64,000 bases of DNA, taken from Thalassomonas viridans (lineage in GTDB: Bacteria; Pseudomonadota; Gammaproteobacteria; Enterobacterales; Alteromonadaceae). Below the pieces are notes generated by a model that was not told where the DNA came from, made no database searches, and worked only from the letters and a program-made list of their open reading frames with translations. Both the position numbers and the translations under genes were made by a program. This document shows, piece by piece, positions 1 to 64,000 of this stretch. The stretch is from the NCBI RefSeq assembly GCF_000948985.2, contig NZ_CP059734.1, positions 558,001 through 622,000 of the forward strand, written 5' to 3'. Within the stretch, counting starts at the first letter, position 1, and each line of letters begins with the position of its first letter.

Positions 1-1373
1 TATAACATATAGGGAGACGGCTGCTGCAGTTCAAAATACTCGCTCGCCTTTTCTTCGATAACGATAGGGGCGATGGGCCTGAACCACTCCCGGCCTTTGA
101 TGCTTTGGTTGATCCAGTGGCGGGTCACGGCGAAACAGGGGCTGGCCACAAAGCTTCTGTTGCCCAGGGCGCGCGGGCCGAATTCGCTGCCCCCCTGGTA
201 TAGTGCCAGCACATGTCCCCGGGCCATCAATTTAGCGCAAGTGTCCGCCAGGTCATCCGGCTTGAGGACGTCACAACCCGTTATTCCGGCAAAACTGCCG
301 GCATCGATAGCGGCTTGGTTAACCGGCCCCAGGTAATCATGCTGCCAGTCGAAACTCAGGGGCTGCCTGAGCACCTGGGTGATGCCATAGATGGCGCAGC
401 CGATGGCCGAGCCGCCGTCATGGGGAGCCGGCGGGATGGACATCTGTTCAAAGATACCGCTGTGCCGCAACCGGGTGTTGGCGACAACATTGAGGGCGCA
501 GCCGCCGGCATAACAAAGCTTGCTTTGCGCGGTTTCCTGCTGCAGCCAGCGGCTGATTTTCAGCAGGGCATTTTCGAAAACCTGCTGGCCACGCGCCGCC
601 AGGTGAGCCTTGGTTTGAAAACTGTGATTGTCGGTGCGCTTGTATTCGTAATCGGCTTGCTGGTTAAAGATATCCAGCCAGGGCCGGGGGATGGTGACTT
701 CGCCTTCGTTGACGTCAAGCTCCGGCAGATCGGATCTCACCCGGGGATCACCGTAAGCGCTCAGCCCCATGACTTTGCCGTCATTGCCGTCGCCGTGGAA
801 AAAGCAGCGGCTGAGGAAATTGTAGAAGATGCCCAGTCCGACCGGTTTAGTGCGGTCCCCGTCCCAGAGATGCTTTTTGATGCAACGTACCCCCTGCGGG
901 GTGCAAAGGTAATAAGACGCGACTTCCAGCCAGTTTTCCTGGTGCCGGGAAACCGGATAGTCTTCGGTGAAATCCCGGGCATAGCTGCCCTGGAAATCTA
1001 TGATCATGGCGGCGCTGCTGTCAAAGCCGGAGGTGGGCCAGGCGCTGTACAGGTGCGACAGGTGATGGGAAAGGCGGATGCGTTCGCCGTCCGGGGCCAG
1101 GGTGAGCTCCCGTGCCATTTCTTCGTCGTATGCGCCGGCGTTTTCCTGTTCGCTATCGGATGAAAAACACTCTACCACCAGGTTTAGCGGCTGCTTTAAC
1201 TGGGGCAGCCTTTGCTTATATAAGGCGATATCCCCGAGCTTGCCCCAGTCATGTTTGATGCCTGTGATCCTTTCTTTGTGCAAAGAGCTGGCATGCTCGC
1301 CGTTTTTGAAAATACTGATGCTGCCATCTTGGGTCCGGTTTAAGCCGACAACTATTTTTTTATTGTTATTCAA
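1..1373 (-). CDS. NodU/CmcH-family carbamoyltransferase (3' end outside window)
   Basis: About 457 codons are visible and the reading frame runs off the left edge; the family is usually near 570-600 residues. These enzymes transfer a carbamoyl group from carbamoyl phosphate through carbamoyl-adenylate to a hydroxyl of a natural product. Seen directly: an N-terminal HHLSHLYSAW segment (Kae1-like fold histidines), GGCALNVVANTRLR, and the C-terminal-domain signatures GSEFGPRALGNRSF and KGREWFRPIAPIV. The start is uncertain. TTG at 1373 has GGAG nine bases upstream, and an in-frame GTG lies at 1388. The frame stays open to about 1617 without an ATG. The gene is divergent from the peptide cluster and probably supplies a carbamoyl decoration to its product, which is inference. 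No Met start is present near the conserved N-terminus. Confidence 0.88.
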   Translation of the reverse strand, partial: MNNNKKIVVGLNRTQDGSISIFKNGEHASSLHKERITGIKHDWGKLGDIALYKQRLPQLKQPLNLVVECFSSDSEQENAGAYDEEMARELTLAPDGERIRLSHHLSHLYSAWPTSGFDSSAAMIIDFQGSYARDFTEDYPVSRHQENWLEVASYYLCTPQGVRCIKKHLWDGDRTKPVGLGIFYNFLSRCFFHGDGNDGKVMGLSAYGDPRVRSDLPELDVNEGEVTIPRPWLDIFNQQADYEYKRTDNHSFQTKAHLAARGQQVFENALLKISRWLQQETAQSKLCYAGGCALNVVANTRLRHSGIFEQMSIPPAPHDGGSAIGCAIYGITQVLRQPLSFDWQHDYLGPVNQAAIDAGSFAGITGCDVLKPDDLADTCAKLMARGHVLALYQGGSEFGPRALGNRSFVASPCFAVTRHWINQSIKGREWFRPIAPIVIEEKASEYFELQQPSPYML

Positions 1374-1955
1374 GTAATTATACTCCACTACTTTTACTGA
1401 ATGTCTGTTTTGTCTGGTGCCTGTATCGGCAATCAAGGTGAACACCCGGCAGCGGCTTGCCACGGGGGAATAGCGCCCGTGCGCCTGGTGTTTGCCGTTA
1501 ACTGCAAAGGTTAAATATCCCCTGAATTGCCTGCGCCTTTGACTGGCGGTGCCTGTTGTTTGCACCTTGGCCTGAAGTTTTAATAACAGGGACTTTAGTG
1601 ATAAACCGGGGGGAAATCAATAAATTAATTTTCCAGGCCCGGGGATGAATCCCTGCCGGGGCACGGGGGGCGATTAAATTGTTATGAATTTATCCTTTAA
1701 TTAGTTGTTTTTTGATATAAAAAGGATATAGACTTTGCTCCGTCGCTTATCTGGCTGAGCCGGTTTTGACGGTTATTTTCATAAAGGCGCTTGTATAAGA
1801 AAAAGATGCATGCTGTTGGCAGGGGCCAACCATGGCAGAAGCCGGCTCCCGCCACCGGGGAACCGGCGTATTCAGGTTGCAGTTTATGTATAAGTATTTG
1901 ATAACTATGCTGCTTTAATGCCAGACTCGGATAAGCGCAGATGATGTATAAAAAG
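1374..1955. other. Divergent intergenic region, no convincing gene
   Basis: This stretch lies between the carbamoyltransferase and the first gene of the plus-strand cluster, so it should contain promoters for both. I see no promoter with good spacing. TTGACG at 1766-1771 and TATAAG at 1794-1799 are 22 bases apart, which is too far. The part up to about 1617 continues the carbamoyltransferase frame upstream without a stop, but it has no good start codon. Confidence 0.4.
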
Positions 1956-1981
1956 AAAAAAGGCTCATAAGAGCCTTTTTT
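1956..1981 (+). terminator. Intrinsic terminator hairpin, possible attenuator
   Basis: A perfect 11-bp stem (AAAAAAGGCTC / GAGCCTTTTTT) with an ATAA loop ends in six T residues. It lies only 27 bases before the GTG start of the first cluster gene, with no plus-strand gene upstream that would need it. It could be a leader attenuator for the long operon, or a terminator protecting the operon from upstream transcription. A promoter between hairpin and start codon would leave almost no leader. The A-tract on the other arm makes it usable in both directions. Confidence 0.75.
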
Positions 1982-2008
1982 AATATAATAAAATGCAGGG
2001 TTTAAGCA

Positions 2009-3091
2009 GTGCAAAAGAATCGTTCTATAGTCCTGATCGGGCTGGGAGACCTGGCCAAAAGGATCGCGTTTTCCCTTATGAGTTCTCCTGCGGTTGAATT
2101 CGATGATCTGGTTATCATCAGCCGCAATAAAGCAAACGGCGAGTCTTATACCCGCCTGCTCTCAGGCTGCGGTGAGCGCCGTGTCCGTTTTTGCCAGCTG
2201 GATGCCCTGGATACCCGGGCCCTGGCCGGGGTGTTGAAGTCGGTCAATCCGCAACTGGTTATCCAGTGCGCATCTTTGATGTCCCCCTGGCTGTTATATG
2301 AAAGCCGGGGACAAAAAGCCAAACACTTGTTAACGTCGGGATTTGCCGCACAACTGCCGGCGCAGTTGCCTGTGCCTGTTTCCGTGATGACGGCCCTGCA
2401 TGATGCCGGCTTGGATGTTCCCGTTATCAATTGCTCATACCCGGATGTGGTCAATCCGGTGCTGGCGCGTTTAGGCCTGCCCGTGGCCCTGGGGATAGGC
2501 AATAGCGGCATGATCCACGGGCTGGTGCGTGCCGAATTGCAAAAAGCCGGTACGGATACCACGGCTTTACGGGTGTTCGGCCACCATGCCCATGTTGCCA
2601 GCGTGGCAAACAGTGAATTAAAGGCCGGCATGCCGGCGCCTATGGCTTATCTGCATAATGAGGCCGTGCCGGTACAGGCGGCCCTGTTCGCCCAGCCGGG
2701 GATCATGCTGAACCGGGAATTAAATGTGCTCACGGCGGCGCATGCCGTTGAAGTCATCGGCGCCATGACGGGGGAGGATAAAACCCTTTGCACTTCAGTG
2801 CCGGGACCTTTGGGGCTGGCGGGAGGCTGGCCGGTGCGTATTTGCAACACGGCTATCGACCTGGATTTACCTGAGCAGGTGAGCCGGGCACAGATCTCCG
2901 GCTATCAGGAACAGCTGGCGGTATTTGACGGGGTCGGCAAAATCGATGATGACGGCACAATACATTTCAGTGACGGCTGCCGCGATTCGTTAAGCCGGCT
3001 TTCCCCCGGGTTATCCGAGCCGCTGGCGCCTTTGCAAAGCCTGCAACGACTAACCAAAATAAATGAGTTATTGAATAATGATGAACCCTAG
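2009..3091 (+). CDS. Saccharopine-dehydrogenase-like NAD(P)-binding protein
   Basis: This 360-residue protein has an N-terminal Rossmann motif (IVLIGLGDLAKR, about residues 7-18) and the general layout of saccharopine dehydrogenase/homospermidine-synthase-type oxidoreductases. Those enzymes reduce imines or form secondary amines between amino acids and carbonyl compounds. The start is GTG at 2009 with AGGG eight bases upstream; the ATG at 1993 is in another frame. It is the first gene of a tightly packed series and overlaps the next gene by 14 bases. Its place beside an amide ligase and a transketolase suggests a role in making or modifying an unusual building block, which is inference. The family assignment rests on fold-level features only. 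Confidence 0.55.
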   Translation: MQKNRSIVLIGLGDLAKRIAFSLMSSPAVEFDDLVIISRNKANGESYTRLLSGCGERRVRFCQLDALDTRALAGVLKSVNPQLVIQCASLMSPWLLYESRGQKAKHLLTSGFAAQLPAQLPVPVSVMTALHDAGLDVPVINCSYPDVVNPVLARLGLPVALGIGNSGMIHGLVRAELQKAGTDTTALRVFGHHAHVASVANSELKAGMPAPMAYLHNEAVPVQAALFAQPGIMLNRELNVLTAAHAVEVIGAMTGEDKTLCTSVPGPLGLAGGWPVRICNTAIDLDLPEQVSRAQISGYQEQLAVFDGVGKIDDDGTIHFSDGCRDSLSRLSPGLSEPLAPLQSLQRLTKINELLNNDEP

Positions 3092-4943
3092 TTTTAAGGC
3101 TATCTATGGCATTATTGCCAAAAGCCATGCCGGACAGCGCCGGATGGCCAGTGATTTTAACGCCGTTTTGCCGCAGTCTTTTCCTTATCAGGCGCAGCAC
3201 TGGTGGCAGGATTTGGACAAAGGGGTTGCGATTTATTCGCCGGACAACCCGGGAGGCTGCCTGGCCGGTGTTGGCCACCTGGTAACAGATACCCCGGCAG
3301 GCATTGCGGGGGATCTCCGTGAGCAGGGGGTGGCTGCGGCCGTCTTGCAGCAAATCCAGAGCCGGGGGGTCGGGGCCCTGGATGATATCTCCGGTGAATT
3401 TTCCCTGCTTGCCTGGGATGGCATGCGTAACGAGCTTTTGCTTGCCCGCGATCAAGTCGGGCAATCCGGCCTCTATATCCGGGAAGACGAGCATCACTGG
3501 ATGATCTGTTCCGATATGGAGCCCCTGATCGCCGATGAAAAGTTTCATTGCCAGATGGATCTGCAGTCGGCAGTTAACTACCTGACGTTCGGTGTGCCCG
3601 TTAATGGCCGTACCCTGGCCAAAAATGTCAGAAAATTGCGGGCCGGGCATTACATCCGTGTCGCTCCGGGCAAACCTTTATACGAACAACGTTATTTTAC
3701 CCCCCTTTGCCATAACGCCGAAAGCTGTGCCGGCCCCGAACTTAAGCAAGAGATTCAGGCGACCCTGGACAGCGCTATTTTAAGCCGGGCCAATGAAGCC
3801 CGCGAAGAAAAAAGCAGCGCGATTCTGTTATCCGGCGGCATAGATTCTTCCTATATCGCCCAGACCCTCACCAACAGGGAAATGACGCAGGGATTGACGG
3901 CCTATACCATAGAATTTGCCCCTCCCTGTAAAAGCAACGAAACCGGGCTGGCCAGCGAGTTTGCCCGTATGCTGAATATCCCGCATCAGGCGGTTTTCTT
4001 TGATTACCCCGATGTCACTAAAACCCTGGACAAGATAGTGAACGCGGTAGAACCCTGCAGTATTCTCTCCAGCATCACCCATGAGTATCTTCTCGGGGAG
4101 ATACAGGCGGATGGCCATGATTTTCTGATTTCGGGCCTGGGATCCGATGAAATCTTTGGCGGCTATATCAAATACATGAATTTTTACAGCAGCATGCGCC
4201 TGTATGGCTGTGACGATGCGGCGGTGCAGGCGGCGGCCGGGCATGGCGTAGATACTTTCGAGCAGCTGCTGTGGCAACCTGAACGGATCAATGACACTGT
4301 CTTTGCCGGCATACCGCGCTTCTTTAGCGGGCAAACGGCAAAAACCATGTTACAGCCGCCGTTTAGGGACTGGGATTATTCCGCGTATTTAAGCGAATTT
4401 TACCGTGAATGCCGGCAGCTGAAATCCGATGCCCACCTGTTTGAACTTATGGTTGCCCACGAATGCCAGCACCGCATTCCTGAAATGTTGCTCGGCGGCT
4501 TTGACGCCATTGGCCGGGGAGCGAATATCCGTACGGTTTATCCTTTCCTGGATAAGAACCTGGTGAGGCTGGCGACAGGCCTGGGGGCAACCGAAAGGTT
4601 TGAAGTGCGAAACAATGCCTGGAACAATAAAACTCTCATGCGTGAGATCGCGGCAACAAGATTGCCTGAGGCGATTTGCGAGCGGCCAAGACAGGCCTAT
4701 GTGCCTCCCATGATGCTTTGGCTGGCGCACGATGAGTTTTTTGACTATATCTGGTCGGTTATCGAAAACAGCAAGATACAGGAGCTCGCTTTGATTGATC
4801 CGGAAAAACTGCCTGAGCTGAAAGAGCGGGTACGCGGGCTGGCGGGAACTTCCAATCTCGACGGACCGCTGGAGCTGATTGATGAAATGTGGGTCATTTT
4901 CACCCTATCCGCCTGGTACGACCGCTGGGTGAGTAAGCAATAA
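3078..4943 (+). CDS. Asparagine-synthetase-like ATP-dependent amide ligase without glutaminase Cys
   Basis: The 621-residue protein has an AsnB layout: an N-terminal class II amidotransferase-like fold (about 1-200) and a C-terminal ATP-pyrophosphatase domain. The latter has the PP-loop SGGIDSS at about residue 252 and GLGSDEIFGGY near 355. In true AsnB the mature protein begins with the catalytic Cys (MCGI). Here the equivalent position reads IYGII, so glutamine cannot be hydrolysed. The same loss is known in beta-lactam synthetase and lasso-peptide cyclases, where the domain adenylates a carboxylate and an amine other than ammonia attacks. A role in amide or lactam formation on a precursor or on the peptide is inferred. 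The start may be 3078 or the adjacent ATG at 3081. Confidence 0.82.
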   Translation: MMNPSFKAIYGIIAKSHAGQRRMASDFNAVLPQSFPYQAQHWWQDLDKGVAIYSPDNPGGCLAGVGHLVTDTPAGIAGDLREQGVAAAVLQQIQSRGVGALDDISGEFSLLAWDGMRNELLLARDQVGQSGLYIREDEHHWMICSDMEPLIADEKFHCQMDLQSAVNYLTFGVPVNGRTLAKNVRKLRAGHYIRVAPGKPLYEQRYFTPLCHNAESCAGPELKQEIQATLDSAILSRANEAREEKSSAILLSGGIDSSYIAQTLTNREMTQGLTAYTIEFAPPCKSNETGLASEFARMLNIPHQAVFFDYPDVTKTLDKIVNAVEPCSILSSITHEYLLGEIQADGHDFLISGLGSDEIFGGYIKYMNFYSSMRLYGCDDAAVQAAAGHGVDTFEQLLWQPERINDTVFAGIPRFFSGQTAKTMLQPPFRDWDYSAYLSEFYRECRQLKSDAHLFELMVAHECQHRIPEMLLGGFDAIGRGANIRTVYPFLDKNLVRLATGLGATERFEVRNNAWNNKTLMREIAATRLPEAICERPRQAYVPPMMLWLAHDEFFDYIWSVIENSKIQELALIDPEKLPELKERVRGLAGTSNLDGPLELIDEMWVIFTLSAWYDRWVSKQ

Positions 4944-4944
4944 C

Positions 4945-5793
4945 ATGGGAAAGAATCTTATGGCGGTAGCCGTGCAAGAAAATGCCAGCCAGTCGCTGGC
5001 AGAAGAAGTATACGAACTCAAAGGCGAGATCCTGAAAACCCTTTATGCGGCAGGGGGCGGGCATTACGGCGGCTGCTTAAGCGTTATCGACATCTTAGTG
5101 GTTTTATACCGTTATAAATTAAGGATAAACCCCGCCGTGCCCGAACATGCGGCCAGAGACAGGTTTATTTTATCCAAGGGCCATGCCGCCGTTGCCTTAT
5201 ATGCAGTTTTGCAAAAGCTGGGTTATTTCCAGGATAATTTACTGGACTATTCCCTTTTCGGTTCGGCCCTTGAAGGCCATCCGGACATGCTGACGGTGCC
5301 CGGCATCGATTTTTCTTCCGGTTCTTTAGGCCAGGGGGTCTCGGTGGGACTGGGTATGGCCTTGTCCTTACCCCGGGACAATAATGTCTGGGTAGTGCTC
5401 GGGGACGGCGAGTGCCAGGAAGGACAGATTTGGGAGTCTGCCATGCTGGCGTGCAATACCGCAGTGTCCAATTTGAAAGTGATTGTTGATTGCAACAAAC
5501 ACCAGGAGTGGGGATGGGCCGAGCGCAACGGCGAAAAGCCGGCGCCGGTCAGCGACATGGTTGAGAAATGGCGGGCATTTGGCTGGCATGTGGTGGAATG
5601 TGACGGCCATGACCACAGGGCCCTGATGGCGGCCATGGACGAGGTGGACGCCCATAGCGGACAGCCGGCGGTGATTATTGCCCATACGGTGAAAGGGAAA
5701 GGCGTGGTCGCCATTGAAAAAGACCCGGTGCGTTTTCATTGCGGCACAGTAACAGAAATCGAGCATTATCAAATCATGCGCGATTATTCGTAA
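4945..5793 (+). CDS. Transketolase N-terminal (ThDP pyrophosphate-binding) subunit
   Basis: The protein has 282 residues. The ThDP/Mg-binding motif is complete: GDGECQEGQIWE at about 152-163, followed by N near residue 180. The conserved transketolase segments ILSKGHAA, GHP and GSLGQGVSVG are also present. It would form the active enzyme with the next gene, as in split transketolases of archaea and secondary-metabolite clusters. The reaction is transfer of a two-carbon ketol unit, but the substrate is unknown. The start may be ATG 4945, one base after the preceding stop, or ATG 4960, which has GGGA about nine bases upstream. Its position inside an NRPS operon argues for a biosynthetic role rather than the pentose phosphate pathway. 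Confidence 0.85.
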   Translation: MGKNLMAVAVQENASQSLAEEVYELKGEILKTLYAAGGGHYGGCLSVIDILVVLYRYKLRINPAVPEHAARDRFILSKGHAAVALYAVLQKLGYFQDNLLDYSLFGSALEGHPDMLTVPGIDFSSGSLGQGVSVGLGMALSLPRDNNVWVVLGDGECQEGQIWESAMLACNTAVSNLKVIVDCNKHQEWGWAERNGEKPAPVSDMVEKWRAFGWHVVECDGHDHRALMAAMDEVDAHSGQPAVIIAHTVKGKGVVAIEKDPVRFHCGTVTEIEHYQIMRDYS

Positions 5794-5826
5794 GCAAAAG
5801 ATAAGCTAAAGTGGGAAAGTAAGATT

Positions 5827-6771
5827 ATGAGTAAATTAGCCGACCAGATCGGTATAGTGCTGGCCGAAATGGCCGAGCAGGAGCCGGATATCTTCGTGCT
5901 TGACGGTGATCTGGCGGATTCCGACGGTGCGATACATTTTGCACAACGGCACCCGGAGCAGTTTTTAATGGCGGGCATCGCCGAGCAGAGCATGCTGAGC
6001 GTTGCCGCCGGTATGGCCAGTGCCGGACGCAGGCCTTTTGTGTTTTCTTTCGCGGCTTTTTTATGCTTTCGCGCCTATGATCAGGTCCGGGTATGTTTAA
6101 GCCAGTCGGAGCAGCCTGTGGTGATGGTGGGCTCCCATGCCGGCGGCCTGTCGGGACGAAACGGCAAGACCCATACGGCAATCAATGATATGGCGCTGAT
6201 GCTCTCCTTACCTAAGGTTCAAGTGTGGGCGCCGGCGGATCATCTGGATATCGCCTATATGTTGCCTGAATTAATGCAAAGCGAGCAGGCGGCTTATGTC
6301 AGGGCTCCCCGTTGTCCCGTCGGGGCCGGGCAGAATTTGCCCGGTGAGGCGGGCAGGTTCAGGTGGCTAAGGCCGAAACAGGCCGTTACCCTGGTCAGCT
6401 GCGGGGTGGCAAGCCAGTGGAGTTACCAGGTGGCATGCCGGCTGCAGCGTCAGGGGATCGACCTGGGACTGTTACACTGCCTGCATGTGAATGATGTCGA
6501 CGGACTAAGGTGCCAGCTTGACGGCGCAGAACAAATCTTTGTGATCGAAGACCATAACGAATTTGGCGGGCTGGCGTCCTTAGTGCGCCAGCTGGACTTG
6601 CCGGCACGGGTTAAAGGCATCGGCTGGCCGATGGATTTCAGCGGCAAATCCGGCGATGATCACGAGATCCGGCAAGCCTATGGTTTGTCCGACAGCCAGC
6701 TGGCAGCCTGGTTGCTCAACGCCCTGCAGGCGGAGCAGGGATATCTTGACTTATGTGAAGGAGAGCAGTAA
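5827..6771 (+). CDS. Transketolase C-terminal (pyrimidine-binding) subunit
   Basis: The 314-residue partner of the preceding subunit carries the transketolase pyrimidine-binding domain. GIAEQSM (about 50-56) provides the Glu that activates ThDP, and LDGDLADSDG lies at the front. The C-terminal transketolase domain begins near residue 170 and includes VIEDHNEFGG. The stop codon overlaps the next start (TAATG at 6769-6773), so translation of the peptidase is probably coupled. Together the two subunits match full-length transketolase domains in order, although full-length housekeeping enzymes are single chains of about 660 residues. Confidence 0.85.
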   Translation: MSKLADQIGIVLAEMAEQEPDIFVLDGDLADSDGAIHFAQRHPEQFLMAGIAEQSMLSVAAGMASAGRRPFVFSFAAFLCFRAYDQVRVCLSQSEQPVVMVGSHAGGLSGRNGKTHTAINDMALMLSLPKVQVWAPADHLDIAYMLPELMQSEQAAYVRAPRCPVGAGQNLPGEAGRFRWLRPKQAVTLVSCGVASQWSYQVACRLQRQGIDLGLLHCLHVNDVDGLRCQLDGAEQIFVIEDHNEFGGLASLVRQLDLPARVKGIGWPMDFSGKSGDDHEIRQAYGLSDSQLAAWLLNALQAEQGYLDLCEGEQ

Positions 6772-8609
6772 TGCCAGGCAGGGAAGCTTATCTTAACCGC
6801 CTGAACCCTTTGTGGTGGCTCGGGCGGTTGCGGGCAGGGATGCTGCCTGTGTTATTCTGGCTGGCGGCGCTGCCCTGCGGCGCCGGCGAGCCGTCTCCTG
6901 ACACAGGCGCCCGGCAGGACATTGATTTTCTGGCCTACCGGGCCCATCTGGAGCCGGATCCGGCACGGCAATCAATAAAAGGCCGGGTCGAGATAGCCTT
7001 TAAGGTACTGACAGCCGGGGTGACCCGGCTGCCGCTAACGGCCATTAACAAAGACATTTATGCCGTGCGGGGAGCCGGGATCCAATCCCACCGGGTCGCC
7101 GGTGAATATCTTTATGTCGAGTATCCGGCAAAAACCCTGAAAAAAGATCAGGTATACCGTTTGACGGTGGAATACCTGGCGACACCGGACAAAGGCATCA
7201 GCTTTTACCCGGATCATTTTTATACCCATTACCACACCGAACAATGGCTGGTCGCCCATGAAGATATCGGTGATCGCGCCAGGATTGAAATGTGGCTGAC
7301 CTTGCCGCGGCACATGAAGGCGGTGGCCAATGGCGAGCTGATGGCGGTTAAGGCAAGCGGTGACAAACGGATACATCACTGGAATGAAACCCGGGAAAGG
7401 CCCTTGTTTACTTTCGGTTTTGCCGCCGGCAACTTTACCGAAACCCTGTTGCGCCATAAGGGGATGGAGTTCCGCTATTTATCCCTGGTTTCCCGCGAAG
7501 ATGAAATCTCCCGTATGTTCGCCGACGTCCGGGCCATTTATGATTTTTTTGAACAGAAAAGCGGTATGCCGTTACAGCAAAAACGTTACACCTATGTACT
7601 GACCGAAGGCAACGCCATGCAGGAAGCCAGCGGTTTTAGCCTGATCGGCCGCAACATTGCCCGCGATGTGCTCGACGAACCCAGGGAGAGCTGGCTTATT
7701 ACCCATGAACTGGCGCATGAATGGTGGGGCAATGCCATTTCCGCCGCTTCCTGGTCTGATTTTTGGCTCAACGAAGGCCTGGTGCAGTTTTTAGTGGCCG
7801 CCTTTAAAGCACAGCAGTACGGGCAGGATGAGTACGACAGGGAAATGGTGCTGTTCAAAGAGTCTATCCACAGGCGGTTAAAAAAATCTCCTGTGCTCAG
7901 GGCGGTTTCCCCGCAGCAGAAGCTTTCCTTTGCCGACTATAAAAAGCATTACCGCGGGATAGTTTATTCCAAAGGCGGCTATATTTTTCATATGCTGAAA
8001 ACCGAGCTTGGCGAGCAGGACTTCTGGCGGGGCCTGAAGCATTACAGCCAGGCAAACTGGGAAAGCACGGTAAGTTCGCGGCAGCTGCAGCAGGCGTTTG
8101 AGTCCGCCTCCGGGCGCAACCTAGAGCATTTTTTCAATACCTGGGTATACCGGCCCCAGCAAATCGAACTGGCAGCCCGGGTCAGCTACCAGCCGGGGCG
8201 CCTGGCGATACGTTTTCGCCAAACGCAGCAGGAGCCGGCGGATTTTCATTTTTGGCTGGCGGTTGATGACGGTGGGCAGCGGCGGCTTAAGCGGGTGAAT
8301 ATTTCCGGTGCCGAGCACCTGGTCGAGATCAAGATGCAGCAGCCGCCGCAAGGGCTCTGGCTCGACTATTATCATTATCTGCCCCTGCCGATAAAGGTTA
8401 CGGGGGCTGATGACTATATCCAGGCTAGTATCTTCAGCGAGGTCACCAGCCTGACACGCTACTGGGCTTTAAAAAGCCTGGTAACAAGTGATTACTGCAG
8501 GCATGAGCCGCAGCGCATCGAGCGTACTTTTGCCCGGTTAAAGCAAGTAGACACCAGCCGGATCATTCACCAGGCTATCGCTTGGTGGCGGGAAGCATGT
8601 CCGGGATAA
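6771..8609 (+). CDS. Secreted M1-family zinc metallopeptidase with altered GAMEN motif
   Basis: The protein has 612 residues. An N-terminal hydrophobic stretch (about 24-37, GMLPVLFWLAALPCG) looks like a signal peptide, placing it in the periplasm or outside. The gluzincin motif HELAHEWWG begins at residue 312, with Glu335 in NEG giving HEXXH-X18-E. The aminopeptidase GAMEN motif, which holds the free N-terminus of the substrate, is NAMQE here (about 284-288), so exopeptidase specificity may be changed or lost. It is translationally coupled to the transketolase subunit. In this cluster it could trim or activate an exported pro-form of the peptide, or give self-protection; both are inference. 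A housekeeping aminopeptidase is less likely from its position. Confidence 0.85.
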   Translation: MPGREAYLNRLNPLWWLGRLRAGMLPVLFWLAALPCGAGEPSPDTGARQDIDFLAYRAHLEPDPARQSIKGRVEIAFKVLTAGVTRLPLTAINKDIYAVRGAGIQSHRVAGEYLYVEYPAKTLKKDQVYRLTVEYLATPDKGISFYPDHFYTHYHTEQWLVAHEDIGDRARIEMWLTLPRHMKAVANGELMAVKASGDKRIHHWNETRERPLFTFGFAAGNFTETLLRHKGMEFRYLSLVSREDEISRMFADVRAIYDFFEQKSGMPLQQKRYTYVLTEGNAMQEASGFSLIGRNIARDVLDEPRESWLITHELAHEWWGNAISAASWSDFWLNEGLVQFLVAAFKAQQYGQDEYDREMVLFKESIHRRLKKSPVLRAVSPQQKLSFADYKKHYRGIVYSKGGYIFHMLKTELGEQDFWRGLKHYSQANWESTVSSRQLQQAFESASGRNLEHFFNTWVYRPQQIELAARVSYQPGRLAIRFRQTQQEPADFHFWLAVDDGGQRRLKRVNISGAEHLVEIKMQQPPQGLWLDYYHYLPLPIKVTGADDYIQASIFSEVTSLTRYWALKSLVTSDYCRHEPQRIERTFARLKQVDTSRIIHQAIAWWREACPG

Positions 8610-8744
8610 AGGCGGGCCGGGGAGCCGGCCTGAAGCGGCACCGAGATCCGCCTTTGCATCAAATGGCCGGCTTGGCCATTATGCGTTTGATTCGCTAAGG
8701 GAATTACTGTAACCTTCTGTTGTTTTTTAATAGGTAAGGAAGTT

Positions 8745-9548
8745 ATGTTATCTATCATCATAAGCTGGAGAGACCGGCTTGAGCTTAAAAGAGCACTGCC
8801 CACTTTTATTGAAACCGCAGCCCTGCTCGACGGGGAAATCAATATCGTTAACTTTTCGGGATCCGATGAACTGCTTAACGACCTGATTGGCGAGAACCGT
8901 ACCCGGGTAAAGGTCACTAAGGTCGATAACCAGCATTATTTTAATAAAGCCGCGGCACAAAATGTCGGTGCGAGCACGGCTTTGCATCCCGTGCTGTTTT
9001 TCTGCGACTGCGACATTATCCTTGAACCGGCACAGCTGGTTGAACTTTACCACAGGGTGGCCGGCGGCGACCGGGTTTTTGCCACTTTAGCCGGTGTCTC
9101 GGAAACCGAAATCAATTCCCGCGGCGCCGGTCATGTGGTCTCTTTCGGTTATGAGCTTAATATCAGGACTGCCGACGGGCGCACCCTGAAAATCGTTGAT
9201 AATGAAGAAGACAGTGAAAACGGCACCCGCCAGGCGCCGGGTTTGCTGATGGTGAAAAAGCAGGACTTTATCGCCATCAACGGCTATAACAGCCAGCTTC
9301 ACGGTTGGGGATGGGAAGATCAGGATATGATTTCCCGCCTGACCCTGGGGTTAGGCCTGGAACGTATCATCAGCGGGGAAGCCTTGCATATTTCTCATGA
9401 CGACCATGCCCGTCTGGCTTTTTATCCCGAGGTGGCCTCCCGCTGGGAAAGCCGGGACCGTATGTTCAGGACGGCGCTGGCCAATTATGACAACAATGAC
9501 TTTGCCGGCAGTTACAGCGCGGATATAGCGGATTGCAGCGTCTCATGA
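8745..9548 (+). CDS. GT2-type glycosyltransferase with galactosyltransferase-like C-terminus
   Basis: This 267-residue protein has a GT-A fold and a DxD-type metal site in FFCDCDII (about residue 85-92). The segment NGYNSQLHGWGWEDQD (about 181-196) matches the acceptor/metal region of the galactosyltransferase family (GWGxEDxD). There is no signal peptide or membrane segment, so it acts in the cytoplasm. A good AAGGA ribosome site precedes ATG 8745. It ends in an ATGA overlap with the next glycosyltransferase. Both genes lie between the tailoring genes and the NRPS genes, so glycosylation of the peptide or a carrier is plausible. The sugar and acceptor cannot be read from the sequence. Confidence 0.75.
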   Translation: MLSIIISWRDRLELKRALPTFIETAALLDGEINIVNFSGSDELLNDLIGENRTRVKVTKVDNQHYFNKAAAQNVGASTALHPVLFFCDCDIILEPAQLVELYHRVAGGDRVFATLAGVSETEINSRGAGHVVSFGYELNIRTADGRTLKIVDNEEDSENGTRQAPGLLMVKKQDFIAINGYNSQLHGWGWEDQDMISRLTLGLGLERIISGEALHISHDDHARLAFYPEVASRWESRDRMFRTALANYDNNDFAGSYSADIADCSVS

Positions 9549-10522
9549 GCCATGCCAGACCGACACTTTCAGTGTGTATGATCGTCCGTGACGAAGAAGC
9601 GGTACTGGCGCGTTGTCTTGACAGTATCGCCGGCTTGTATGATGAACTCTGTATCCTGGACACAGGCTCAACGGATGAAACCCTGGCCATCGCCGGCCGT
9701 TATACCGACAAGATCAAGGTGTTTACCGCCTGTAATGATGCCCGGGGAAAAATCATAGATTTTTCCCTGGCCCGCAACCAGGCGCTTGAGCTGGCAACAG
9801 GTGACTGGGTGCTGCAGATAGATGCCGATGAGATCATTGAACAGGGTAAAGACAGGATTGCCCGGCACCTAACGGCAGACAGCTACGACAGGGTGGGCAT
9901 AAGTATCCGCAGCAGCAGCGAAAGCAGCGGCACCGTGTCCGGCCGTTTGTTCCGCCGCCGGCAGGCTAAACAATACACCAGTATTATTCATGAATACCTG
10001 GAATTTGACGGTATTATGGAAGTTGACCGGCAGATTGTTATCAGCAATTTGCCGGATAAGACCAATAAAGAAAGCGGCAATGAACGTAATATCCGCCTGT
10101 GCCGCCTGATGCTGGAAAGTGAGCCGGAAAATTCACGTATCTGGTATTATCTTGGCCGCGAATATCAGGCAAATGCCGATTTCGGCCAGGCCATTGATTG
10201 TTATGACAAGGCGCTTGAATACGGAAAGTTTCCTTACGGCCGCTTCCAGATCTCTTATTTCAGGGCCGTTTGCCTGTTCCTTAGCCGCCAGTTTGATTCG
10301 GCAATTGCCGCGGCCACGGCGGCGGCAGCCGTGGATCCCAGGTATGCCGAAGCCCACTGCCTATTGGGGGATATTTATTTTACCCTGGGGGAGCACGGGC
10401 AGGCGAAGGAAAACTATCAGCGGGCGCTGGCTTGCCAGCCCCCGCAAGACACTCATTTTGGCGTGCAACTATGGGCCTACCAGGCGCATCCTGAAAAACA
10501 GCTTGCCCGGCTGGCAGACTAG
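9545..10522 (+). CDS. GT2 glycosyltransferase with C-terminal TPR repeats
   Basis: The protein has 325 residues. The N-terminal GT2 domain begins LSVCMIVRDEEAVL and has DTGSTDET (nucleotide-sugar site) and LQIDADEII (DxD metal site). The C-terminal third holds tetratricopeptide-like repeats (IWYYLGREYQANADF... and AHCLLGDIYFTLGEH...), as in the SunS/TagB-like GT2-TPR class, where TPRs can recognise peptide acceptors. The start is ATG 9545, because its ATGA overlaps the preceding stop; an in-frame ATG lies four codons earlier at 9533. Its role in the cluster is inferred from position. Confidence 0.78.
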   Translation: MSHARPTLSVCMIVRDEEAVLARCLDSIAGLYDELCILDTGSTDETLAIAGRYTDKIKVFTACNDARGKIIDFSLARNQALELATGDWVLQIDADEIIEQGKDRIARHLTADSYDRVGISIRSSSESSGTVSGRLFRRRQAKQYTSIIHEYLEFDGIMEVDRQIVISNLPDKTNKESGNERNIRLCRLMLESEPENSRIWYYLGREYQANADFGQAIDCYDKALEYGKFPYGRFQISYFRAVCLFLSRQFDSAIAAATAAAAVDPRYAEAHCLLGDIYFTLGEHGQAKENYQRALACQPPQDTHFGVQLWAYQAHPEKQLARLAD

Positions 10523-11090
10523 CCCCCCGGCAGGAGAGCGCCCGGACTTTCCTGCCGGTACATATAAAAAAGCAGCACAGCAGCGGCTTTATCGTCACTG
10601 AAAAGCGTCCGGGTTAAAAAAGTGAACCGCAGGAATACTGGCGGTTATTTCATAACATAAGTACAGGATGGCAAGGGTGAACCGGGCCCGGGATCATGGT
10701 ATCAGTCTGGCAAGCCCGGCGTCACTTTTGTTTCGCCATCGGTAGCTCCCGGGCTTTATCTGTCAAATGGCAAACAGGAGGTTTGCCATCCGTTAAAGGC
10801 CGCCGTCATCCGGATAACCGGTGATGTTTGCGGTTAATTTTGGACGGAAGAGGGGCACTGTTGCGCCCCGAATCTGTGCCTGTGAGGCTGGGCAGCCATT
10901 TGAGCCAAGTGCCGGGCCAGGGAATAAGAAAAGTCAGTGTATTACCTTTGTCCCGGTTAATGCCCGGGACCGGCAGAAAAGTGTCCGTCTTATGCAAGGC
11001 TTGTGGGTAAGGACATATTGGCAAGGCCGTTAGCTTGATGTGTCAAAGTTAACCGGCGGGTGAAAAATAATAAAGAATAGAAGTATCAAG
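10523..11090. other. 568-base non-coding gap before the NRPS genes
   Basis: There is no supported gene. Short open frames occur on both strands around 10806-11033 but resemble no protein. The region holds a small hairpin AACCGC/GCGGTT (10625-10646) and a distant pair GCCCGGG (10686-10692) / CCCGGGC (10748-10754). A separate promoter or structured leader for the NRPS operon would fit here, but I could not identify a convincing promoter or a known riboswitch. Confidence 0.4.
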
Positions 11091-14000
11091 ATGGATATTA
11101 CCGCGTTAACACAGTGGATAGGCGAACTGGAAGAATCTGGCATCAGCTTTTATCTGGAAGAGGGCCAGTTAAAGTGTAAGGCCCCGAAAGGGATGATGAC
11201 CCCATCCCTGGCGGCTCAAATTCGCTTGGAGAAAGAAAAAATTATCGCCCTGATGCAGGGGGAGCAAGGCTGTGAGCCAGCGGAAACGGCGAATAGCTTG
11301 TCTTATAGCCAGCAGAGAATATGGATCAGCCAGCAAATGGATCCGTCAAGTGCGGATTTTAATGTGCCCCTGGTTTTTATGGCCAGCGGCCGCCTGAATT
11401 GCCGGGCCCTGTCCCTGGCCCTTAATAAGATGATTCAGCGCCATGATATCCTGCGCACTGTGTATCAGGTGCAGCAAAGCCAGGTGAGCCCGGTGCTTTG
11501 TGATGATGTCGTTATTGAACTGGCGTATCATGACTTGTCTCATTTAGCCGAAGCGGATTGCCGGATACGCCAGGCGGAATTTAAAAAGCAATACCTTTGC
11601 CGAGCTTTTGATCTGGAGCAGGAGATACCGTTACGGGCCTGCGTCGTTAAGCAGGACGAGAGCCACCATATGATACTGATCGTCCTGCACCATATTGCCG
11701 CAGACGGCTGGTCAGTCAATTTTTTCAGCGATGAACTGACCCGTTTATATCAGCTTTTTGATCTCGGCAAGCAGGCGGAGCTGCCGCCGGTCACACACCA
11801 GTACCGGGACTATGTGGCATGGGAAAATCATCAGCTGAGCGGGAAAAACAGGCAACAGCTGTGCCGGTATTGGCAGCAAAGACTCGAAGGCGCTCCCCCG
11901 GTGCATTCCCTGCCGGTAGCACGGCAGCGCAGCGCCGCTAAGGAGAAAAACCGGCACCGGGCCCAGAGGCTGAGTAAAGCCTTGATGGCGCAGCTAAACC
12001 GGCTGGCAAAACACCATCACGCCAGTTTGTTTATGGTGATGCAAACGGCCTTTGCCTTTATGATATGCCAGTGGTCCAGCCAAAGGGATGTCGTGATAGG
12101 AACACCGGTTGCGGGGCGCAATCAAAGCAACTTCCACCAGGTGATGGGGTGTTTTATCAATAGCCTGGCCATCAGGACCCGGCTGGATCCCGGACAAAGC
12201 TTTGCACAGCTACTGGCGGAAAACCGGAATAATATCCTGGCGGACTTTCAGCATCAGGGACTGCCTTTCGAGCTGCTTAAACAGGAACTGGCCGATAAGA
12301 ACAGCGACTTTTACAGTCCCGTTTTTCAAGTCTGGTTCGTGATGCAAAACTTTGCCAAAGCCGATATTGACCTGGCGGATGTTTCACTGCAAAGGCTGGA
12401 GAATGACATTCAATACAGCCGCTTTGAACTCAACCTCTATATCAGCGAATTTTCCGATGGCGCGGTATTGAACTGGCTGTACCTTGAACGTTTATTCAGT
12501 GAAGAAACCATAGTCTATGTGATGGGGCAGTATCAGCAGTTGCTTGAACAGATAGCCGAGACGCCCGAGGCGCCCCTGAACCGTCTGCAGCTGTTTGACG
12601 CCGCGGACATATACCGCCGGGGAAATGATCCGGTAAAGCTTGAGGGAGCGCTGACGGACTATTTTAAGGCCAGGGTTAACCGCCATGGCGAGCAATGCGC
12701 CCTGGATGACGGCGTCGTGACCATGACTTACCGGCAATTGGATCGCCTCAGCGATATGCTGGGCCATAACATGCTGAAGGCCTTTGATCCGGGGGCGCAT
12801 GTCGGTTTGCTTTGCCGGCATAATGCCTTGATGGTGGCGACTGTCCTTGGCTGCCTTAAGGCAGGGATAGTTTACGTTCCCCTGGATCCGTTAAACCCGG
12901 TCGGGCGCCTGCAGCAAATAGCCCGGGACGCGCAGCTGAGGGGTATCCTTGCCGATGAACTGCTGGCCGGGGAGGCGGACGCCTTAGTCCGGGAAATGCC
13001 CGGGTTGCAGCGCTTGCTGGTTAACGGCAGGGAGGCGGAAAGCAGGCAGGAAATCGCGTTTTCACCGGTTGCGCAAGATGCGCCCGCTTATATTTTGTAT
13101 ACTTCCGGATCTACCGGGGCGCCTAAGGGGGTCTGCCAGTCCCGCGGGAATTTGGCCTTTTACGGCCTGCAATATGGCCGCCAGCTGGATATAGGCCCGC
13201 AGGACAGGGTACTGCAATTGAGCGCCTATCATTTTGATGCCTCTGTCATGGATATTTTCGGGGCCTTGCTCTGCGGCGCGCAACTGGTGATGACGGACAT
13301 GAAAACGGCCTCCCCCGAGCAATTAAATCATGGGATCTTAAGGAAAAAAATCACGGTTTATCACAGTACCCCCACCGTTTTCCGTTATATCTTTACCGCC
13401 GGGCAGCAGGAATTTACCAGGCTTAGGGCCGTGGTGCTGGGGGGGGAAAAAAGCCAAAGCCACGATTTACGCCTCTTTAAATTAAGGTGTCCGTCAAACA
13501 GTTTGTTTATCAACGGCTATGGCCCCACCGAGTCCACCCTGGCCTGCCAGTGGCGGGTGCCCCATCAGGAATTAGACACTGAGCTGATGCCCCTGGTCGG
13601 GCACGCCGTTCCCGGGATCGACCACAAGGTCGAGACGGCGCCCGGGGTCGGGGCCAGGGTCTTTGAAGTTGGCGAGCTGGTTTTGTCCAGCCCTTATCTT
13701 GCCCTGGGATACTGGCAAAACCCCGGTCAAAGCGAGAAGGTTTTTAGCTCGGCCACCGACGACGCGGGACAGACAGTGCGGCAATACCGCACCGGGGATC
13801 AGGTTTTGCTGTTGCCGGACGGCCAGTTGCGTTTTGTCGGCCGCAGTGACAGCCAGGTTAAATTGCGCGGCATACGCATAGAATTAAGTGAAATTGAAGC
13901 CTTGCTGCATTCACACCCGGCGGTAACCGATGCCGCGGTAAACCTGAGCGCCGGTGAGGGGGAAGAAGTGCTGGCCGCTTATTATGTGCCGGCCCCTGCA

Positions 14001-14471
14001 AGCGGCCCCCTGGCGGATGATGAAGTTCGCCGCTATTTAAAAAAACACCTGCCCGCTTATATGATCCCCGGCTGTTTTATCCCTATGGAGGAGTTGCCTA
14101 AGACGGGGTCGGGCAAGATTGACCGCAAAGCGCTGCCGCCGGCGGGGCAGCAGCCGGAAAAACAATACCGCGCCCCGGAAAACGAGGCACAGCGCCTGAT
14201 GTGCGGTTTATGGGCCAGCGCCCTTGGCCGCCCGGCGGAACAAATCAGCATATGTGCTAATTTCTTCGAGCTGGGGGGGCATTCGCTGCAGGTGCTGCGC
14301 CTCCTGTCCGCCATTGAAAACACCTTCGCGGTGACCGTCAGCTTGCAGGAATTTTTTAACTGCGAACAGCTCCGGCATCTGGTGGCTGCCATAGAGCAGC
14401 GCAAACTGGTTATCAGTATCGAAAATAAATTGGCCGAGGAAAATGCGGTAAATGAAGAAGGTTGGTTATGA
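11091..14471 (+). CDS. NRPS, one module: TubC docking - C - A - T
   Basis: The protein has 1126 residues. Residues 1-58 form a TubC-type docking domain. A condensation domain follows (about 67-490), with the active motif HHIAADGW at about 200. The adenylation domain (about 505-1010) has YTSGSTGAPKG near 666 and FDASVMDIF. The carrier domain has FFELGGHSLQ near 1058-1067 (Ser for phosphopantetheine). There is no E, MT or TE domain. Aligned by eye to GrsA, the ten-residue specificity code reads DAMHVGGLAK, which I cannot match to a known substrate. The C-terminus is acidic (ending NEEGWL), consistent with a tail that docks on a downstream TubC domain. An N-terminal docking domain on the first NRPS gene is odd, because no upstream partner lies in the window. 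Confidence 0.93.
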   Translation: MDITALTQWIGELEESGISFYLEEGQLKCKAPKGMMTPSLAAQIRLEKEKIIALMQGEQGCEPAETANSLSYSQQRIWISQQMDPSSADFNVPLVFMASGRLNCRALSLALNKMIQRHDILRTVYQVQQSQVSPVLCDDVVIELAYHDLSHLAEADCRIRQAEFKKQYLCRAFDLEQEIPLRACVVKQDESHHMILIVLHHIAADGWSVNFFSDELTRLYQLFDLGKQAELPPVTHQYRDYVAWENHQLSGKNRQQLCRYWQQRLEGAPPVHSLPVARQRSAAKEKNRHRAQRLSKALMAQLNRLAKHHHASLFMVMQTAFAFMICQWSSQRDVVIGTPVAGRNQSNFHQVMGCFINSLAIRTRLDPGQSFAQLLAENRNNILADFQHQGLPFELLKQELADKNSDFYSPVFQVWFVMQNFAKADIDLADVSLQRLENDIQYSRFELNLYISEFSDGAVLNWLYLERLFSEETIVYVMGQYQQLLEQIAETPEAPLNRLQLFDAADIYRRGNDPVKLEGALTDYFKARVNRHGEQCALDDGVVTMTYRQLDRLSDMLGHNMLKAFDPGAHVGLLCRHNALMVATVLGCLKAGIVYVPLDPLNPVGRLQQIARDAQLRGILADELLAGEADALVREMPGLQRLLVNGREAESRQEIAFSPVAQDAPAYILYTSGSTGAPKGVCQSRGNLAFYGLQYGRQLDIGPQDRVLQLSAYHFDASVMDIFGALLCGAQLVMTDMKTASPEQLNHGILRKKITVYHSTPTVFRYIFTAGQQEFTRLRAVVLGGEKSQSHDLRLFKLRCPSNSLFINGYGPTESTLACQWRVPHQELDTELMPLVGHAVPGIDHKVETAPGVGARVFEVGELVLSSPYLALGYWQNPGQSEKVFSSATDDAGQTVRQYRTGDQVLLLPDGQLRFVGRSDSQVKLRGIRIELSEIEALLHSHPAVTDAAVNLSAGEGEEVLAAYYVPAPASGPLADDEVRRYLKKHLPAYMIPGCFIPMEELPKTGSGKIDRKALPPAGQQPEKQYRAPENEAQRLMCGLWASALGRPAEQISICANFFELGGHSLQVLRLLSAIENTFAVTVSLQEFFNCEQLRHLVAAIEQRKLVISIENKLAEENAVNEEGWL

Positions 14472-17400
14472 ACACGCTTGAGTTAATACAAAAAGCAACA
14501 GAGAAAGGGGTTCTGTTATTTGTCGAAGAGGGAAAACTGGGCTTTAAGCTGACTGCACCGTCTTTTGATCCACAATTAAAAGCCGAAATCGTCAAGGCAA
14601 AAGATGCCATTGTTGAGGTGTTAACCCGGGTAGCGCCGGTTAAGGATAAGGCCGGAAAGATTGCCCCGCGCCCGGAGGATCTGCCTTATATCCCCGCCAG
14701 TGCCGCGCAACAAAGGATTTGGACCGCCCATCAGCTGGGCTCGGATGGCCGGCAATATAATTTGCCCAGGATCACTTCCCTTGAGGGAAGGCTTGACCGG
14801 CAAGCCCTGGAGCAGGCGGTTAATGTGCTGGTGGAGCGTCACAGCATTTTACGCACACATTTTGTCCTGAACCGGGGACACTTATGCCAGGTTATTTCCC
14901 CGTTTGTCCGGGCGCCCCTGGAAACCGTTAACCCCGGGGACATCAGCGGGCAGGCACTGGACGAGCTGTTACAGACCTATGTCTGCCATGAATTTGACCT
15001 GCAGCAGGGGCCCCTGTTCCGGATCGTACTGATCGAGCGTGCACCGGAGAAATTCGTCCTGTTGTTCAATATCCACCATATCCTGACGGACGCCTGGTCG
15101 AACAACCTGCTGATGAAAGAGCTGGCGCTCCTGTATAACGGCTATGCCGGTGGCCCGGCGGCGAATTTGCCTGCCTTGCCTGTCGAATATGCGGATTATG
15201 CCTGCTGGCAACAGCAGCAGTCTGATTTCGGGCCGGCGCTGGATTACTGGCAACAAGAGCTTGCCAACGCGCCCGTGCTGCACCAGCTGCCCCTGGATCA
15301 TGACAGGCCGGCGGTAAAAACATCAGGGGCCAGGCGCCAGTCGCTGTCATTAACGCCGGCGTTAAGTTCGGCGTTAAAACAGCTGGCAAATGACCAGGGG
15401 ATCACGGCATTTGTCTTGTTGCAAACCGCATTTTCCGTGTTGATCGGGCGCTGGAGCAACCAAAAGGACATAGTGATCGGCTCCCCGGTTTCCGGCCGGC
15501 ACCTGCAGCAGGTAGAAGCTTTGTCAGGCCTGTTTGTCAACGTGATTGCCATCCGCTGCCGGTTTGATCCCGGGCAAAGCTTTGCCGGCTTGCTGCAGCA
15601 GCAAAAAATAAAGCTGCGTGATGCCCTGATCCATCAGGATTTGCCTTTTGAAATGCTGCTGGCCAAGTTGCAGCCGGGCAGGGGCAAGCATCATTCCCCC
15701 CTGTTCCAGATCCTCTTCACCATGAAAAACCGGGAGGCAGAAGCCCTGAGCCTGACCGGGCTCGAAACCCGCAGCCTGCCGGCACAATTACCTTATGCCA
15801 ATTATGATATCGACTTTTCCGTGAATGAAGGCAGTGACCAGTTTCACCTGAGCTGGAATTATGCCTGTGATCTTTTTGAGGACGGCACCATCAGCCGTTT
15901 GAGCGAGAGTTTTGTCCGCCTGCTTGGCGGCCTGTCACAGTCACCGGATACGCCCCTGGGCCGGTTGCCGGTTTTGCCCGACGGCGACAGCAGGCTGCTG
16001 CAGTCCTGGCATAATAACCGGCGCCCTTATCCCCGGGATATCTGCGTACACCAGTTGTTTGAGCAACAGGTTGAAAAAACGCCGGATGAGCTGGCCCTGG
16101 TCTGCGGCGACAGCTCATTCACTTACCGGGAAGTTAACGGCAAGGCGAATGCCCTGGCACTGCACCTCAGGGAGCAAGGGATTAAACCCGGGCATGTGAT
16201 CCCGGTTCTTATGTCGCGCGGGGCCGAGGTGCCGGTGAGCCTGCTGGCGCTGTTGAAACTCGGGGCCGTGTTTGCGCCCCTCGACCTTGAGTTTCCCGCA
16301 TCGCGTTTACAGGCGATTCTGGAGAACTTCACCACAAGTTTAGTCCTGACCAACAACAGGCTGGCGCAGGACAAGCTGCCGGAAAACTTTGACTGCTGCG
16401 AGGTGAATGTCCACCGGCTGCCCCTGGCCGGGAACCTGGCATGTGACATCACCAGCCAGGCGCCTATGTATGTGATCCACACCTCAGGCACCACGGGCAC
16501 CCCGAAAGGAGCCATCAATAAACATCTGGGCATAGTCAACCGCTTCTCCTATATGGATGCCCAATTAAAGCAACAGGCGAAGGAGTGTGTGCTGCAAACG
16601 ACTTATCACTGCTTTGATTCGGCGATCTGGCAATTGCTCTGGCCGCTTTGCCATGGCGGCCGGGTGGTAATGCCCGAGTTCGGCGACGGTTTTGACCTGG
16701 CTGAGCTGGTTAGCCTGATCCGGCGCTATCGGGTGAGTTTCTCCGACTTTACCCCCAGCACTTTGGGCCTGATGCTTAACCACCTGGAGACTTATCCGGA
16801 CGCGGCCGGGCACATGAAATCCCTGAAGACCCTGATCGTTGGCGGAGAAGCAAGCAGCCTGGCCTTAGTGCAGCAATGCCGCCAGTTACTGCCCGGGCTT
16901 ACCTACTGGAATGCCTACGGGCCGACGGAAACCGCCATAGGGGTGATTTTTTACCGGGTGCCTGCGGATGTCCGGGGGAAAGTTCCGATAGGCAAAGCCA
17001 TGCAAAATGTCCGGGCGCTGGTGCTGGACGAACAGCTGCAGCAGGTGGCGATCGGGGTGACAGGCGAATTGTACCTGGGGGGAGACTGCCTGGGACTGGG
17101 TTACCTTAATAATCCGGCGGAAACCGCCAAAGCCTTTATCGATAACCCGTTTAGCACCAGGGAAGGAGATAAGCTTTATAAAACCGGCGATTATGCCCGC
17201 TGGCTGCCCGACGGCAACCTGGATTATCTCGGCCGGGTGGATAACCAGTTAAAAATACGCGGCATGCGCATCGAGACCGATGAAATCGAAACTTTGCTTT
17301 GCCGGGCCGACCGGGTCCAGGGGGCCGCGGTAAAAGCCTTTGGCAGGGGGGATAATCTTTATCTGGTGGCGTATCTTGTGCCCGGCGATGCCGGGACCCT

Positions 17401-20400
17401 TGAGGACAGGGAAAAATGGCTGGCCCGGGTCAGGCAGTATGCCGGTGAGCAATTGCCTGACTATATGCTGCCCAGGGAACTGGTATGCCTGGAAAAACTC
17501 CCCGTCAACAATAGCGGCAAAACAGATTATAAACAGCTGGCGCCTCCGGTGCTTGCGCAAAAGCCGCGCCGCCGGCCGGGCTCAAAAGCCGAAAAGCTTT
17601 TGCTCGGGATCTGGAGTGAAATCCTGCAGCAGCCACCAGAAGATATCGGCACAGATGACGACTTCTTCGACCTGGGAGGGCATTCATTAAGCGCCCTGAG
17701 GTTGATGAATAAAATTGATGCCACTTTTGCAACCCGTTTAACCATTAAACAAATCTTTGAAATGAGTACGATTATAAAGCAGGCGCAATTAGTCGCTGAA
17801 AATACCGGACACAGCCGGACCCGGATCTCCGGTCAGGGGGAAGACCAGCCGCTGCGCATGTCTTCGGCGCAGCAGCGCTTATGGTTTATCGACCAGATGG
17901 GGGGCAGCAGCCAATACAATATCACTATGGTGCTTGAGCTGACCGGGCAGTTGAATTTCGGGGGGGTTACCCGGGCGCTGGAGCAAATCATGCAGCGTCA
18001 CCAGGTGTTAAGAACATTTTTTGTCAGCCGGGGGGAAGAGGTCGAGCTGGCGGTACAAGCCTCTTATGCTTTGCCGGTAACCACCCTGGATTTATCTGCC
18101 TATGAGTTTGTCGAGCAGCAGGAGATAATGTCCCGGCTGATCCGTGAAGAATCCGATTACCAGTTTGATCTGGCGAACGAGCTGTTATTGCGGGTGAAAT
18201 TACTGACACTGGCGGATAATAAATGGCGCCTGCTGTTTAATATCCATCATATTATCTGTGATGGCTGGTCATTTAACCTGCTGCTCAATGAATTCAAAAC
18301 CTTCTACAATGCCTATTGCAATAATGAAACGCCGGATGTGGCGCCTTTGCCTATCCAGTACAGCGACTATGCCCACTGGCAGAGCATATATGTTAACAGC
18401 AAGGATTATCAGGACTCGTTAGCCTATTGGCAGCAAAGGCTGCACCGGCTGCCGGCACTGCACCAATTGCCCCTGGATAAAATCAGGCCCCGGCGCCAGC
18501 GTTTTAAAGGCAAGGTTTACAAGCATTGCTTTGCATCCGCGAGCCATAGCCGGGTACAGGCGCTTTGCCAGCAGCAACAGACCACCTTATTTACCCTGAT
18601 GCAAACGGTTTTTGCCCTGTTTATCGGACGCATCAGCAATCAAAGGGATGTCGTGATGGGGACGCCGTCTGCGGGACGTTCGGCAAAAGAGCTGGAAGGA
18701 TTGATCGGGCTGTTTGTCAATACCTTAGTGATCCGTACGCAGCTGGAAAAGGGAGAAAGCTTCACCGGGCTGCTGCAACGCAATAAGCAGCAGATACTCA
18801 ATGATCTTGAGCATGAAGCCATGCCGTTTGATGTCCTGGTTGAACAGCTCAACCCCGGGCGCCATATGTCGCATGCCCCTTTGTTTCAGATCATGTTTAC
18901 CCTGCAGAACCGGAATGAATCCAGGGTTTCCCTGACCGGCTTAAAAGCAGAGCGGGTTTCCGGGCAGAGCAATAAATCAAAATTTGATTTGAACCTGTCG
19001 GTGGTTGAAGACAGGGAGGGATTAAATTTGCTGTGGCAATATGATGTTGACCTGTTCGCCCCTGCCAGTATCGAACGCATGAACAATCAATATGTCCAGC
19101 TGCTGCACAGCCTCCTGGACAACCCTGAGCTGCCGGTGGACAGCCTTAATCTCAGCGACGCCGGGGAAACCCGGCAACTGCACCAGCTCTGGCAGGGGGA
19201 TAAGGTGGATTACCCGGCAAGCGGCCTGCTGGATGAGTTTGCCCGCCAGGTGGCACGGCAGGGGGATGCCGTGGCGCTGCAATACCAGGATCAGGCCCTG
19301 AGTTTCTCCCGGCTGGATCGGCTAAGTGACCAGCTGGCCCTTGAACTTATTGCCCGGGGCGCCAAAGCCGAAACCATAGTCGGTATACACGCACAGCGCT
19401 CACTTAACTGGTTTATCACCATACTCGGGGTTCTCAAGTCCGGGGCGGCTTATCTGCCCCTGGATGCCGCGCTGCCATTATCCCGTATTGAATATATGGT
19501 TACCGACAGCCAGGCGCTCTTGCTGTTAAGTGATGCGCCTGCATCCTTAGCCCGAATGAAACCCGATGTACCTGTGATTGATATCAGCCGGGCGGATACC
19601 CTGCAGCCGGAAACTGCCGCCATCGGGGCCGGCGAATTTGCCAGGGCGGTCAATGCACCGCAGGATCTGGCCTATGTCATCTATACTTCCGGTTCCACCG
19701 GTAAGCCGAAGGGGGTTTGTATCGAGCACCGGGCCCTGAGCAATTTAGCCTTCTCGCTAAGGGACCGGCTGGTGAAGTACGGCAGTGACCTGGCGCGCTG
19801 GGGGGCCAATGCCAGCTTTGGTTTTGATGCTTCCCTGCAGGGCATTTCGCAGCTGGCGTTAGGCTCTACCCTGGTATTGATACCTCAGGCATACCGGAAT
19901 GATCCGCGGCAACTGGCCGATTACCTGCAGCGGCACAGGGTCACTATGCTCGACTGTACCCCGTCCCAGGTAAAACAATGGATAGAAGACGGGCAGCTGC
20001 ACCGTTTCCCTTCCCTGGTTATCGGCGGAGAAGCGATCAGCGCCGATACCTGGCAACACCTGGTACAGTTTCAGCATAACAGCGCAGAGCTGGCCTTTAA
20101 TGTCTACGGGCCGACCGAGTCTTGCGTTGACAGTACCCTGGCGCCCATAGATAAGTCTTATGGCTTACCTGTTATAGGCGGCTTATTGCCCAATGTCAGC
20201 GCTTATGTCGTCAGCGAGGGGCAAGTCTGTCCTGCCGGGGTTGTCGGTGAACTCTATCTGGGGGGCGCCCAGCTGGCACGCGGCTATTTAAACCGGGAAC
20301 AGCTCACCCAAGAGCGCTTTGTCGACTTTACCGTCGCCGGCCACCACCGGCGTATGTACCGGACCGGGGATTTGGTGAAGTACAACAGCGACGGCAGTTT

Positions 20401-21094
20401 AGTCTTTATCGGCAGGGCGGATAACCAGGTTAAACTGCACGGCTACCGTATTGAGCTCGGGGAAATTGAAGTGCAGCTGCGGGACCTGGATGAGGTTGAA
20501 GACGTGGCGGTGACCCTGGCGGACTCCGGGCGCGGCCAGGAGCTGGTGGCCTATACTGTACTGTCGCCATCCGCCGGGCAAGGGCAACAGGCCCTGGCGG
20601 CGATCCGGCAAAAACTCACGGCGCTCCTGCCGGCCTATATGCAACCGACACATTACCAGTTGCTGCGGGCCTTGCCTTTAAATGTCAACGGTAAGTTAGA
20701 TACGGCGGCCTTGCCGGAGATCACTTTCTCAAGAGGGCGGGAGCAAAGCTACCAGGCGCCGGAAAATGAGCTGGAGGCGAGCCTGTGCCGGATATGGCAA
20801 GACTTGCTGAAAATAGCAAAAATCGGTGTCCGGGATAATTTCTTTGAATTGGGGGGACACTCGCTCCTGATCACCCGTTTGATTAACCGCATCCGGGATG
20901 AACTCGCCCTGGAAATCACAGTGCGCGATGTGTTCGAACAGCCGACCATCAGGCAAATTGCCTGCTTGTTGGCGCAGTCTGAGGAGAAGGCCGCAGGGCC
21001 AGATGAATTCGGGCCGGCCCGCCAGGAAGAAGTGCCTGAGTTGGCGCCGTTTGCAGAAGAAGATGAAGAAGAATATGAAGAAGGGGAATTTTAG
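14468..21094 (+). CDS. NRPS, two modules: TubC docking - C-A-T - C-A-T
   Basis: The protein has about 2208 residues. The start is ATG 14468, because it forms ATGA with the preceding stop; a TTG lies two codons upstream. An N-terminal TubC docking domain (1-55) comes first. C1 carries HHILTDAW near 202 (HHxxxDA, Gly replaced). A1 has HTSGTTGTPKG near 671 and code DSWDIGAIGK (substrate not recognised), followed by T1 (FFDLGGHSL near 1066). C2 has HHIICDGW near 1260. A2 has YTSGSTGKPKG near 1739 and code DAQDVGVVDK, one residue from the published Gln code DAQDLGVVDK, then T2 near 2125. The last 30 residues are strongly acidic (EEDEEEYEEGEF), a likely docking tail for the next NRPS. No epimerase domain is visible. 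Codes were read by eye. Confidence 0.94.
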   Translation: MNTLELIQKATEKGVLLFVEEGKLGFKLTAPSFDPQLKAEIVKAKDAIVEVLTRVAPVKDKAGKIAPRPEDLPYIPASAAQQRIWTAHQLGSDGRQYNLPRITSLEGRLDRQALEQAVNVLVERHSILRTHFVLNRGHLCQVISPFVRAPLETVNPGDISGQALDELLQTYVCHEFDLQQGPLFRIVLIERAPEKFVLLFNIHHILTDAWSNNLLMKELALLYNGYAGGPAANLPALPVEYADYACWQQQQSDFGPALDYWQQELANAPVLHQLPLDHDRPAVKTSGARRQSLSLTPALSSALKQLANDQGITAFVLLQTAFSVLIGRWSNQKDIVIGSPVSGRHLQQVEALSGLFVNVIAIRCRFDPGQSFAGLLQQQKIKLRDALIHQDLPFEMLLAKLQPGRGKHHSPLFQILFTMKNREAEALSLTGLETRSLPAQLPYANYDIDFSVNEGSDQFHLSWNYACDLFEDGTISRLSESFVRLLGGLSQSPDTPLGRLPVLPDGDSRLLQSWHNNRRPYPRDICVHQLFEQQVEKTPDELALVCGDSSFTYREVNGKANALALHLREQGIKPGHVIPVLMSRGAEVPVSLLALLKLGAVFAPLDLEFPASRLQAILENFTTSLVLTNNRLAQDKLPENFDCCEVNVHRLPLAGNLACDITSQAPMYVIHTSGTTGTPKGAINKHLGIVNRFSYMDAQLKQQAKECVLQTTYHCFDSAIWQLLWPLCHGGRVVMPEFGDGFDLAELVSLIRRYRVSFSDFTPSTLGLMLNHLETYPDAAGHMKSLKTLIVGGEASSLALVQQCRQLLPGLTYWNAYGPTETAIGVIFYRVPADVRGKVPIGKAMQNVRALVLDEQLQQVAIGVTGELYLGGDCLGLGYLNNPAETAKAFIDNPFSTREGDKLYKTGDYARWLPDGNLDYLGRVDNQLKIRGMRIETDEIETLLCRADRVQGAAVKAFGRGDNLYLVAYLVPGDAGTLEDREKWLARVRQYAGEQLPDYMLPRELVCLEKLPVNNSGKTDYKQLAPPVLAQKPRRRPGSKAEKLLLGIWSEILQQPPEDIGTDDDFFDLGGHSLSALRLMNKIDATFATRLTIKQIFEMSTIIKQAQLVAENTGHSRTRISGQGEDQPLRMSSAQQRLWFIDQMGGSSQYNITMVLELTGQLNFGGVTRALEQIMQRHQVLRTFFVSRGEEVELAVQASYALPVTTLDLSAYEFVEQQEIMSRLIREESDYQFDLANELLLRVKLLTLADNKWRLLFNIHHIICDGWSFNLLLNEFKTFYNAYCNNETPDVAPLPIQYSDYAHWQSIYVNSKDYQDSLAYWQQRLHRLPALHQLPLDKIRPRRQRFKGKVYKHCFASASHSRVQALCQQQQTTLFTLMQTVFALFIGRISNQRDVVMGTPSAGRSAKELEGLIGLFVNTLVIRTQLEKGESFTGLLQRNKQQILNDLEHEAMPFDVLVEQLNPGRHMSHAPLFQIMFTLQNRNESRVSLTGLKAERVSGQSNKSKFDLNLSVVEDREGLNLLWQYDVDLFAPASIERMNNQYVQLLHSLLDNPELPVDSLNLSDAGETRQLHQLWQGDKVDYPASGLLDEFARQVARQGDAVALQYQDQALSFSRLDRLSDQLALELIARGAKAETIVGIHAQRSLNWFITILGVLKSGAAYLPLDAALPLSRIEYMVTDSQALLLLSDAPASLARMKPDVPVIDISRADTLQPETAAIGAGEFARAVNAPQDLAYVIYTSGSTGKPKGVCIEHRALSNLAFSLRDRLVKYGSDLARWGANASFGFDASLQGISQLALGSTLVLIPQAYRNDPRQLADYLQRHRVTMLDCTPSQVKQWIEDGQLHRFPSLVIGGEAISADTWQHLVQFQHNSAELAFNVYGPTESCVDSTLAPIDKSYGLPVIGGLLPNVSAYVVSEGQVCPAGVVGELYLGGAQLARGYLNREQLTQERFVDFTVAGHHRRMYRTGDLVKYNSDGSLVFIGRADNQVKLHGYRIELGEIEVQLRDLDEVEDVAVTLADSGRGQELVAYTVLSPSAGQGQQALAAIRQKLTALLPAYMQPTHYQLLRALPLNVNGKLDTAALPEITFSRGREQSYQAPENELEASLCRIWQDLLKIAKIGVRDNFFELGGHSLLITRLINRIRDELALEITVRDVFEQPTIRQIACLLAQSEEKAAGPDEFGPARQEEVPELAPFAEEDEEEYEEGEF

Positions 21095-21159
21095 CCATTG
21101 CCGGGTCGGGCGAGAGCCTGCCGAATTCCTTTTCCTGATTAAATAAGAGTAGTATTTTC

Positions 21160-24100
21160 ATGGTAGAAAACATATTAGCGGCTGCCAGCCAGGCGGGAGT
21201 AGCCCTGTTTTTAGCGGACGATAAATTAAAATTTAAAGCTAAAAAAGGCGCGCTTGACGCGCAGCTTAAAGCACAGATTGCGGCAAATAAAGACGCTATC
21301 ATAGCGCATTTGAAAAAACAGCCGCCTGCGCCGTCACAGGGCAAAACTGACGAACACCTGCATCCCCTGTCCTATAACCAGCGGAGCCTGTGGTTTTTGA
21401 ACCAGCTGCATAAAGACAGCCTGGGTCAATATAATATTCCCTGCGTTTATGAACTTAACGGAGCCCTGGATAGCCAGGCTTTTATCAGCGCGATCGAGCA
21501 GGTCATAGAAAGGCATCAGATCCTGCGCACTAACTTTATTGAACAGGATAACCAGGTATCGCAGCGGATACAGAAATCACTGAAGATTTCCAGGCGTATC
21601 CGGGATCTCTCGGCAGTGGCGGGCAATCAACAGGAGATGGTGGCGCAGATCATTGCAGAAGAGTCGGCCAGGCCTTTTGATCTGGCAAACGACCCCCTGA
21701 TCCGGGTAAGCCTGCTGCGGCTGTCGGACGAGGCTATGGTGGTGCTTTTCGTGTTTCACCATATTGTTTTTGACGGTTGGTCGGTACAGATATTTACTTC
21801 CGAGCTGACAGAGCTGTATACCAGCCTAGTGCAGCAGCGTGCCAGTACCCTGCAGCCCCTGCCGATCCAGTTTTCGGACTATGTCCGCTGGCAGCATCAG
21901 CAGCTGTCATCGGATAAACTTTCCCCGCACCTGGACTACTGGCTTGAACAGCTCAGGGATGCGCCTGCGGTGCATCGGTTGCCCCTGGATAAAAGCAGGC
22001 CGACACAGCAGTCTTTTGCCGGGGCATCGCTGGCGCGGACCATGGAAACAGAGGCTTTGGGCCGCATCCACGATTTTTGCCGCGAGCTGGGGATTAATGC
22101 CAACATTTTCTTCTACGGTTTGTTCAGCCTCTACCTCGGCCGTCTCAGCGGCAGCAGGGACATAGTGCTCGGCAGCCCGGTTTCCGGGCGTGAGCGCCGG
22201 GAGCTGGAACCTTTAATCGGCTATTTTGTCAATACCCTGGTTTTACGGCAAAAATGGTCTGATAACCTTTCCCTCGGGCAGTTTTTACAGCAAAGTAAAG
22301 ATATTCTCTTTGATGCTTTTGCCCATTCCGTGGTCCCCCTTGATTTGCTGGTGGACAAGCTGCAGCCTAAGCGCAGCCTGAGCTTTAGTCCGGTCTTCCA
22401 AATCACATACAGCTATAAGAATATCGGTCAAACGGGGACGGGAGCGCATAACGGCCTCAGCATTACCCCCAGAACCAGTGCCATGACCACCAGCAAGTTC
22501 GATCTGGGGTTGAGCGTATCCCTGGTGGACGGCGGTGCACAGCTGAGCTGGAATTATAATACTTCCCTGTTCAGCGAACAGACCATAGCCGGTTATGCCG
22601 ACGGTTTTATTCATTTTATCGGACAGGCGCTGGCCGGCCCGCAGCAGGATATTAATGCGCTGTCTATGGTTTCACCGGCGCAAGCCCTGCTGCTGGAAAG
22701 CTGGAACCAAACGGACAGTCCCGGTGACGGGGACACGAGCATACTGGATGTTTTTGAGCAACATGCGGCAACATCCCCCCGCCAGCTGGCGGCCTGTGAC
22801 GGCAGCCGCAGCCTGACCTATGGCCAGCTGGCAGAGGCGACAGATAAACTGGCCTGTTATCTGATTGAACAGGGGCTGGAGCAGGAACAAGTCGTGGCGA
22901 TTTGCCTGCCGCGCAACATTAACTGGCTGGTTGCGATTATCGCAGTATTAAAGGCCGGCGGCGCCTATACGCCGATAGCGGCTGAATTGAACCCCGACAG
23001 GATGGCCTTTATTGTCGAAGATACCCGGGCCCTGATGATGATCAGCCAAACCTGTGTCCCCCTGCCGGCCAAGCTCGGCGCAAAAGTCCTTTGCCTTGAC
23101 GAACTACCGGAGCAAATGCCGGCGGCGAACCGGCAGCAATTACAGCAACGCCGGCAATTATTCTCTCCCCGGCAACTGGCTTATATCATCTATACCTCAG
23201 GTTCTACGGGTAAACCCAAAGGCGTTATGATCGAACACGCTTCCCTGATGAACCTGTTAAGCGCCATGGCGACACAATTTGCCATCGAAAAGCACAGCCG
23301 TTGCTCCTGGTGGAGCGGTGTGGCCTTTGATGTTTCCGTGATTGAATTGTTTATGCCGGTATATATAGGCGGCAGCGTCCATGTTATCGATGAAGCCTCG
23401 CGGCTACAGCCGGAGTTACTGTTTGCCTGGATGGCCGGCGCCGGGATCCAGCATAGTTACCTGCATGCCGCCCATATAGAGGCGATGACAGATTATGTCG
23501 AAAAGGCTGACGCACCCGGGTTAGCGCTGCGTTCTATGCTGGTAGGGGTTGAACCGATTCAGGCCGCAAAGCTGGCGGCGTTAACCCGGGCCTTACCCGG
23601 TTTAACGGTAGTAAACGGCTACGGGCCGACGGAAACCTCGGTTTGCGCTACGGCCTTTACCTATCGTCATGGCATGACGATGCCGGAGCAAAAGATAGTG
23701 CCCATAGGCAAGGCTTTAGCCAATTACCGGCTTTATGTCCTTGACGAAAACCTGCAACCTTGCCCGGTAGGGGTTACCGGCGGCTTATATATCGGCGGTG
23801 CTGGCCTGGCAAGAGGTTATTTAAACCGGGAAACGCTTACCCGGGAGAACTTTATTGCCAGCGACTATGGCCGGCTTTATCGTACCGGGGATCAGGTACG
23901 TTTTTTGCCGTCCGGGGATTTAATGTTTGTGGGCCGGCTGGATAACCAGGTTAAAGTGCGCGGGTTTCGTATCGAACTGGGAGAGGTCGAGTCGGCGTTA
24001 AGCCAGCTGGCGTGTGTCCGGGAAAATGCCGTACTGGTGCGCGGAGAGGACGGGGACAAATACCTGGCGGCCTATATCCAGGCGCAGCCGGGCCCGGAAC

Positions 24101-27100
24101 AAAGTGAAGCACAGCTTATTGCCGGCATCAAGGCGAAACTCAAAGAGCTGTTGCCGCATTATATGATCCCCGGCGTTTTTATGCTGCTGGCGGAAATGCC
24201 GAAAACCCTCAACGATAAAATTGATACCAGGCGTTTGGCGGAAATGGCGATACAAAGCGATGACGCGGTTGTGGCGCCGGAAACCGACAGCGAGAAAGTG
24301 TTAACCCGGATTTGGCAAAACGTGCTTAAGCGCCAGGACATCAGCATCACCGCCAACTTTTTTGAGCTGGGGGGACATTCCCTGCTGGCTACCCGGGTAG
24401 TCACTGCCGTAGCCCATGAATTCGATAAAAAAATCAGTGTTAAGGATATTTTTGAGTTCGGGCAAATCAGGCAGCTGGCGGCCCATATAGATACCCTGGC
24501 GTTAATGAAGAATACCGGGATCCCGCGGCAGCCGTCCGGGGGGCTGTTCCCCTTGTCGCCGCCGCAATTATCCCTCTGGTTGATCGATCAGCTGGAAGAA
24601 AACAGCATTCATTATAATATGCCCCATTCCACCACTTTGATCGGTCCGCTTAACTTTGATGCCCTGCAACAGGCAATGAATGCCATTGTCGCCCGCCATG
24701 AAATATTGCAGGGCAATATTGTTCTGGCGGGCAATGAGCCCAAGATCAAGCTGACGCCGGTTGAGCGGGTGCCTATCGGCTTTAGCGATTTATCCGCACT
24801 GGCGGACCGGGAAGATAAGTTAAAGGCGGCTATCAGGCAAAATGCCGCCCGGCCCTTTGATTTGCATGCCGATGCGCTTATCCGCTGCCATGTCTATAAG
24901 ATGTCGGCACAGGAGCATGTCTTTTCCTTTGTGATGCACCATATTGTCTCCGACGGCTGGTCGATGAATATTCTTTCCCGTGAGCTTTCCGAGCTCTATA
25001 ATGCTTTTTCAGGCGGCAAAGAAAATCCTTTACCTGAGCTGCCGATACAATATGTCGATTACAGCACCTGGGCCAAGATGGACGAACAGCAGGCCAGGCT
25101 GGAGCGCTCCCGGCAATTTTGGCTGCAACAGCTAAAGGATATGCCTAAAGTGCATAATTTGCCTTTGGCGGCCAAGCGGCCTAAAGAGCAGGTGCTTACG
25201 GGAAAACTGTTGCAGCAACAGCTTGATGAGCAGCTGCTGTCCCGCCTTTACCGCCTGGTGAAAGCAAACAATTCCAGTTTGTTTATTGTCCTGCAAAGTG
25301 TTTTTACTATCCTGGTAAGCCGCTGGAGCAATGAAAACGATATCGTGCTCGGCACCCCTTCGGCGGGACGCTCTTACCAGGACGTGGAAGGCCTGGTGGG
25401 ATACTTTGTCAATGTCTTGCTGCTGCGTAATAAGCTGGATCACGGTAAAAGTTTTGTCGAATTACTGGCGCAATTTAAGCAAACCACCATGGACGCGCTG
25501 GAACATCAGGATATGCCCTTTTATAACCTGGTGGCGGAGCTTAATCCTGAGCGCTCCCTGGGGTACAGTCCGCTATTTCAGCTTTCGTTTGCGCTGCAGA
25601 ACATGGAATTGTCAGGTTTCACCTTTGATGAGCTGAAACCTAAAGACATGACCTTGCCTAAAACCAGCTATCTGGCCTGTCGCCGCGAAGGCGTTCCCTG
25701 CCGTTTTGATTTAGAGGTAACCGCTTCGGAAGTGAACGGCAAGCTTAATATCGTGTGGTTATATGCCGACGGCCTGTTCGAGGACAGGGTCATAGAGACC
25801 ATGGCCGAAAATTACCTGCATTTGCTGGCTTACTTTGTCGAAGAGTTCGAAAAACCTATTTGCCAGGCGCCGCTTTCGCCCCCGGTTAAATGCCCTAATA
25901 CGCCTGAGGGGAGCCGGGAGCGGGAAACGCCGGCTAAACATGTGATGGTGCACTTTAGTGAACTGGTTGCCGCTCAGCCACAGGCATTAGCGCTGGAAGA
26001 TGAAAACAGGACCTACAGCTATGGCGAGCTGCAAGACAAAGTCAATGCCCTGGCCCACAGCCTGCTGGCAGCCGATGTCCGGCCGGGACAAGTGATCGGC
26101 GTATACAGTCATCGTTCGATAGAAGCGGTGACCGCGGTGCTTGCCATCTGGCAGCTGGGCTGTGTTTTTCTGCCCCTGGATCCTTCTTATCCAAACAGCC
26201 GCCTGGAGCATATGGTCCGGGACTGCGCCGCTGACCGTATTCTGGTTGATGAAAGCCTGCTTGACACCTGCCATTTCCCACAGGAGCTCTGTGTTCCCTT
26301 AACCCGGACCCATGCCCCGGGAGAAACGCTTCCCGGGACCGGCTACCTTGAGGCCGGGCATCCGGCTTATGTGATCTATACGTCCGGGTCTACCGGCAAG
26401 GCCAAAGGGGTTAAGGTGGGCCATGAGCAAGTATCGGCATACCGGGATAGCGTGCTATCAACCTATGGCGGCAGGGGCGGCAAGAAAGTCTTTGGCATAT
26501 CCTCCATCAGTTTTGATATTTTTATTGAAGAACTGGTGTTGTCGTTATTTAGCGGCGGCGCCCTGCTGGTGGTGGATAATGCTGCCGAGCTCAGCGCCGA
26601 CAAGTTTTGGCGCCTGGCCGGCAAACATCATATAGACATTGCCACTTTACCCACGGCTTATTACCACTACCTGTGTGCCGATATCAAAGCAAGCCATGCT
26701 GCTGTTGCCCGGGATCAGCTGACCGGCGTGATCCTTGGCGGCGAAGCCATGCAGGTGCAGGCGTTGCAGGCCTGGCAGCAGCAGGTAGGGGATAAGGTCA
26801 AAGTCTGGAACACCTATGGGCCGACGGAATGTACTGTGGTGGCGACGGCATTTGAAGCCAGCCGCTTTACGGCAAACGGGAGACAGAGCATTCCCATCGG
26901 CCGGCCCCTGCCGCATATGCAGGCTTATGTGCTGGATCGGTACGGGCATGTTTGCCCCGACGGCATGGTGGGAGAGCTCTATCTGGGGGGCACCGGTGTC
27001 GCACTGGGCTATTTAAACAATCCTGAGCAAAATGCCCTGCGCTTTGTCAGCAACCAGATTGCACCTGGGCAGGGCCCTTTGCTTTACCGGACCGGTGATC

Positions 27101-28524
27101 TGGTGAGGATGGCAGAAGATGGCCAGCTGGAGTTTATTGCCCGGGTGGATCACCAGGTTAAAATCCGCGGTTTCAGGGTTGAACCTGCTGAAGTGGAACT
27201 GAACCTGGCGCAACAGGAGCAAGTGCACAATGCCATTGTGCTGGCAGATAGAGACAGCCAGGGAAATAACCAGCTGCTGGCCTTTATCGTGCCGGAGGCC
27301 ATGCCCGGGGATGTCAACAAGTACAAAGCAGCATTGCGTGACACCTTGCTCGGTCTTTTGCCGCCCTATATGCTGCCGCAGCGGATGATTATCCTGGATA
27401 AGCTGCCGTTAACCGTCAACGGTAAACTGGATAAAACGGCGCTGTTGAAACTTAAAAACCACCAGGACGAGCATTTACAGCTTGAATTAGCCGCCGATAT
27501 CCTTGAGGTACGCTTATCTGCCATCTGGCGCCGTTTGCTTGGCCTTAGTCAGGTGGATGTCACCGACAGCTTTTTTGCTTTGGGCGGTCATTCGCTGCTG
27601 GCCATGACCTTGCTCAATGAAGTCAACCAGGCTTTTAACCGCAGGTTAACCGTGCGTACCCTGTTCAGTCACCAAAGTATCCGGGCTTTTGCCAATTATC
27701 TGCGCGAAGAGCAGGATGAGCATGCCTGTCCGCAAGCGCTGATCCCGTTACAGCCAGGTGAAGATAACGCGGCCACCCTGGTGCTGATCCACGGCATAGA
27801 CGGCGATGCCCTGGCATTTCGCGAGCTGGTGCAGGCCATACCGGCGGAAATGAAAGTGGTGGCTTTGCAAAGCGTTACCGAGGATAAACAGGCGAGCCTG
27901 GTGCAGCTGGCGAACAGCTACCTGCAGGCGTTAACGCAGCAGCACCGGGGGCCGTTGATACTGGCCGGCTGGTCGATGGGGGGCATAGTCGGATATGAAA
28001 TGTACCGCCAGCGGCGCGAGCAAGGTTATCAGGATGATCTGCTGATCATGCTTGACAGCTTTGCCCCGTCTGATACCGTAGCAGGCACCTGGCAACAGAG
28101 TATGAAGTTATTCGCGCGCTCTTTAGGGATATCCGGTTATTCGCGCGACAATCTCGCTGAAATTCCCCGGGATGAAGATACAGCGCTTGATTTATTATTT
28201 ACCTTCGTTAAACAGCAATTTCCCGGCACGGCGTTAAACCGGCAAACCCTGGCGTCACGCTGGCAGGATATGCGTACAAACGAACAAAGGTTAACAGATT
28301 ATAAAATAAAACCTGTCCCGGGGGCGGCTCAATTGATTATGGCGGGGGCACAACAGGCCAATGCCCTGGAGTCGGGCTGGAGGGGACTGTTAGCTGAGCT
28401 TGACATCACAGTTATTGATGAAGCCGATCATTATACTCTGGTGAAGCAACCCTATGCCGGTAAAGTCGCAGAGAAAATCGCGGCGATTTATCAGCAAAGT
28501 CGCCAGGCAGTTAGTGCTCAATGA
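21160..28524 (+). CDS. NRPS, two modules plus thioesterase: TubC docking - C-A-T - C-A-T - TE
   Basis: The protein has 2454 residues. A TubC docking domain (1-55) comes first. C1 has HHIVFDGW near 200. A1 has YTSGSTGKPKG near 678, code DVIYLGGVCK (unrecognised), and an A10 motif NDKID where Gly is usual before Lys. T1 is near 1067. C2 has HHIVSDGW near 1261. A2 has code DIETIGTVVK; the acidic residue at position 239 with T-V-V resembles codes for Lys/Orn-type diamino acids, so a basic residue is a weak prediction. T2 is near 2138. The type I thioesterase (about 2200-2450) has GWSMGG, LDSFAP and DEADHYTL as its Ser/Asp/His set and would release or cyclise the chain. This is the terminal NRPS. 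A hairpin follows the stop. Confidence 0.94.
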   Translation: MVENILAAASQAGVALFLADDKLKFKAKKGALDAQLKAQIAANKDAIIAHLKKQPPAPSQGKTDEHLHPLSYNQRSLWFLNQLHKDSLGQYNIPCVYELNGALDSQAFISAIEQVIERHQILRTNFIEQDNQVSQRIQKSLKISRRIRDLSAVAGNQQEMVAQIIAEESARPFDLANDPLIRVSLLRLSDEAMVVLFVFHHIVFDGWSVQIFTSELTELYTSLVQQRASTLQPLPIQFSDYVRWQHQQLSSDKLSPHLDYWLEQLRDAPAVHRLPLDKSRPTQQSFAGASLARTMETEALGRIHDFCRELGINANIFFYGLFSLYLGRLSGSRDIVLGSPVSGRERRELEPLIGYFVNTLVLRQKWSDNLSLGQFLQQSKDILFDAFAHSVVPLDLLVDKLQPKRSLSFSPVFQITYSYKNIGQTGTGAHNGLSITPRTSAMTTSKFDLGLSVSLVDGGAQLSWNYNTSLFSEQTIAGYADGFIHFIGQALAGPQQDINALSMVSPAQALLLESWNQTDSPGDGDTSILDVFEQHAATSPRQLAACDGSRSLTYGQLAEATDKLACYLIEQGLEQEQVVAICLPRNINWLVAIIAVLKAGGAYTPIAAELNPDRMAFIVEDTRALMMISQTCVPLPAKLGAKVLCLDELPEQMPAANRQQLQQRRQLFSPRQLAYIIYTSGSTGKPKGVMIEHASLMNLLSAMATQFAIEKHSRCSWWSGVAFDVSVIELFMPVYIGGSVHVIDEASRLQPELLFAWMAGAGIQHSYLHAAHIEAMTDYVEKADAPGLALRSMLVGVEPIQAAKLAALTRALPGLTVVNGYGPTETSVCATAFTYRHGMTMPEQKIVPIGKALANYRLYVLDENLQPCPVGVTGGLYIGGAGLARGYLNRETLTRENFIASDYGRLYRTGDQVRFLPSGDLMFVGRLDNQVKVRGFRIELGEVESALSQLACVRENAVLVRGEDGDKYLAAYIQAQPGPEQSEAQLIAGIKAKLKELLPHYMIPGVFMLLAEMPKTLNDKIDTRRLAEMAIQSDDAVVAPETDSEKVLTRIWQNVLKRQDISITANFFELGGHSLLATRVVTAVAHEFDKKISVKDIFEFGQIRQLAAHIDTLALMKNTGIPRQPSGGLFPLSPPQLSLWLIDQLEENSIHYNMPHSTTLIGPLNFDALQQAMNAIVARHEILQGNIVLAGNEPKIKLTPVERVPIGFSDLSALADREDKLKAAIRQNAARPFDLHADALIRCHVYKMSAQEHVFSFVMHHIVSDGWSMNILSRELSELYNAFSGGKENPLPELPIQYVDYSTWAKMDEQQARLERSRQFWLQQLKDMPKVHNLPLAAKRPKEQVLTGKLLQQQLDEQLLSRLYRLVKANNSSLFIVLQSVFTILVSRWSNENDIVLGTPSAGRSYQDVEGLVGYFVNVLLLRNKLDHGKSFVELLAQFKQTTMDALEHQDMPFYNLVAELNPERSLGYSPLFQLSFALQNMELSGFTFDELKPKDMTLPKTSYLACRREGVPCRFDLEVTASEVNGKLNIVWLYADGLFEDRVIETMAENYLHLLAYFVEEFEKPICQAPLSPPVKCPNTPEGSRERETPAKHVMVHFSELVAAQPQALALEDENRTYSYGELQDKVNALAHSLLAADVRPGQVIGVYSHRSIEAVTAVLAIWQLGCVFLPLDPSYPNSRLEHMVRDCAADRILVDESLLDTCHFPQELCVPLTRTHAPGETLPGTGYLEAGHPAYVIYTSGSTGKAKGVKVGHEQVSAYRDSVLSTYGGRGGKKVFGISSISFDIFIEELVLSLFSGGALLVVDNAAELSADKFWRLAGKHHIDIATLPTAYYHYLCADIKASHAAVARDQLTGVILGGEAMQVQALQAWQQQVGDKVKVWNTYGPTECTVVATAFEASRFTANGRQSIPIGRPLPHMQAYVLDRYGHVCPDGMVGELYLGGTGVALGYLNNPEQNALRFVSNQIAPGQGPLLYRTGDLVRMAEDGQLEFIARVDHQVKIRGFRVEPAEVELNLAQQEQVHNAIVLADRDSQGNNQLLAFIVPEAMPGDVNKYKAALRDTLLGLLPPYMLPQRMIILDKLPLTVNGKLDKTALLKLKNHQDEHLQLELAADILEVRLSAIWRRLLGLSQVDVTDSFFALGGHSLLAMTLLNEVNQAFNRRLTVRTLFSHQSIRAFANYLREEQDEHACPQALIPLQPGEDNAATLVLIHGIDGDALAFRELVQAIPAEMKVVALQSVTEDKQASLVQLANSYLQALTQQHRGPLILAGWSMGGIVGYEMYRQRREQGYQDDLLIMLDSFAPSDTVAGTWQQSMKLFARSLGISGYSRDNLAEIPRDEDTALDLLFTFVKQQFPGTALNRQTLASRWQDMRTNEQRLTDYKIKPVPGAAQLIMAGAQQANALESGWRGLLAELDITVIDEADHYTLVKQPYAGKVAEKIAAIYQQSRQAVSAQ

Positions 28525-28544
28525 TGCTGTTACTGAAAACTTTG

Positions 28545-28566
28545 AAGATCAGCGTTTGCTGATCTT
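28545..28566 (+). terminator. Hairpin after the terminal NRPS gene
   Basis: A perfect 9-bp stem AAGATCAGC / GCTGATCTT with a GTTT loop starts 21 bases after the NRPS stop. The tail (ATTTACAATTTTTAC) is only moderately T-rich, so termination may be partial and allow some read-through into the export genes that start at 28600. Confidence 0.6.
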
Positions 28567-28599
28567 ATTTACAATTTTTACAAGAGAGTTAAATTTAAA

Positions 28600-29847
28600 A
28601 TGGATGAAAGAATAGAAAAGAGGAAACCTTGGGGCAAGATACTGACTGTCGCGGCAGTGACCGGAGCTGCCGTTGTTTTCTTTTATTCGATGGCATCACC
28701 CGGGTCAAAAAGCTATAACATAGATAGTTCAAAATTGAGTTATTCTACCGCCAGGTTGGGTGAGTTCAGTGAAAATATTCCTGTTTATGGTGTGGTGACC
28801 CCGAATAGCACGACTTATCTGGATACGATACGGGGCGGGATCGTTGAAGAAATCTATGTTGAAGAAGGGGAAACCGTCAAAGCGGGGCAACCGCTGTTAA
28901 AGTTCAAAAATATCGCCTTTAAACTCCAGGCTTTTTCCCAGGAAGCCAGGGTGAGCGAGCAACTGGATATTAACGCCAATACCCGTTTGTCGCTGGATCA
29001 GAACCGGCTGGATCTTAAGCGTAAACTCAATGACATCGAGCTAGAAATAAAATTAAAAAAACGCGAGTACGAGCGGGCAGGGCGCTTACTGGCAAAAAAA
29101 CATATTGCCGTGGATGAATACGATACCCTGAAGGATGAGTATGAATACCTGGTCAAATCCCGCGAGATCAACCTTGAAGCCCAGCAACAGGATGAAGCTA
29201 TCAGGGAAAGTAAAATTATCCAGCTGACAGAAAGCGCGCAACGGTTGCAAAGCCATATGCAGGTGATCCGTGAAAGCTTGCAGCAATTGGTTGTTAAAGC
29301 GCCGGTACAGGGGCAGTTGACCGCTTTCCCTATTGAAATCGGGGAATCGAAAACACCGGGTGAACGTTTAGGGCAAATAGACGAGATGGACGGTTACCAG
29401 ATTGTCGCGCATATAGACTCGTTTTATCTTTCCCGTATCAGGAAAAATCAGCGTGCCCGGTTAATTTACCAGGGGGAGGCGCTTGAGTTACGGGTAGAGA
29501 AAATTTATCAGCAGATCCAGGAAGGTCAATTTCAGGTTGATTTGAGCTTTATCGGCACGGTGCCGGCAGATCTTGTTCGCGGGCAGAATGTGAATCTTCA
29601 GATCGTCCTGAGTGAGCCGAGAAAAACCCTGATGATCAACAACGGCTCTTTTTATCAGGATACCGGCGGCAACTGGGCATTCGTGGTGGATGCCAGCGGG
29701 GAAAAAGCCTATAAAAAACAGATCCGGCTAGGTAAGAGGAATGCCAACTCAATTGAAGTGCTGGAGGGGATCAATGAAGGGGAGAAGGTGATTACTTCCT
29801 CTTACAGCAATTTTGCCAAAATGGAGCAACTTGTCCTTAATAAATAA
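28600..29847 (+). CDS. HlyD/MacA-type periplasmic adaptor of an ABC exporter
   Basis: The protein has 415 residues. An N-terminal membrane anchor lies at about 14-33 (ILTVAAVTGAAVVFFYSM). The biotinyl-lipoyl-like half domain includes GGIVEEIYVEEGETVKAGQP (about 79-98). A long helical hairpin with predicted coiled coil follows (about 110-230), then beta-barrel and membrane-proximal domains (VVDASGEKAYKKQIRLG). It links the inner-membrane transporter encoded by the next two genes to an outer-membrane channel such as TolC, which is not encoded here. It lies directly after the NRPS genes, so export of the peptide is the likely task. Confidence 0.88.
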   Translation: MDERIEKRKPWGKILTVAAVTGAAVVFFYSMASPGSKSYNIDSSKLSYSTARLGEFSENIPVYGVVTPNSTTYLDTIRGGIVEEIYVEEGETVKAGQPLLKFKNIAFKLQAFSQEARVSEQLDINANTRLSLDQNRLDLKRKLNDIELEIKLKKREYERAGRLLAKKHIAVDEYDTLKDEYEYLVKSREINLEAQQQDEAIRESKIIQLTESAQRLQSHMQVIRESLQQLVVKAPVQGQLTAFPIEIGESKTPGERLGQIDEMDGYQIVAHIDSFYLSRIRKNQRARLIYQGEALELRVEKIYQQIQEGQFQVDLSFIGTVPADLVRGQNVNLQIVLSEPRKTLMINNGSFYQDTGGNWAFVVDASGEKAYKKQIRLGKRNANSIEVLEGINEGEKVITSSYSNFAKMEQLVLNK

Positions 29848-29899
29848 CACCGGCGCCGGTTATCGCTGGCTTTAATTAAACAATGGAATAAATAAAATA

Positions 29900-30595
29900 A
29901 TGATAAAATTAAAACATATAAAGCAGGTTTTCCGTGCCGAAGATATCCAGACCACGGCATTGCAATCTATAGACTTAGAAGTTAACCAGGGAGACTTTTT
30001 AGCGATTATGGGGCCTTCTGGCTGCGGAAAGTCGACCTTGCTGAATATTTTAGGTTTATTGGATAACCCTACCGATGGCAGCTATGTTTTTCTCGATACC
30101 GAAGTGTCGAAACTGCCGGAACGTGAATTGGCCAAGATCCGTAAAAAGAATATTGGCTTTGTGTTCCAGGACTTTAACCTAATCGATGAACTGACGGTTT
30201 TTCAGAATGTTGAATTGGCGCTCTTATACCTTAATTTAACGAAAGAAGAACGGAAAAAACGTGTTTACGAGATGCTTAAAGAAGTTTCGCTTGAGCACAG
30301 GGCGTCCCATTACCCGATCAAACTTTCGGGGGGACAACAGCAGCGGGTCGCCATCGCGAGGGCCCTGGTAAGCCGCCCTAAATTGATTGTTGCCGATGAA
30401 CCGACCGGTAACCTTGACAGTAAACTCGGCCATGAAATTATGGAGTTACTGAGTAAGTTTAACCGCGAGGGCACAACCCTGATCATGGTAACCCACACGG
30501 AAAGCCATTCCCGTTATGCCAGCCGGGTGATTTCACTGCTTGACGGTAAAGTTGTGGCTTGGCAGGATAAAACTGCCCTGGAACAGTCTGCTTAG
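29900..30595 (+). CDS. MacB/LolD-type ABC transporter ATPase
   Basis: This 231-residue ATP-binding subunit has all core motifs: Walker A GPSGCGKST (about 38-46), the Q-loop VFQDFN, signature LSGGQQQRVAIARAL (about 143-157), Walker B LIVADEPTG and the H-loop VTHTES. It belongs to the MacB/LolD/FtsE class that energises FtsX-type permeases. The permease gene begins 13 bases after its stop, and the adaptor gene lies upstream, so the three form one export system. Confidence 0.92.
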   Translation: MIKLKHIKQVFRAEDIQTTALQSIDLEVNQGDFLAIMGPSGCGKSTLLNILGLLDNPTDGSYVFLDTEVSKLPERELAKIRKKNIGFVFQDFNLIDELTVFQNVELALLYLNLTKEERKKRVYEMLKEVSLEHRASHYPIKLSGGQQQRVAIARALVSRPKLIVADEPTGNLDSKLGHEIMELLSKFNREGTTLIMVTHTESHSRYASRVISLLDGKVVAWQDKTALEQSA

Positions 30596-30608
30596 GGTTT
30601 TATCTGTT

Positions 30609-33026
30609 ATGTTTATTAATTTTCTTACTATTTTATACCGACGTTTGCTGCTTGACCCCGTATATTCTCTTGTCAACATCCTGGGATTGACCATAGGACT
30701 GAGCTGTTTTGTTCTGGTGATGTTATATATTAATGATGAGCTGAGTTACGATCGTTTCTGGCAAAATACCGAGTCGATTTACCGGGTTGAAACCGATATG
30801 TCGCTGTCAGGCAATCGCCAGCAAGTCCATTATGACAGGACCTATCCGGCCGTTGCCCCCCTGATCGAAAACCGGTTGGATCAGCTACAGTCTGCGGCCC
30901 GTTTAACTACCCGGAAATTTTTGGTCAGCCATGAGCAAAACAATTTCTATGAGCGGGTACGTTTTGTCGACCCGGCCTTTTTTAATATTTTTGATCTGAA
31001 ATTCATAAGCGGTGACCGGGACACGGCACTGTTAACCCTGGACACCATCGTTTTAAATGAGTCTACGGCAACCAAATATTTTGGCCAGCGCGATGCTGTT
31101 GGCCAGTATGTCCTGCTTGACGGCAAGCATAAATTGCGGGTCACCGGGGTCGTTAAAGATATTCCGGCAAACAGCCATCTTGATCTTGGCCTGGTGACCA
31201 ACCTGAGAACCCTGGAAAAAATGTATGGCGGTGATGTGCTGCGCCACTGGCGTTTTAATTCTATGTATACCTATGTGTTACTGGATCCGCACAGTGACGT
31301 CGAACAGGCGAGCTTCTCCCTTAATGAGTTAGTCGCGAATAACTCACCTGAGCGGCTAATGAAAAAAGTTTCTTTATCCCTCAATCCCCTGGCTGATATC
31401 CATTTAAAAAACAGTGAATTTGGCGTGTTTAATATCCTGGTCGTGCTCGGCAGCATGAGTTTTCTTATCCTGACCATGGCTTGTATCAATACCATTAATA
31501 TTACAACGGCCAAAAGTACCGAACGCAAAAAAGAAGTGGGGGTGCGCAAGGCGCTGGGAAGCTCGCGGCTGGAACTTTTTAACCAGTTTATGTTTGAATC
31601 TTTCCTGCTCGCCATTATATCCCTGGCGTTAGCCATAGGCCTGGTGCATTTGCTATTGCCCTGGTTTGGCCAGGTGACCAACAAGGCACTTGCCTTTGAT
31701 TTCACCGATGCCGGCCTGCTGCTGCAGATCTTGGGGCTTAGCGTACTAACCGGCTTGTTGTCGGGGGTTTATCCGGCGTTGGTGATGTCTAAGTTTAAAC
31801 CTATAGATATTCTTAAAAGCAATATTCATTTCGGCCTGGGTGCCCTGGGACTCAGAACAAGCCTGGTTATTTTTCAGTTTGTTATCGCCATTATCATGTG
31901 TATCGGCAGCTATTTTGTTTATCTGCAAATGAATCATATTAAAAATACCAACCTGGGATTTAATAAGGAAAATATCCTTATACTGGGTAATATGAACTGG
32001 ACAGATATCAAACCTTATTTCAACACCTTGCAAACAGAATTGTTGCAACACCCTGATATCAAAAGTGCGTCCGGTTCATTAACCGTGCCGGGGCGTGAAT
32101 TTAACCGCATAGGCTCATTTTATGTCGAAGGCAGCAGCATGGAAGAAGCTTCCATCAGCCTTAACCGTATGGCGATTGATTATGACTTCTTTAAGACCTA
32201 TGAGATTGAACTGTTAGCGGGCCGCTATTTCTCCCGGGATTATGGCTCTGATCTTGTGCACAGCCAAAAAGAGAGTGCAGGCAAACCTACCTACAATGTC
32301 ATTATCAATGAAATGGCGATGCAAAAATTCGGCTGGCAACAAGCCGACCAGGCCATAGGGAAAAAGCTCTTATCTTCCGACGGGCGCTGGACCTTTGATA
32401 GCCGTGTTGTTGGTGTTGTTTCCGATTTCCATATACTGGCAGGCCACGGTGCCATTTCCCCTTATATTTTCATTGTTGCTCCCGGAGCCAGCGGTTATAT
32501 GTCTGTTAAGGTAAGCGGAAATAATTTGACTGATACCATAGAGTACATAGACGATACCTGGAAAAAAGTGATCCCTCAGTATCCAATTGTCAGAAGTTTC
32601 CTTGACGATGATCTCAGTGACAGCTTCAGTCAATGGGAAAAGAACAGCCAGTTATTGCTGGCCTTATCCATAGTCGCTGTCATTATTGCTGCGGTTGGTT
32701 CTTTTGGTTTGTCTGCATTCAACCTTAAGTCCCGCAACAAGGAAATCAGCATGCGCAAAGTGGTAGGGGCAACGGCCTATGATTTAGTCAAACTGCTGAC
32801 CTGGGATTTTAGTAAGCCGTTATTGATTGCCAATGCCATTGCCTGGCCTGTTACTTTCTTTTTACTGCGTGCCTGGTTAGCCGACTTTGCCTATCGTGTC
32901 GATATCAACCTGCTGGCTTTTGTTGTCACCGGGATAGCTTCGCTGCTCTTTACCTGGCTGGTGGTCAGTTACCATACGGTTAAAGTCGCAAGAACAAACC
33001 CTGCGCGAATATTTAAACATTTATAG
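30609..33026 (+). CDS. FtsX-type ABC transporter permease (two FtsX domains)
   Basis: The protein has 805 residues. The layout has an N-terminal membrane segment (about 18-40), a MacB-like periplasmic core domain, and FtsX transmembrane blocks around 270-420 (with ERKKEVGVRKALGSSRLELF). A second periplasmic core domain and a second FtsX block near the end follow (NKEISMRKVVGATAYDL). This double-length form lacks a fused ATPase, which is supplied by the preceding gene. The start is ATG 30609, 13 bases after the ATPase stop. A longer frame from 30540 would overlap the ATPase and lacks a membrane-protein-like start. It probably exports the peptide and may give self-resistance. Confidence 0.9.
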   Translation: MFINFLTILYRRLLLDPVYSLVNILGLTIGLSCFVLVMLYINDELSYDRFWQNTESIYRVETDMSLSGNRQQVHYDRTYPAVAPLIENRLDQLQSAARLTTRKFLVSHEQNNFYERVRFVDPAFFNIFDLKFISGDRDTALLTLDTIVLNESTATKYFGQRDAVGQYVLLDGKHKLRVTGVVKDIPANSHLDLGLVTNLRTLEKMYGGDVLRHWRFNSMYTYVLLDPHSDVEQASFSLNELVANNSPERLMKKVSLSLNPLADIHLKNSEFGVFNILVVLGSMSFLILTMACINTINITTAKSTERKKEVGVRKALGSSRLELFNQFMFESFLLAIISLALAIGLVHLLLPWFGQVTNKALAFDFTDAGLLLQILGLSVLTGLLSGVYPALVMSKFKPIDILKSNIHFGLGALGLRTSLVIFQFVIAIIMCIGSYFVYLQMNHIKNTNLGFNKENILILGNMNWTDIKPYFNTLQTELLQHPDIKSASGSLTVPGREFNRIGSFYVEGSSMEEASISLNRMAIDYDFFKTYEIELLAGRYFSRDYGSDLVHSQKESAGKPTYNVIINEMAMQKFGWQQADQAIGKKLLSSDGRWTFDSRVVGVVSDFHILAGHGAISPYIFIVAPGASGYMSVKVSGNNLTDTIEYIDDTWKKVIPQYPIVRSFLDDDLSDSFSQWEKNSQLLLALSIVAVIIAAVGSFGLSAFNLKSRNKEISMRKVVGATAYDLVKLLTWDFSKPLLIANAIAWPVTFFLLRAWLADFAYRVDINLLAFVVTGIASLLFTWLVVSYHTVKVARTNPARIFKHL

Positions 33027-33043
33027 CGTCTTTAATTTATCCG

Positions 33044-33082
33044 GGACTTCCTGTCGGGCATGCTCCTGCCGGGAGTCCTTTT
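33044..33082 (+). terminator. Hairpin after the exporter genes
   Basis: GGACTTCC (33044-33051) pairs with GGGAGTCC (33071-33078) with one G-T wobble. An inner GGCA/TGCC pairing is possible and four T residues follow. It separates the exporter genes from the PLP-enzyme gene, which has its own strong ribosome site. Confidence 0.6.
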
Positions 33083-33139
33083 CCAAAATACACAGACTGA
33101 AGAGACATTAGTAAATAATAAAACCAAAGGAGTGAAGTC

Positions 33140-34336
33140 TTGGATATTCTTCAAGTTGTAGAAGAGAAAATTCACACATTAAAAAGCAGTGCCAACTATC
33201 GCCAATTTGTTGCCCTGAATAAGAGTGCAGACACTTTCCCTTTAGCTAAAACAGTTAAGGATGCCGGGGAAGAAGTAATGATTTGTTGCAGCCTGGATTA
33301 TTTAGGCATGGGATCACATCCCAAGGTGTTGGCTGCGGCACAGGAAACAATCGCCCGTAGTGGCGTGAGCTCAGGCGGTTCACGTAACTTAAGCGGCACA
33401 TGTGAGCAGCATGTGACCTTAGAGCAGGAGCTTGCCCGCTATCATAATAAGCACAGCGCGCTGGTGTTTAACTCTGGTTATCTCGCCAACCAGGTCACGA
33501 TGAATCTGCTCGGCAGCAAAATCGATGACGTTGTTATTTTTTCCGATGAGCTTAACCATGCTTCAATCATTGACGGCACCCGCTCTTCCGGGGCGAAAAA
33601 AGTGATTTATCGCCACAATGACTGCCGCGATCTCGAAGAGCAGCTTAAAAAAGTTGATATTAATACGCCTAAGGTGGTTGTGTTTGAATCTATTTATTCT
33701 ATGGAAGGGGACATTGCCGATGTTGAAACTACCTTAGCCGTAGCGAAAAAATATAACGCCCTGACCGTGCTCAATGAAGTACATGCCTTAGGCATTTTCG
33801 GCGAATCCGGCCGGGGGGTAGCCTCATCCCTGCCGCCACAATTGCAGCCTGACCTTATTATCGGCAGCCTGTCCAAAGGGATAGGGGTTTTTGGCGGATA
33901 CATAGTCGGTAGCGAAAGTATGGTTGATTTCATCCGCAGCTTTGGTTACGGCTTTATTTTTACCAGCTCCCTGCCTCCCAGTATCGTAGCTGCGGCGCTG
34001 GCGAGCATTAAACACCTGCAAGCAAGCGATACCGAACGTGAGCGGGTGTTAAAAAATGCGGCATTATTACGGCAAGAGTTGCTTAAGGCCGGACTGCCCA
34101 TGATGCCCTCGCAAACCCATATTGTTCCTGTACTGGTCGGCGACAGCCAAAAGAACAATGAGTTAAGCAAGCGCTTGCTGGACGAGTATAATATCCTGGC
34201 GGTTGCGGTGAACTTCCCAACCGTGGCCATGGGCACCGAACGGTTACGTTTAGTCGTTACCGCCAAGCATACCGAACCTATGATCCACCGCCTGGTCAGT
34301 GCCCTTAAAGCATGTATGCAAGAAGATAAATGCTAG
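33140..34336 (+). CDS. 5-Aminolevulinate-synthase-like alpha-oxoamine synthase with Asn at the PLP-ring Asp
   Basis: The protein has 398 residues. The start is TTG 33140 with AAAGGAG eight bases upstream. Strong family features are GSRNLSGTCEQHVTLEQEL, HASIIDGTRSS, FESIYSMEGDIA, the PLP lysine K246 in GSLSKGIGVFGGYI, and the C-terminal HIVPVLVGD and AVNFPTVAMGTERLR. It resembles ALAS more than 8-amino-7-oxononanoate synthase. The family Asp that contacts the PLP ring nitrogen (DEVHAVG) is Asn212 here (NEVHALG). Gammaproteobacteria make heme precursors by the glutamyl-tRNA route, so a role in the neighbouring cluster is more likely than heme synthesis. Whether it is catalytically active is uncertain given N212. 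Confidence 0.85.
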   Translation: MDILQVVEEKIHTLKSSANYRQFVALNKSADTFPLAKTVKDAGEEVMICCSLDYLGMGSHPKVLAAAQETIARSGVSSGGSRNLSGTCEQHVTLEQELARYHNKHSALVFNSGYLANQVTMNLLGSKIDDVVIFSDELNHASIIDGTRSSGAKKVIYRHNDCRDLEEQLKKVDINTPKVVVFESIYSMEGDIADVETTLAVAKKYNALTVLNEVHALGIFGESGRGVASSLPPQLQPDLIIGSLSKGIGVFGGYIVGSESMVDFIRSFGYGFIFTSSLPPSIVAAALASIKHLQASDTERERVLKNAALLRQELLKAGLPMMPSQTHIVPVLVGDSQKNNELSKRLLDEYNILAVAVNFPTVAMGTERLRLVVTAKHTEPMIHRLVSALKACMQEDKC

Positions 34337-34482
34337 CGGCTGCGTCTTTTTAGGAGAAAGAAGACTTTAACTGTGTTTGCCTGCAACCGGGGCAGAGGAG
34401 TCAGGACTGAAACATGGGTATGTCCTTGTTCTGCATGACACCTTGCCGGTGCCGGTAGGGGAAAACACCTCCCGCTTCCTAT

Positions 34483-34511
34483 AATGAGTAAATTCAGGTG
34501 ATTTACTCATT
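34483..34511 (+). terminator. Perfect 11-bp AT-rich hairpin downstream of the ALAS-like gene
   Basis: AATGAGTAAAT (34483-34493) and ATTTACTCATT (34501-34511) form a perfect inverted repeat around a seven-base loop, followed by TATTTTCTGTTTC. It lies 146 bases after the ALAS-like stop and before the convergent GntR gene. A terminator or a protein-binding palindrome are both possible. The gap 34337-34752 otherwise holds no supported gene. Confidence 0.5.
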
Positions 34512-34752
34512 TATTTTCTGTTTCGGGCGAGCAGGCAAAACTCTTATGACCCTATCGGGAACAGGTTCAGAATCCGGGAGCCCTGCTGCCTTGAGGGTTA
34601 GCCTTAAGCCTGTTGCCCCGCCGGAATACTTATGTTTCCTTCCTTCAGTAAACTCCGTTAACGGCTGTTTAATCCCGCTTGCTCACATGTTGGTATGTGA
34701 TTGCTTTGGTTGGTAATTCTTATAATCAGCCGGTGTAATTCACCTGTTGTGA

Positions 34753-35451
34753 TTAATTGCTTTGCACCCGCATTTCAATAGCGCTGTGCAGCCAGTATTC
34801 GATATTGTAATCCACCAGCTCCTGGTTGGTGTTGAAGCGTTTCCGGATTATTTTCAGACAGGCGGCGCCGCCGTTTAAGTTCAGCTGTTCGGCCTTATCG
34901 TCGGGCAAGGCGGTGACGATAATGTCGCTTTGCTCGTGGCTGACTTTTACCCGGTAGTCGTCCTGGAAAATCGTGGTGATGGAGCCGTCCAGGGCTTTGT
35001 CTTCCAGGCCGGGAAACTGCCCGGCCGGGCAATAAATTTTTTCCACCATCACCGGCCGCTCGTCCAGATAGCGGATACGGTAGATTTCATAAAACTCGCT
35101 TTGGCCATCGAGGGCAAAGGCCCGGCAGATGTCGCTGTTGGCCTGTGTTTTCTTGCAGGCCAGCAGCCCGGTTCTGGCATGCAGGCCCTGGTTTTTTGCC
35201 AGCTGGTAGAAGTTAACCTTCTGGATCGGATCCCACAGCAGGCGTTTCGGGCATAAGAACCAGCCGATACGGTTTTGCCGGTAAATAACCCCCTCGGCTT
35301 CCAGGCGCATTAATGCTTCCCGTACCGTCACCCGGGTGGAGTTAAACTGCTGTTGCAGCTGTCTTTCCGAGGGCAGTTTGCCGGTGGTTTTTTTATCGGC
35401 GCTTGTTTCTGCCAGTGTCGGCAGTGCATCTTTAATTGTTTGATATAACAT
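34753..35451 (-). CDS. GntR-family (HutC/UTRA) transcriptional regulator of the aminophosphonate locus
   Basis: The protein has 232 residues. The N-terminal winged helix includes LPSERQLQQQFNSTRVTVRE (about 27-46). The C-terminal UTRA ligand-binding domain (about 85-228) includes FYEIYRIRYLDERPVMVEK. The start codon overlaps the stop of the upstream oxidase gene (TAATG), so it is the last gene of the operon and is translationally coupled. HutC-type regulators are common in phosphonate operons and bind palindromes of the form TGGTCTAGACCA. Two close matches lie in the promoter region upstream of the receptor gene. Confidence 0.87.
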   Translation of the reverse strand: MLYQTIKDALPTLAETSADKKTTGKLPSERQLQQQFNSTRVTVREALMRLEAEGVIYRQNRIGWFLCPKRLLWDPIQKVNFYQLAKNQGLHARTGLLACKKTQANSDICRAFALDGQSEFYEIYRIRYLDERPVMVEKIYCPAGQFPGLEDKALDGSITTIFQDDYRVKVSHEQSDIIVTALPDDKAEQLNLNGGAACLKIIRKRFNTNQELVDYNIEYWLHSAIEMRVQSN

Positions 35452-36848
35452 TAATTATTCTTATCTGCTTTACCGGCACTGGCGGCAAGTTTCGCCAGCT
35501 GGCAGTCTAACCAGTAGGCTTGCTGTTCAAGGTCTTCCATACGCTCTTTGCGTTTTACGGCGCTTTTCACCATGTTCGCCCCTAAACTTAGTATCGGCTC
35601 GGGGGGAAAGTGCCCCAGCGGGCCCTGGGCCATAGGCGAACGGGACCAGCTATTGTCTAAGTCTAACACTAAAGAACTGAGGAAATCACCACCTAAAAAG
35701 CTTTGCACCACGCCGTTGCCGGAATAGCCCAGGCCGTAGAAAATATTGGGGTTGTCTTTTAACGCGCCGAAAAAGGGCAGGCCGGTGGCGGAGCGGTCCG
35801 AGGCGCCGGTCCAGCTGCGGGCAAAGGCCTGTGGCAAAGCCGGGAAAAATGAAGTAAATGCTTGCCTTAACTGCCCCTGATAGCGGGAAGGGAGATCAAA
35901 GCGGGGGCGCATTTTGTTGCCGTAAGAAAAATAGTTGCCGCCTTTGCCCAGCATCAAACGTCCGTCGGGAGTTGTGCGGTAGTAATGGACAAATATCCGG
36001 CTGTCCGCCACCGCCATGCCGTGATTTAGCTGTGCTTTTTTCAGCAGTTCCGGCATAGGCTCAGTGATCAGCATATCCGATGAAACCAGTACTATGCTGC
36101 GTTTCAACTCCCCGACAAGCTCCGGGGTCCAGGCATTGGTGGCCAGCACGCACTTGTTACAGCGTATGCTGCCGGAAGGGGTTTTTAGCACGACCGGATT
36201 GGTGCGCTCCAGCCGGGTTAAGGGGGTATGCTGGTATATGTTCACCCCCAGGGACAGCGCCACTTTTACCAGCCCCAGCACCAGCCTGGCCGGTTGCAGG
36301 CTGCCTGCCGCCGGATTGAAGATGGCGTCGAGGTTCTTTTGCGATCCGCCCCGCACTTGCCGGGAATGATCTTTGTGCCAGCCGTTTACCCCGCGCTGTT
36401 TTAAAAAATCATACAAGCCGTTTAGCTGCTTTGCCTGGGATGAATTGGTGGCGGTATATAAGCTGCCGTCGAGGCGGATTTCGGCGTCGATATTATGCTG
36501 TTGGCAAAAGTTTTCAATATCGAACACCGCCTGCTCGGACAGCCGGATTAATCTTAGCGCTTCATCATGGCCGTAGTGTTTTGCCAGCGAGGCGTATTTA
36601 GTGGAAAAGGTCAGCATGCAGCCGCCGTTTCGTCCGGAGGCGCCCTGGCCGCAGCGGTCTTTTTCAATGATCACTACCTGGGTTTTTGGAGACTGCTGCT
36701 TGATTTTGATGGCCGTCCATAAACCGGTAAAACCGCCGCCGACTATGGCAACGTCGGCGCTGGTCTCGGTTGTCAGCGCAGGCAAGCTAAACTCACCTTG
36801 CGCCGTGATGGCCTGGTCAAACCAAAAGGGTTGAAAGGCTGGTGTCAT
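35451..36848 (-). CDS. FAD-dependent amine oxidase (DAO family), probable aminophosphonate oxidase
   Basis: The protein has 465 residues. The FAD-binding Rossmann motif is DVAIVGGGFTGLWTA (about 32-46). GASGRNGGCM near 70 and the C-terminal GLGYSGNGV are typical of the D-amino-acid-oxidase/GlpO-like superfamily. There is no signal peptide. It lies between phnX and the GntR gene. No phnW (2-aminoethylphosphonate transaminase) is present, so the oxidase may make phosphonoacetaldehyde directly from 2-aminoethylphosphonate or its N-methyl form. This activity is described for PbfD-type oxidases in phosphonate clusters. The assignment to that subgroup is by context. Confidence 0.8.
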   Translation of the reverse strand: MTPAFQPFWFDQAITAQGEFSLPALTTETSADVAIVGGGFTGLWTAIKIKQQSPKTQVVIIEKDRCGQGASGRNGGCMLTFSTKYASLAKHYGHDEALRLIRLSEQAVFDIENFCQQHNIDAEIRLDGSLYTATNSSQAKQLNGLYDFLKQRGVNGWHKDHSRQVRGGSQKNLDAIFNPAAGSLQPARLVLGLVKVALSLGVNIYQHTPLTRLERTNPVVLKTPSGSIRCNKCVLATNAWTPELVGELKRSIVLVSSDMLITEPMPELLKKAQLNHGMAVADSRIFVHYYRTTPDGRLMLGKGGNYFSYGNKMRPRFDLPSRYQGQLRQAFTSFFPALPQAFARSWTGASDRSATGLPFFGALKDNPNIFYGLGYSGNGVVQSFLGGDFLSSLVLDLDNSWSRSPMAQGPLGHFPPEPILSLGANMVKSAVKRKERMEDLEQQAYWLDCQLAKLAASAGKADKNN

Positions 36849-36889
36849 TTACTTGGTTTCCGCTGCTTTCTTGTTGGCTTAAAGGAGGT

Positions 36890-37699
36890 TTACGGGCGTT
36901 CGCCGCGGGTGCGTCTGGCCATGATTTCCTGTACCACTAAAGTGGCGTCGGCGAGTGAGTCCACCACATAGTGGGCGCCTGCCTGGTACAGTTTATTGTA
37001 GGCTGACTGGGTCAATTCAGCCTGTTGCTCTATGTCCAAACCCTGCCATTCCCGCTCGGTTAACCCTATGGCGTTACCGGTAACGGCAATGCCTACGGTC
37101 CACATGCCGGCGGTTAAGCCTTCGGTGATGCCGGGGGCGGAATCATCGAACTTGATGCAGTTGGCAACATCTTTGATGCCAAGTTCGATCACGTTTTGCA
37201 GCGCCATCCAGGGGCCGGGCCTGGAGCCCGGGGCCAGGTCATCGCTGGCGACATAAGCGTCCGGACGGTAACCTAGATCGGCGGCCACCGGCACTAAAGC
37301 TTCCATCACCGCCCTGGGGTAGCCGGAGCAGGAGCCTATTTTGATTTCCTGTGTTTTCAGCCACTCCAGGGTGTTTAATACGCCGGCTATGGGTGTGGCG
37401 TGCTCCACCACTTTGGCGATTTGCAGCGGCATAAAGGTCTGGTAAATCTTATCTACGGTTTTATCTGTCATGCTCTGGCCGAACTGCTTGCGCCAGCGGG
37501 CATCCACTTCGGGCAGCCGGCCCAGGGTTTTGATGTGGTCCCATTTGCCCATGCCCATAGGCACACGCGCCTCCGCCAGGCTGATGTCAAAGTCGAATGC
37601 CTGCTTGAAGGCTTCGACAAAAATGCTGGTGGGGGCAACCGAGCCGTAGTCAACTACGGTACCGGCCCAGTCTAAAATAACGGCTTCAATTTTATTCAT
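36890..37699 (-). CDS. phnX: Phosphonoacetaldehyde hydrolase
   Basis: The protein has 269 residues from ATG 37699, which has AGGA seven to eight bases upstream. An in-frame extension to 37762 lacks a ribosome site and family similarity. This HAD-superfamily enzyme splits phosphonoacetaldehyde into acetaldehyde and phosphate. Seen: nucleophile motif [11 protein letters not shown] (Asp10), the cap-domain Schiff-base lysine in [11 protein letters not shown] (Lys52), and the C-terminal motif [12 protein letters not shown]. Length and motifs fit the family well. It gives the locus its identity as a 2-aminoethylphosphonate degradation operon. Confidence 0.93.
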
Positions 37700-37745
37700 G
37701 TTTTGTTCCTGGAATAAGTGCTGGAAAAATTTAACGGTGAACATA

Positions 37746-37779
37746 ACCGGCCCGGAATTCACGGGTAAGCCGGGCCGGT
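37746..37779 (-). other. GC-rich 10-bp hairpin between the receptor gene and phnX
   Basis: ACCGGCCCGG (37746-37755) and CCGGGCCGGT (37770-37779) are perfectly complementary around a 14-base loop. The hairpin begins 14 bases after the receptor stop and lacks a T-tract, so it is more likely an mRNA-stabilising or processing element, or a partial terminator. It could lower expression of phnX and later genes relative to the receptor. Confidence 0.6.
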
Positions 37780-37792
37780 ATTCGTATTCGGG

Positions 37793-40651
37793 CTAGAAAA
37801 AGTCGTACTTAATGCCTATCTGGCCGCGCAGGCCGTAGTATTCAATCTGGTTGGGACGTTGCTCCGAGCCGGTGTAATATTCCAGCGGCTCGTCGGTGAG
37901 GTTGTTTAACTCTATATACACCATGGCATTGTCGGTCAGGTAGTAGGACGCAGTGGCGTCAACACTGGTGTAGTCGCCGTAGTAAGTGTCCAAGTCGGCG
38001 TTGCTGCCGTGATCTTCAATGTATTCCCCTTTATGGTTAACGGCGACGCGGGCGCTGAAGTCGTTGTTGTCGTAATAAAGGGCGAAGTTGTAAAGCTCGT
38101 CTGCCTGGCGGGAGATCTTTACCTTGCCGTCACGGCCCGGGATATCCATTTCCGAGTCCATCAGGGTGAAGTTAAAGCTAAAGCCAAAATTCTCCAGCGC
38201 CGGGGAAACAAAGCCCAAACTGGTGTTGGTGGCAAACTCAATGCCGTGCAGCCAGGCGTCGTCGCCGTTTAGCGGGCTTTTTACCGTAACCGACTGGCCG
38301 CGGTATTGCCCCTGGTAGGTTTGTGAAAATACCGGATCTGTGATCTGCTTGTAAAAATAACCGACCGAGAACATACCGGCATTGTCGAAATAGTGCTCGT
38401 ACATTAAGTCGAAGTTGTTGGCATAGGTAGGATCCAGCTCCGGATTACCCGACTTGAGCTGGTTTTCCATTTCCAGGTAGGTGGCTCCCGGCGATAATTG
38501 GCCGAAATCCGGGCGGGCAAAGGTGCGGGTGAGGGCCATTCTTACCTGGCGCAGATCGTCCAGTTCATAGGTTAGATGCAGCGAGGGTAATACCGACCAG
38601 TATTCTTTATTGCCTTTTTCCGGCTCTACGCTGGTGCCGCTGTCGTTTTCCACCGCCACATAACCGTCAACTTCGGTGTCGGTACGGGTAGCGCGAATGC
38701 CGCCTAAAACGGTTAATTGATCGCTTAGCTGGTAAGTGGCCATGCCGTAAACCGAGGTATGGGTTTCATTCAGATCAAAGTTGCGGTTTAAGCTGCCGCC
38801 GTTTTCAACGGTTTCGGAATCCCCCGGCAAGAAGGTCAGCTTGTGCTGGTTGTCCCGCCACCAGCGTTTTAAGTCGTTCACCGGGATCACCTGGGAGAAA
38901 TGCTGGTGGTAATTCAGCGGCATATCGCCGTCGAGGTAATCGCCGCGTCCCGGCTGATCTTCCAACTCAACCCCGAGATCGGCGGCTATGTCCGCCATGG
39001 TCGGCGCCGGGCCGTATTCTTCCTCGTTCCAGCCGTAGAACTTGTCGTAAAAGCTGGCGTTACGTTCTTTTTCCCGGTATTTGAAGCCGGTTTTTAGTTC
39101 CAGCCGTGAGTTATAGGCATGGGTCAGGTCCAGTTGCAGCACGATTTTATCGCGCTCTTTAACATCTATGCCGTAAAACTCGACATCCGCCAGTACCGCC
39201 TGTTGCGGGTCCATCACCCAGTCGCCGGGCAGGTGAGTGCCGATTTCGCGGCCGGGATCCGTACCGCCGTCTATGGTGTTGTACACCAGGCCGCTGCCGG
39301 TATCGACGCCGCCCCGCTGGCCGACTTCATCGTCAAATTCCACCGACTGTTTGAATTTCACCACGTAATAGGCATTGTCTTCCTTGCTCGGGATATCGCC
39401 GTATTCGAAGGTATTTTCATAGGTGCTTAACTGCCAGTTTAGTTGGGTGTTCAGATCAAGGTCATGTTCGCCGCCGATTTGAAAACCGTGCATTTCGGTG
39501 ATCAACTCGTTGTAGATTTCCTGCAGTTCCACCCGGTTTTTGTTAAAGCGGATGCGGTGCTTGTAATGGGTTTCTTCATCGGACAGGGTGCCGTACATGG
39601 CTTTGGCGAATACCAGGCCGGTATCGAGCAGGTATTCGGCAGAGGCATTTAAGCCGTAGGTGGTGCGGGTACCGGTATAGTCGCGCAGCTCCAGGCGGTG
39701 AACACCGGCGATACCGTTGTCGTCGATGGCGCGGCGCGGTTCGTAGTTGTCTGTGGCCCAGTCGCGCTCCCAGGCGGTGGCGTTAACCAGATAACCGAAA
39801 CGGCCGTCCTGTGAGCGGTCGCCGTATAAGACATTAAACGACTGGCTGCCGCCTTCGGCCTTTTCGGAATCACCGGCGGCGATGTTGACGGTAAAGATCT
39901 GCTCGTCCGGCGCCCGGCTGGTGATAAAGTTGACATTGCCGCCGATGGCGTCCCCTTCCATATCCGGGGTAATGGCTTTGGACACTTCCACCATTTCGAT
40001 CATATCAGTTGGGAAAAAGTCGAAGGCAACGGCGCGGCTGGTGGTTTCTTCTTCCGCCGTCGGCAGACGGTCGCCGTTGATGCTGGTGGAATTCCATTGG
40101 GCCGGCAGGCCGCGTACCGCCACGAAACGTCCTTCCCCCTGGTCACGCTCGATGGAGATGCCCGGCATGCGCTGTACCGCCTCGGCGGCGTTACGGTCGG
40201 GCAATTTGCCTATGCCGTCGGCGGATAACACGTTTTTGATATTGTGCGCTTCTTTTTGCATGTTCATGGCGAGCATGTTGCCGCGGTGCATATAACCTAG
40301 GGCGACCACTTCTTCTATGGCTTGCTCTTCCTGTGCCGAGCCTTGTGAGTAGCCCAGCTGTAAAGCGCCAAGGTTGAGTTCCTGATCGTCGGTGACGTTA
40401 ATATCGATTTCTTTTGGCTGGTAACCCAGGTAATCGATTTTTAAGGTATATTTTCCGGCAGGTAAGCGGCTGAGGCTGAACTTACCCTGCTTGTCGGAAG
40501 CGGTGACAAAGTTGGCGCCAACAACAGAGATTTTGGCCCCGGATAATTTACCGGATGCATCGCTGATTTCCCCGATAACAGATCCGTTGGCAAAGGCATT
40601 AACGCTGGTGATTGCCATGATGGCTGCTGCAAGCGGCTTGAGCTTTAACAT
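37793..40651 (-). CDS. TonB-dependent outer-membrane receptor (aminophosphonate locus)
   Basis: The protein has 952 residues. A signal peptide covers about 1-21 (ending NAFA). A carboxypeptidase-regulatory-like beta domain follows (about 22-100), then a TonB box region (EEVVALG, near 118). The plug domain (about 130-250) includes LPDRNAAEAVQRMPGISIER and EGDAIGGNVNF. A long beta-barrel ends in KYDFF, with the terminal Phe needed for outer-membrane assembly. It is the Caulobacter/Xanthomonas-type receptor class. AAGGG lies eight bases upstream of the start. It heads the minus-strand operon with phnX, the oxidase and the GntR gene, so uptake of a phosphonate or phosphonolipid-derived compound is inferred. 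Confidence 0.9.
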   Translation of the reverse strand: MLKLKPLAAAIMAITSVNAFANGSVIGEISDASGKLSGAKISVVGANFVTASDKQGKFSLSRLPAGKYTLKIDYLGYQPKEIDINVTDDQELNLGALQLGYSQGSAQEEQAIEEVVALGYMHRGNMLAMNMQKEAHNIKNVLSADGIGKLPDRNAAEAVQRMPGISIERDQGEGRFVAVRGLPAQWNSTSINGDRLPTAEEETTSRAVAFDFFPTDMIEMVEVSKAITPDMEGDAIGGNVNFITSRAPDEQIFTVNIAAGDSEKAEGGSQSFNVLYGDRSQDGRFGYLVNATAWERDWATDNYEPRRAIDDNGIAGVHRLELRDYTGTRTTYGLNASAEYLLDTGLVFAKAMYGTLSDEETHYKHRIRFNKNRVELQEIYNELITEMHGFQIGGEHDLDLNTQLNWQLSTYENTFEYGDIPSKEDNAYYVVKFKQSVEFDDEVGQRGGVDTGSGLVYNTIDGGTDPGREIGTHLPGDWVMDPQQAVLADVEFYGIDVKERDKIVLQLDLTHAYNSRLELKTGFKYREKERNASFYDKFYGWNEEEYGPAPTMADIAADLGVELEDQPGRGDYLDGDMPLNYHQHFSQVIPVNDLKRWWRDNQHKLTFLPGDSETVENGGSLNRNFDLNETHTSVYGMATYQLSDQLTVLGGIRATRTDTEVDGYVAVENDSGTSVEPEKGNKEYWSVLPSLHLTYELDDLRQVRMALTRTFARPDFGQLSPGATYLEMENQLKSGNPELDPTYANNFDLMYEHYFDNAGMFSVGYFYKQITDPVFSQTYQGQYRGQSVTVKSPLNGDDAWLHGIEFATNTSLGFVSPALENFGFSFNFTLMDSEMDIPGRDGKVKISRQADELYNFALYYDNNDFSARVAVNHKGEYIEDHGSNADLDTYYGDYTSVDATASYYLTDNAMVYIELNNLTDEPLEYYTGSEQRPNQIEYYGLRGQIGIKYDFF

Positions 40652-40724
40652 TTTATGACCCTTATATCTATGTTGGCACTAATTTGTGAGTGACTGCTTT
40701 ATGTTGTTACTGATACTTTTTCTT

Positions 40725-40736
40725 TGGTCTATACCA
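40725..40736. promoter_or_regulatory. Probable GntR operator, copy 1
   Basis: TGGTCTATACCA, with arms TGGT/ACCA, lies 74 bases upstream of the receptor start. The form matches HutC-type GntR operators (consensus TGGTCTAGACCA). It probably controls the minus-strand operon. Confidence 0.7.
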
Positions 40737-40815
40737 GTGTTTTTTTATTATGTTAGGGGCTGTAAATGACAGTTTGGTTACAGCCAAATTAAGGAAATAA
40801 TAAGAAATTATTAAC

Positions 40816-40827
40816 TGGTCTATACCA
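40816..40827. promoter_or_regulatory. Probable GntR operator, copy 2
   Basis: This is a second identical TGGTCTATACCA, here with 5-bp arms (CTGGT/ACCAG), 59 bases upstream of the AllA-like gene and 91 bases from copy 1. One site per divergent promoter suggests joint control of both operons by the GntR protein. Confidence 0.7.
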
Positions 40828-40885
40828 GCTTGATTCAAGGGAAATAGTCGGTAAACTGGCGAAAAAATGTTAAGGAACCCCAGTT

Positions 40886-41569
40886 ATGAAAAAAGACTCA
40901 AGCACCGCCGCCCCCTGTATCGCGGTTGATACTATGCCTTCAATCCACCAAAGCGACATCAAACTGCACCAGGTGCCGGTTATTCGTGCCAACCAGGCAA
41001 ACTTTGCCCCGTTCGGCCGTTTGGTTAGAAACTACGATAAGGAAGAGGTGATCATAGAAACCTGGCCGGCGCCCGGCTGGCGCAAGGTTGAACCTGGCAC
41101 AGGCAACGAAGGGGGCATCACCGAAGGCCAGTTTGTTTTTCAGCGTAAGGGAGGGTTGATGCTGGCGCGTAACCATGCCGTGGACGGCAACTATATCTCC
41201 GGCTGGTTTACGGATCCGGCAACGGCATCCGGGCAGCAAACGGATGTCGACTACAGTCGGGTATTGGTCCGGGAAGCGAATTACCACCCCGACGGTGGCC
41301 AGGTTTTTTACCCGGCAGAGGGCACGCCTTTTATCGCCTTGCTGGCGCTGCCGGGGGATGGTATCTGTCCGGAGGATTTTGTCGGTTTTTATTGCGACGG
41401 CAGCTTCGGTATTCAGATTTTGCCGAATATCTGGCATCAGCCGATCTTTCCGTTGGCGCAGCAGGCAAACTTCCAGGGCAAACAGGGTAAGGTGCATGCT
41501 TGTATTGCCTGTGATTTTGTTGAAGAATTTAGTTGTTACCTAAGCCTTGAACTGGCTGTGCCCGAATAA
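40886..41569 (+). CDS. Ureidoglycolate-lyase-like (AllA superfamily) cupin protein
   Basis: The protein has 227 residues. The segment NFAPFGRLVR and the C-terminal GIQILPNIWHQPIFPL resemble the AllA/ureidoglycolate lyase fold (FxPFG near the start; PxxWHxP near the end). A good AAGGA site precedes ATG 40886. It is divergent from the receptor and shares the operator region, so it is probably co-regulated with phosphonate use. True ureidoglycolate lyases are shorter, about 160-170 residues, and no other allantoin gene is near. A different reaction within the phosphonate pathway is therefore likely. Confidence 0.55.
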   Translation: MKKDSSTAAPCIAVDTMPSIHQSDIKLHQVPVIRANQANFAPFGRLVRNYDKEEVIIETWPAPGWRKVEPGTGNEGGITEGQFVFQRKGGLMLARNHAVDGNYISGWFTDPATASGQQTDVDYSRVLVREANYHPDGGQVFYPAEGTPFIALLALPGDGICPEDFVGFYCDGSFGIQILPNIWHQPIFPLAQQANFQGKQGKVHACIACDFVEEFSCYLSLELAVPE

Positions 41570-41608
41570 ACCAAATTAAAGCGAACTCAAATAAAGCAGG
41601 ATAAAGCC

Positions 41609-42292
41609 ATGACGCCGACACCTACACCAACAACAATAACCGCCGTGTTTGATCTTGATTTCACCCTGATCGATATTGACAGTGCCGAAGCCTGGTTAGC
41701 ATTTTTGGCAGAGCAAAAGCTACCAAATAGCGTACAGGCGATGAAAGCATGTCAGCAAATCATGCTTGATTACGATGGCGGCAATATGGATATGGCTGCT
41801 TATCTGCAAAGCTGGTTTAGTCCCATTAACGGCATGTCCGTATCGGATGTTAGCGGCCTGGCGCAGCAATTTGCAGAGCAGGTGGTTGCCCCGAAAATTT
41901 TTGCCCGCGGCCGGGAGAGATTGAACTGGCATATACAACAAGGGCACAAGGTACTCATTGTTTCTGCCAGTCCGGCGATTATTGTTAATCCTATCGTCAG
42001 GTTGTTTTCGATAACCGATGCCGTGGGCATTGAAACCAGGCTGAGCGGTGATTGCGTTACCGACAAGGTGATTGAACCTTTTAGTTTTAAGGAAGGTAAG
42101 GTATTGGCGGTGAACCAGTGGTTAAGCTCGCTTGCCCCTTCACCGGCTCCTGGTGTGATTGATTATGCCTACAGCGATTCGATTAATGATGTGCCTCTGC
42201 TGCAAATGGCTAAGCAGTCAAACTGTATTAACCCCAATGCCCGGCTAGCTGAATTTGCTAAACAGCAAGGCTGGGTCATTTCACATTGGTAA
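41609..42292 (+). CDS. HAD-IB family phosphatase (SerB-like)
   Basis: The protein has 227 residues. HAD motif I is FDLDFTLID (nucleophile Asp in DLD), motif II lies in VLIVSASP, the Lys of motif III lies near 156, and motif IV is AYSDSINDVPLL. The alpha-helical cap between motifs I and II fits the IB class, which dephosphorylates phosphoserine and related small phosphomonoesters. It follows the AllA-like gene by 39 bases and has AGGA before its ATG, so both are probably one operon under the GntR operator. The substrate is not determined. Confidence 0.78.
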   Translation: MTPTPTPTTITAVFDLDFTLIDIDSAEAWLAFLAEQKLPNSVQAMKACQQIMLDYDGGNMDMAAYLQSWFSPINGMSVSDVSGLAQQFAEQVVAPKIFARGRERLNWHIQQGHKVLIVSASPAIIVNPIVRLFSITDAVGIETRLSGDCVTDKVIEPFSFKEGKVLAVNQWLSSLAPSPAPGVIDYAYSDSINDVPLLQMAKQSNCINPNARLAEFAKQQGWVISHW

Positions 42293-42382
42293 GAAAGCTT
42301 TATATTCTTCATAGGCGGAATATATCCGTATGTTAACTATTTATTCATTTGGACAGGCTTTGCAGTAAGCTGATATTATTGA

Positions 42383-42742
42383 ATGAAATTTTATTATTCA
42401 TTCGTATGGATGGAACCGTTCCGTGTTGAAGAGTTTATGAAGAAGTTTGCAGGCTTTTGGTATAGTTTTGTGGTCCTTGTGTTATCTATATGTGCGCTCA
42501 CCGGCATGTTGGACCAATTTTCATACGAAGGCGGCTGGAGTCAAGCGCCGCTATTCGCAAAAATAGGCATCCCTACCGTCTTTATCACTTTTATCGGCTT
42601 TTGGTTGTTAATGCTGGAAGATTTCTTTGACAATAATGATACCAAACACCGGTTTTTAGTGGGGCTTAGCCTGTTTTTCCTGCATTGGATTGCCATTTTA
42701 ATATACTTCTGGACAGTCGTTTACCGCCGTAAAAATATATAA
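42383..42742 (+). CDS. Small membrane protein of unknown function
   Basis: The protein has up to 119 residues with three hydrophobic segments (about 29-44, 61-79 and 91-113 from the first start), so it is an inner-membrane protein. The start is unclear: ATG 42383, or ATG 42437 giving a 101-residue form beginning MKKFAGFWYSF, which looks like a more natural N-terminus. The family was not recognised. It lies 90 bases after the phosphatase gene. Confidence 0.6.
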   Translation: MKFYYSFVWMEPFRVEEFMKKFAGFWYSFVVLVLSICALTGMLDQFSYEGGWSQAPLFAKIGIPTVFITFIGFWLLMLEDFFDNNDTKHRFLVGLSLFFLHWIAILIYFWTVVYRRKNI

Positions 42743-42835
42743 CGAGACTGATGCCCGAAAAGTTAGGGCCGGGTTCCTATTCCACCAAGATTAGCCTGAT
42801 GGGGGAATAATTCTGCAGGGCTTTATAAAAGAAAA

Positions 42836-43031
42836 CTAATCAGACAGCTTAATACCGGCAACGATTCCGGTAAAACAGCCATTTTGTAACCAATCCCTAG
42901 GGTGTGATATTACGCCAAATCCGCTACCTTGTGCAGAATTCCAAAAAGAGCTGTTTAATCGTGCGTTGAACTTTTGTTTATCAATATCAAGATTTGTAAA
43001 TCGGCTAGTGCTTCTTTTTTCTAAATCTTCA
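42836..43031 (-). pseudogene. 3' half of a gene split by the IS66 element
   Basis: Read on the minus strand from the target duplication, the frame continues from the 5' half across 64 codons to TAG at 42836-42838 and ends GIVAGIKLSD. Removing the element and one target copy restores a single open frame of about 173 codons with 44581-44906. No function was recognised. Confidence 0.85.
43024..43031. repeat. Target-site duplication, left copy
   Basis: AATCTTCA directly abuts the left inverted end of the IS66 element. The same eight bases follow the right end at 44573-44580. Eight bases is the usual duplication length for IS66. Confidence 0.92.
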
Positions 43032-43046
43032 GTAACTATTCACCAC
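43032..43046 (+). repeat. Left terminal inverted repeat of the IS66 element
   Basis: GTAACTATTCACCAC is perfectly complementary to the right end. The transposase stop codon (TAG at 43036-43038 on the minus strand) lies inside it. Confidence 0.95.
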
Positions 43047-44556
43047 CCGATACAAAAATATCGGGTAAGTGACCATTGAATAATAGCGACATAGCCGCAG
43101 AAGCACTGACTCCCTGCTTTTTGCAACTGGATAAATAACTGCGGATAGCACAGAACATTTTCGCGCCACTTTCACTTCGGAAACAGCCTGATATTTTTTG
43201 ATGAACTTTCGTCATACGAATATCGTTTTCGCCCTGATTATTGGTAAAGGGAACTTCTTCATACACAGCAAATCGCAGCACATCATCTTCATATGCCCGC
43301 AGCCGCTCCAATAAATTTCGAGCAGTGCTTTTCTTGACTCGACCGCGCTTCCCCTCAACTTTTTTCGGCGGTGGATTTTCCAACTCGCCTTTTTCCAATA
43401 TCTCCCGGTATCGTCGTCTGATTTTTTGCTGTTGCTCTTCGTTGAGTTTGCCACCTGCCATTTCAACCGTTTTGTTGGTATCGAGTAAAAACAGACGCAT
43501 TTCTTCTGCCCATTGTTGCTCATCTTGTTCATGGGCCCGAGTTAACTCCCGCAGATGATGCGCATTACACAATGAATGCTCAGGGGCGGTATATCGATAA
43601 TAAGGCTTCCAGTGATCATGACACATGACCCCTTGATAGTCCGGTAATATCCCTGCTGCTTCCATCGCATCATGGCCGCGTTTTACATGAGGGAAAAACC
43701 ATGTCCACCGGGCTGAAGAGGCATTGTGTAACCACTAACGTTTACCGTTAATATTGATACCGGTTTCGTCACAGTGAATGACACGCTCATCCCGTAGTGC
43801 CTGTTTGATTTTCTTATCAATTTTCAGGCTGATAATGCATTCATACGCCTCATTGATAAAGTTATGCAAGCTACCGGCACTAACCGGTACTTCTAGCTGC
43901 TCATTAAAGTACTCACCAATTCGCTCATAAGGCAGCAACTGGTATTGCGAGAGATAAACTGCATGGGCCTTTATCTGCTCGCCGTACTGCACCGGACGGG
44001 TAATGCCTTGGGGAAATTGAGCAACAATGCGTTTACCCTTTTCGTCTTCCAAGATTTGAGCCTGGTACTCAGTGATAACACGCTTAAATTCAATGTCGAC
44101 CACCTGGCGGGTTTCAACACCGACCTCTTTGAAATTACCCTGACCCAACAACTTACTGGCAACAGTGATTTTCTTAATAACATCAGGTTTATCAAATTTT
44201 TTCAGCGTAACGCCTTTACGTCCTTTCTGGCCACCAGGCTTTTTCGGTGAAGTGGTTGCGGTTTTCTTTTCTCTGTTGGGATCGCTGGACGGTGGCTGAC
44301 TACTATTTTGACTGTTTAGTCCTAAGCGGTTACACAGTAGTGTCACAATGAGTAACATCAAATCAATCGAAGCTCTTAAAGCTGGTGATACAGCACTATT
44401 GTTATCAATTTGCTTTTTAATTGAGGCAACCGTTTCAGGGATATTTATTCCGTCTAATCTCAAAACATTACGGGTAAAAAATGATAATGAGACTAGCTTG
44501 CCACACAGAGAGGATCGGTCAAGTCGATCCTTAAGATCTTGAAAATAAATTTTCAA
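43036..44556 (-). pseudogene. IS66 transposase (TnpC type) interrupted by an in-frame amber codon
   Basis: About 506 codons in one frame with a single TAG at 43735-43737. The N-terminal part has the IS66 signature LGLNSQNSSQPPSSDPN and a Lys/Gly-rich linker. The catalytic core DDE residues appear as HCDETG (before the stop), MCHDHW and NNQGEND (after it). The stop falls in the conserved segment between GINING-KR and WLHNAS, where other IS66 proteins have a residue such as Gln, Tyr or His. A C-to-T change of CAG is the simplest explanation. The frame opens at a TTG close to the right inverted repeat; the native start may lie further inside. Confidence 0.9.
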
Positions 44557-44557
44557 C

Positions 44558-44572
44558 GTGGTGAATAGTTAC
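44558..44572 (-). repeat. Right terminal inverted repeat of the IS66 element
   Basis: GTGGTGAATAGTTAC is the exact reverse complement of the left end, 15 of 15 bases. Similarity stops at the 16th base. Confidence 0.95.
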
Positions 44573-44580
44573 AATCTTCA
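44573..44580. repeat. Target-site duplication, right copy
   Basis: AATCTTCA is identical to 43024-43031. It falls inside the codons for Glu-Asp of the interrupted gene. Confidence 0.92.
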
Positions 44581-44906
44581 TATGTTAATAATACTGAAAT
44601 GTGTTCTACATCATTAATAGAAGTTCCCCAGAGTATAAACTCAGCGTCATTAAGGTCATCTGGGGCAGTTAATTCATAAACCTTGGGCTTCATAAGTCTA
44701 TTTATTTCTTCTAAGCAGCCCTCAGCCCAGGCAGGAATGGCGGTAAAGTCATTTTGATTGACAGCCCATCCCCAACAGTTGTAGCTATCTGTTTGTGGTA
44801 ATTTTTGCGGTGTTAGCCAATATACGCCTTCAAAATTAGGATTGTCCCCGGTTAAAAAGTCTAAGCTGGCTCTATCTTCTTTGTTCAAGTCTTCGGGATA
44901 TGGCAT
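44573..44906 (-). pseudogene. 5' half of a gene split by the IS66 element
   Basis: The fragment starts at ATG 44906 (MPYPEDLNKEDRASLDFL) and runs 111 codons to the target duplication, after which the frame enters the element and stops. It has a SYNCWGWAVN motif, similar in style to small proteins with an SYNCxAWA motif of unknown function. Joined to 42836-43023 it gives about 173 residues. There is no signal peptide. The truncated product is unlikely to be functional. Confidence 0.8.
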
Positions 44907-45039
44907 TATGGAACCTCCATGTCTTTGGGCAGAAAACCTTTATTTGTATGTATCCTATATGAAATTATTGACTGTAACCTTGTCTAAAAGCTGAAATATG
45001 CGGATGAAATTAGGAAATATCATCCGCGTTATTTTACTT

Positions 45040-47454
45040 TTAGTGCTCAGTATCGCCGAGGGCCAGATCCGGCTTGCTATAGTCACAAACCCCCGTGGGA
45101 AATATCTTTTCCAGTTGGGTCTGTTCGTCTGCTGTTGGTTGCCATACGCCATAATCACCGTCTGCAACCGCCCGGGCAACAGGTTTGAGGGCGCATTTGA
45201 AAATACTTTGTTCAAAAGGGCCGCCCGCTATAGTTCGCGAGGTATCGTAAACCGGAAACCGCGCGGTGCAGGCGCCGGGCGTGTTATCATTTAATACGCC
45301 ATCCCACACCTGGTCGCCACTGGCGATTTCAGCCCCCTGGATATCGAAACACCTGTCTTTGGCTCGCGGCGGTTTATTTTCGTCAATGCTTTTATGCGGA
45401 TTGGCCAAAATGTTGCCCAACCAGGCATCCATCACCTCAAAGGCTTCCGGCGTTTGATTAAATTCGTTATTGTCATCGCTGTCTGTGACCCAAATCACCT
45501 GGCTACCGGCATGGCCCCGGGCATTGATCATGCGCTGCCTGGCGGCAAAAGAAGCGCGGGCGTGGTGCATGTCCAGCTTAGGTTCCAGATACGGCCTCCA
45601 GTCGATAATCGGGATATCGATATGTCCCCTAAATACCTGGCCGCGATCATAGGCGGCCAGCATCGCCTGTTCATTGCCTTCATTGCGGGGGGCTGGGGTT
45701 ATGCCGCCGTCCGGGCTTAAATTCTGGTTGCGGCTGCTCCAGGGATCCCAGTCATCAAAATTAATGACCCCGGGAGGGAAAAACGGCGAGCCTTCCTGCA
45801 CCATATCTTTAGCTTCCTTCCAGCCGCCGATATTGGCGTTCAGGTGAATAAACTGGCTGCCGGTGATGTCGCCGCCGGCAACAGAGCGCAGGCCGTACTG
45901 CACACCGGTATTGTTCCAAAAGTTGCGGGCAAAGCCTTGTTCGTCGAGGCCATAAATATTCACCAAGTCTCCAAAGTGAGTCCATTGAATGGCAGCCACG
46001 GCTGATTGGGGATGAATCAATGCCTGATCCGGTACCCGCCCGTAATGGGGGTTATTGACCAGGGGGGTTAAACCGCGCCAGTCCTGCACGCATTCGGTGC
46101 TGCCCGGTGCCCGGGTGTAGGGATTAATCACCTGGTCGCTGGCGTTTGTTCCCTGCAATAAACGGCGGTTCGACCAAACTTGCCAGAGGGGGTTGGCGCC
46201 GTCGACAACATCCATGTAAAACTCAAGCAGTTCGCAATCCAGCTGGTGTATTGCCTGGGTGACCATATCCGGATAGGACTGCTGGGGAATGGCGCCGTCA
46301 AGCAAACCTTTATGGTATTCGCCGTAGATATATTGCTGGATACCGCCGCCTGAGCCGCCGACACCTATGGTATATTTCGGCAAGCCATAACGCTCAATAA
46401 AATATTCTTTCACCATCAGGGCTGTTTCTGCCCCAAGTTCAAGGTTGTAGTGCACGCCGGTGCGGGTGCCGGTGGAGTAGGCAACGGCATAACCCCGGCT
46501 CAGCCCGGTTTGATAGAGCATGCGCCGGGTGCTGGGATCTCCCTGCTCATGTCCTATGCCGACCCCGCCCTGAAAGTAGTAGATTAATTTCCTGTTCCAG
46601 GCAGAGATGTCGACCATATCAAGCGACTGTACCGCAGGCGACAACATAGCAATGCTGTATATGAAGCGGTTGATCGTGCCCCGCTCCCAGCGAATAATGA
46701 AATCAACCGTTTTGCCCGTCAGTGTGGTTGTTTGCGCCATATCCAGCGGCCGCTGCTGTCCGGGGGTATAGTCCTTCCACTCGCCCAGGGTTGAGAGGTA
46801 TTTAAAAACAATCAGTGGATGTATGCTGCATAATTTGCTGTAGCCTATTACCTCGTCCGTTGGCTCGCCATGTTCGTCTTCGGCAAAAATGGTAAAACCT
46901 TCCGAGTCGTTATCTACCAGGGCCTGGCCCAGTCCTTCGTTTTGCACCTGGCAGACAAATGGCTGCTGGTGGGGGCCTGAAAAAATGGGGCCTTCAATCG
47001 GATGATTGGTTAAGGTTTTTTCGGCCTTAAAATTTTGCTCTTCTGTTAAGGTGCTCACTTCTACCTCAAGCTTGTTCTCGCCGAGCTTAAGGCCGGTTAA
47101 CAGCCCGGCCAACCGGTTGCCTGCGCCTGACAGTAAAAATTGTTGCCTGACATCCTGTTGGTTTAACAGTACTTTGAGGCTTTCCATATCGGCCCCCGGC
47201 GGCAGATCAATGACAATTCGCGCATCACCGCCCGACACCTGGGTTTCCTTGCTGGAAATAACCGAAATATTCAATTCGGGATCAGATGTATCTTTGGCTC
47301 GGGGGGGCGAATTTTGCCCGGCGGTGGTATGCTCAGCCGAAGTTTGATTCGGGTCGAAGTGCAGTGCCGGACCCGTTGCGGCGCAGGCATGATTTGCCGC
47401 GATCAGCATGATTACTGCAAGCAGTTTTGCCGTTAATATCTTCATTGTCTTCAC
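45040..47454 (-). CDS. Secreted DUF6351-like alpha/beta-hydrolase protein
   Basis: The protein has 804 residues. A signal peptide (about 1-25, ending NHACAA) indicates export. The central part carries VGGSGGGIQQY (about 367-377), a GxSxG nucleophile elbow. The length and the pattern of Trp/Asp-rich segments (FDDWDPWSSRN, DIPIIDWRPYLEPKLDMHH) match the DUF6351 proteins, which appear to be secreted hydrolases related to PHB-depolymerase-like enzymes. SPPRAKD near 49-55 recurs as KPPRAKD near 703-709. The substrate is unknown. It is a single gene with no obvious operon partner. The residue numbers are estimates. Confidence 0.75.
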   Translation of the reverse strand: MKTMKILTAKLLAVIMLIAANHACAATGPALHFDPNQTSAEHTTAGQNSPPRAKDTSDPELNISVISSKETQVSGGDARIVIDLPPGADMESLKVLLNQQDVRQQFLLSGAGNRLAGLLTGLKLGENKLEVEVSTLTEEQNFKAEKTLTNHPIEGPIFSGPHQQPFVCQVQNEGLGQALVDNDSEGFTIFAEDEHGEPTDEVIGYSKLCSIHPLIVFKYLSTLGEWKDYTPGQQRPLDMAQTTTLTGKTVDFIIRWERGTINRFIYSIAMLSPAVQSLDMVDISAWNRKLIYYFQGGVGIGHEQGDPSTRRMLYQTGLSRGYAVAYSTGTRTGVHYNLELGAETALMVKEYFIERYGLPKYTIGVGGSGGGIQQYIYGEYHKGLLDGAIPQQSYPDMVTQAIHQLDCELLEFYMDVVDGANPLWQVWSNRRLLQGTNASDQVINPYTRAPGSTECVQDWRGLTPLVNNPHYGRVPDQALIHPQSAVAAIQWTHFGDLVNIYGLDEQGFARNFWNNTGVQYGLRSVAGGDITGSQFIHLNANIGGWKEAKDMVQEGSPFFPPGVINFDDWDPWSSRNQNLSPDGGITPAPRNEGNEQAMLAAYDRGQVFRGHIDIPIIDWRPYLEPKLDMHHARASFAARQRMINARGHAGSQVIWVTDSDDNNEFNQTPEAFEVMDAWLGNILANPHKSIDENKPPRAKDRCFDIQGAEIASGDQVWDGVLNDNTPGACTARFPVYDTSRTIAGGPFEQSIFKCALKPVARAVADGDYGVWQPTADEQTQLEKIFPTGVCDYSKPDLALGDTEH

Positions 47455-47927
47455 CTTGAACTTAGTGTGCTAAGGCGTCGTACTGCTTCTTCAGACACCT
47501 TGTATTTGCAAAATGTCGGGGGGCAGAACGAGCATTTATCACACCAAAAACAAAATCAATTTCGTTATCAGTGCCATATGCCCGGTCTTGCTTGTCAGGG
47601 CCACGGCGGAGCAAAAAAATGTAAAGTTTTCCGGCACAGACTGTTGGTTCATATCCAGTTTTAGCGCTATAAAAATCAAGCCAGGTAAGGTGCTTTGCTT
47701 GGATATTTGGCGATTATCCGGGGTATTATTAGAGCAGGCGAATTTGGTTGCTGTGCCTATGCACGATGTAAGTTCAAATCAGCTGAAGTAGTGCAGCTAA
47801 GAGGCAAACTGAGTGCTGAGTCGTATTCAGAGGCGTCATCAATTGGAAAATTAAATGAATTATCTTAGTTGCTATATGCAATCTAAATAGCTTACGGTAT
47901 TTTAAACATATACGGAGATATGCCCTG
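47455..47927. other. 473-base gap without a supported gene
   Basis: Two overlapping short open frames (47467-47664 and 47513-47791) have no convincing ribosome site, no family resemblance and unusual composition. I regard the stretch as non-coding. It should contain the promoter of the divergent DUF6351-like gene. Confidence 0.4.
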
Positions 47928-48140
47928 ATGAATAAGATTGAAAATGATGATACCCGCTATTTTATCGAGCTCAGCCTGGACTCGTTGACAATTGTCAGGG
48001 TTGGTTTCGATCAAAAGCAAAATCTGGATAAGGGCCGGCAACAACAGGCTGATATTCACCGCCTGTTTTTAACTAAAGGTCAGTACAATAAGTTTGTTGG
48101 CCGTTGTGAGAATGAACTCAGAGATGTGCTGGATACTTAA
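47928..48140 (+). CDS. Small hypothetical protein (70 aa)
   Basis: It starts at ATG 47928, with CGGAG about ten bases upstream. The product is hydrophilic and charged, with no membrane segment or signal peptide, and ends RCENELRDVLDT. No family was recognised. It lies 94 bases before the DM13 gene and may share its promoter. Support comes from the ribosome site and reasonable composition only. Confidence 0.5.
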   Translation: MNKIENDDTRYFIELSLDSLTIVRVGFDQKQNLDKGRQQQADIHRLFLTKGQYNKFVGRCENELRDVLDT

Positions 48141-48234
48141 GATTGCCATGCTGACTTATAACAGCCAGGTTACGGGAAATCACTAAACCTGTGCCTTTCG
48201 GTTTATTTTAATACTGGCAAATATTGGAAACATA

Positions 48235-48711
48235 ATGAAAGCAAAAACTTTTATCACACTTATTGCGACACATTTATTTGTAGGGGCAATCGGCTTTGCG
48301 GCAGGGATTTATTTTCTTCCTATTATCACGGCCCCTGCATCCCCAACCGGAGCGGAAATCTCGGCATTATCAGCCAAAGCGCAATACTCGGCCGAGTTCA
48401 AAAGAGACCTTAAAGACAGTGATGCCCTGCACTGGGGAGAAGGGCAGCTGACGGTTGGCTCCGAGTTTATTACCTTGATGGGAGAACTTGCCCCGGGTCC
48501 CGATTACAGGCTTTATCTGTCATCGACGTTTGTCGAAACCGAAGCTGACTTTAACCGCCTGAAGCCTGCTATGGTGCAGGTGGGGGACGTTAAGACTTTT
48601 GAAAACTTTGTGGTGAAGGTTTCGCCAGACATTGATCCGTCTCAGTACAACACTGTTGTTGTCTGGTGTGAAACCTTTGGCGAGTTTATCACTTCGGCAA
48701 AATATCGCTGA
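48235..48711 (+). CDS. DM13-domain protein, membrane-anchored
   Basis: The protein has 158 residues. An N-terminal membrane anchor or uncleaved signal lies at about 7-28. The DM13 domain (about 50-156) includes GELAPGPDYRLYLSS, GDVKTFENFVVKV and the conserved Cys in VVVWCETFGEFITSAKY. DM13 domains are predicted to take part in extracytoplasmic redox or electron-transfer chemistry through that Cys. No redox partner is encoded nearby. Confidence 0.82.
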   Translation: MKAKTFITLIATHLFVGAIGFAAGIYFLPIITAPASPTGAEISALSAKAQYSAEFKRDLKDSDALHWGEGQLTVGSEFITLMGELAPGPDYRLYLSSTFVETEADFNRLKPAMVQVGDVKTFENFVVKVSPDIDPSQYNTVVVWCETFGEFITSAKYR

Positions 48712-48790
48712 TTAAACCGGGCAAGAGCGGCAGTGTTGTTTGATATGCAGTTATGCCGCTCTGCTGCTTTTGCCCGCTTAATAATCAGTG

Positions 48791-49657
48791 CTAAACGATA
48801 TGCTGCGCTAAATAATCTACTAATAACCTGATTTTTGGCGACAAGTGGCGGTTGTGGGGATAGATGGCCCAAATGCCTTCATCCGGGCCCCGGTAATTAT
48901 CAAGCAGGGTTACCAGTTCGCCGCTTTGTTGGTGCTGCTGCACGTAATAATCCGGTAATTGTACTATGCCCAGGCCCTTGAGGGCTGCATCTACCAGGGC
49001 GAAACCGCTGTTGTACCTGAGGTTGCCGCTTACGCGGATATTTTTTTCTTTTCCCGCTTCGCTAAAGCGCCAGTAATCCAGGGTGCCTAACAGGCAGCGG
49101 TGTTTGTCCAGTTCCGACAGGGAGTGGGGTGTGCCGTACTTTTCCAGGTAAGCCGGCGATGCGCAGACATAGTTTGTCCGTTTGCCTAACTTTTTTGCCA
49201 TCATGGAAGAATCGCTCAGTTTGCCGAGGCGAATGGCCAGGTCATAGCCTTCATCCACCAGGTCAACCTGCTGGTTGCTCAGGTAGGCCGACACTTCCAC
49301 GTCTGTGTATTGCAGCATAAAGTCGTTTATCAGGGGTAAAATTTGCCGCTCGCCGTAGGTTACCGGTGCGGTTAGTTTTACTTTCCCCTGGGGTCTCGAT
49401 TGCAGGTTGGTGATGGCCCGCTCGGCTTCGTCCAGGCCGTCGAGTACGCTGCGGCAGTGCTGGTAGAAAACGCGTCCTTCTTCGGTCAGGGAGACCTTGC
49501 GTGTGGTGCGGTAAAACAATTTTACATTGAGGCGTTTTTCCAACGCGCTGATCTGGCGGCTTACCTGGGCGGTAGAAATGGCCATCTTTTTTGATGCCTG
49601 GGTAAAGCTTTCATTCTCGGCAACGTAAACGAATTCGCTGATACCTTCCCATTGCAT
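48791..49657 (-). CDS. LysR-family transcriptional regulator
   Basis: The protein has 288 residues. The N-terminal helix-turn-helix (about 1-60) has FVYVAENESFTQASKKM and ISTAQVSRQISALEKRL. The substrate-binding domain (about 88-285) includes QGKVKLTAPVTYGE and DEGYDLAIRLGKL, which places it in the common CrgA-like LysR group. It is divergent from the SMR transporter gene 200 bases away, the usual arrangement for a LysR regulator and its target. Confidence 0.9.
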   Translation of the reverse strand: MQWEGISEFVYVAENESFTQASKKMAISTAQVSRQISALEKRLNVKLFYRTTRKVSLTEEGRVFYQHCRSVLDGLDEAERAITNLQSRPQGKVKLTAPVTYGERQILPLINDFMLQYTDVEVSAYLSNQQVDLVDEGYDLAIRLGKLSDSSMMAKKLGKRTNYVCASPAYLEKYGTPHSLSELDKHRCLLGTLDYWRFSEAGKEKNIRVSGNLRYNSGFALVDAALKGLGIVQLPDYYVQQHQQSGELVTLLDNYRGPDEGIWAIYPHNRHLSPKIRLLVDYLAQHIV

Positions 49658-49857
49658 GATTATTACCTATATGTATAAGTGATTTTCTAAAATGGCATAT
49701 TATCATTGTATGAGAAATAAATATAATGCTCTCCATCAGGCAAATACGCCTTGATTATTTTGTTTGCTATAAAGACAAAGCCACTAAAACAGAGAGTGAC
49801 TCATTAACCGGATACTCCTGTTGTCGTGATCCTTTATATGGGTGATAGGGAGTAAAA

Positions 49858-50183
49858 ATGAGTTGGTTATTTCTTTTTTCGGTGTGGCGGCAGAGGCCAT
49901 GTCTCATGTGGCGCTTAAAGCAACCGACGGTTTTAACAAACCTTTGCCGCTTGCCCTGGTGATCTTGGGGCACCTGTCTGCCTTCCTGTTTTTGGGGCAG
50001 GCAATGAAAGGCATGCCGGTTGGTATTGTCCATGCGCTGTGGGCGGGACTTGCTATTGTCACCGTTGCCTTGCTGTCAACTGTGATATACCGCCAGCACC
50101 TTGAACTCACCACCTGGCTGGGGATGGCGCTTATTGCCGCCGGTGTGGTGATGATCAACCTTTCCCAGGGACACGGCCATTAA
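49858..50183 (+). pseudogene. SMR-family small multidrug transporter with a one-base frameshift
   Basis: This is an EmrE-like protein of about 108 residues with four membrane segments. The essential Glu lies in VAAEAMSHVALK, and the family hallmarks GIVHALWAGLAIV and AAGVVMINLSQ follow. The natural start is ATG 49858, with AGGGAG upstream, giving MSWLFLF. From a run of six T residues (49874-49879) the family frame continues only if one T is added. Without a shift, ATG 49858 leads to a nonsense product. An in-frame GTG at 49842 bypasses the shift but has no ribosome site and gives an atypical N-terminus. It may be a pseudogene, transcriptional slippage on the T-run, or a sequencing error. Confidence 0.7.
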
Positions 50184-50359
50184 CCTGTGCCCGGGACGAT
50201 ATCCGGGTTTAAGGCGAAACCTTGTGGGAGCCCGTTAAACCTGAGCAGAATTTTAATTGTTACCAGTGGGTAAAAGTGAATTGCTTGTCAGACACTTTAT
50301 CAATTAAAAGTAAATATAATAGACTAGACCTAAATGTAGTGAATTCGTCTATGCTCTAA

Positions 50360-51520
<1,161 letters not shown>

Positions 51521-51579
51521 TCGTTATCCTGCAGTCCCTGTGTCTTGCTAAGGTACAGGGGCTGCGTCTGAGGTTTAAG

Positions 51580-52419
51580 ATGACCATTGAAAATATAAGC
51601 ATCAACAAAAGTTTTGGCGGCTGGCACAAGCAGTATAGCCATCACTCGGAAACGTTAAACTGCAACATGCGCTTTGCCATTTTTCTGCCGCCGCAGGTGT
51701 CAAACGGGGAAAAGGTGCCTGTGCTGTACTGGCTTTCCGGGCTGACCTGCACCGACGAAAACTTTATGCAAAAAGCCGGCGCGCACCGTGTTGCCGCTGA
51801 ACTGGGTATTGCCATTGTCGCCCCTGACACCAGCCCGCGCGGCGAAGGGGTGGCAGACGATGAAGGTTATGACCTGGGGCAGGGGGCAGGATTTTATGTC
51901 AATGCCACCCAGGCGCCGTGGAACCGGCATTACCATATGTACGATTATGTGGTGCATGAATTGCCTAAGCTTATCGAGTCGACATTTCCTGTTTCGGACA
52001 AACGTTCGATTGCCGGGCATTCTATGGGCGGACACGGGGCGCTGACTATAGGCATGCTCAACCCGCAGCGTTATCGCGCAATGTCGGCGTTCAGCCCTAT
52101 CAGCAATCCGGTGAATTGCCCCTGGGGACAAAAAGCCTTTACCGCCTATCTGGGTAAAGACACCGACAGCTGGCGCAGCCATGACGCCAGTGAATTGATG
52201 CGCCAGGCAACACAGTTTATCCCGGTTAAAGTGGATCAGGGTGAGTCGGACGATTTCCTGGCCGAGCAATTAAAACCGGAAACTTTAGAGGCGGCAGCGA
52301 AAGCAAGCGGCTACCCGCTGGAATTAACCCTGCATGAAGGTTATGACCACAGCTACTACTTTATTGCCGGTTTTATCGAAGATCACCTGCGTTTTCACGC
52401 CAGGCACCTGAACGGCTAG
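51580..52419 (+). CDS. frmB: S-formylglutathione hydrolase
   Basis: The protein has 279 residues, the standard length for the esterase-D family. It hydrolyses S-formylglutathione to formate and glutathione, the second step after FrmA. Seen: YWLSGLTCTDENFMQKAG, the nucleophile elbow AGHSMGGHGAL (about 145-155), and the C-terminal catalytic His in EGYDHSYYFI. It is likely cotranscribed with frmA, and two terminator hairpins follow its stop. Confidence 0.95.
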   Translation: MTIENISINKSFGGWHKQYSHHSETLNCNMRFAIFLPPQVSNGEKVPVLYWLSGLTCTDENFMQKAGAHRVAAELGIAIVAPDTSPRGEGVADDEGYDLGQGAGFYVNATQAPWNRHYHMYDYVVHELPKLIESTFPVSDKRSIAGHSMGGHGALTIGMLNPQRYRAMSAFSPISNPVNCPWGQKAFTAYLGKDTDSWRSHDASELMRQATQFIPVKVDQGESDDFLAEQLKPETLEAAAKASGYPLELTLHEGYDHSYYFIAGFIEDHLRFHARHLNG

Positions 52420-52468
52420 TACCGCTGTTGCCGACAGCTTAGGTGACAGTTTGCTAGCCAGGCATAAC

Positions 52469-52493
52469 CGGCGGCTTAAAGAAAAAGCCGCCG
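52469..52493 (+). terminator. Hairpin after frmB
   Basis: CGGCGGCTT (52469-52477) and AAGCCGCCG (52485-52493) form a perfect 9-bp stem with a seven-base A-rich loop. No T-tract follows on the plus strand, so it may act together with the next hairpin. Confidence 0.6.
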
Positions 52494-52495
52494 TG

Positions 52496-52550
52496 AAAAA
52501 GCAGTACCGTAAAGCAGCAGTACCGTAAAGCAATCATGGTACTGCTTTTT
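52496..52550. terminator. Bidirectional terminator with duplicated arm
   Basis: AAAAAGCAGTACC (52496-52508) pairs perfectly over 13 bases with GGTACTGCTTTTT (52538-52550). A second copy of the left arm lies in the loop (52517-52524), allowing a shorter alternative stem. T-tracts on both strands suit the convergent genes on either side. Confidence 0.8.
52501..52532 (+). repeat. Tandem 16-bp direct duplication
   Basis: GCAGTACCGTAAAGCA occurs twice in direct succession (52501-52516 and 52517-52532) inside the terminator. It is probably a small replication-slippage duplication. Confidence 0.9.
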
Positions 52551-52552
52551 GT

Positions 52553-52849
52553 TTACTCCTCTTCTTCGTTTTCAGCGGTTGGTTGATGCTGGCCTTGGGC
52601 AGTTTTGTAGAGCGTGTTTATTCGCTCGTTATAGTCCTTTACCTGATCTTTAAGCCAGCAGCTGATATGGCCGATGCCCTCGCCGGTTTCTTCGCTGATA
52701 CAATCAGGCTCGCGGGCAACCGCGGCGAAGGCATCACAAAGAAAGGCACATTCTTCATTGAATTTTTGAAAGTCATCGGTAAGGCTGATCAGCGTAGATA
52801 ACAGCGCTTGCCTGCCGGCGGCTTGGTCAAGGGAGATTGATTCAGACAT
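52553..52849 (-). CDS. Small hypothetical protein (98 aa), second gene of a two-gene operon
   Basis: The start is ATG 52849, preceded by an ideal AAGGAGG site; a TTG six codons earlier is less likely. The product is acidic and helical with a C-terminal EENEEEE-like tail, three Cys residues and no signal peptide. The start overlaps the end of the upstream small gene by eight bases. No family was recognised. Confidence 0.65.
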   Translation of the reverse strand: MSESISLDQAAGRQALLSTLISLTDDFQKFNEECAFLCDAFAAVAREPDCISEETGEGIGHISCWLKDQVKDYNERINTLYKTAQGQHQPTAENEEEE

Positions 52850-53036
52850 GAGCTTGTCCTCCTTCAAGGGCTAACGGCAGATTCTTAGTTGCAGAATAGT
52901 TAATAAAGCAGCTGGTTAAGCCGTGAGCAAAAGGAATGTCGACAGTTACCGGCAGGTGTCGGCGGCGGGTTGGTGTATTTTCTGTTACGAAAACTTTAAC
53001 CGAGTGAAACTCTGGCATATCATTAGATCTAGCCAT
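52842..53036 (-). CDS. Small hypothetical protein (64 aa), first gene of a two-gene operon
   Basis: ATG 53036 has GGAG about ten bases upstream. The product begins MARSNDMPEFHSVKVFV and ends GGQAHV. Its stop lies inside the start region of the next gene, a close coupling that supports both being real. No function was recognised. Confidence 0.55.
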   Translation of the reverse strand: MARSNDMPEFHSVKVFVTENTPTRRRHLPVTVDIPFAHGLTSCFINYSATKNLPLALEGGQAHV

Positions 53037-53539
53037 AATAGATAGTCTCCATATCTGTTTTGGTTAGCTTCCTCTGAGTGTCTCACCACTTAGGGGAAGC
53101 GCCTGTTTATTCGTTGCTTATCTTTGTTTATTACCTCCGTTGATGAATGATTATCCCTATTAGTAATAGTGCAAAATGCGGGAAAAACCAGCTTGTGCGG
53201 GTAAATAATATTGGCATGAATCGGTTGTGCTGTATTGATTGCTGTACAGGTATTCCAGGTCTTTGAAAAATAAATGATTAAAATAAGTTCTCAAGCATTG
53301 GTTATCGCCCGACAATTAAACATTAAATATCAAAAAAACTGCTAAGATCATTACCAACAAAGGTATGGCAGATTTAGCCCAGATTAAAATGACCGGGTAG
53401 CTCTGTCAGGCGGTAATGATGGCTAACTCATATAGCTGAACCTGTCTTGTTTCGGCTTATTATGTAAAGTAAAAATAGCGTATAAAGGCAGGCATGAAGC
53501 CTATGAAATGGAATTGAAAAGGGTGATGGGGTATTAATC
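53037..53539. other. 503-base gap, no gene seen
   Basis: This AT-rich stretch lies between the divergent small-gene operon and the lipoprotein gene. No open frame with a ribosome site, RNA gene or strong hairpin was seen. It should hold the promoters of both neighbours. Confidence 0.4.
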
Positions 53540-53989
53540 ATGAAGAAACTAATCATTTATGTTTTGCTCGCCTTGGTTATATCCTGCTCCGGCACCGGGC
53601 AAAAAAGTGTTATTTCGCCATATCAGTATTACGGCCAATATTTACAGTTTTTAAAAGCTAAAGATTATGATGCTGCAATCGATATGTTAAGTGCCTACAA
53701 TCAAAAACGTTTTCAAAGCCGAAATACGCAGGAAAGCTTTGAGGAATTTTTTCCTTTTTTCTCTTCAGTAGACTCAGTTGTTGTGAAAGAGTTTGCCCAT
53801 TACCAAGAGGTAGGTAAGGCAAAAGCCTGTTTAACCGTATCCGGTTTTAACCTCGCAGGTGAGCCAGCATCGCTAAATTTTGAATTGTTAAATGAGCGCA
53901 GTGGCTGGAAATTTAACTATGTTCATATGGCATACCATGACTCTAAAAATGAGTTTCCTAAAGCGGCGGTTTGCCCGGAGATCTTATAA
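53540..53989 (+). CDS. Predicted lipoprotein of unknown function
   Basis: The protein has 149 residues. A type II signal peptide with lipobox LVIS-C (Cys16) indicates lipidation and membrane attachment. The mature part is a small domain with the pattern KAKDYDAAIDMLSAYNQKRF and ends with ELLNERSGWKFNYV, resembling NTF2-like or DUF4878-type lumenal domains in general layout. That resemblance is weak. It stands alone between two gaps. Confidence 0.72.
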   Translation: MKKLIIYVLLALVISCSGTGQKSVISPYQYYGQYLQFLKAKDYDAAIDMLSAYNQKRFQSRNTQESFEEFFPFFSSVDSVVVKEFAHYQEVGKAKACLTVSGFNLAGEPASLNFELLNERSGWKFNYVHMAYHDSKNEFPKAAVCPEIL

Positions 53990-54341
53990 AAAGCCGTTTG
54001 GGTCATTAAGTTTTGCCGGCTGTATGCTTTATCCTGGCAAATAAATGTGCTGTAGCAGAATCTTAAAGGCATGATAGTTAATCCCGCGCTACCCGGCTGT
54101 CGATATAGCTTTCGAGTAAATATTTAACCTTAATCTTGCTGTTTTTTCGCTTTTATCTTCCCCTGAAAAACAAACCAAAATTGCTCATAACTCTCGCGAA
54201 TAAATTCAAATTTCAACTTAAAAAAACACCGGTTCACCTCAAAGCCGTTCGTTAAAAATAAATGCTTTGTTATAAAAAAAGGAGTTCATCAATGTGATGT
54301 AGCCCGGTGATTTAACCGTAAATCTATAAAAACTATAGGAA
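53990..54341. other. 352-base gap, no gene seen
   Basis: AT-rich, with no supported open frame, RNA or strong terminator. It should include the promoter of the following metallo-beta-lactamase-fold gene. Confidence 0.35.
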
Positions 54342-55301
54342 GTGATTTTGAAAGCCTTTAAACAAATTGTACTTACTTTCGGCTTGATGGGGCTGATGAC
54401 CAGCAGCGTGCGGGCAGCAGATAGCGGCTTTGATTTTTCGGTGACGCCCGTTAGCGATAATGTCTATAGCATAGTTGCGCCGTCGTATGGCTTACCCAGC
54501 CCCGAGAACAAAGCCTGGAACTCCAATAGCCATTTTGTTGTGACCGACACCGGGGTTCTGGTATTTGATACCGGGTCTTCAGAATTGATTGGTAAAGCGA
54601 TTAAAAAAGCCATTAAATCAGTCACGGATAAACCGGTTCGCTGGGTGATTAACTCGCACAGTCATGCGGATCACTGGCTGGGTAATGCAGCCTTTGCCGA
54701 TACAGGCGCTGAAATTATTGCCAGCAGCCCGGTGGTGGCGACCATGAAAAAGTACGGGCAGGAGGATGTGGCATTTTTTTCCCGTGTAACCGAAGGGGCG
54801 ACCGGCACCACCCGAATTGTTTATCCGGTTTCGTTGTTGGCTCAGGGGACAAAACGCAACCTGGGGGGAGTGGATGTTGAGTTTCTTTTTGCCAATGACG
54901 GACATTCTCCGGGAGATGTTTTGATGTGGCTGCCGAAGCAGAAAATTATCTTCGGCGGTGATGTGTTAAGTTCTGACTGGATGCCGATAATTACACCGCA
55001 TGCCAATGTGCCTCATTTGATTGATACCCTTAAGGCGGTGGCAAAGCTAGATCCTACTGTTGTGTTAACCGGGCACGGCAAACCTACCACAGTGAAGTCG
55101 GTAGTACGGGATGTCGATTTATTGGCTGCGGTTTGGAAGCTGGTTAAAGCGGGATATCAGGATAACAAAACGCCTGAGGAAATTCTGTCACTGGCCAGCG
55201 CCAGGCTGGGGAAAAAGTATAAACCTTTATATCAGGATTTTGATGCGCAAATCGGGCAGCATGTGCAGCAGATGTATAAAAAGCTGAAGCAGCAGGCTTA
55301 A
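54342..55301 (+). CDS. Exported metallo-beta-lactamase-fold hydrolase
   Basis: The protein has about 319 residues. The start is GTG 54342 or TTG 54348; AGGAAG just upstream fits TTG slightly better. A signal peptide lies at about 5-26 (ending SVRA). The zinc site is HSHADHWLG (HxHxDH), with further ligand motifs DGHSPGDVLMW and LTGHGKP. It belongs to the broad MBL group that includes quinoprotein-relay-system and SoxH-like hydrolases. The substrate is unknown, and beta-lactam resistance should not be assumed. Confidence 0.85.
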   Translation: MILKAFKQIVLTFGLMGLMTSSVRAADSGFDFSVTPVSDNVYSIVAPSYGLPSPENKAWNSNSHFVVTDTGVLVFDTGSSELIGKAIKKAIKSVTDKPVRWVINSHSHADHWLGNAAFADTGAEIIASSPVVATMKKYGQEDVAFFSRVTEGATGTTRIVYPVSLLAQGTKRNLGGVDVEFLFANDGHSPGDVLMWLPKQKIIFGGDVLSSDWMPIITPHANVPHLIDTLKAVAKLDPTVVLTGHGKPTTVKSVVRDVDLLAAVWKLVKAGYQDNKTPEEILSLASARLGKKYKPLYQDFDAQIGQHVQQMYKKLKQQA

Positions 55302-55437
55302 AGGCGGTGATTTACGGTGCATCAACCCAGCTTTAATTGGTATCTGGCGATGCACCGATAAATCGCTAACGATCTGAGCAGGTCAGGTTTGTTCTGACAG
55401 TTGCAGATGAGCGAGGAACGGGGCTTTAAAGATTTAT

Positions 55438-56358
55438 TTACCGTTTGTTCTTCCTGTAGGCGCTGGGAGTGATATCAAATTCGCCTTTAAACCGCCGGGA
55501 GAAAGTTGATGCGTTCGAGAAGCCGCACCTTTCCGATATTTGCTCTAGAGAAATTGGGGTATTTTCAAGCAGACGCCTGCTCTTCATCAGCCGCCATTTG
55601 TTTAAGTAAGCAATTGGCGTAATACCGACAAGCTTGGAAAACTTATCTGCAAACCTTGCTCTCGACATACCAACTTCAGTTGCAATAGAGGAGATGGTCC
55701 AGTTTCGTTGATATTTTTCGTGGATTATCGAAATCGATTTCTCAATCTTGCCGTCTTTTAAAGCGTTCAGGAACTGACTATTTTCCGTACATTGGTTTTC
55801 TCTGAATGACTGGATAAATATTATTTCCAATAAACGGCTCAATATGCCGGTTATACCCGCTTTACCGGCTGCTATTTCAGTACTGAGCAGCGTAAGTGCG
55901 GCTTTAGTTTCACTCGTTAGAGTGGGCTGGTTTTGGGTTGCGAATAAAACCGAATTCAGGTTACTCAAAATGGGGTGATCTATATCTTCATCATACTGGC
56001 AGTAACCACAAAGTAACCTGGTTGTGTTGTCCTCAGCTCCAACGGATAACTGCAAGCAGTTTTCAACGATGCCATTTTCTTCAATTACTTCCATCAGCGG
56101 CCTGCAGGGGCTCGAAGGATGTGCTTTGATGCTTTGGGCCAGCCCGTTTGGAATTATGATCAAGTCCCCTTGAGATAAACGGTACTCACCTTCATTGGCA
56201 ACTTCTATATAGCAATTGCCTTCTTTGACGTAATGAAATCTCACTAATCGTTTTTCATTAGGTATGACTATACCAAAATCGCCTTGGAATCTGGTCGTAA
56301 AGTATAAATGGCTGTTGAGCCTTAATTCGGAAAAAATATCGGAAACAGCATCTTGCAC
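55438..56358 (-). CDS. AraC-family transcriptional regulator with N-terminal cupin
   Basis: The protein has 306 residues. The N-terminal cupin-type sensing domain (about 1-180) includes VRFHYVKEGNCYIEV and LSQGDLIIIPNG. The C-terminal double helix-turn-helix (about 205-305) includes WTISSIATEVGMSRARFADKF and ISERCGFSNASTFSRRFK. It is of the AraC-binding cupin_6 type. It is divergent from the LysE exporter gene about 108 bases away, which it probably regulates. Confidence 0.9.
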   Translation of the reverse strand: MQDAVSDIFSELRLNSHLYFTTRFQGDFGIVIPNEKRLVRFHYVKEGNCYIEVANEGEYRLSQGDLIIIPNGLAQSIKAHPSSPCRPLMEVIEENGIVENCLQLSVGAEDNTTRLLCGYCQYDEDIDHPILSNLNSVLFATQNQPTLTSETKAALTLLSTEIAAGKAGITGILSRLLEIIFIQSFRENQCTENSQFLNALKDGKIEKSISIIHEKYQRNWTISSIATEVGMSRARFADKFSKLVGITPIAYLNKWRLMKSRRLLENTPISLEQISERCGFSNASTFSRRFKGEFDITPSAYRKNKR

Positions 56359-56466
56359 AGTAAAATTCCTTCGTGAGACTATTAGTCAAATATTTGAGAC
56401 TTAGCTGTATATTAGTCTTACATCGAGTTGTGTCAAGATAGCTCCAGATTCAACCGGAGGCCAAAT

Positions 56467-57084
56467 ATGTTTTTGGAGCAACTATTCCCCTTGATCAGTT
56501 TTGCATTTGTGATGTCTGTATCTCCCGGGCCGGGAAATTTTCTACTACTGGCTTCCGGTGCCAACTTTGGCTTGGTGAGAACTACACCGCTAATTTTAGG
56601 CATTAGCTTTGGCTTTTTGACTATGGTGTTGCTGGTTGGGCTGGGTTTAGGGGAACTATTCAAAGTCTTTCCTGCTGTATCGTTAGTGTTAAAAGCGGCA
56701 TGCCTGCTATACGTCGTTTGGCTAGGGATCAAGCTAGCCCGCAGCACCAGCATGGGAGATGAAAATAAAGCATCGTTAAACAGGCCGATTTCATTTGTGC
56801 AGGCTGCAATGTTGCAATGGCTTAATCCTAAAGCCTGGACCGTATCTCTTATTGTTACAGTAACCTATACCTCAACTGATACCTCAACTGAAAGTTTTTT
56901 TGCCAGTTTGCTTTCAACAATATTTATCTTTGCGCTGGTTAATATTCCAACCATTAGTTTTTGGGCTATTGGTGGTGCATATTTAAAGCAGTTTTTGTCT
57001 ACTGATAACCGAATTAAATATTTCAATATGGCTATGTCGATTTTGCTGATCGGTTCAATGGCGCCAATGATCATCAACAGTTAG
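56467..57084 (+). CDS. LysE/RhtB-family amino-acid exporter
   Basis: The protein has 205 residues. The start is ATG 56467 with GGAGG upstream; a 13-codon extension to 56428 does not fit the family. The family hallmark SPGPGNFLLLASGANFG lies near 19-35. About six membrane segments are seen, and WLNPKAW is in the middle. It exports amino acids or derivatives. Twelve bases separate it from the DUF488 gene, so the two form an operon facing the AraC gene. Confidence 0.88.
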   Translation: MFLEQLFPLISFAFVMSVSPGPGNFLLLASGANFGLVRTTPLILGISFGFLTMVLLVGLGLGELFKVFPAVSLVLKAACLLYVVWLGIKLARSTSMGDENKASLNRPISFVQAAMLQWLNPKAWTVSLIVTVTYTSTDTSTESFFASLLSTIFIFALVNIPTISFWAIGGAYLKQFLSTDNRIKYFNMAMSILLIGSMAPMIINS

Positions 57085-57095
57085 AGAGGAAAAAG

Positions 57096-57491
57096 ATGGC
57101 TATTTCTATTGTAAGGTTAGGCAGTCAAAAAAGCATTGATGAAGGGATCAGGATTGGCACGGTGCGCCGGCCTCCCAGAGGAGTAAAAAAAGAAAATTAT
57201 AGTGTCGATAATTGGTTCGATACCTGGCTGCCCGAGTTGTCTCCCTCTCCCGAGTTAATGAAGATCGGAAATTCAGTGCAAACCGAGAGCGAATGGCTAG
57301 CTTTTGAAAAGAAATTCAGAAAGGAGCTGGATTCCCCTTCGAATGCCAGGTTGTTGAACTTGTTGTCTTTAATGTCGCAAGCATCAAATTTTTCCATTGG
57401 ATGTTATTGCGAGTGCTTTGAAAGGTGCCACCGCTCGGTTTTAATGAAAGTGCTATTAGAGATGGGAGCAAAGATTAAAAGCGATTATTAA
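57096..57491 (+). CDS. DUF488-family protein
   Basis: The protein has 131 residues. Seen: RIGTVRRPPRGVKKENY, DNWFDTWLPELSPSPEL, and a Cys-rich C-terminal motif CYCECFERCHRSVL. These match DUF488 proteins, which often end in GCYC...CHR. The molecular function is not established; the Cys/His cluster suggests metal or nucleic-acid binding. It is transcribed with the upstream LysE exporter. Confidence 0.82.
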   Translation: MAISIVRLGSQKSIDEGIRIGTVRRPPRGVKKENYSVDNWFDTWLPELSPSPELMKIGNSVQTESEWLAFEKKFRKELDSPSNARLLNLLSLMSQASNFSIGCYCECFERCHRSVLMKVLLEMGAKIKSDY

Positions 57492-57646
57492 CAGCTCAAC
57501 TCTGAATATACCAGTTAATCCCATTTTATATTTTTTCATATCCTGTTCTTTCAATAAGCATCCTCTGATGTCAGGGGCTGCATGTTGTCATAAGTGTATC
57601 TATGCCACTTTATCCGGGTGGTTATACGGTATTCATTATCTCCTTA

Positions 57647-57700
57647 TTTTCTCCACAATTAGGGTTTTCTTTCCGGTTTTTCTCCACATTGTGGAGAAAA
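57647..57700. promoter_or_regulatory. Repeated TTTTCTCCACA sites and palindrome upstream of the effector operon
   Basis: TTTTCTCCACA occurs at 57647-57657 and again at 57678-57688, exactly 31 bases apart, about three helical turns. The second copy forms a perfect palindrome with TGTGGAGAAAA (57690-57700) around one central T. The arrangement of two direct half-sites plus one inverted looks like an operator. It lies 215 bases before the chaperone gene in a 424-base gap (57492-57915) with no other feature seen. Confidence 0.55.
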
Positions 57701-57915
57701 GTCACAACTTTTGAAAATGAGTTGTTACTAAATTGATGTAACCACTGATAAGCAAGTCAGATATTGATGCTTGAAACTTTGTTGAGACTGGTATTTTTCG
57801 CATGAAGTTTGGCAGGCAAGTAAAGGCTCAACAGGTGATGAATTTTGCTTTTGTTAAAAGGGCAGGTTGCTTTGTTTTTATTGATAGAAATTAACAAGAT
57901 TACGGAGGGGGTCTT

Positions 57916-58389
57916 ATGGGAATTTTAAAGCATGTTGAACAACTAATGACCGAAATAGGTCCGCTATGCGACGAGCTGCATACGGTATTGCAGAGAAAGG
58001 ACGATGAGTGGGCGATACGGCTCAATGAACGTGATTTTTTCGCTAAGTATAATCATGATACTGAGCTTGTGACACTGGCTACCGATGTCGGCATGTTATC
58101 AGGAGAAGAGCGGGAAAAAATTTATAAAGCCCTGTTGTCGTACAACATTATGTGGCAAACGACGGATGGCATCAGCATGGGGCTGGATAATGAAGACCGC
58201 ATTCAATTAATGATTAGCCTTGGCGCAGCAAATTTGGAAAGGGGGCTGCTGGTTAATGTGATAGAAAACATCAGTGAGAAGGCTGATTTCTGGCAAGAAC
58301 TCCTTAAGAGCATGGCAAAAGCGTCAACGATTGAGAGCCACGATAACGGCTTGAGTGACTTGTTTAACCCGGCTTTGCTAAAAGCTTAA
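57916..58389 (+). CDS. Type III secretion chaperone, CesT/Tir-chaperone type
   Basis: The protein has 157 residues with a very strong GGAGGGGG site before ATG 57916. Its size and pattern fit class I effector chaperones: an N-terminal helix, strands with LVTLATDVGML, a helix ending LLSYNIMW, ISMGLDNEDRIQLMISLG, and a C-terminal helix with NISEKADFWQELL. Such dimeric chaperones bind one effector, normally encoded next to them, as here (gap 27 bases). No secretion apparatus gene lies in the window. Confidence 0.8.
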   Translation: MGILKHVEQLMTEIGPLCDELHTVLQRKDDEWAIRLNERDFFAKYNHDTELVTLATDVGMLSGEEREKIYKALLSYNIMWQTTDGISMGLDNEDRIQLMISLGAANLERGLLVNVIENISEKADFWQELLKSMAKASTIESHDNGLSDLFNPALLKA

Positions 58390-58416
58390 TTTTCAGATAA
58401 CGAACAGGACATCAAA

Positions 58417-59586
58417 ATGGAAACTATCCCATCAAAAATAGAAATGAATACCGCGAGTCTTCGCGGGGTGGATCATTCTCTACAAGAGGTTGAAGATCAG
58501 GGCTGGGGAAAAGAAGACTCTAAAATAGTCTTTAAAAAAGAAAATGATACATTTTACGCAACCAAGGCGCCTTCAGGGGTTAGAGTGCCGTGCTTTGATT
58601 ATGCCAATGATAAAATGGCTAAGATACTGACCGATTTAACCGGCAACGATGATATTCATGATGTTTTGAATACCACATCTTGCTGTTGTAAGGCGAAGTA
58701 TAAGAAACCTGCCACAATTGATGAAATCAGGAAAATAGTGAAAGCCCCTGATCTGGAGATTGCATCGTCAATGAAAGAAGTTTTCAATGATCAGGGTATT
58801 ATGCGCCTTGAGCAGAGAAGGAAACAATATGACAGTGATGCCGTGATGTCGATGTTTAAAGAGAAGCTTAATGCTGCCCAGAAAATTGATGATTCAATCA
58901 AGAACGATCCTATGAAGGCGAAAACCCTTATTCTGATACATGACGTGCACAAGCATAAGGATGACGATTACACCACAAAAAACCGTGAGATGATGACGGA
59001 CCAGGCCCTGCGGCGTATCGCTAATGGTGGCGGTGACTATGCAGCCGTGACTATTCATGAGCTGGATAAGATACTTGCCGCAAGAAAAGATAAGGTTAAT
59101 ATTGAAACCTTTGCTCATGGATTCAGCGGGCCGGGCACTAGTGATTTTGTTCAACAGAAGGGAGTGCAGTTAAGCCTGGGAGGGGGAATGACCGGGGCAC
59201 AATTTGCCATTGATACCGGGCTGGATAAAGTGGAGCAGGGTAAGATTAAAGATGTGAACTTGATCGTCTGTCATAGTGCCTACGGTTTTGCAGCAGATTT
59301 CCAGTCTGCATTAAAAACAGATGAAGACGGTAATGCGCCTGTGGTTCATGCCCCTTATGGTTCATGTAAAGTTTCCAACGATGTGTTTGACAAAGGTGAA
59401 TTAACCGTTACGCCAATTGACGATGACAGTATATCTATACTGGATGATGCTGAGCATAGTGACCGTTTCATGCAGTTTGATAATGGTGTTATGTCTGACC
59501 CTGATAAGCCGAAACCTGAGTTATTTTCAAATAACAGTGGCAGTTATGAAAACGTGCAACATAAACAGGTGTTTGTTGTCGACTAA
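58417..59586 (+). CDS. Probable type III effector with C80-like cysteine protease domain
   Basis: The protein has 389 residues. The N-terminus is polar and without a signal peptide, as expected for a type III substrate. The C-terminal half (about 165-350) has strand TLILIHDV, then FAHGFSGPGTSDF with His234, GGGMTGAQFA, and DVNLIVCHSAYGFAADF with Cys285. A His-Gly followed about 50 residues later by a Cys after a hydrophobic strand is the clan CD layout. MARTX and clostridial toxin C80 domains have the same order and spacing, including a short LSGYSADEL-like segment between. The protease assignment is my inference by eye. A CCC run lies near 89-91. It is cotranscribed with the chaperone. Confidence 0.6.
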   Translation: METIPSKIEMNTASLRGVDHSLQEVEDQGWGKEDSKIVFKKENDTFYATKAPSGVRVPCFDYANDKMAKILTDLTGNDDIHDVLNTTSCCCKAKYKKPATIDEIRKIVKAPDLEIASSMKEVFNDQGIMRLEQRRKQYDSDAVMSMFKEKLNAAQKIDDSIKNDPMKAKTLILIHDVHKHKDDDYTTKNREMMTDQALRRIANGGGDYAAVTIHELDKILAARKDKVNIETFAHGFSGPGTSDFVQQKGVQLSLGGGMTGAQFAIDTGLDKVEQGKIKDVNLIVCHSAYGFAADFQSALKTDEDGNAPVVHAPYGSCKVSNDVFDKGELTVTPIDDDSISILDDAEHSDRFMQFDNGVMSDPDKPKPELFSNNSGSYENVQHKQVFVVD

Positions 59587-59594
59587 CCATAAGT

Positions 59595-59615
59595 CCGGGA
59601 GGTATTTTTCCCGGG
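59595..59615 (+). terminator. Hairpin after the effector gene
   Basis: CCGGGA (59595-59600) pairs with TCCCGG (59609-59614) around an eight-base loop containing five T residues. It starts nine bases after the effector stop. A degenerate copy occurs in the duplicated segment downstream. Confidence 0.5.
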
Positions 59616-59644
59616 CATAACCGCCTAAATCTGATTTGTATAGT

Positions 59645-59675
59645 CCCCCCAGAAGATAAGATCGCCTATGGGGGG
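59645..59675 (+). terminator. C6/G6 hairpin after the effector gene
   Basis: CCCCCC (59645-59650) pairs with GGGGGG (59670-59675), with further AG/CT pairing outside and TTTGGTCTT following. It is a plausible second terminator. Confidence 0.5.
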
Positions 59676-59753
59676 CTTTGGTCTTGTCCTTCAAGTGAAT
59701 CCGGTTGCCTTGTAACATCTGTCGCGTCATTGTAGACAGCTGGTGTTCATTTC

Positions 59754-59871
59754 ATGCAGTTTGATAATGGCGCTATGTCTGACCCTGATAAGCCGAAACC
59801 CGAGGTATTTTCAAACCTCGCGGCAGTTATGAAAATCTGCGGCAGAATCACCAATTATTTGTTGATGGGTA
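59754..59871 (+). pseudogene. Remnant of a second effector gene (3' end only)
   Basis: The first 21 codons (MQFDNGAMSDPDKPKPEVFS) match the effector. One base is then out of phase: in the shifted frame the text GSYENLRQNHQLFVDG and a stop continue the match to the effector end GSYENVQHKQVFVVD. No start, chaperone or N-terminal part precedes it, so it is a decayed duplicate. Confidence 0.8.
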
Positions 59872-59960
59872 ACCAGAAAAGTCCGGGATGTATTTTCTCG
59901 GGTATAATCGCCGTAAACCAGAACTGTATAACCTCCGCCCGAAGAGAACCATTTATGGGG
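59754..59960 (+). repeat. Degenerate duplicate of the effector 3' end and downstream DNA
   Basis: This segment resembles 59470-59690: the effector's last 40 codons, its first hairpin region and the DNA beyond. The near-identical start (codons for MQFDNG and SDPDKPKPE) is followed by increasing divergence. The two copies are 284 bases apart. Confidence 0.8.
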
Positions 59961-60173
59961 ATGTCAAGTGATGAGCGTCAGTCGTTCATCCCGGCTATCC
60001 GTAAGGACAAGGAGTGTCTTTGCTTTCATACCGCGGTCTTGGTTTTTTACCGGCAGAGGAAGACAGGCAAGCATACGAAATATGGATAGTTGACCATTCC
60101 TATTATTTATTAATCCGAATAACCGAGATTAGCATAATTAACTTTGATATCTTTTTGTTAATAAGGAAATATT
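59961..60173. other. Decayed region between two pseudogenes
   Basis: No intact gene is seen. Open frames that cross this stretch are composed of unrelated pieces and end in the nitroreductase remnant. Confidence 0.4.
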
Positions 60174-60440
60174 ATGCCTGTAGCCGCAGCACTGGAAAAA
60201 CGTGTATCAACGCGTACATTTCGGATAAATTCCTCCTGCAAACCATACCCAATACTACTTTTGAAAGTGTACAGCTTGCGCCTTTGAACTGTAATGTTCA
60301 GTCCTGGCAGACCTGTGTGGTGTCAGGTAGGAAAAAGATCTGCTGAAAGATAGGCTGCTGCAAGTCATTCTAAACAGCGCAGACCAACCCCGCTGATTTC
60401 AACTGGCTGCCTCAATATGAAGGAGTACATCGTGACTGCT
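60174..60440 (+). pseudogene. Nitroreductase-family remnant with several frameshifts
   Basis: AAGGA precedes ATG 60174, which begins MPVAAALEKRVSTR. After a frameshift near 60215 the text AYISDKFLLQTIPNTTFESV and APLNCNVQSWQTCVVSG continues the family pattern. A second shift near 60340 gives DLLKDRLLQVILN, and a third gives DFNWLPQYEGVHRD. The match then ends at about one third of a nitroreductase of roughly 220 residues. The gene is clearly dead and truncated. Confidence 0.75.
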
Positions 60441-60860
60441 AGCTTTGCTTCGCCTATGAATGTCTTTCCGGACAGTCTTCAGTAACGACATGTCTTATTG
60501 ACATTTTTAGCTCCATCGTTATGAGCAAGAACTTTTAATGTAAAGATACGGGCGAGGACACCTCAGTTGTTCCAGGCAATACATGAGATAATTATATTGT
60601 ATCAGCCCATTGGTTGAGGTCATATTGCAGCCCCATTTTTTATCGGCGGCAATGGTATATGTATTTTACCGGTAAGGTTTGCCGGTAAATTTACGGCTGT
60701 ACCGACAAGAGTTAAAAACAGCTGCCATATATTGGTAATATCAAGAGGAAAGCCTATTATAAATGCCATCAGCACTCATAGATAGTTAGCTTAAGTCAAG
60801 CGGATGCAATTAAAGCGGTGTTTTCACTATATGAAATTAAATCAAATTTCTGTTTAGCCG
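60441..60860. other. 420-base gap, no gene seen
   Basis: The DNA between the nitroreductase remnant and the EAL gene holds no supported open frame, terminator or RNA gene. It may be further decayed sequence. Confidence 0.35.
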
Positions 60861-62426
60861 ATGATGAAAAAAATACAAAAAAGGCAATGTTTGTGGATCG
60901 GGATTGCTGTTGTATTAACCATGAGCTTCTTTTCAATACTGGCGACTGTCACTTTGACTAAGGTGTGGGGGAAGTATGAAGAAATAGTTTTTGACGAACG
61001 CACAAAAATAGATATTCAGACCGCTCATGAGTACAAGGTTTTAAGAGAGCTGAATCATAAGTTTGCAAATGAAGACAGTGCCTGCTCTGTGTCTTTGTTG
61101 CGTAAAATGAGAGATGCGGAATTCCATTTGAATATTTTACGGGATCTTGGGTTTGTAAAAGATAATTTACTGTATTGTTCTACCCGGTTAGGCATATTGC
61201 AGGCCCCGATTGAAAGGGAAGCATTTACAATAAATAATCCGAATTCAGATATTTATTTTTCACCGGGGACAATTGTTGCCAATATTGACGTCGAAGTAAA
61301 AAAGATGGCTGTCCAAATCGGAAATTTTCAGGCTTTTTTGAGCCTTCCTGAAAATCTATATATAGAATTTGGCTGGTTAACTCATGCGACGGTTTTATTT
61401 GTCAACGACTCTTATGAGCTTTTGCATGGCTCGGCTGAAGTTATTCCCAGGCCGATAGCCGAAATCGGTGAAAGTGCGTCCTGGTTGGACGGTGGGGAGT
61501 ATGTTTCCCAATATTGTAGCGACGATCAGGTATGCACTATAGTCGAGATAAAGATAGCTGAATATTTTCATCACTTTCCGGAAATTCTGATAGCCTTAAT
61601 CTCTACTCTGATTATTTTAAGTATCCTTGTTGTTTTTGCCGTGATTGTTTTCCACAACAAATATTCTATGTTGTCCGGCCAACTCAGGCGGGGGATAAAC
61701 AGTCGGCGTATCATCTGCCACTACCAACCTTTGTATAATCTTCGGACAAAAACCTATGATAGTGTCGAAGTCTTGTGCCGGTGGACGAATGAAGACGGTG
61801 AGCTGGTTCGCCCGGATATCTTTATCGGACAGGTCGAGAAAAATGAGCAAACGAGTGAACTTACCGAGACGGTATTTAGAAAAGCGGTCCACGAGTTGAA
61901 AAGCGCAGGGCTGTTTGGAAAAATTCGTTTTGCGATCAACTTTTTCCCTTCTGATATCTCTAACGGTACGGCCAAAAGGCTGATTGAAGATTTGCTGCCG
62001 GAACAACACGCAAGCCTTGTTATCGTTGAGTTAACCGAGCAGGAGCTGGGGCATATAAACAGCGTGGTTGAAGCCATACTGATGATCCGGCAAGAAGACA
62101 GCAGTGTCGCGATAGATGATTTCGGTACCGGATATTCGAATTTTCAGCATCTTGAAAAATTAAGTGTTGATGCCTTAAAAATCGATAGGAGTTTTATCTT
62201 CGGTATTGATAAAAATGCTCTGCGCTCAAAACTGGTGGGCTCTATTATCGATATTGCCAAGACATTAAACCTTAAAGTGATTGCCGAAGGGGTTGAACAT
62301 GATGCCCAACTTCAGTGCCTGCTGGCGTTGGGGATTCACTACAGCCAAGGTTTTCTCCATGCCAAACCTATGCCTGTCGGCGAGTTAAAGCACTTTCTTG
62401 GACAGCATAGAACTCGGCCGGACTGA
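60861..62426 (+). CDS. CSS-motif EAL-domain cyclic-di-GMP phosphodiesterase
   Basis: The protein has 521 residues. Membrane segments lie at about 11-33 and 240-262 and enclose a periplasmic CSS domain with conserved Cys residues (DSACSV, LLYCST, and the YCSDDQVC pair). This domain senses redox or disulfide state in the PdeB/PdeC group. The cytoplasmic EAL domain (about 270-515) has EVLCRW in place of EALVRW. The other catalytic groups are present: FAINFFP, VELTEQE, IDDFGTGYSN, LKIDRSF, EGVEHDAQ and YSQGF. It is therefore probably an active c-di-GMP hydrolase. It stands alone in transcription. Confidence 0.9.
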   Translation: MMKKIQKRQCLWIGIAVVLTMSFFSILATVTLTKVWGKYEEIVFDERTKIDIQTAHEYKVLRELNHKFANEDSACSVSLLRKMRDAEFHLNILRDLGFVKDNLLYCSTRLGILQAPIEREAFTINNPNSDIYFSPGTIVANIDVEVKKMAVQIGNFQAFLSLPENLYIEFGWLTHATVLFVNDSYELLHGSAEVIPRPIAEIGESASWLDGGEYVSQYCSDDQVCTIVEIKIAEYFHHFPEILIALISTLIILSILVVFAVIVFHNKYSMLSGQLRRGINSRRIICHYQPLYNLRTKTYDSVEVLCRWTNEDGELVRPDIFIGQVEKNEQTSELTETVFRKAVHELKSAGLFGKIRFAINFFPSDISNGTAKRLIEDLLPEQHASLVIVELTEQELGHINSVVEAILMIRQEDSSVAIDDFGTGYSNFQHLEKLSVDALKIDRSFIFGIDKNALRSKLVGSIIDIAKTLNLKVIAEGVEHDAQLQCLLALGIHYSQGFLHAKPMPVGELKHFLGQHRTRPD

Positions 62427-62489
62427 CCCGCCTTGGCATAACCTTATAGTTATTCGATGTCCCTTTTTGCGGCTATAAAGCTTAGGGGG

Positions 62490-63014
62490 TCAACATTCGT
62501 CGGTCAAGGTTTCTACTTGCGGACCGTTAGCTTTATTTTGATACATTACCTGGCAGCGGTACGATACGTTTTTTTGTTCGTAATCTTGGGTGAAAAAGAT
62601 ATAAAGCCTGTTTTTTGCCGACCATTTGTCTGAAAAGAAAACGGCCGCCTGCCTGTTATCTCTAGCGGTATTGCGGTCGGTTACATCTATCTCCAACCAG
62701 GAGTTAAGCTGGTCATTTATTTCTTTAAAGCCGGAAGAGCCGTCGACTAGCGGATAACCGTTGCGTAGCTTCAAGGTGGTACCTTTATAGAGCATGGTAT
62801 GTTCGCCGGTGTGTTTGTCTTTAATCAGTGCTTTTGCATAAACCAGCTTCAGCGATGACTTCATGGCGCCTGCAATGTATTCGAGGTTTGCGGCCTTAGC
62901 CTCTTTCCCGGTGTCGATAAGTTTAGGCAAGGCAAGCGATGTCAATACGGAAATTAGCGTGATGGTAATTGCCAGTTCGATTAAAGTGAATCCCTTATTA
63001 ATGGTGCCAATCAT
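62490..63014 (-). CDS. Type IV prepilin-like protein (MSHA-like)
   Basis: The protein has 174 residues. The class III signal KGFTLIELAITITLISVL has Gly followed by Phe and Glu at +5, which is processed by prepilin peptidase PilD and gives the pilin helix. The globular part has Cys residues near the end (YRCQVMY and the final C). It is similar in size to MSHA-type pilins. No other pilus gene is in the window, so it may be an orphan minor pilin. Confidence 0.85.
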   Translation of the reverse strand: MIGTINKGFTLIELAITITLISVLTSLALPKLIDTGKEAKAANLEYIAGAMKSSLKLVYAKALIKDKHTGEHTMLYKGTTLKLRNGYPLVDGSSGFKEINDQLNSWLEIDVTDRNTARDNRQAAVFFSDKWSAKNRLYIFFTQDYEQKNVSYRCQVMYQNKANGPQVETLTDEC

Positions 63015-63183
63015 GAGAGCTGCCTGTTAATATCTGAAAGTGCCCGGGGATTATGGACTAATTTCACAGGTCAATTGTGTGCTAAAGGAGACAGTAACAG
63101 ACATTAATCGCGATTTTTTACCGGGCAAGAAATAATAACCTGCCCCGGTATTGAGCATTGACGAATTTTAGCGCAAGGGGCTT

Positions 63184-63486
63184 TTATTGATCCGCGACCA
63201 TCAGGTTTAACTCTTCTACAATTTTGCAATACTGGAGAAGTTTCAATTGCATGGCGCCGGCACTGGTTGCTGTCAGTCCTTCATCAATATTTCTGGCTGC
63301 ATCCTCAAGGTCTAATTTCGCATAAAGCGACAATGTTTGCCGGTGCGTACGCCAGAAGTCACGCATCTTATATTCATCTTTTTGCAATATCGCTATTTTA
63401 AAGCGGGGTATGATGTCATTGATTGTTTCATAGCGAACCAACCTCCGCTCGTTAGGATCTAAATGTAAATCATCGTTGTAAAGCAT
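63184..63486 (-). CDS. Small hypothetical protein (100 aa)
   Basis: A mostly helical, charged protein beginning MLYNDDLHLDPNERRLVRYE, with no signal peptide or membrane segment. The stretch LEDAARNIDEGLTATSAGAM suggests a helical-bundle fold. No family was recognised. It lies between the prepilin and the Crp/Fnr gene on the same strand, 111 bases after the latter. Its start at ATG 63486 has GGGTGA just upstream. Confidence 0.6.
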   Translation of the reverse strand: MLYNDDLHLDPNERRLVRYETINDIIPRFKIAILQKDEYKMRDFWRTHRQTLSLYAKLDLEDAARNIDEGLTATSAGAMQLKLLQYCKIVEELNLMVADQ

Positions 63487-63597
63487 ATTATCACCCGGAT
63501 GGATTCATGGTGCGATTATTCTAACCCCTGCCAGACAAAGAAACTGTTCCCATTGGCACATACGGCTTAAACGGCCTGAATGCATTTGCAGCGAATG

Positions 63598-64000
63598 TTA
63601 AAATAGCTTTCTGGGATCCCTGAAGGTCAGGTCAAAGCCGTCCAGGCGTTTGCCTAAGGCGTCAAAGTCGGTTATCTGGATGTGAGAGCGGTTGACTTTT
63701 ATTTGATGGGTACGTTCCAGCTCTTTCAGTGCCTCGTTAACCCGTGATCTGGATATGCCTGTCATGTTGCTTAGCTGAAACTGGGAAAGGTTGATGGGAA
63801 AGGTGCATTGTTGGTTGCTGCCCTGGTGCGCCGCGATGTCCAGCAGGATATACACCAGCCGGGTCATGATGCTTTCACCGGTGATCACTTGTGCCTGCAG
63901 CCACCTGGCTGAAATGTCAACACTGACATGCCAAAGCCATTTATAGGTTTCAACATATTTTTTGGCTGCTTTTTGGCAATCGGCCTTGGGGATGAATATT
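63598..64000 (-). CDS. Crp/Fnr-family regulator, C-terminal part (5' end outside window)
   Basis: About 133 codons are visible and the frame is open to the right edge. The dimerisation helix region (VETYKWLWHVSVDISARWL) is followed by the winged-helix domain with FQLSNMTGISRSRVNEALKE as recognition region. The N-terminal cyclic-nucleotide-binding-like sensor lies outside the window, so ligand and class cannot be told. Confidence 0.85.
   Translation of the reverse strand, partial: IFIPKADCQKAAKKYVETYKWLWHVSVDISARWLQAQVITGESIMTRLVYILLDIAAHQGSNQQCTFPINLSQFQLSNMTGISRSRVNEALKELERTHQIKVNRSHIQITDFDALGKRLDGFDLTFRDPRKLF

Follow-up and report, generated by a model that had tools for sequence, protein, structure and literature searches.

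A portable transketolase-containing cassette, probably for ribosomal peptide tailoring, in a large PKS/NRPS cluster of Thalassomonas viridans

The window analysed is a 64,000-nucleotide stretch of the Thalassomonas viridans genome (G000, contig C2). It carries the following genes.

1..1565, minus strand: carbamoyltransferase (PF16861, PF02543), N-terminal 521 of 632 aa
2009..3091, plus strand: SDHl, NAD(P)-binding dehydrogenase-like protein, the first core gene of the cassette described below
3078..4943, plus strand: AsnBl, Cys-less asparagine-synthetase/beta-lactam-synthetase-like ligase (PF00733)
4945..5793, plus strand: TKN, transketolase N-terminal (ThDP) subunit (PF00456), 43-60% identical to those of six other complete cassettes
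5827..6771, plus strand: TKC, transketolase C-terminal subunit (PF02779, PF02780), 35-59% identical to those of the same six
6771..8609, plus strand: M1-type metallopeptidase, probably secreted (PF01433)
8745..9548, plus strand: GT1, glycosyltransferase related to beta-1,4-galactosyltransferases (PF02709; PDB beta-1,4-GalT, E 2e-5)
9533..10522, plus strand: GT2, GT2-family glycosyltransferase with TPR, related to SunS/GmaR (TIGR04195, E 4e-27, under the cut-off)
11091..14471, plus strand: NRPS1, TubC_N-C-A-T, with a 39% relative at the same place in Pseudoalteromonas luteoviolacea
14462..21094, plus strand: NRPS2, TubC_N-(C-A-T)x2, with a 43% relative in P. luteoviolacea
21160..28524, plus strand: NRPS3, TubC_N-(C-A-T)x2-TE, with split relatives (32-40%) in P. 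luteoviolacea
28600..33026, plus strand: exporter, comprising an HlyD-type adaptor (28600-29847), an ABC ATPase (29900-30595) and a MacB/FtsX-type permease (30540-33026)
33140..34336, plus strand: ALAS-like alpha-oxoamine synthase (TIGR01821, above the cut-off)

The initial annotation placed a large NRPS cluster with an unusual gene set at 1..34336. The annotated genes were confirmed, but base 1 is not where the cluster begins. The whole PKS/NRPS cluster covers approximately 64 kb (C2 ~527,960-592,336) and extends ~30 kb to the left; the window holds its right part. The carbamoyltransferase was likewise correctly named, but it lies on the minus strand and runs past the left edge (full gene C2:557667-559565). 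Further left is an A-T-C-A-T loading protein, the first domain of which we take to be a FAAL. The domain search recovered the five annotated C-A-T modules in three NRPS genes (11091-28524), with a TubC_N docking domain at the start of each protein and a thioesterase at the end of the last one, the layout of an NRPS assembly line. The A-domain codes, read by hand at the presumed positions, were DAMSVGGLAK, DSWFIGAIGK, DAQCVGVVDK, DVILLGGVCK, and DIETIGTVVK. Only the third (presumably Gln/Glu-like) and the fifth (presumably basic) resemble known codes; naming the NRPS peptide was dropped because the codes are too weak. The ALAS-like assignment holds (479.8 bits against an NCBIfam TIGR01821 cut-off of 338.55), and no relative at E ≤ 1e-60 was found in three same-genus genomes.

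The PhyH-to-ALAS part of the cluster is syntenic with contig C14 of P. luteoviolacea S2607. The shared order is PhyH-PKS-NRPS-acylase-exporter-GT1-GT2-NRPS1-NRPS2-NRPS3-adaptor-ATPase-permease-ALAS; the exporter genes following NRPS3 keep their order at 53-71% identity, and the ALAS-like protein has a 64-65% relative. In contrast to the window, C14 lacks the deacetylase, the carbamoyltransferase, and SDHl-AsnBl-TK-M1 at that place, and carries an extra NRPS gene (642 aa) and a sulfotransferase. We know of no described product of this PKS-NRPS-ALAS cluster. The view of one large cluster was thus borne out for a coherent PKS-NRPS part with an unusual gene set, but the cluster is bigger than supposed and of mixed origin. 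In P. luteoviolacea, SDHl-AsnBl-TKN-TKC is located on a separate contig (C9), not between exporter and GT1, and is flanked by NRPS genes on both sides. This separation, together with a candidate peptide gene 86.6 kb from the window's own cassette, would fit two independent gene sets that are merely adjacent. We consider accidental neighbourhood very improbable, as GT1-GT2, which accompany the cassette elsewhere, stand immediately before NRPS1 in both genomes, and C9 itself bears cluster-like genes (a two-A-domain loading protein, a sulfotransferase-like gene at 41%, and an NRPS at 36%).

Most of the enzyme assignments to the left of the NRPS genes were upheld. The transketolase is split between 4945-5793 and 5827-6771; the ThDP motif GDG...N and the catalytic glutamate of GI(A/S)EQ are kept across the two subunits in all eight copies aligned. 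AsnBl is an AsnB-like amide ligase without Cys at the nucleophile position (residue 2) in 7/7 copies; the Luteibacter copy has a Cys at residue 8. The motifs S(G/S)GxDS and G(L/M)G(S/A)DE are retained in the copies aligned. With all families kept in the fold-comparison lists, the best Foldseek matches of the AsnBl model (pLDDT 81) were TsnB9, AsnB, and beta-lactam synthetase, so that predicted fold, missing Cys, and retained ATP-binding motif fit a Cys-less AsnB-type ligase. The label saccharopine-dehydrogenase-like, given to SDHl at first, is weak. The SDHl-family profile matches carboxyspermidine/saccharopine dehydrogenases solely over the N-terminal ~85 residues, but the window protein matched no Pfam or NCBIfam family at E ≤ 0.001 and its predicted fold is closest to LDH/MDH; one relative (P0005) reached 25.7 bits against the PF03435 cut-off of 25.1. 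In the route first proposed, two-carbon transfer, reductive amination, and amide ligation, the transketolase and ligase assignments stand, and the SDHl fold lends no support to reductive amination.

The M1 protein has an intact zinc site, HExxH-18-E (HELAH...E), and an apparent signal sequence as judged by eye; the annotated secreted peptidase is thus probable. It has NxMQE at what we take to be the place of the GxMEN motif. A 40% relative with the same NxMQE adjoins the cassette in P. luteoviolacea, the only such case among the best 80 of 98 SDHl-relative loci. Both annotated glycosyltransferases were found. GT1 is close to the cassette in loci L013, L014, L015, L016, and L021, and its P. luteoviolacea copy (72%) precedes NRPS1. 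GT2, whose PDB matches GmaR (1e-20) and SunS (5e-18) are peptide/protein glycosyltransferases, is also present in L013, L014, L016, and L021.

Scanning genomes with SDHl alone as query found no relative; alignment A1 of SDHl yielded 98 relatives, of which the best 80 were fetched and read. SDHl-AsnBl-TKN-TKC occurred together in 6 of these 80 loci of other genomes. From sequence, this set, often with GT1 and GT2, is a portable cassette recurring in unrelated bacteria. A 48% relative of the carbamoyltransferase lies near the cassette of an Acidobacteria MAG (L015). NRPS genes adjoin the cassette in three (G000, G059, and G063) of the seven genomes that carry all four genes. No NRPS1 match was present in the fetched 13-21 kb around the full cassettes L013, L014, L015, and L021 (21 kb for L013 and L014), and a search for condensation domains at E ≤ 1e-20 across the genome of L021 (G064) found none. 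In Luteibacter, NRPS and PKS-like genes and two opposite-strand genes are followed by exporter, peptide ORF, and cassette on one strand. The initial annotation had made its reading depend on the left-hand genes not being conserved apart from NRPS genes. This was partly contradicted: four full cassettes lack an NRPS1 match in the 13-21 kb fetched; three of seven have NRPS neighbours.

Full-length SDHl matches were absent from three same-genus genomes (G001, G002, and G003). Wider searches with TKC brought few additional cassettes; with the query's own genome counted each time, they gave 1/61 genomes in the Chromobacterium family; 3/108 in Pseudoalteromonas (two at 33%, with TKN as the sole other cassette gene in the 3.8 kb fetched); 9/396 in Acidobacteriota (eight at 34-35%, with TKC alone matching in the 3.9 kb fetched); and 4/369 in the class, namely the own genome, G757 (partial cassette), G680 (coordinates same as G064), and G661, where SDHl and AsnBl were not found within 16 kb. 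Viral contigs gave one match of 67 residues. On plasmids, SDHl relatives (24-29%) occurred in 20 records and transketolase matches (28-34%) in 13 records; no GT1 was found.

A short ORF lies directly upstream of SDHl in four of the six other full cassettes (L012, L013, L014, and L016). These ORFs encode putative peptides with a double-glycine (GG) leader and a (N/S/D/C)-T-(G)-K core motif, which occurs twice in three of the four. A profile of the four peptides retrieved one more from the genome of the window itself (E 2e-7; own peptide not in the profile), encoded at C2:473292-473438 on the same replicon, 86.6 kb left of the cassette, with a leader ending LQAVAGG and the core KGEISTDLLKQYEEMNVTAGDTKDSQALY. 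All five ORFs have a GG leader and a ribosome-binding-like sequence. With leader and core, they look like RiPP precursors by sequence. The cores are Cys-free in four of five; that of Luteibacter has one Cys. Leave-one-out profiles clearly recovered three of the five (G000, Parachitinimonas, and Chromobacterium), the P. luteoviolacea peptide scored E 0.067 only, and the Luteibacter peptide was missed. Among 13,211 small ORFs in the loci (overlapping loci recounted), 86 were GG-leader-like and 15 also had the TK motif; 12 of these 15 rows were copies of the five peptides. With the own peptide included, the profile hit 1/369 class genomes at E ≤ 0.01, the own genome. Same-genus G001 and G002 had no match at E ≤ 0.5, and G003 merely one at E 0.06 with a stop in frame. 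No such peptide was found in the Acidobacteria MAG with the full cassette L015 (G062) or in G757, and the upstream gene of L021 encodes a repeat protein of another type. A C39-peptidase ABC exporter adjoins the cassette in L016 (by Pfam) and L014 (from sequence), that is, in only two of the seven cassettes.

Three further candidates were rejected. A GG-leader match at C1:1638144 (E 0.97; 0.06-0.65 in leave-one-out) has a core without the motif, so that a second precursor was not accepted. Match L151 in G065 (E 0.003-0.026) is a 30-residue frame without GG leader. A peptide gene inside the window cassette was discarded, as six-frame reading of 1501-2080, the GG-leader pattern over 1-36000, and the TK pattern over the whole window gave no candidate.

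Because of the GG-leader ORFs upstream of relatives, the peptide in the own genome, and the C39 exporters, the cassette is read as ribosomal-peptide tailoring. Its probable role is to modify a peptide core, rather than merely to provide the NRPS with an amino acid. The original proposal, a precursor pathway for the NRPS, was not supported: of the four full cassettes without an NRPS1 match, L013 and L014 adjoin GG-leader ORFs. A free-residue pathway as the sole role was rejected. That the cassette builds a free non-proteinogenic amino acid for NRPS loading is nevertheless conceivable, though unlikely, and ranks below peptide tailoring. The cassette genes are tightly packed inside the NRPS cluster and run in its direction; NRPS neighbours recur in G059 and G063; L022 has an SDHl relative in an NRPS cluster from which the rest of the cassette is missing; and LysW-carrier pathways use a split transketolase in building an amino acid. 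Against this stand, besides L013 and L014, the absence of a condensation domain at E ≤ 1e-20 from G064, the resemblance of GT2 to peptide glycosyltransferases, and an SDHl unlike saccharopine-type reductive aminases outside the nucleotide-binding part. The NRPS neighbours in three of seven genomes also count against a purely ribosomal role. Further points against peptide tailoring are that the window cassette has no adjoining peptide gene in the searches above, that leave-one-out profiles missed the Luteibacter peptide and barely reached that of P. luteoviolacea, that G062 and G757 yielded no such peptide, that L021 has a different repeat protein, and that a C39 exporter adjoins two of seven cassettes only.

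Two readings would join the peptide and NRPS lines, and we regard each as rather improbable. By analogy with PEARL/LysW logic, a residue may be assembled on the ribosomal peptide as scaffold, released by M1, and used by the NRPS. Peptide, cassette, and cluster occur together in the window genome and P. luteoviolacea, and M1 accompanies the cassette only in the latter (among the best 80 of 98 loci), a genome sharing the PKS-NRPS cluster. However, M1, with its apparent signal sequence, is probably located outside the cytoplasm, the compartment of the NRPS; a peptide exporter is paired with the cassette in two relatives; and in most cores the motif lies internally and not, as in PEARL scaffolds, at the C-terminus. 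Alternatively, a covalent bond, perhaps formed by AsnBl, may link the modified peptide to the PKS/NRPS chain, presumably as in lipolanthines. The Luteibacter arrangement and the NRPS genes flanking the cassette on C9 are consistent with such a hybrid, but AsnBl is also found in cassettes without NRPS neighbours, and the NRPS carries its own thioesterase.

Under peptide tailoring, the cassette enzymes would act on the core of the GG-leader peptide. GT2 would place a sugar onto Ser/Thr, and GT1 would extend it. SDHl, with its LDH/MDH-like fold, may make or reduce a core carbonyl, and the two-subunit transketolase may transfer a two-carbon ketol unit onto a core aldehyde; our guess at the simplest site is either an acidic side chain or the conserved Lys. 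AsnBl may adenylate a carboxylate and form an amide with an amine already present, glutamine ammonia not being used. The leader would be cut off by the C39-type exporter in two relatives, and M1 may share in maturation in the window genome. The NRPS line includes a penicillin acylase, two export systems, and, to the left, a fatty-acyl-type loading protein; it would make a lipopeptide of its own, possibly joined to the peptide.

We hold it somewhat likelier than the opposite that a single large PKS/NRPS cluster, whose right part is seen here, has a portable RiPP-type tailoring cassette built into it. Only tentatively do we propose a new RiPP class, in which a transketolase C2 ketol on an (N/S/D)-T-K side chain is combined with an AsnBl-formed amide and which, lying within or next to PKS-NRPS clusters in three genomes, may there yield one PKS-NRPS-hybrid, glycosylated, and possibly carbamoylated product. 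If true, ThDP-dependent carbon-carbon bond formation would enter ribosomal-peptide chemistry via a small portable gene set, and a PKS-NRPS cluster would carry a peptide-tailoring cassette; do both lines meet in one molecule? The peptides from five bacteria are ready-made test substrates. Mining by NRPS context alone would mistake the transketolase genes for precursor supply.

Several known systems share features with this cassette. A split transketolase occurs in natural-product biosynthesis in the pathways of the amino-group carrier protein LysW, such as that of vazabitide, as it does in the window cassette; the difference is that a LysX-type ligase is absent among the window genes searched with Pfam. 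In Chromobacterium, a LysX-like ligase and a LysW-like protein lie near the cassette. Like lasso-peptide cyclases and beta-lactam synthetases, AsnBl has no nucleophile Cys; its fold matches beta-lactam synthetase, and it gives a weak NCBIfam lasso-cyclase match under the cut-off. However, its identity to solved AsnB-superfamily structures is 14-16%, and no lasso or beta-lactam gene set was recognised. Glycocins are modified by SunS-type enzymes, which GT2 resembles, whereas a Cys core with disulfides is not seen in the five peptides, which have no disulfide framework, and additional enzymes are present. A modifying set that includes a two-subunit transketolase, a Cys-less AsnB-like ligase, and an LDH/MDH-fold protein matches no RiPP class known to us. 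The likeness to GG-leader RiPPs with C39 (PCAT) export lies in the GG leader, the precursor ORF directly before the modifying genes (four relatives), and the C39 exporter (two); the present set differs from them in possessing these three enzymes.

The T. viridans genome is 7.9 Mb in two contigs, and the window occupies positions 558001-622000 of contig C2. All genes listed in the initial annotation were found in the window by ORF and domain checks. Between window positions 2009 and 34336, every gene is on the + strand, and neighbors overlap or are separated by at most 135 bases; the sole exception is the 568-base gap between a glycosyltransferase gene (GT2) and NRPS1. The carbamoyltransferase gene is on the opposite strand and runs past the window edge. 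The cluster had been placed at 1..34336; its window part was retained and its left boundary was abandoned, since + strand genes continue left of the window:

C2:527960-533206, +, AMP-binding-T-C-A-T loading protein (domain search)
C2:533203-540975, +, NRPS
C2:541570, +, sulfotransferase-like gene (named by eye; no Pfam match)
C2:542729, +, PhyH dioxygenase
C2:543536-549079, +, PKS (by eye)
C2:549169-552444, +, NRPS
C2:552508-554943, +, penicillin acylase
C2:555002-556747, +, exporter
C2:556792-557649, +, polysaccharide deacetylase

A second PKS-acylase-exporter-NRPS cluster, similar to this left part, is located at C2:481003-506680 (loci L161 and L011); its PKS, acylase, and exporter genes are 38-47% matches to their P. 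luteoviolacea counterparts. Elsewhere in the window, the - strand at 34753-40651 carries a GntR regulator, an FAD oxidoreductase, and, by eye, an HAD hydrolase similar to phosphonoacetaldehyde hydrolase and a TonB-type receptor. This group may be an operon for phosphonate use, with no relation to the cluster. At 43036-44556 (-), two adjoining frames of low GC3 resemble a broken IS66-type transposase (by eye).

Contig C14 of P. luteoviolacea S2607 contains relatives of the window cluster from PhyH to the ALAS-like alpha-oxoamine synthase (ALAS) in identical gene order:

Left genes: PhyH 60%, PKS 51%, NRPS 45%, acylase 49%, exporter 52%
Glycosyltransferases: GT1 72%, GT2 54%
NRPS: NRPS1 39%, NRPS2 43%, NRPS3 32-40%
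Right genes: adaptor 55%, ATPase 71%, permease 53%, ALAS 64%

Unlike the window cluster, C14 lacks at the same place the deacetylase, the carbamoyltransferase, and the genes for an NAD(P)-binding dehydrogenase-like protein (SDHl), a Cys-less asparagine-synthetase-like ligase (AsnBl), the transketolase N- and C-terminal subunits (TKN and TKC), and the M1-type metallopeptidase. SDHl, AsnBl, TKN, TKC, and M1 are sited on contig C9 (locus L012), together with a thioesterase and a two-A-domain loading protein with the domain make-up of the window cluster's own. C9 also carries relatives of the sulfotransferase-like gene (41%) and of the NRPS at 533203-540975 (36%). C9 and C14 may adjoin, because each ends within NRPS genes. 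ALAS had no match at E<=1e-60, and SDHl no full-length match, in three same-genus genomes.

The distribution of the SDHl-AsnBl-TKN-TKC cassette was assessed. A protein database search, in which only the 7,996 candidates with most words in common were scored, gave 118 SDHl homologs (own included), few of them named. An alignment scan of genome contigs gave 98 relatives, and the best 80 loci were compared with the window proteins by tblastn. All four proteins were present in 6 of the 80:

L012, P. luteoviolacea
L013, Parachitinimonas caeni
L014, Chromobacterium subtsugae
L015, Acidobacteria MAG
L016, Luteibacter
L021, Ectothiorhodospiraceae MAG

Identities in the six complete cassettes were 34-49% (SDHl), 29-42% (AsnBl), 43-60% (TKN), and 35-59% (TKC), and 47-67% for GT1. 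GT1 accompanies the cassette in five of the six loci and GT2 in four; both P. luteoviolacea copies are on C14. At one contig start, genome G757 carries TKN-TKC-GT1-SDHl, and the 12 kb read there gave no AsnBl match. In a Psychrobium MAG (L022, 7602-14734), a 35% SDHl relative sits in an NRPS cluster that also encodes a Rieske oxygenase, a thioesterase, a carbamoyltransferase (40%), and a PPTase; neither transketolase nor AsnBl was matched there by tblastn. L140 (G661:C158) has a distant split transketolase (34-40%) in an apparent polysaccharide gene set (by eye); 16 kb of this locus gave no match to SDHl or AsnBl. A 297-aa protein without Pfam family lies directly downstream of the Parachitinimonas cassette (L013:17712-18605, +), and the contig with the Chromobacterium cassette holds a second match to the transketolase C subunit (G061:C12:264541).

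Condensation domains adjoin three of the seven complete cassettes (T. viridans, P. luteoviolacea, and Luteibacter), two opposite-strand genes intervening in Luteibacter. For L013, L014, L015, and L021, the fetched 13-21 kb contained no NRPS1 match, and no condensation domain was found at E<=1e-20 in the L021 genome (G064). In G060, Chromobacterium, and the Acidobacteria MAG, NRPS genes occur elsewhere in the genome, among the matches listed.

Directly 5' of SDHl and on its strand, L012, L013, L014, and L016 carry small ORFs with double-glycine (GG) leaders and ribosome-binding-like sequences. Their cores are as follows:

P. luteoviolacea: KDISRDVLANFSAGRSTKDVAYLQLAASTKDNSFLA
Parachitinimonas: QQGEIVATLLGRVRGDNTKGGSAKGEILSTLLRRIDDEDTKGGGEL
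Chromobacterium: AGEISAKYLKLRAENTKSGEIQAQYLKLVSESTK
Luteibacter: AATNNGELSTTRLHQPVECTGK

The motif (N/S/D/C)-T-(G)-K (TK motif) occurs twice in three of the four. In L021 the place 5' of SDHl is instead taken by a 240-aa protein in which the DTGKD motif occurs seven times, and no upstream peptide ORF was found in L015. HlyD and a C39-peptidase ABC exporter adjoin the L016 cassette; L014 has HlyD and an exporter of this kind, judged by its sequence. L014 also holds a further small GG-motif ORF without TK motif downstream of the cassette (18257-18409, +) and, about 8 kb from it, a LysX-like ATP-grasp ligase (789-1706, -; PF08443/PF22626) with, in a neighboring frame, a small protein that resembles LysW by eye and has EDWGE as its last residues.

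A profile of the four peptides matched the T. viridans genome at C2:473295-473390 (E 2e-7), 86.6 kb left of SDHl:

C2:473295-473390, own-genome peptide, MQDKKTELNETQLQAVAGG-KGEISTDLLKQYEEMNVTAGDTKDSQALY

With this peptide added as a fifth row, 1 of 369 class genomes matched at E<=0.01, namely the own genome, whose score is thereby circular. Among 14 chosen genomes, E<=1e-14 was reached in the five supplying profile rows; G003, G062, and G065 reached no better than E 0.06-0.48, and G001, G002, G757, G661, G064, and G066 gave no match at E<=0.5. In leave-one-out tests against 38,154 ORFs of 165 loci, the peptides of T. viridans (2e-8), Chromobacterium (1e-5), and Parachitinimonas (3e-4) were recovered, that of P. 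luteoviolacea weakly (0.067), and that of Luteibacter not. A motif count over 13,211 ORFs, in which overlapping loci were entered repeatedly, gave 86 ORFs with a GG-leader-like motif, 15 of which had the TK motif as well; copies of the five peptides account for 12 of these 15 rows and two unrelated frames for the other three.

The simplest account is that the portable cassette and peptide form a RiPP-type modification system, carried here by a PKS-NRPS cluster common to T. viridans and P. luteoviolacea. A carbonyl would be created on the peptide core, to which the transketolase would transfer a ketol unit; SDHl may provide a redox step and AsnBl amide closure. Glycosylation would proceed by GT2 and then GT1, and the neighboring carbamoyltransferase may carbamoylate the sugar. 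No RiPP class is known to us that uses a transketolase.
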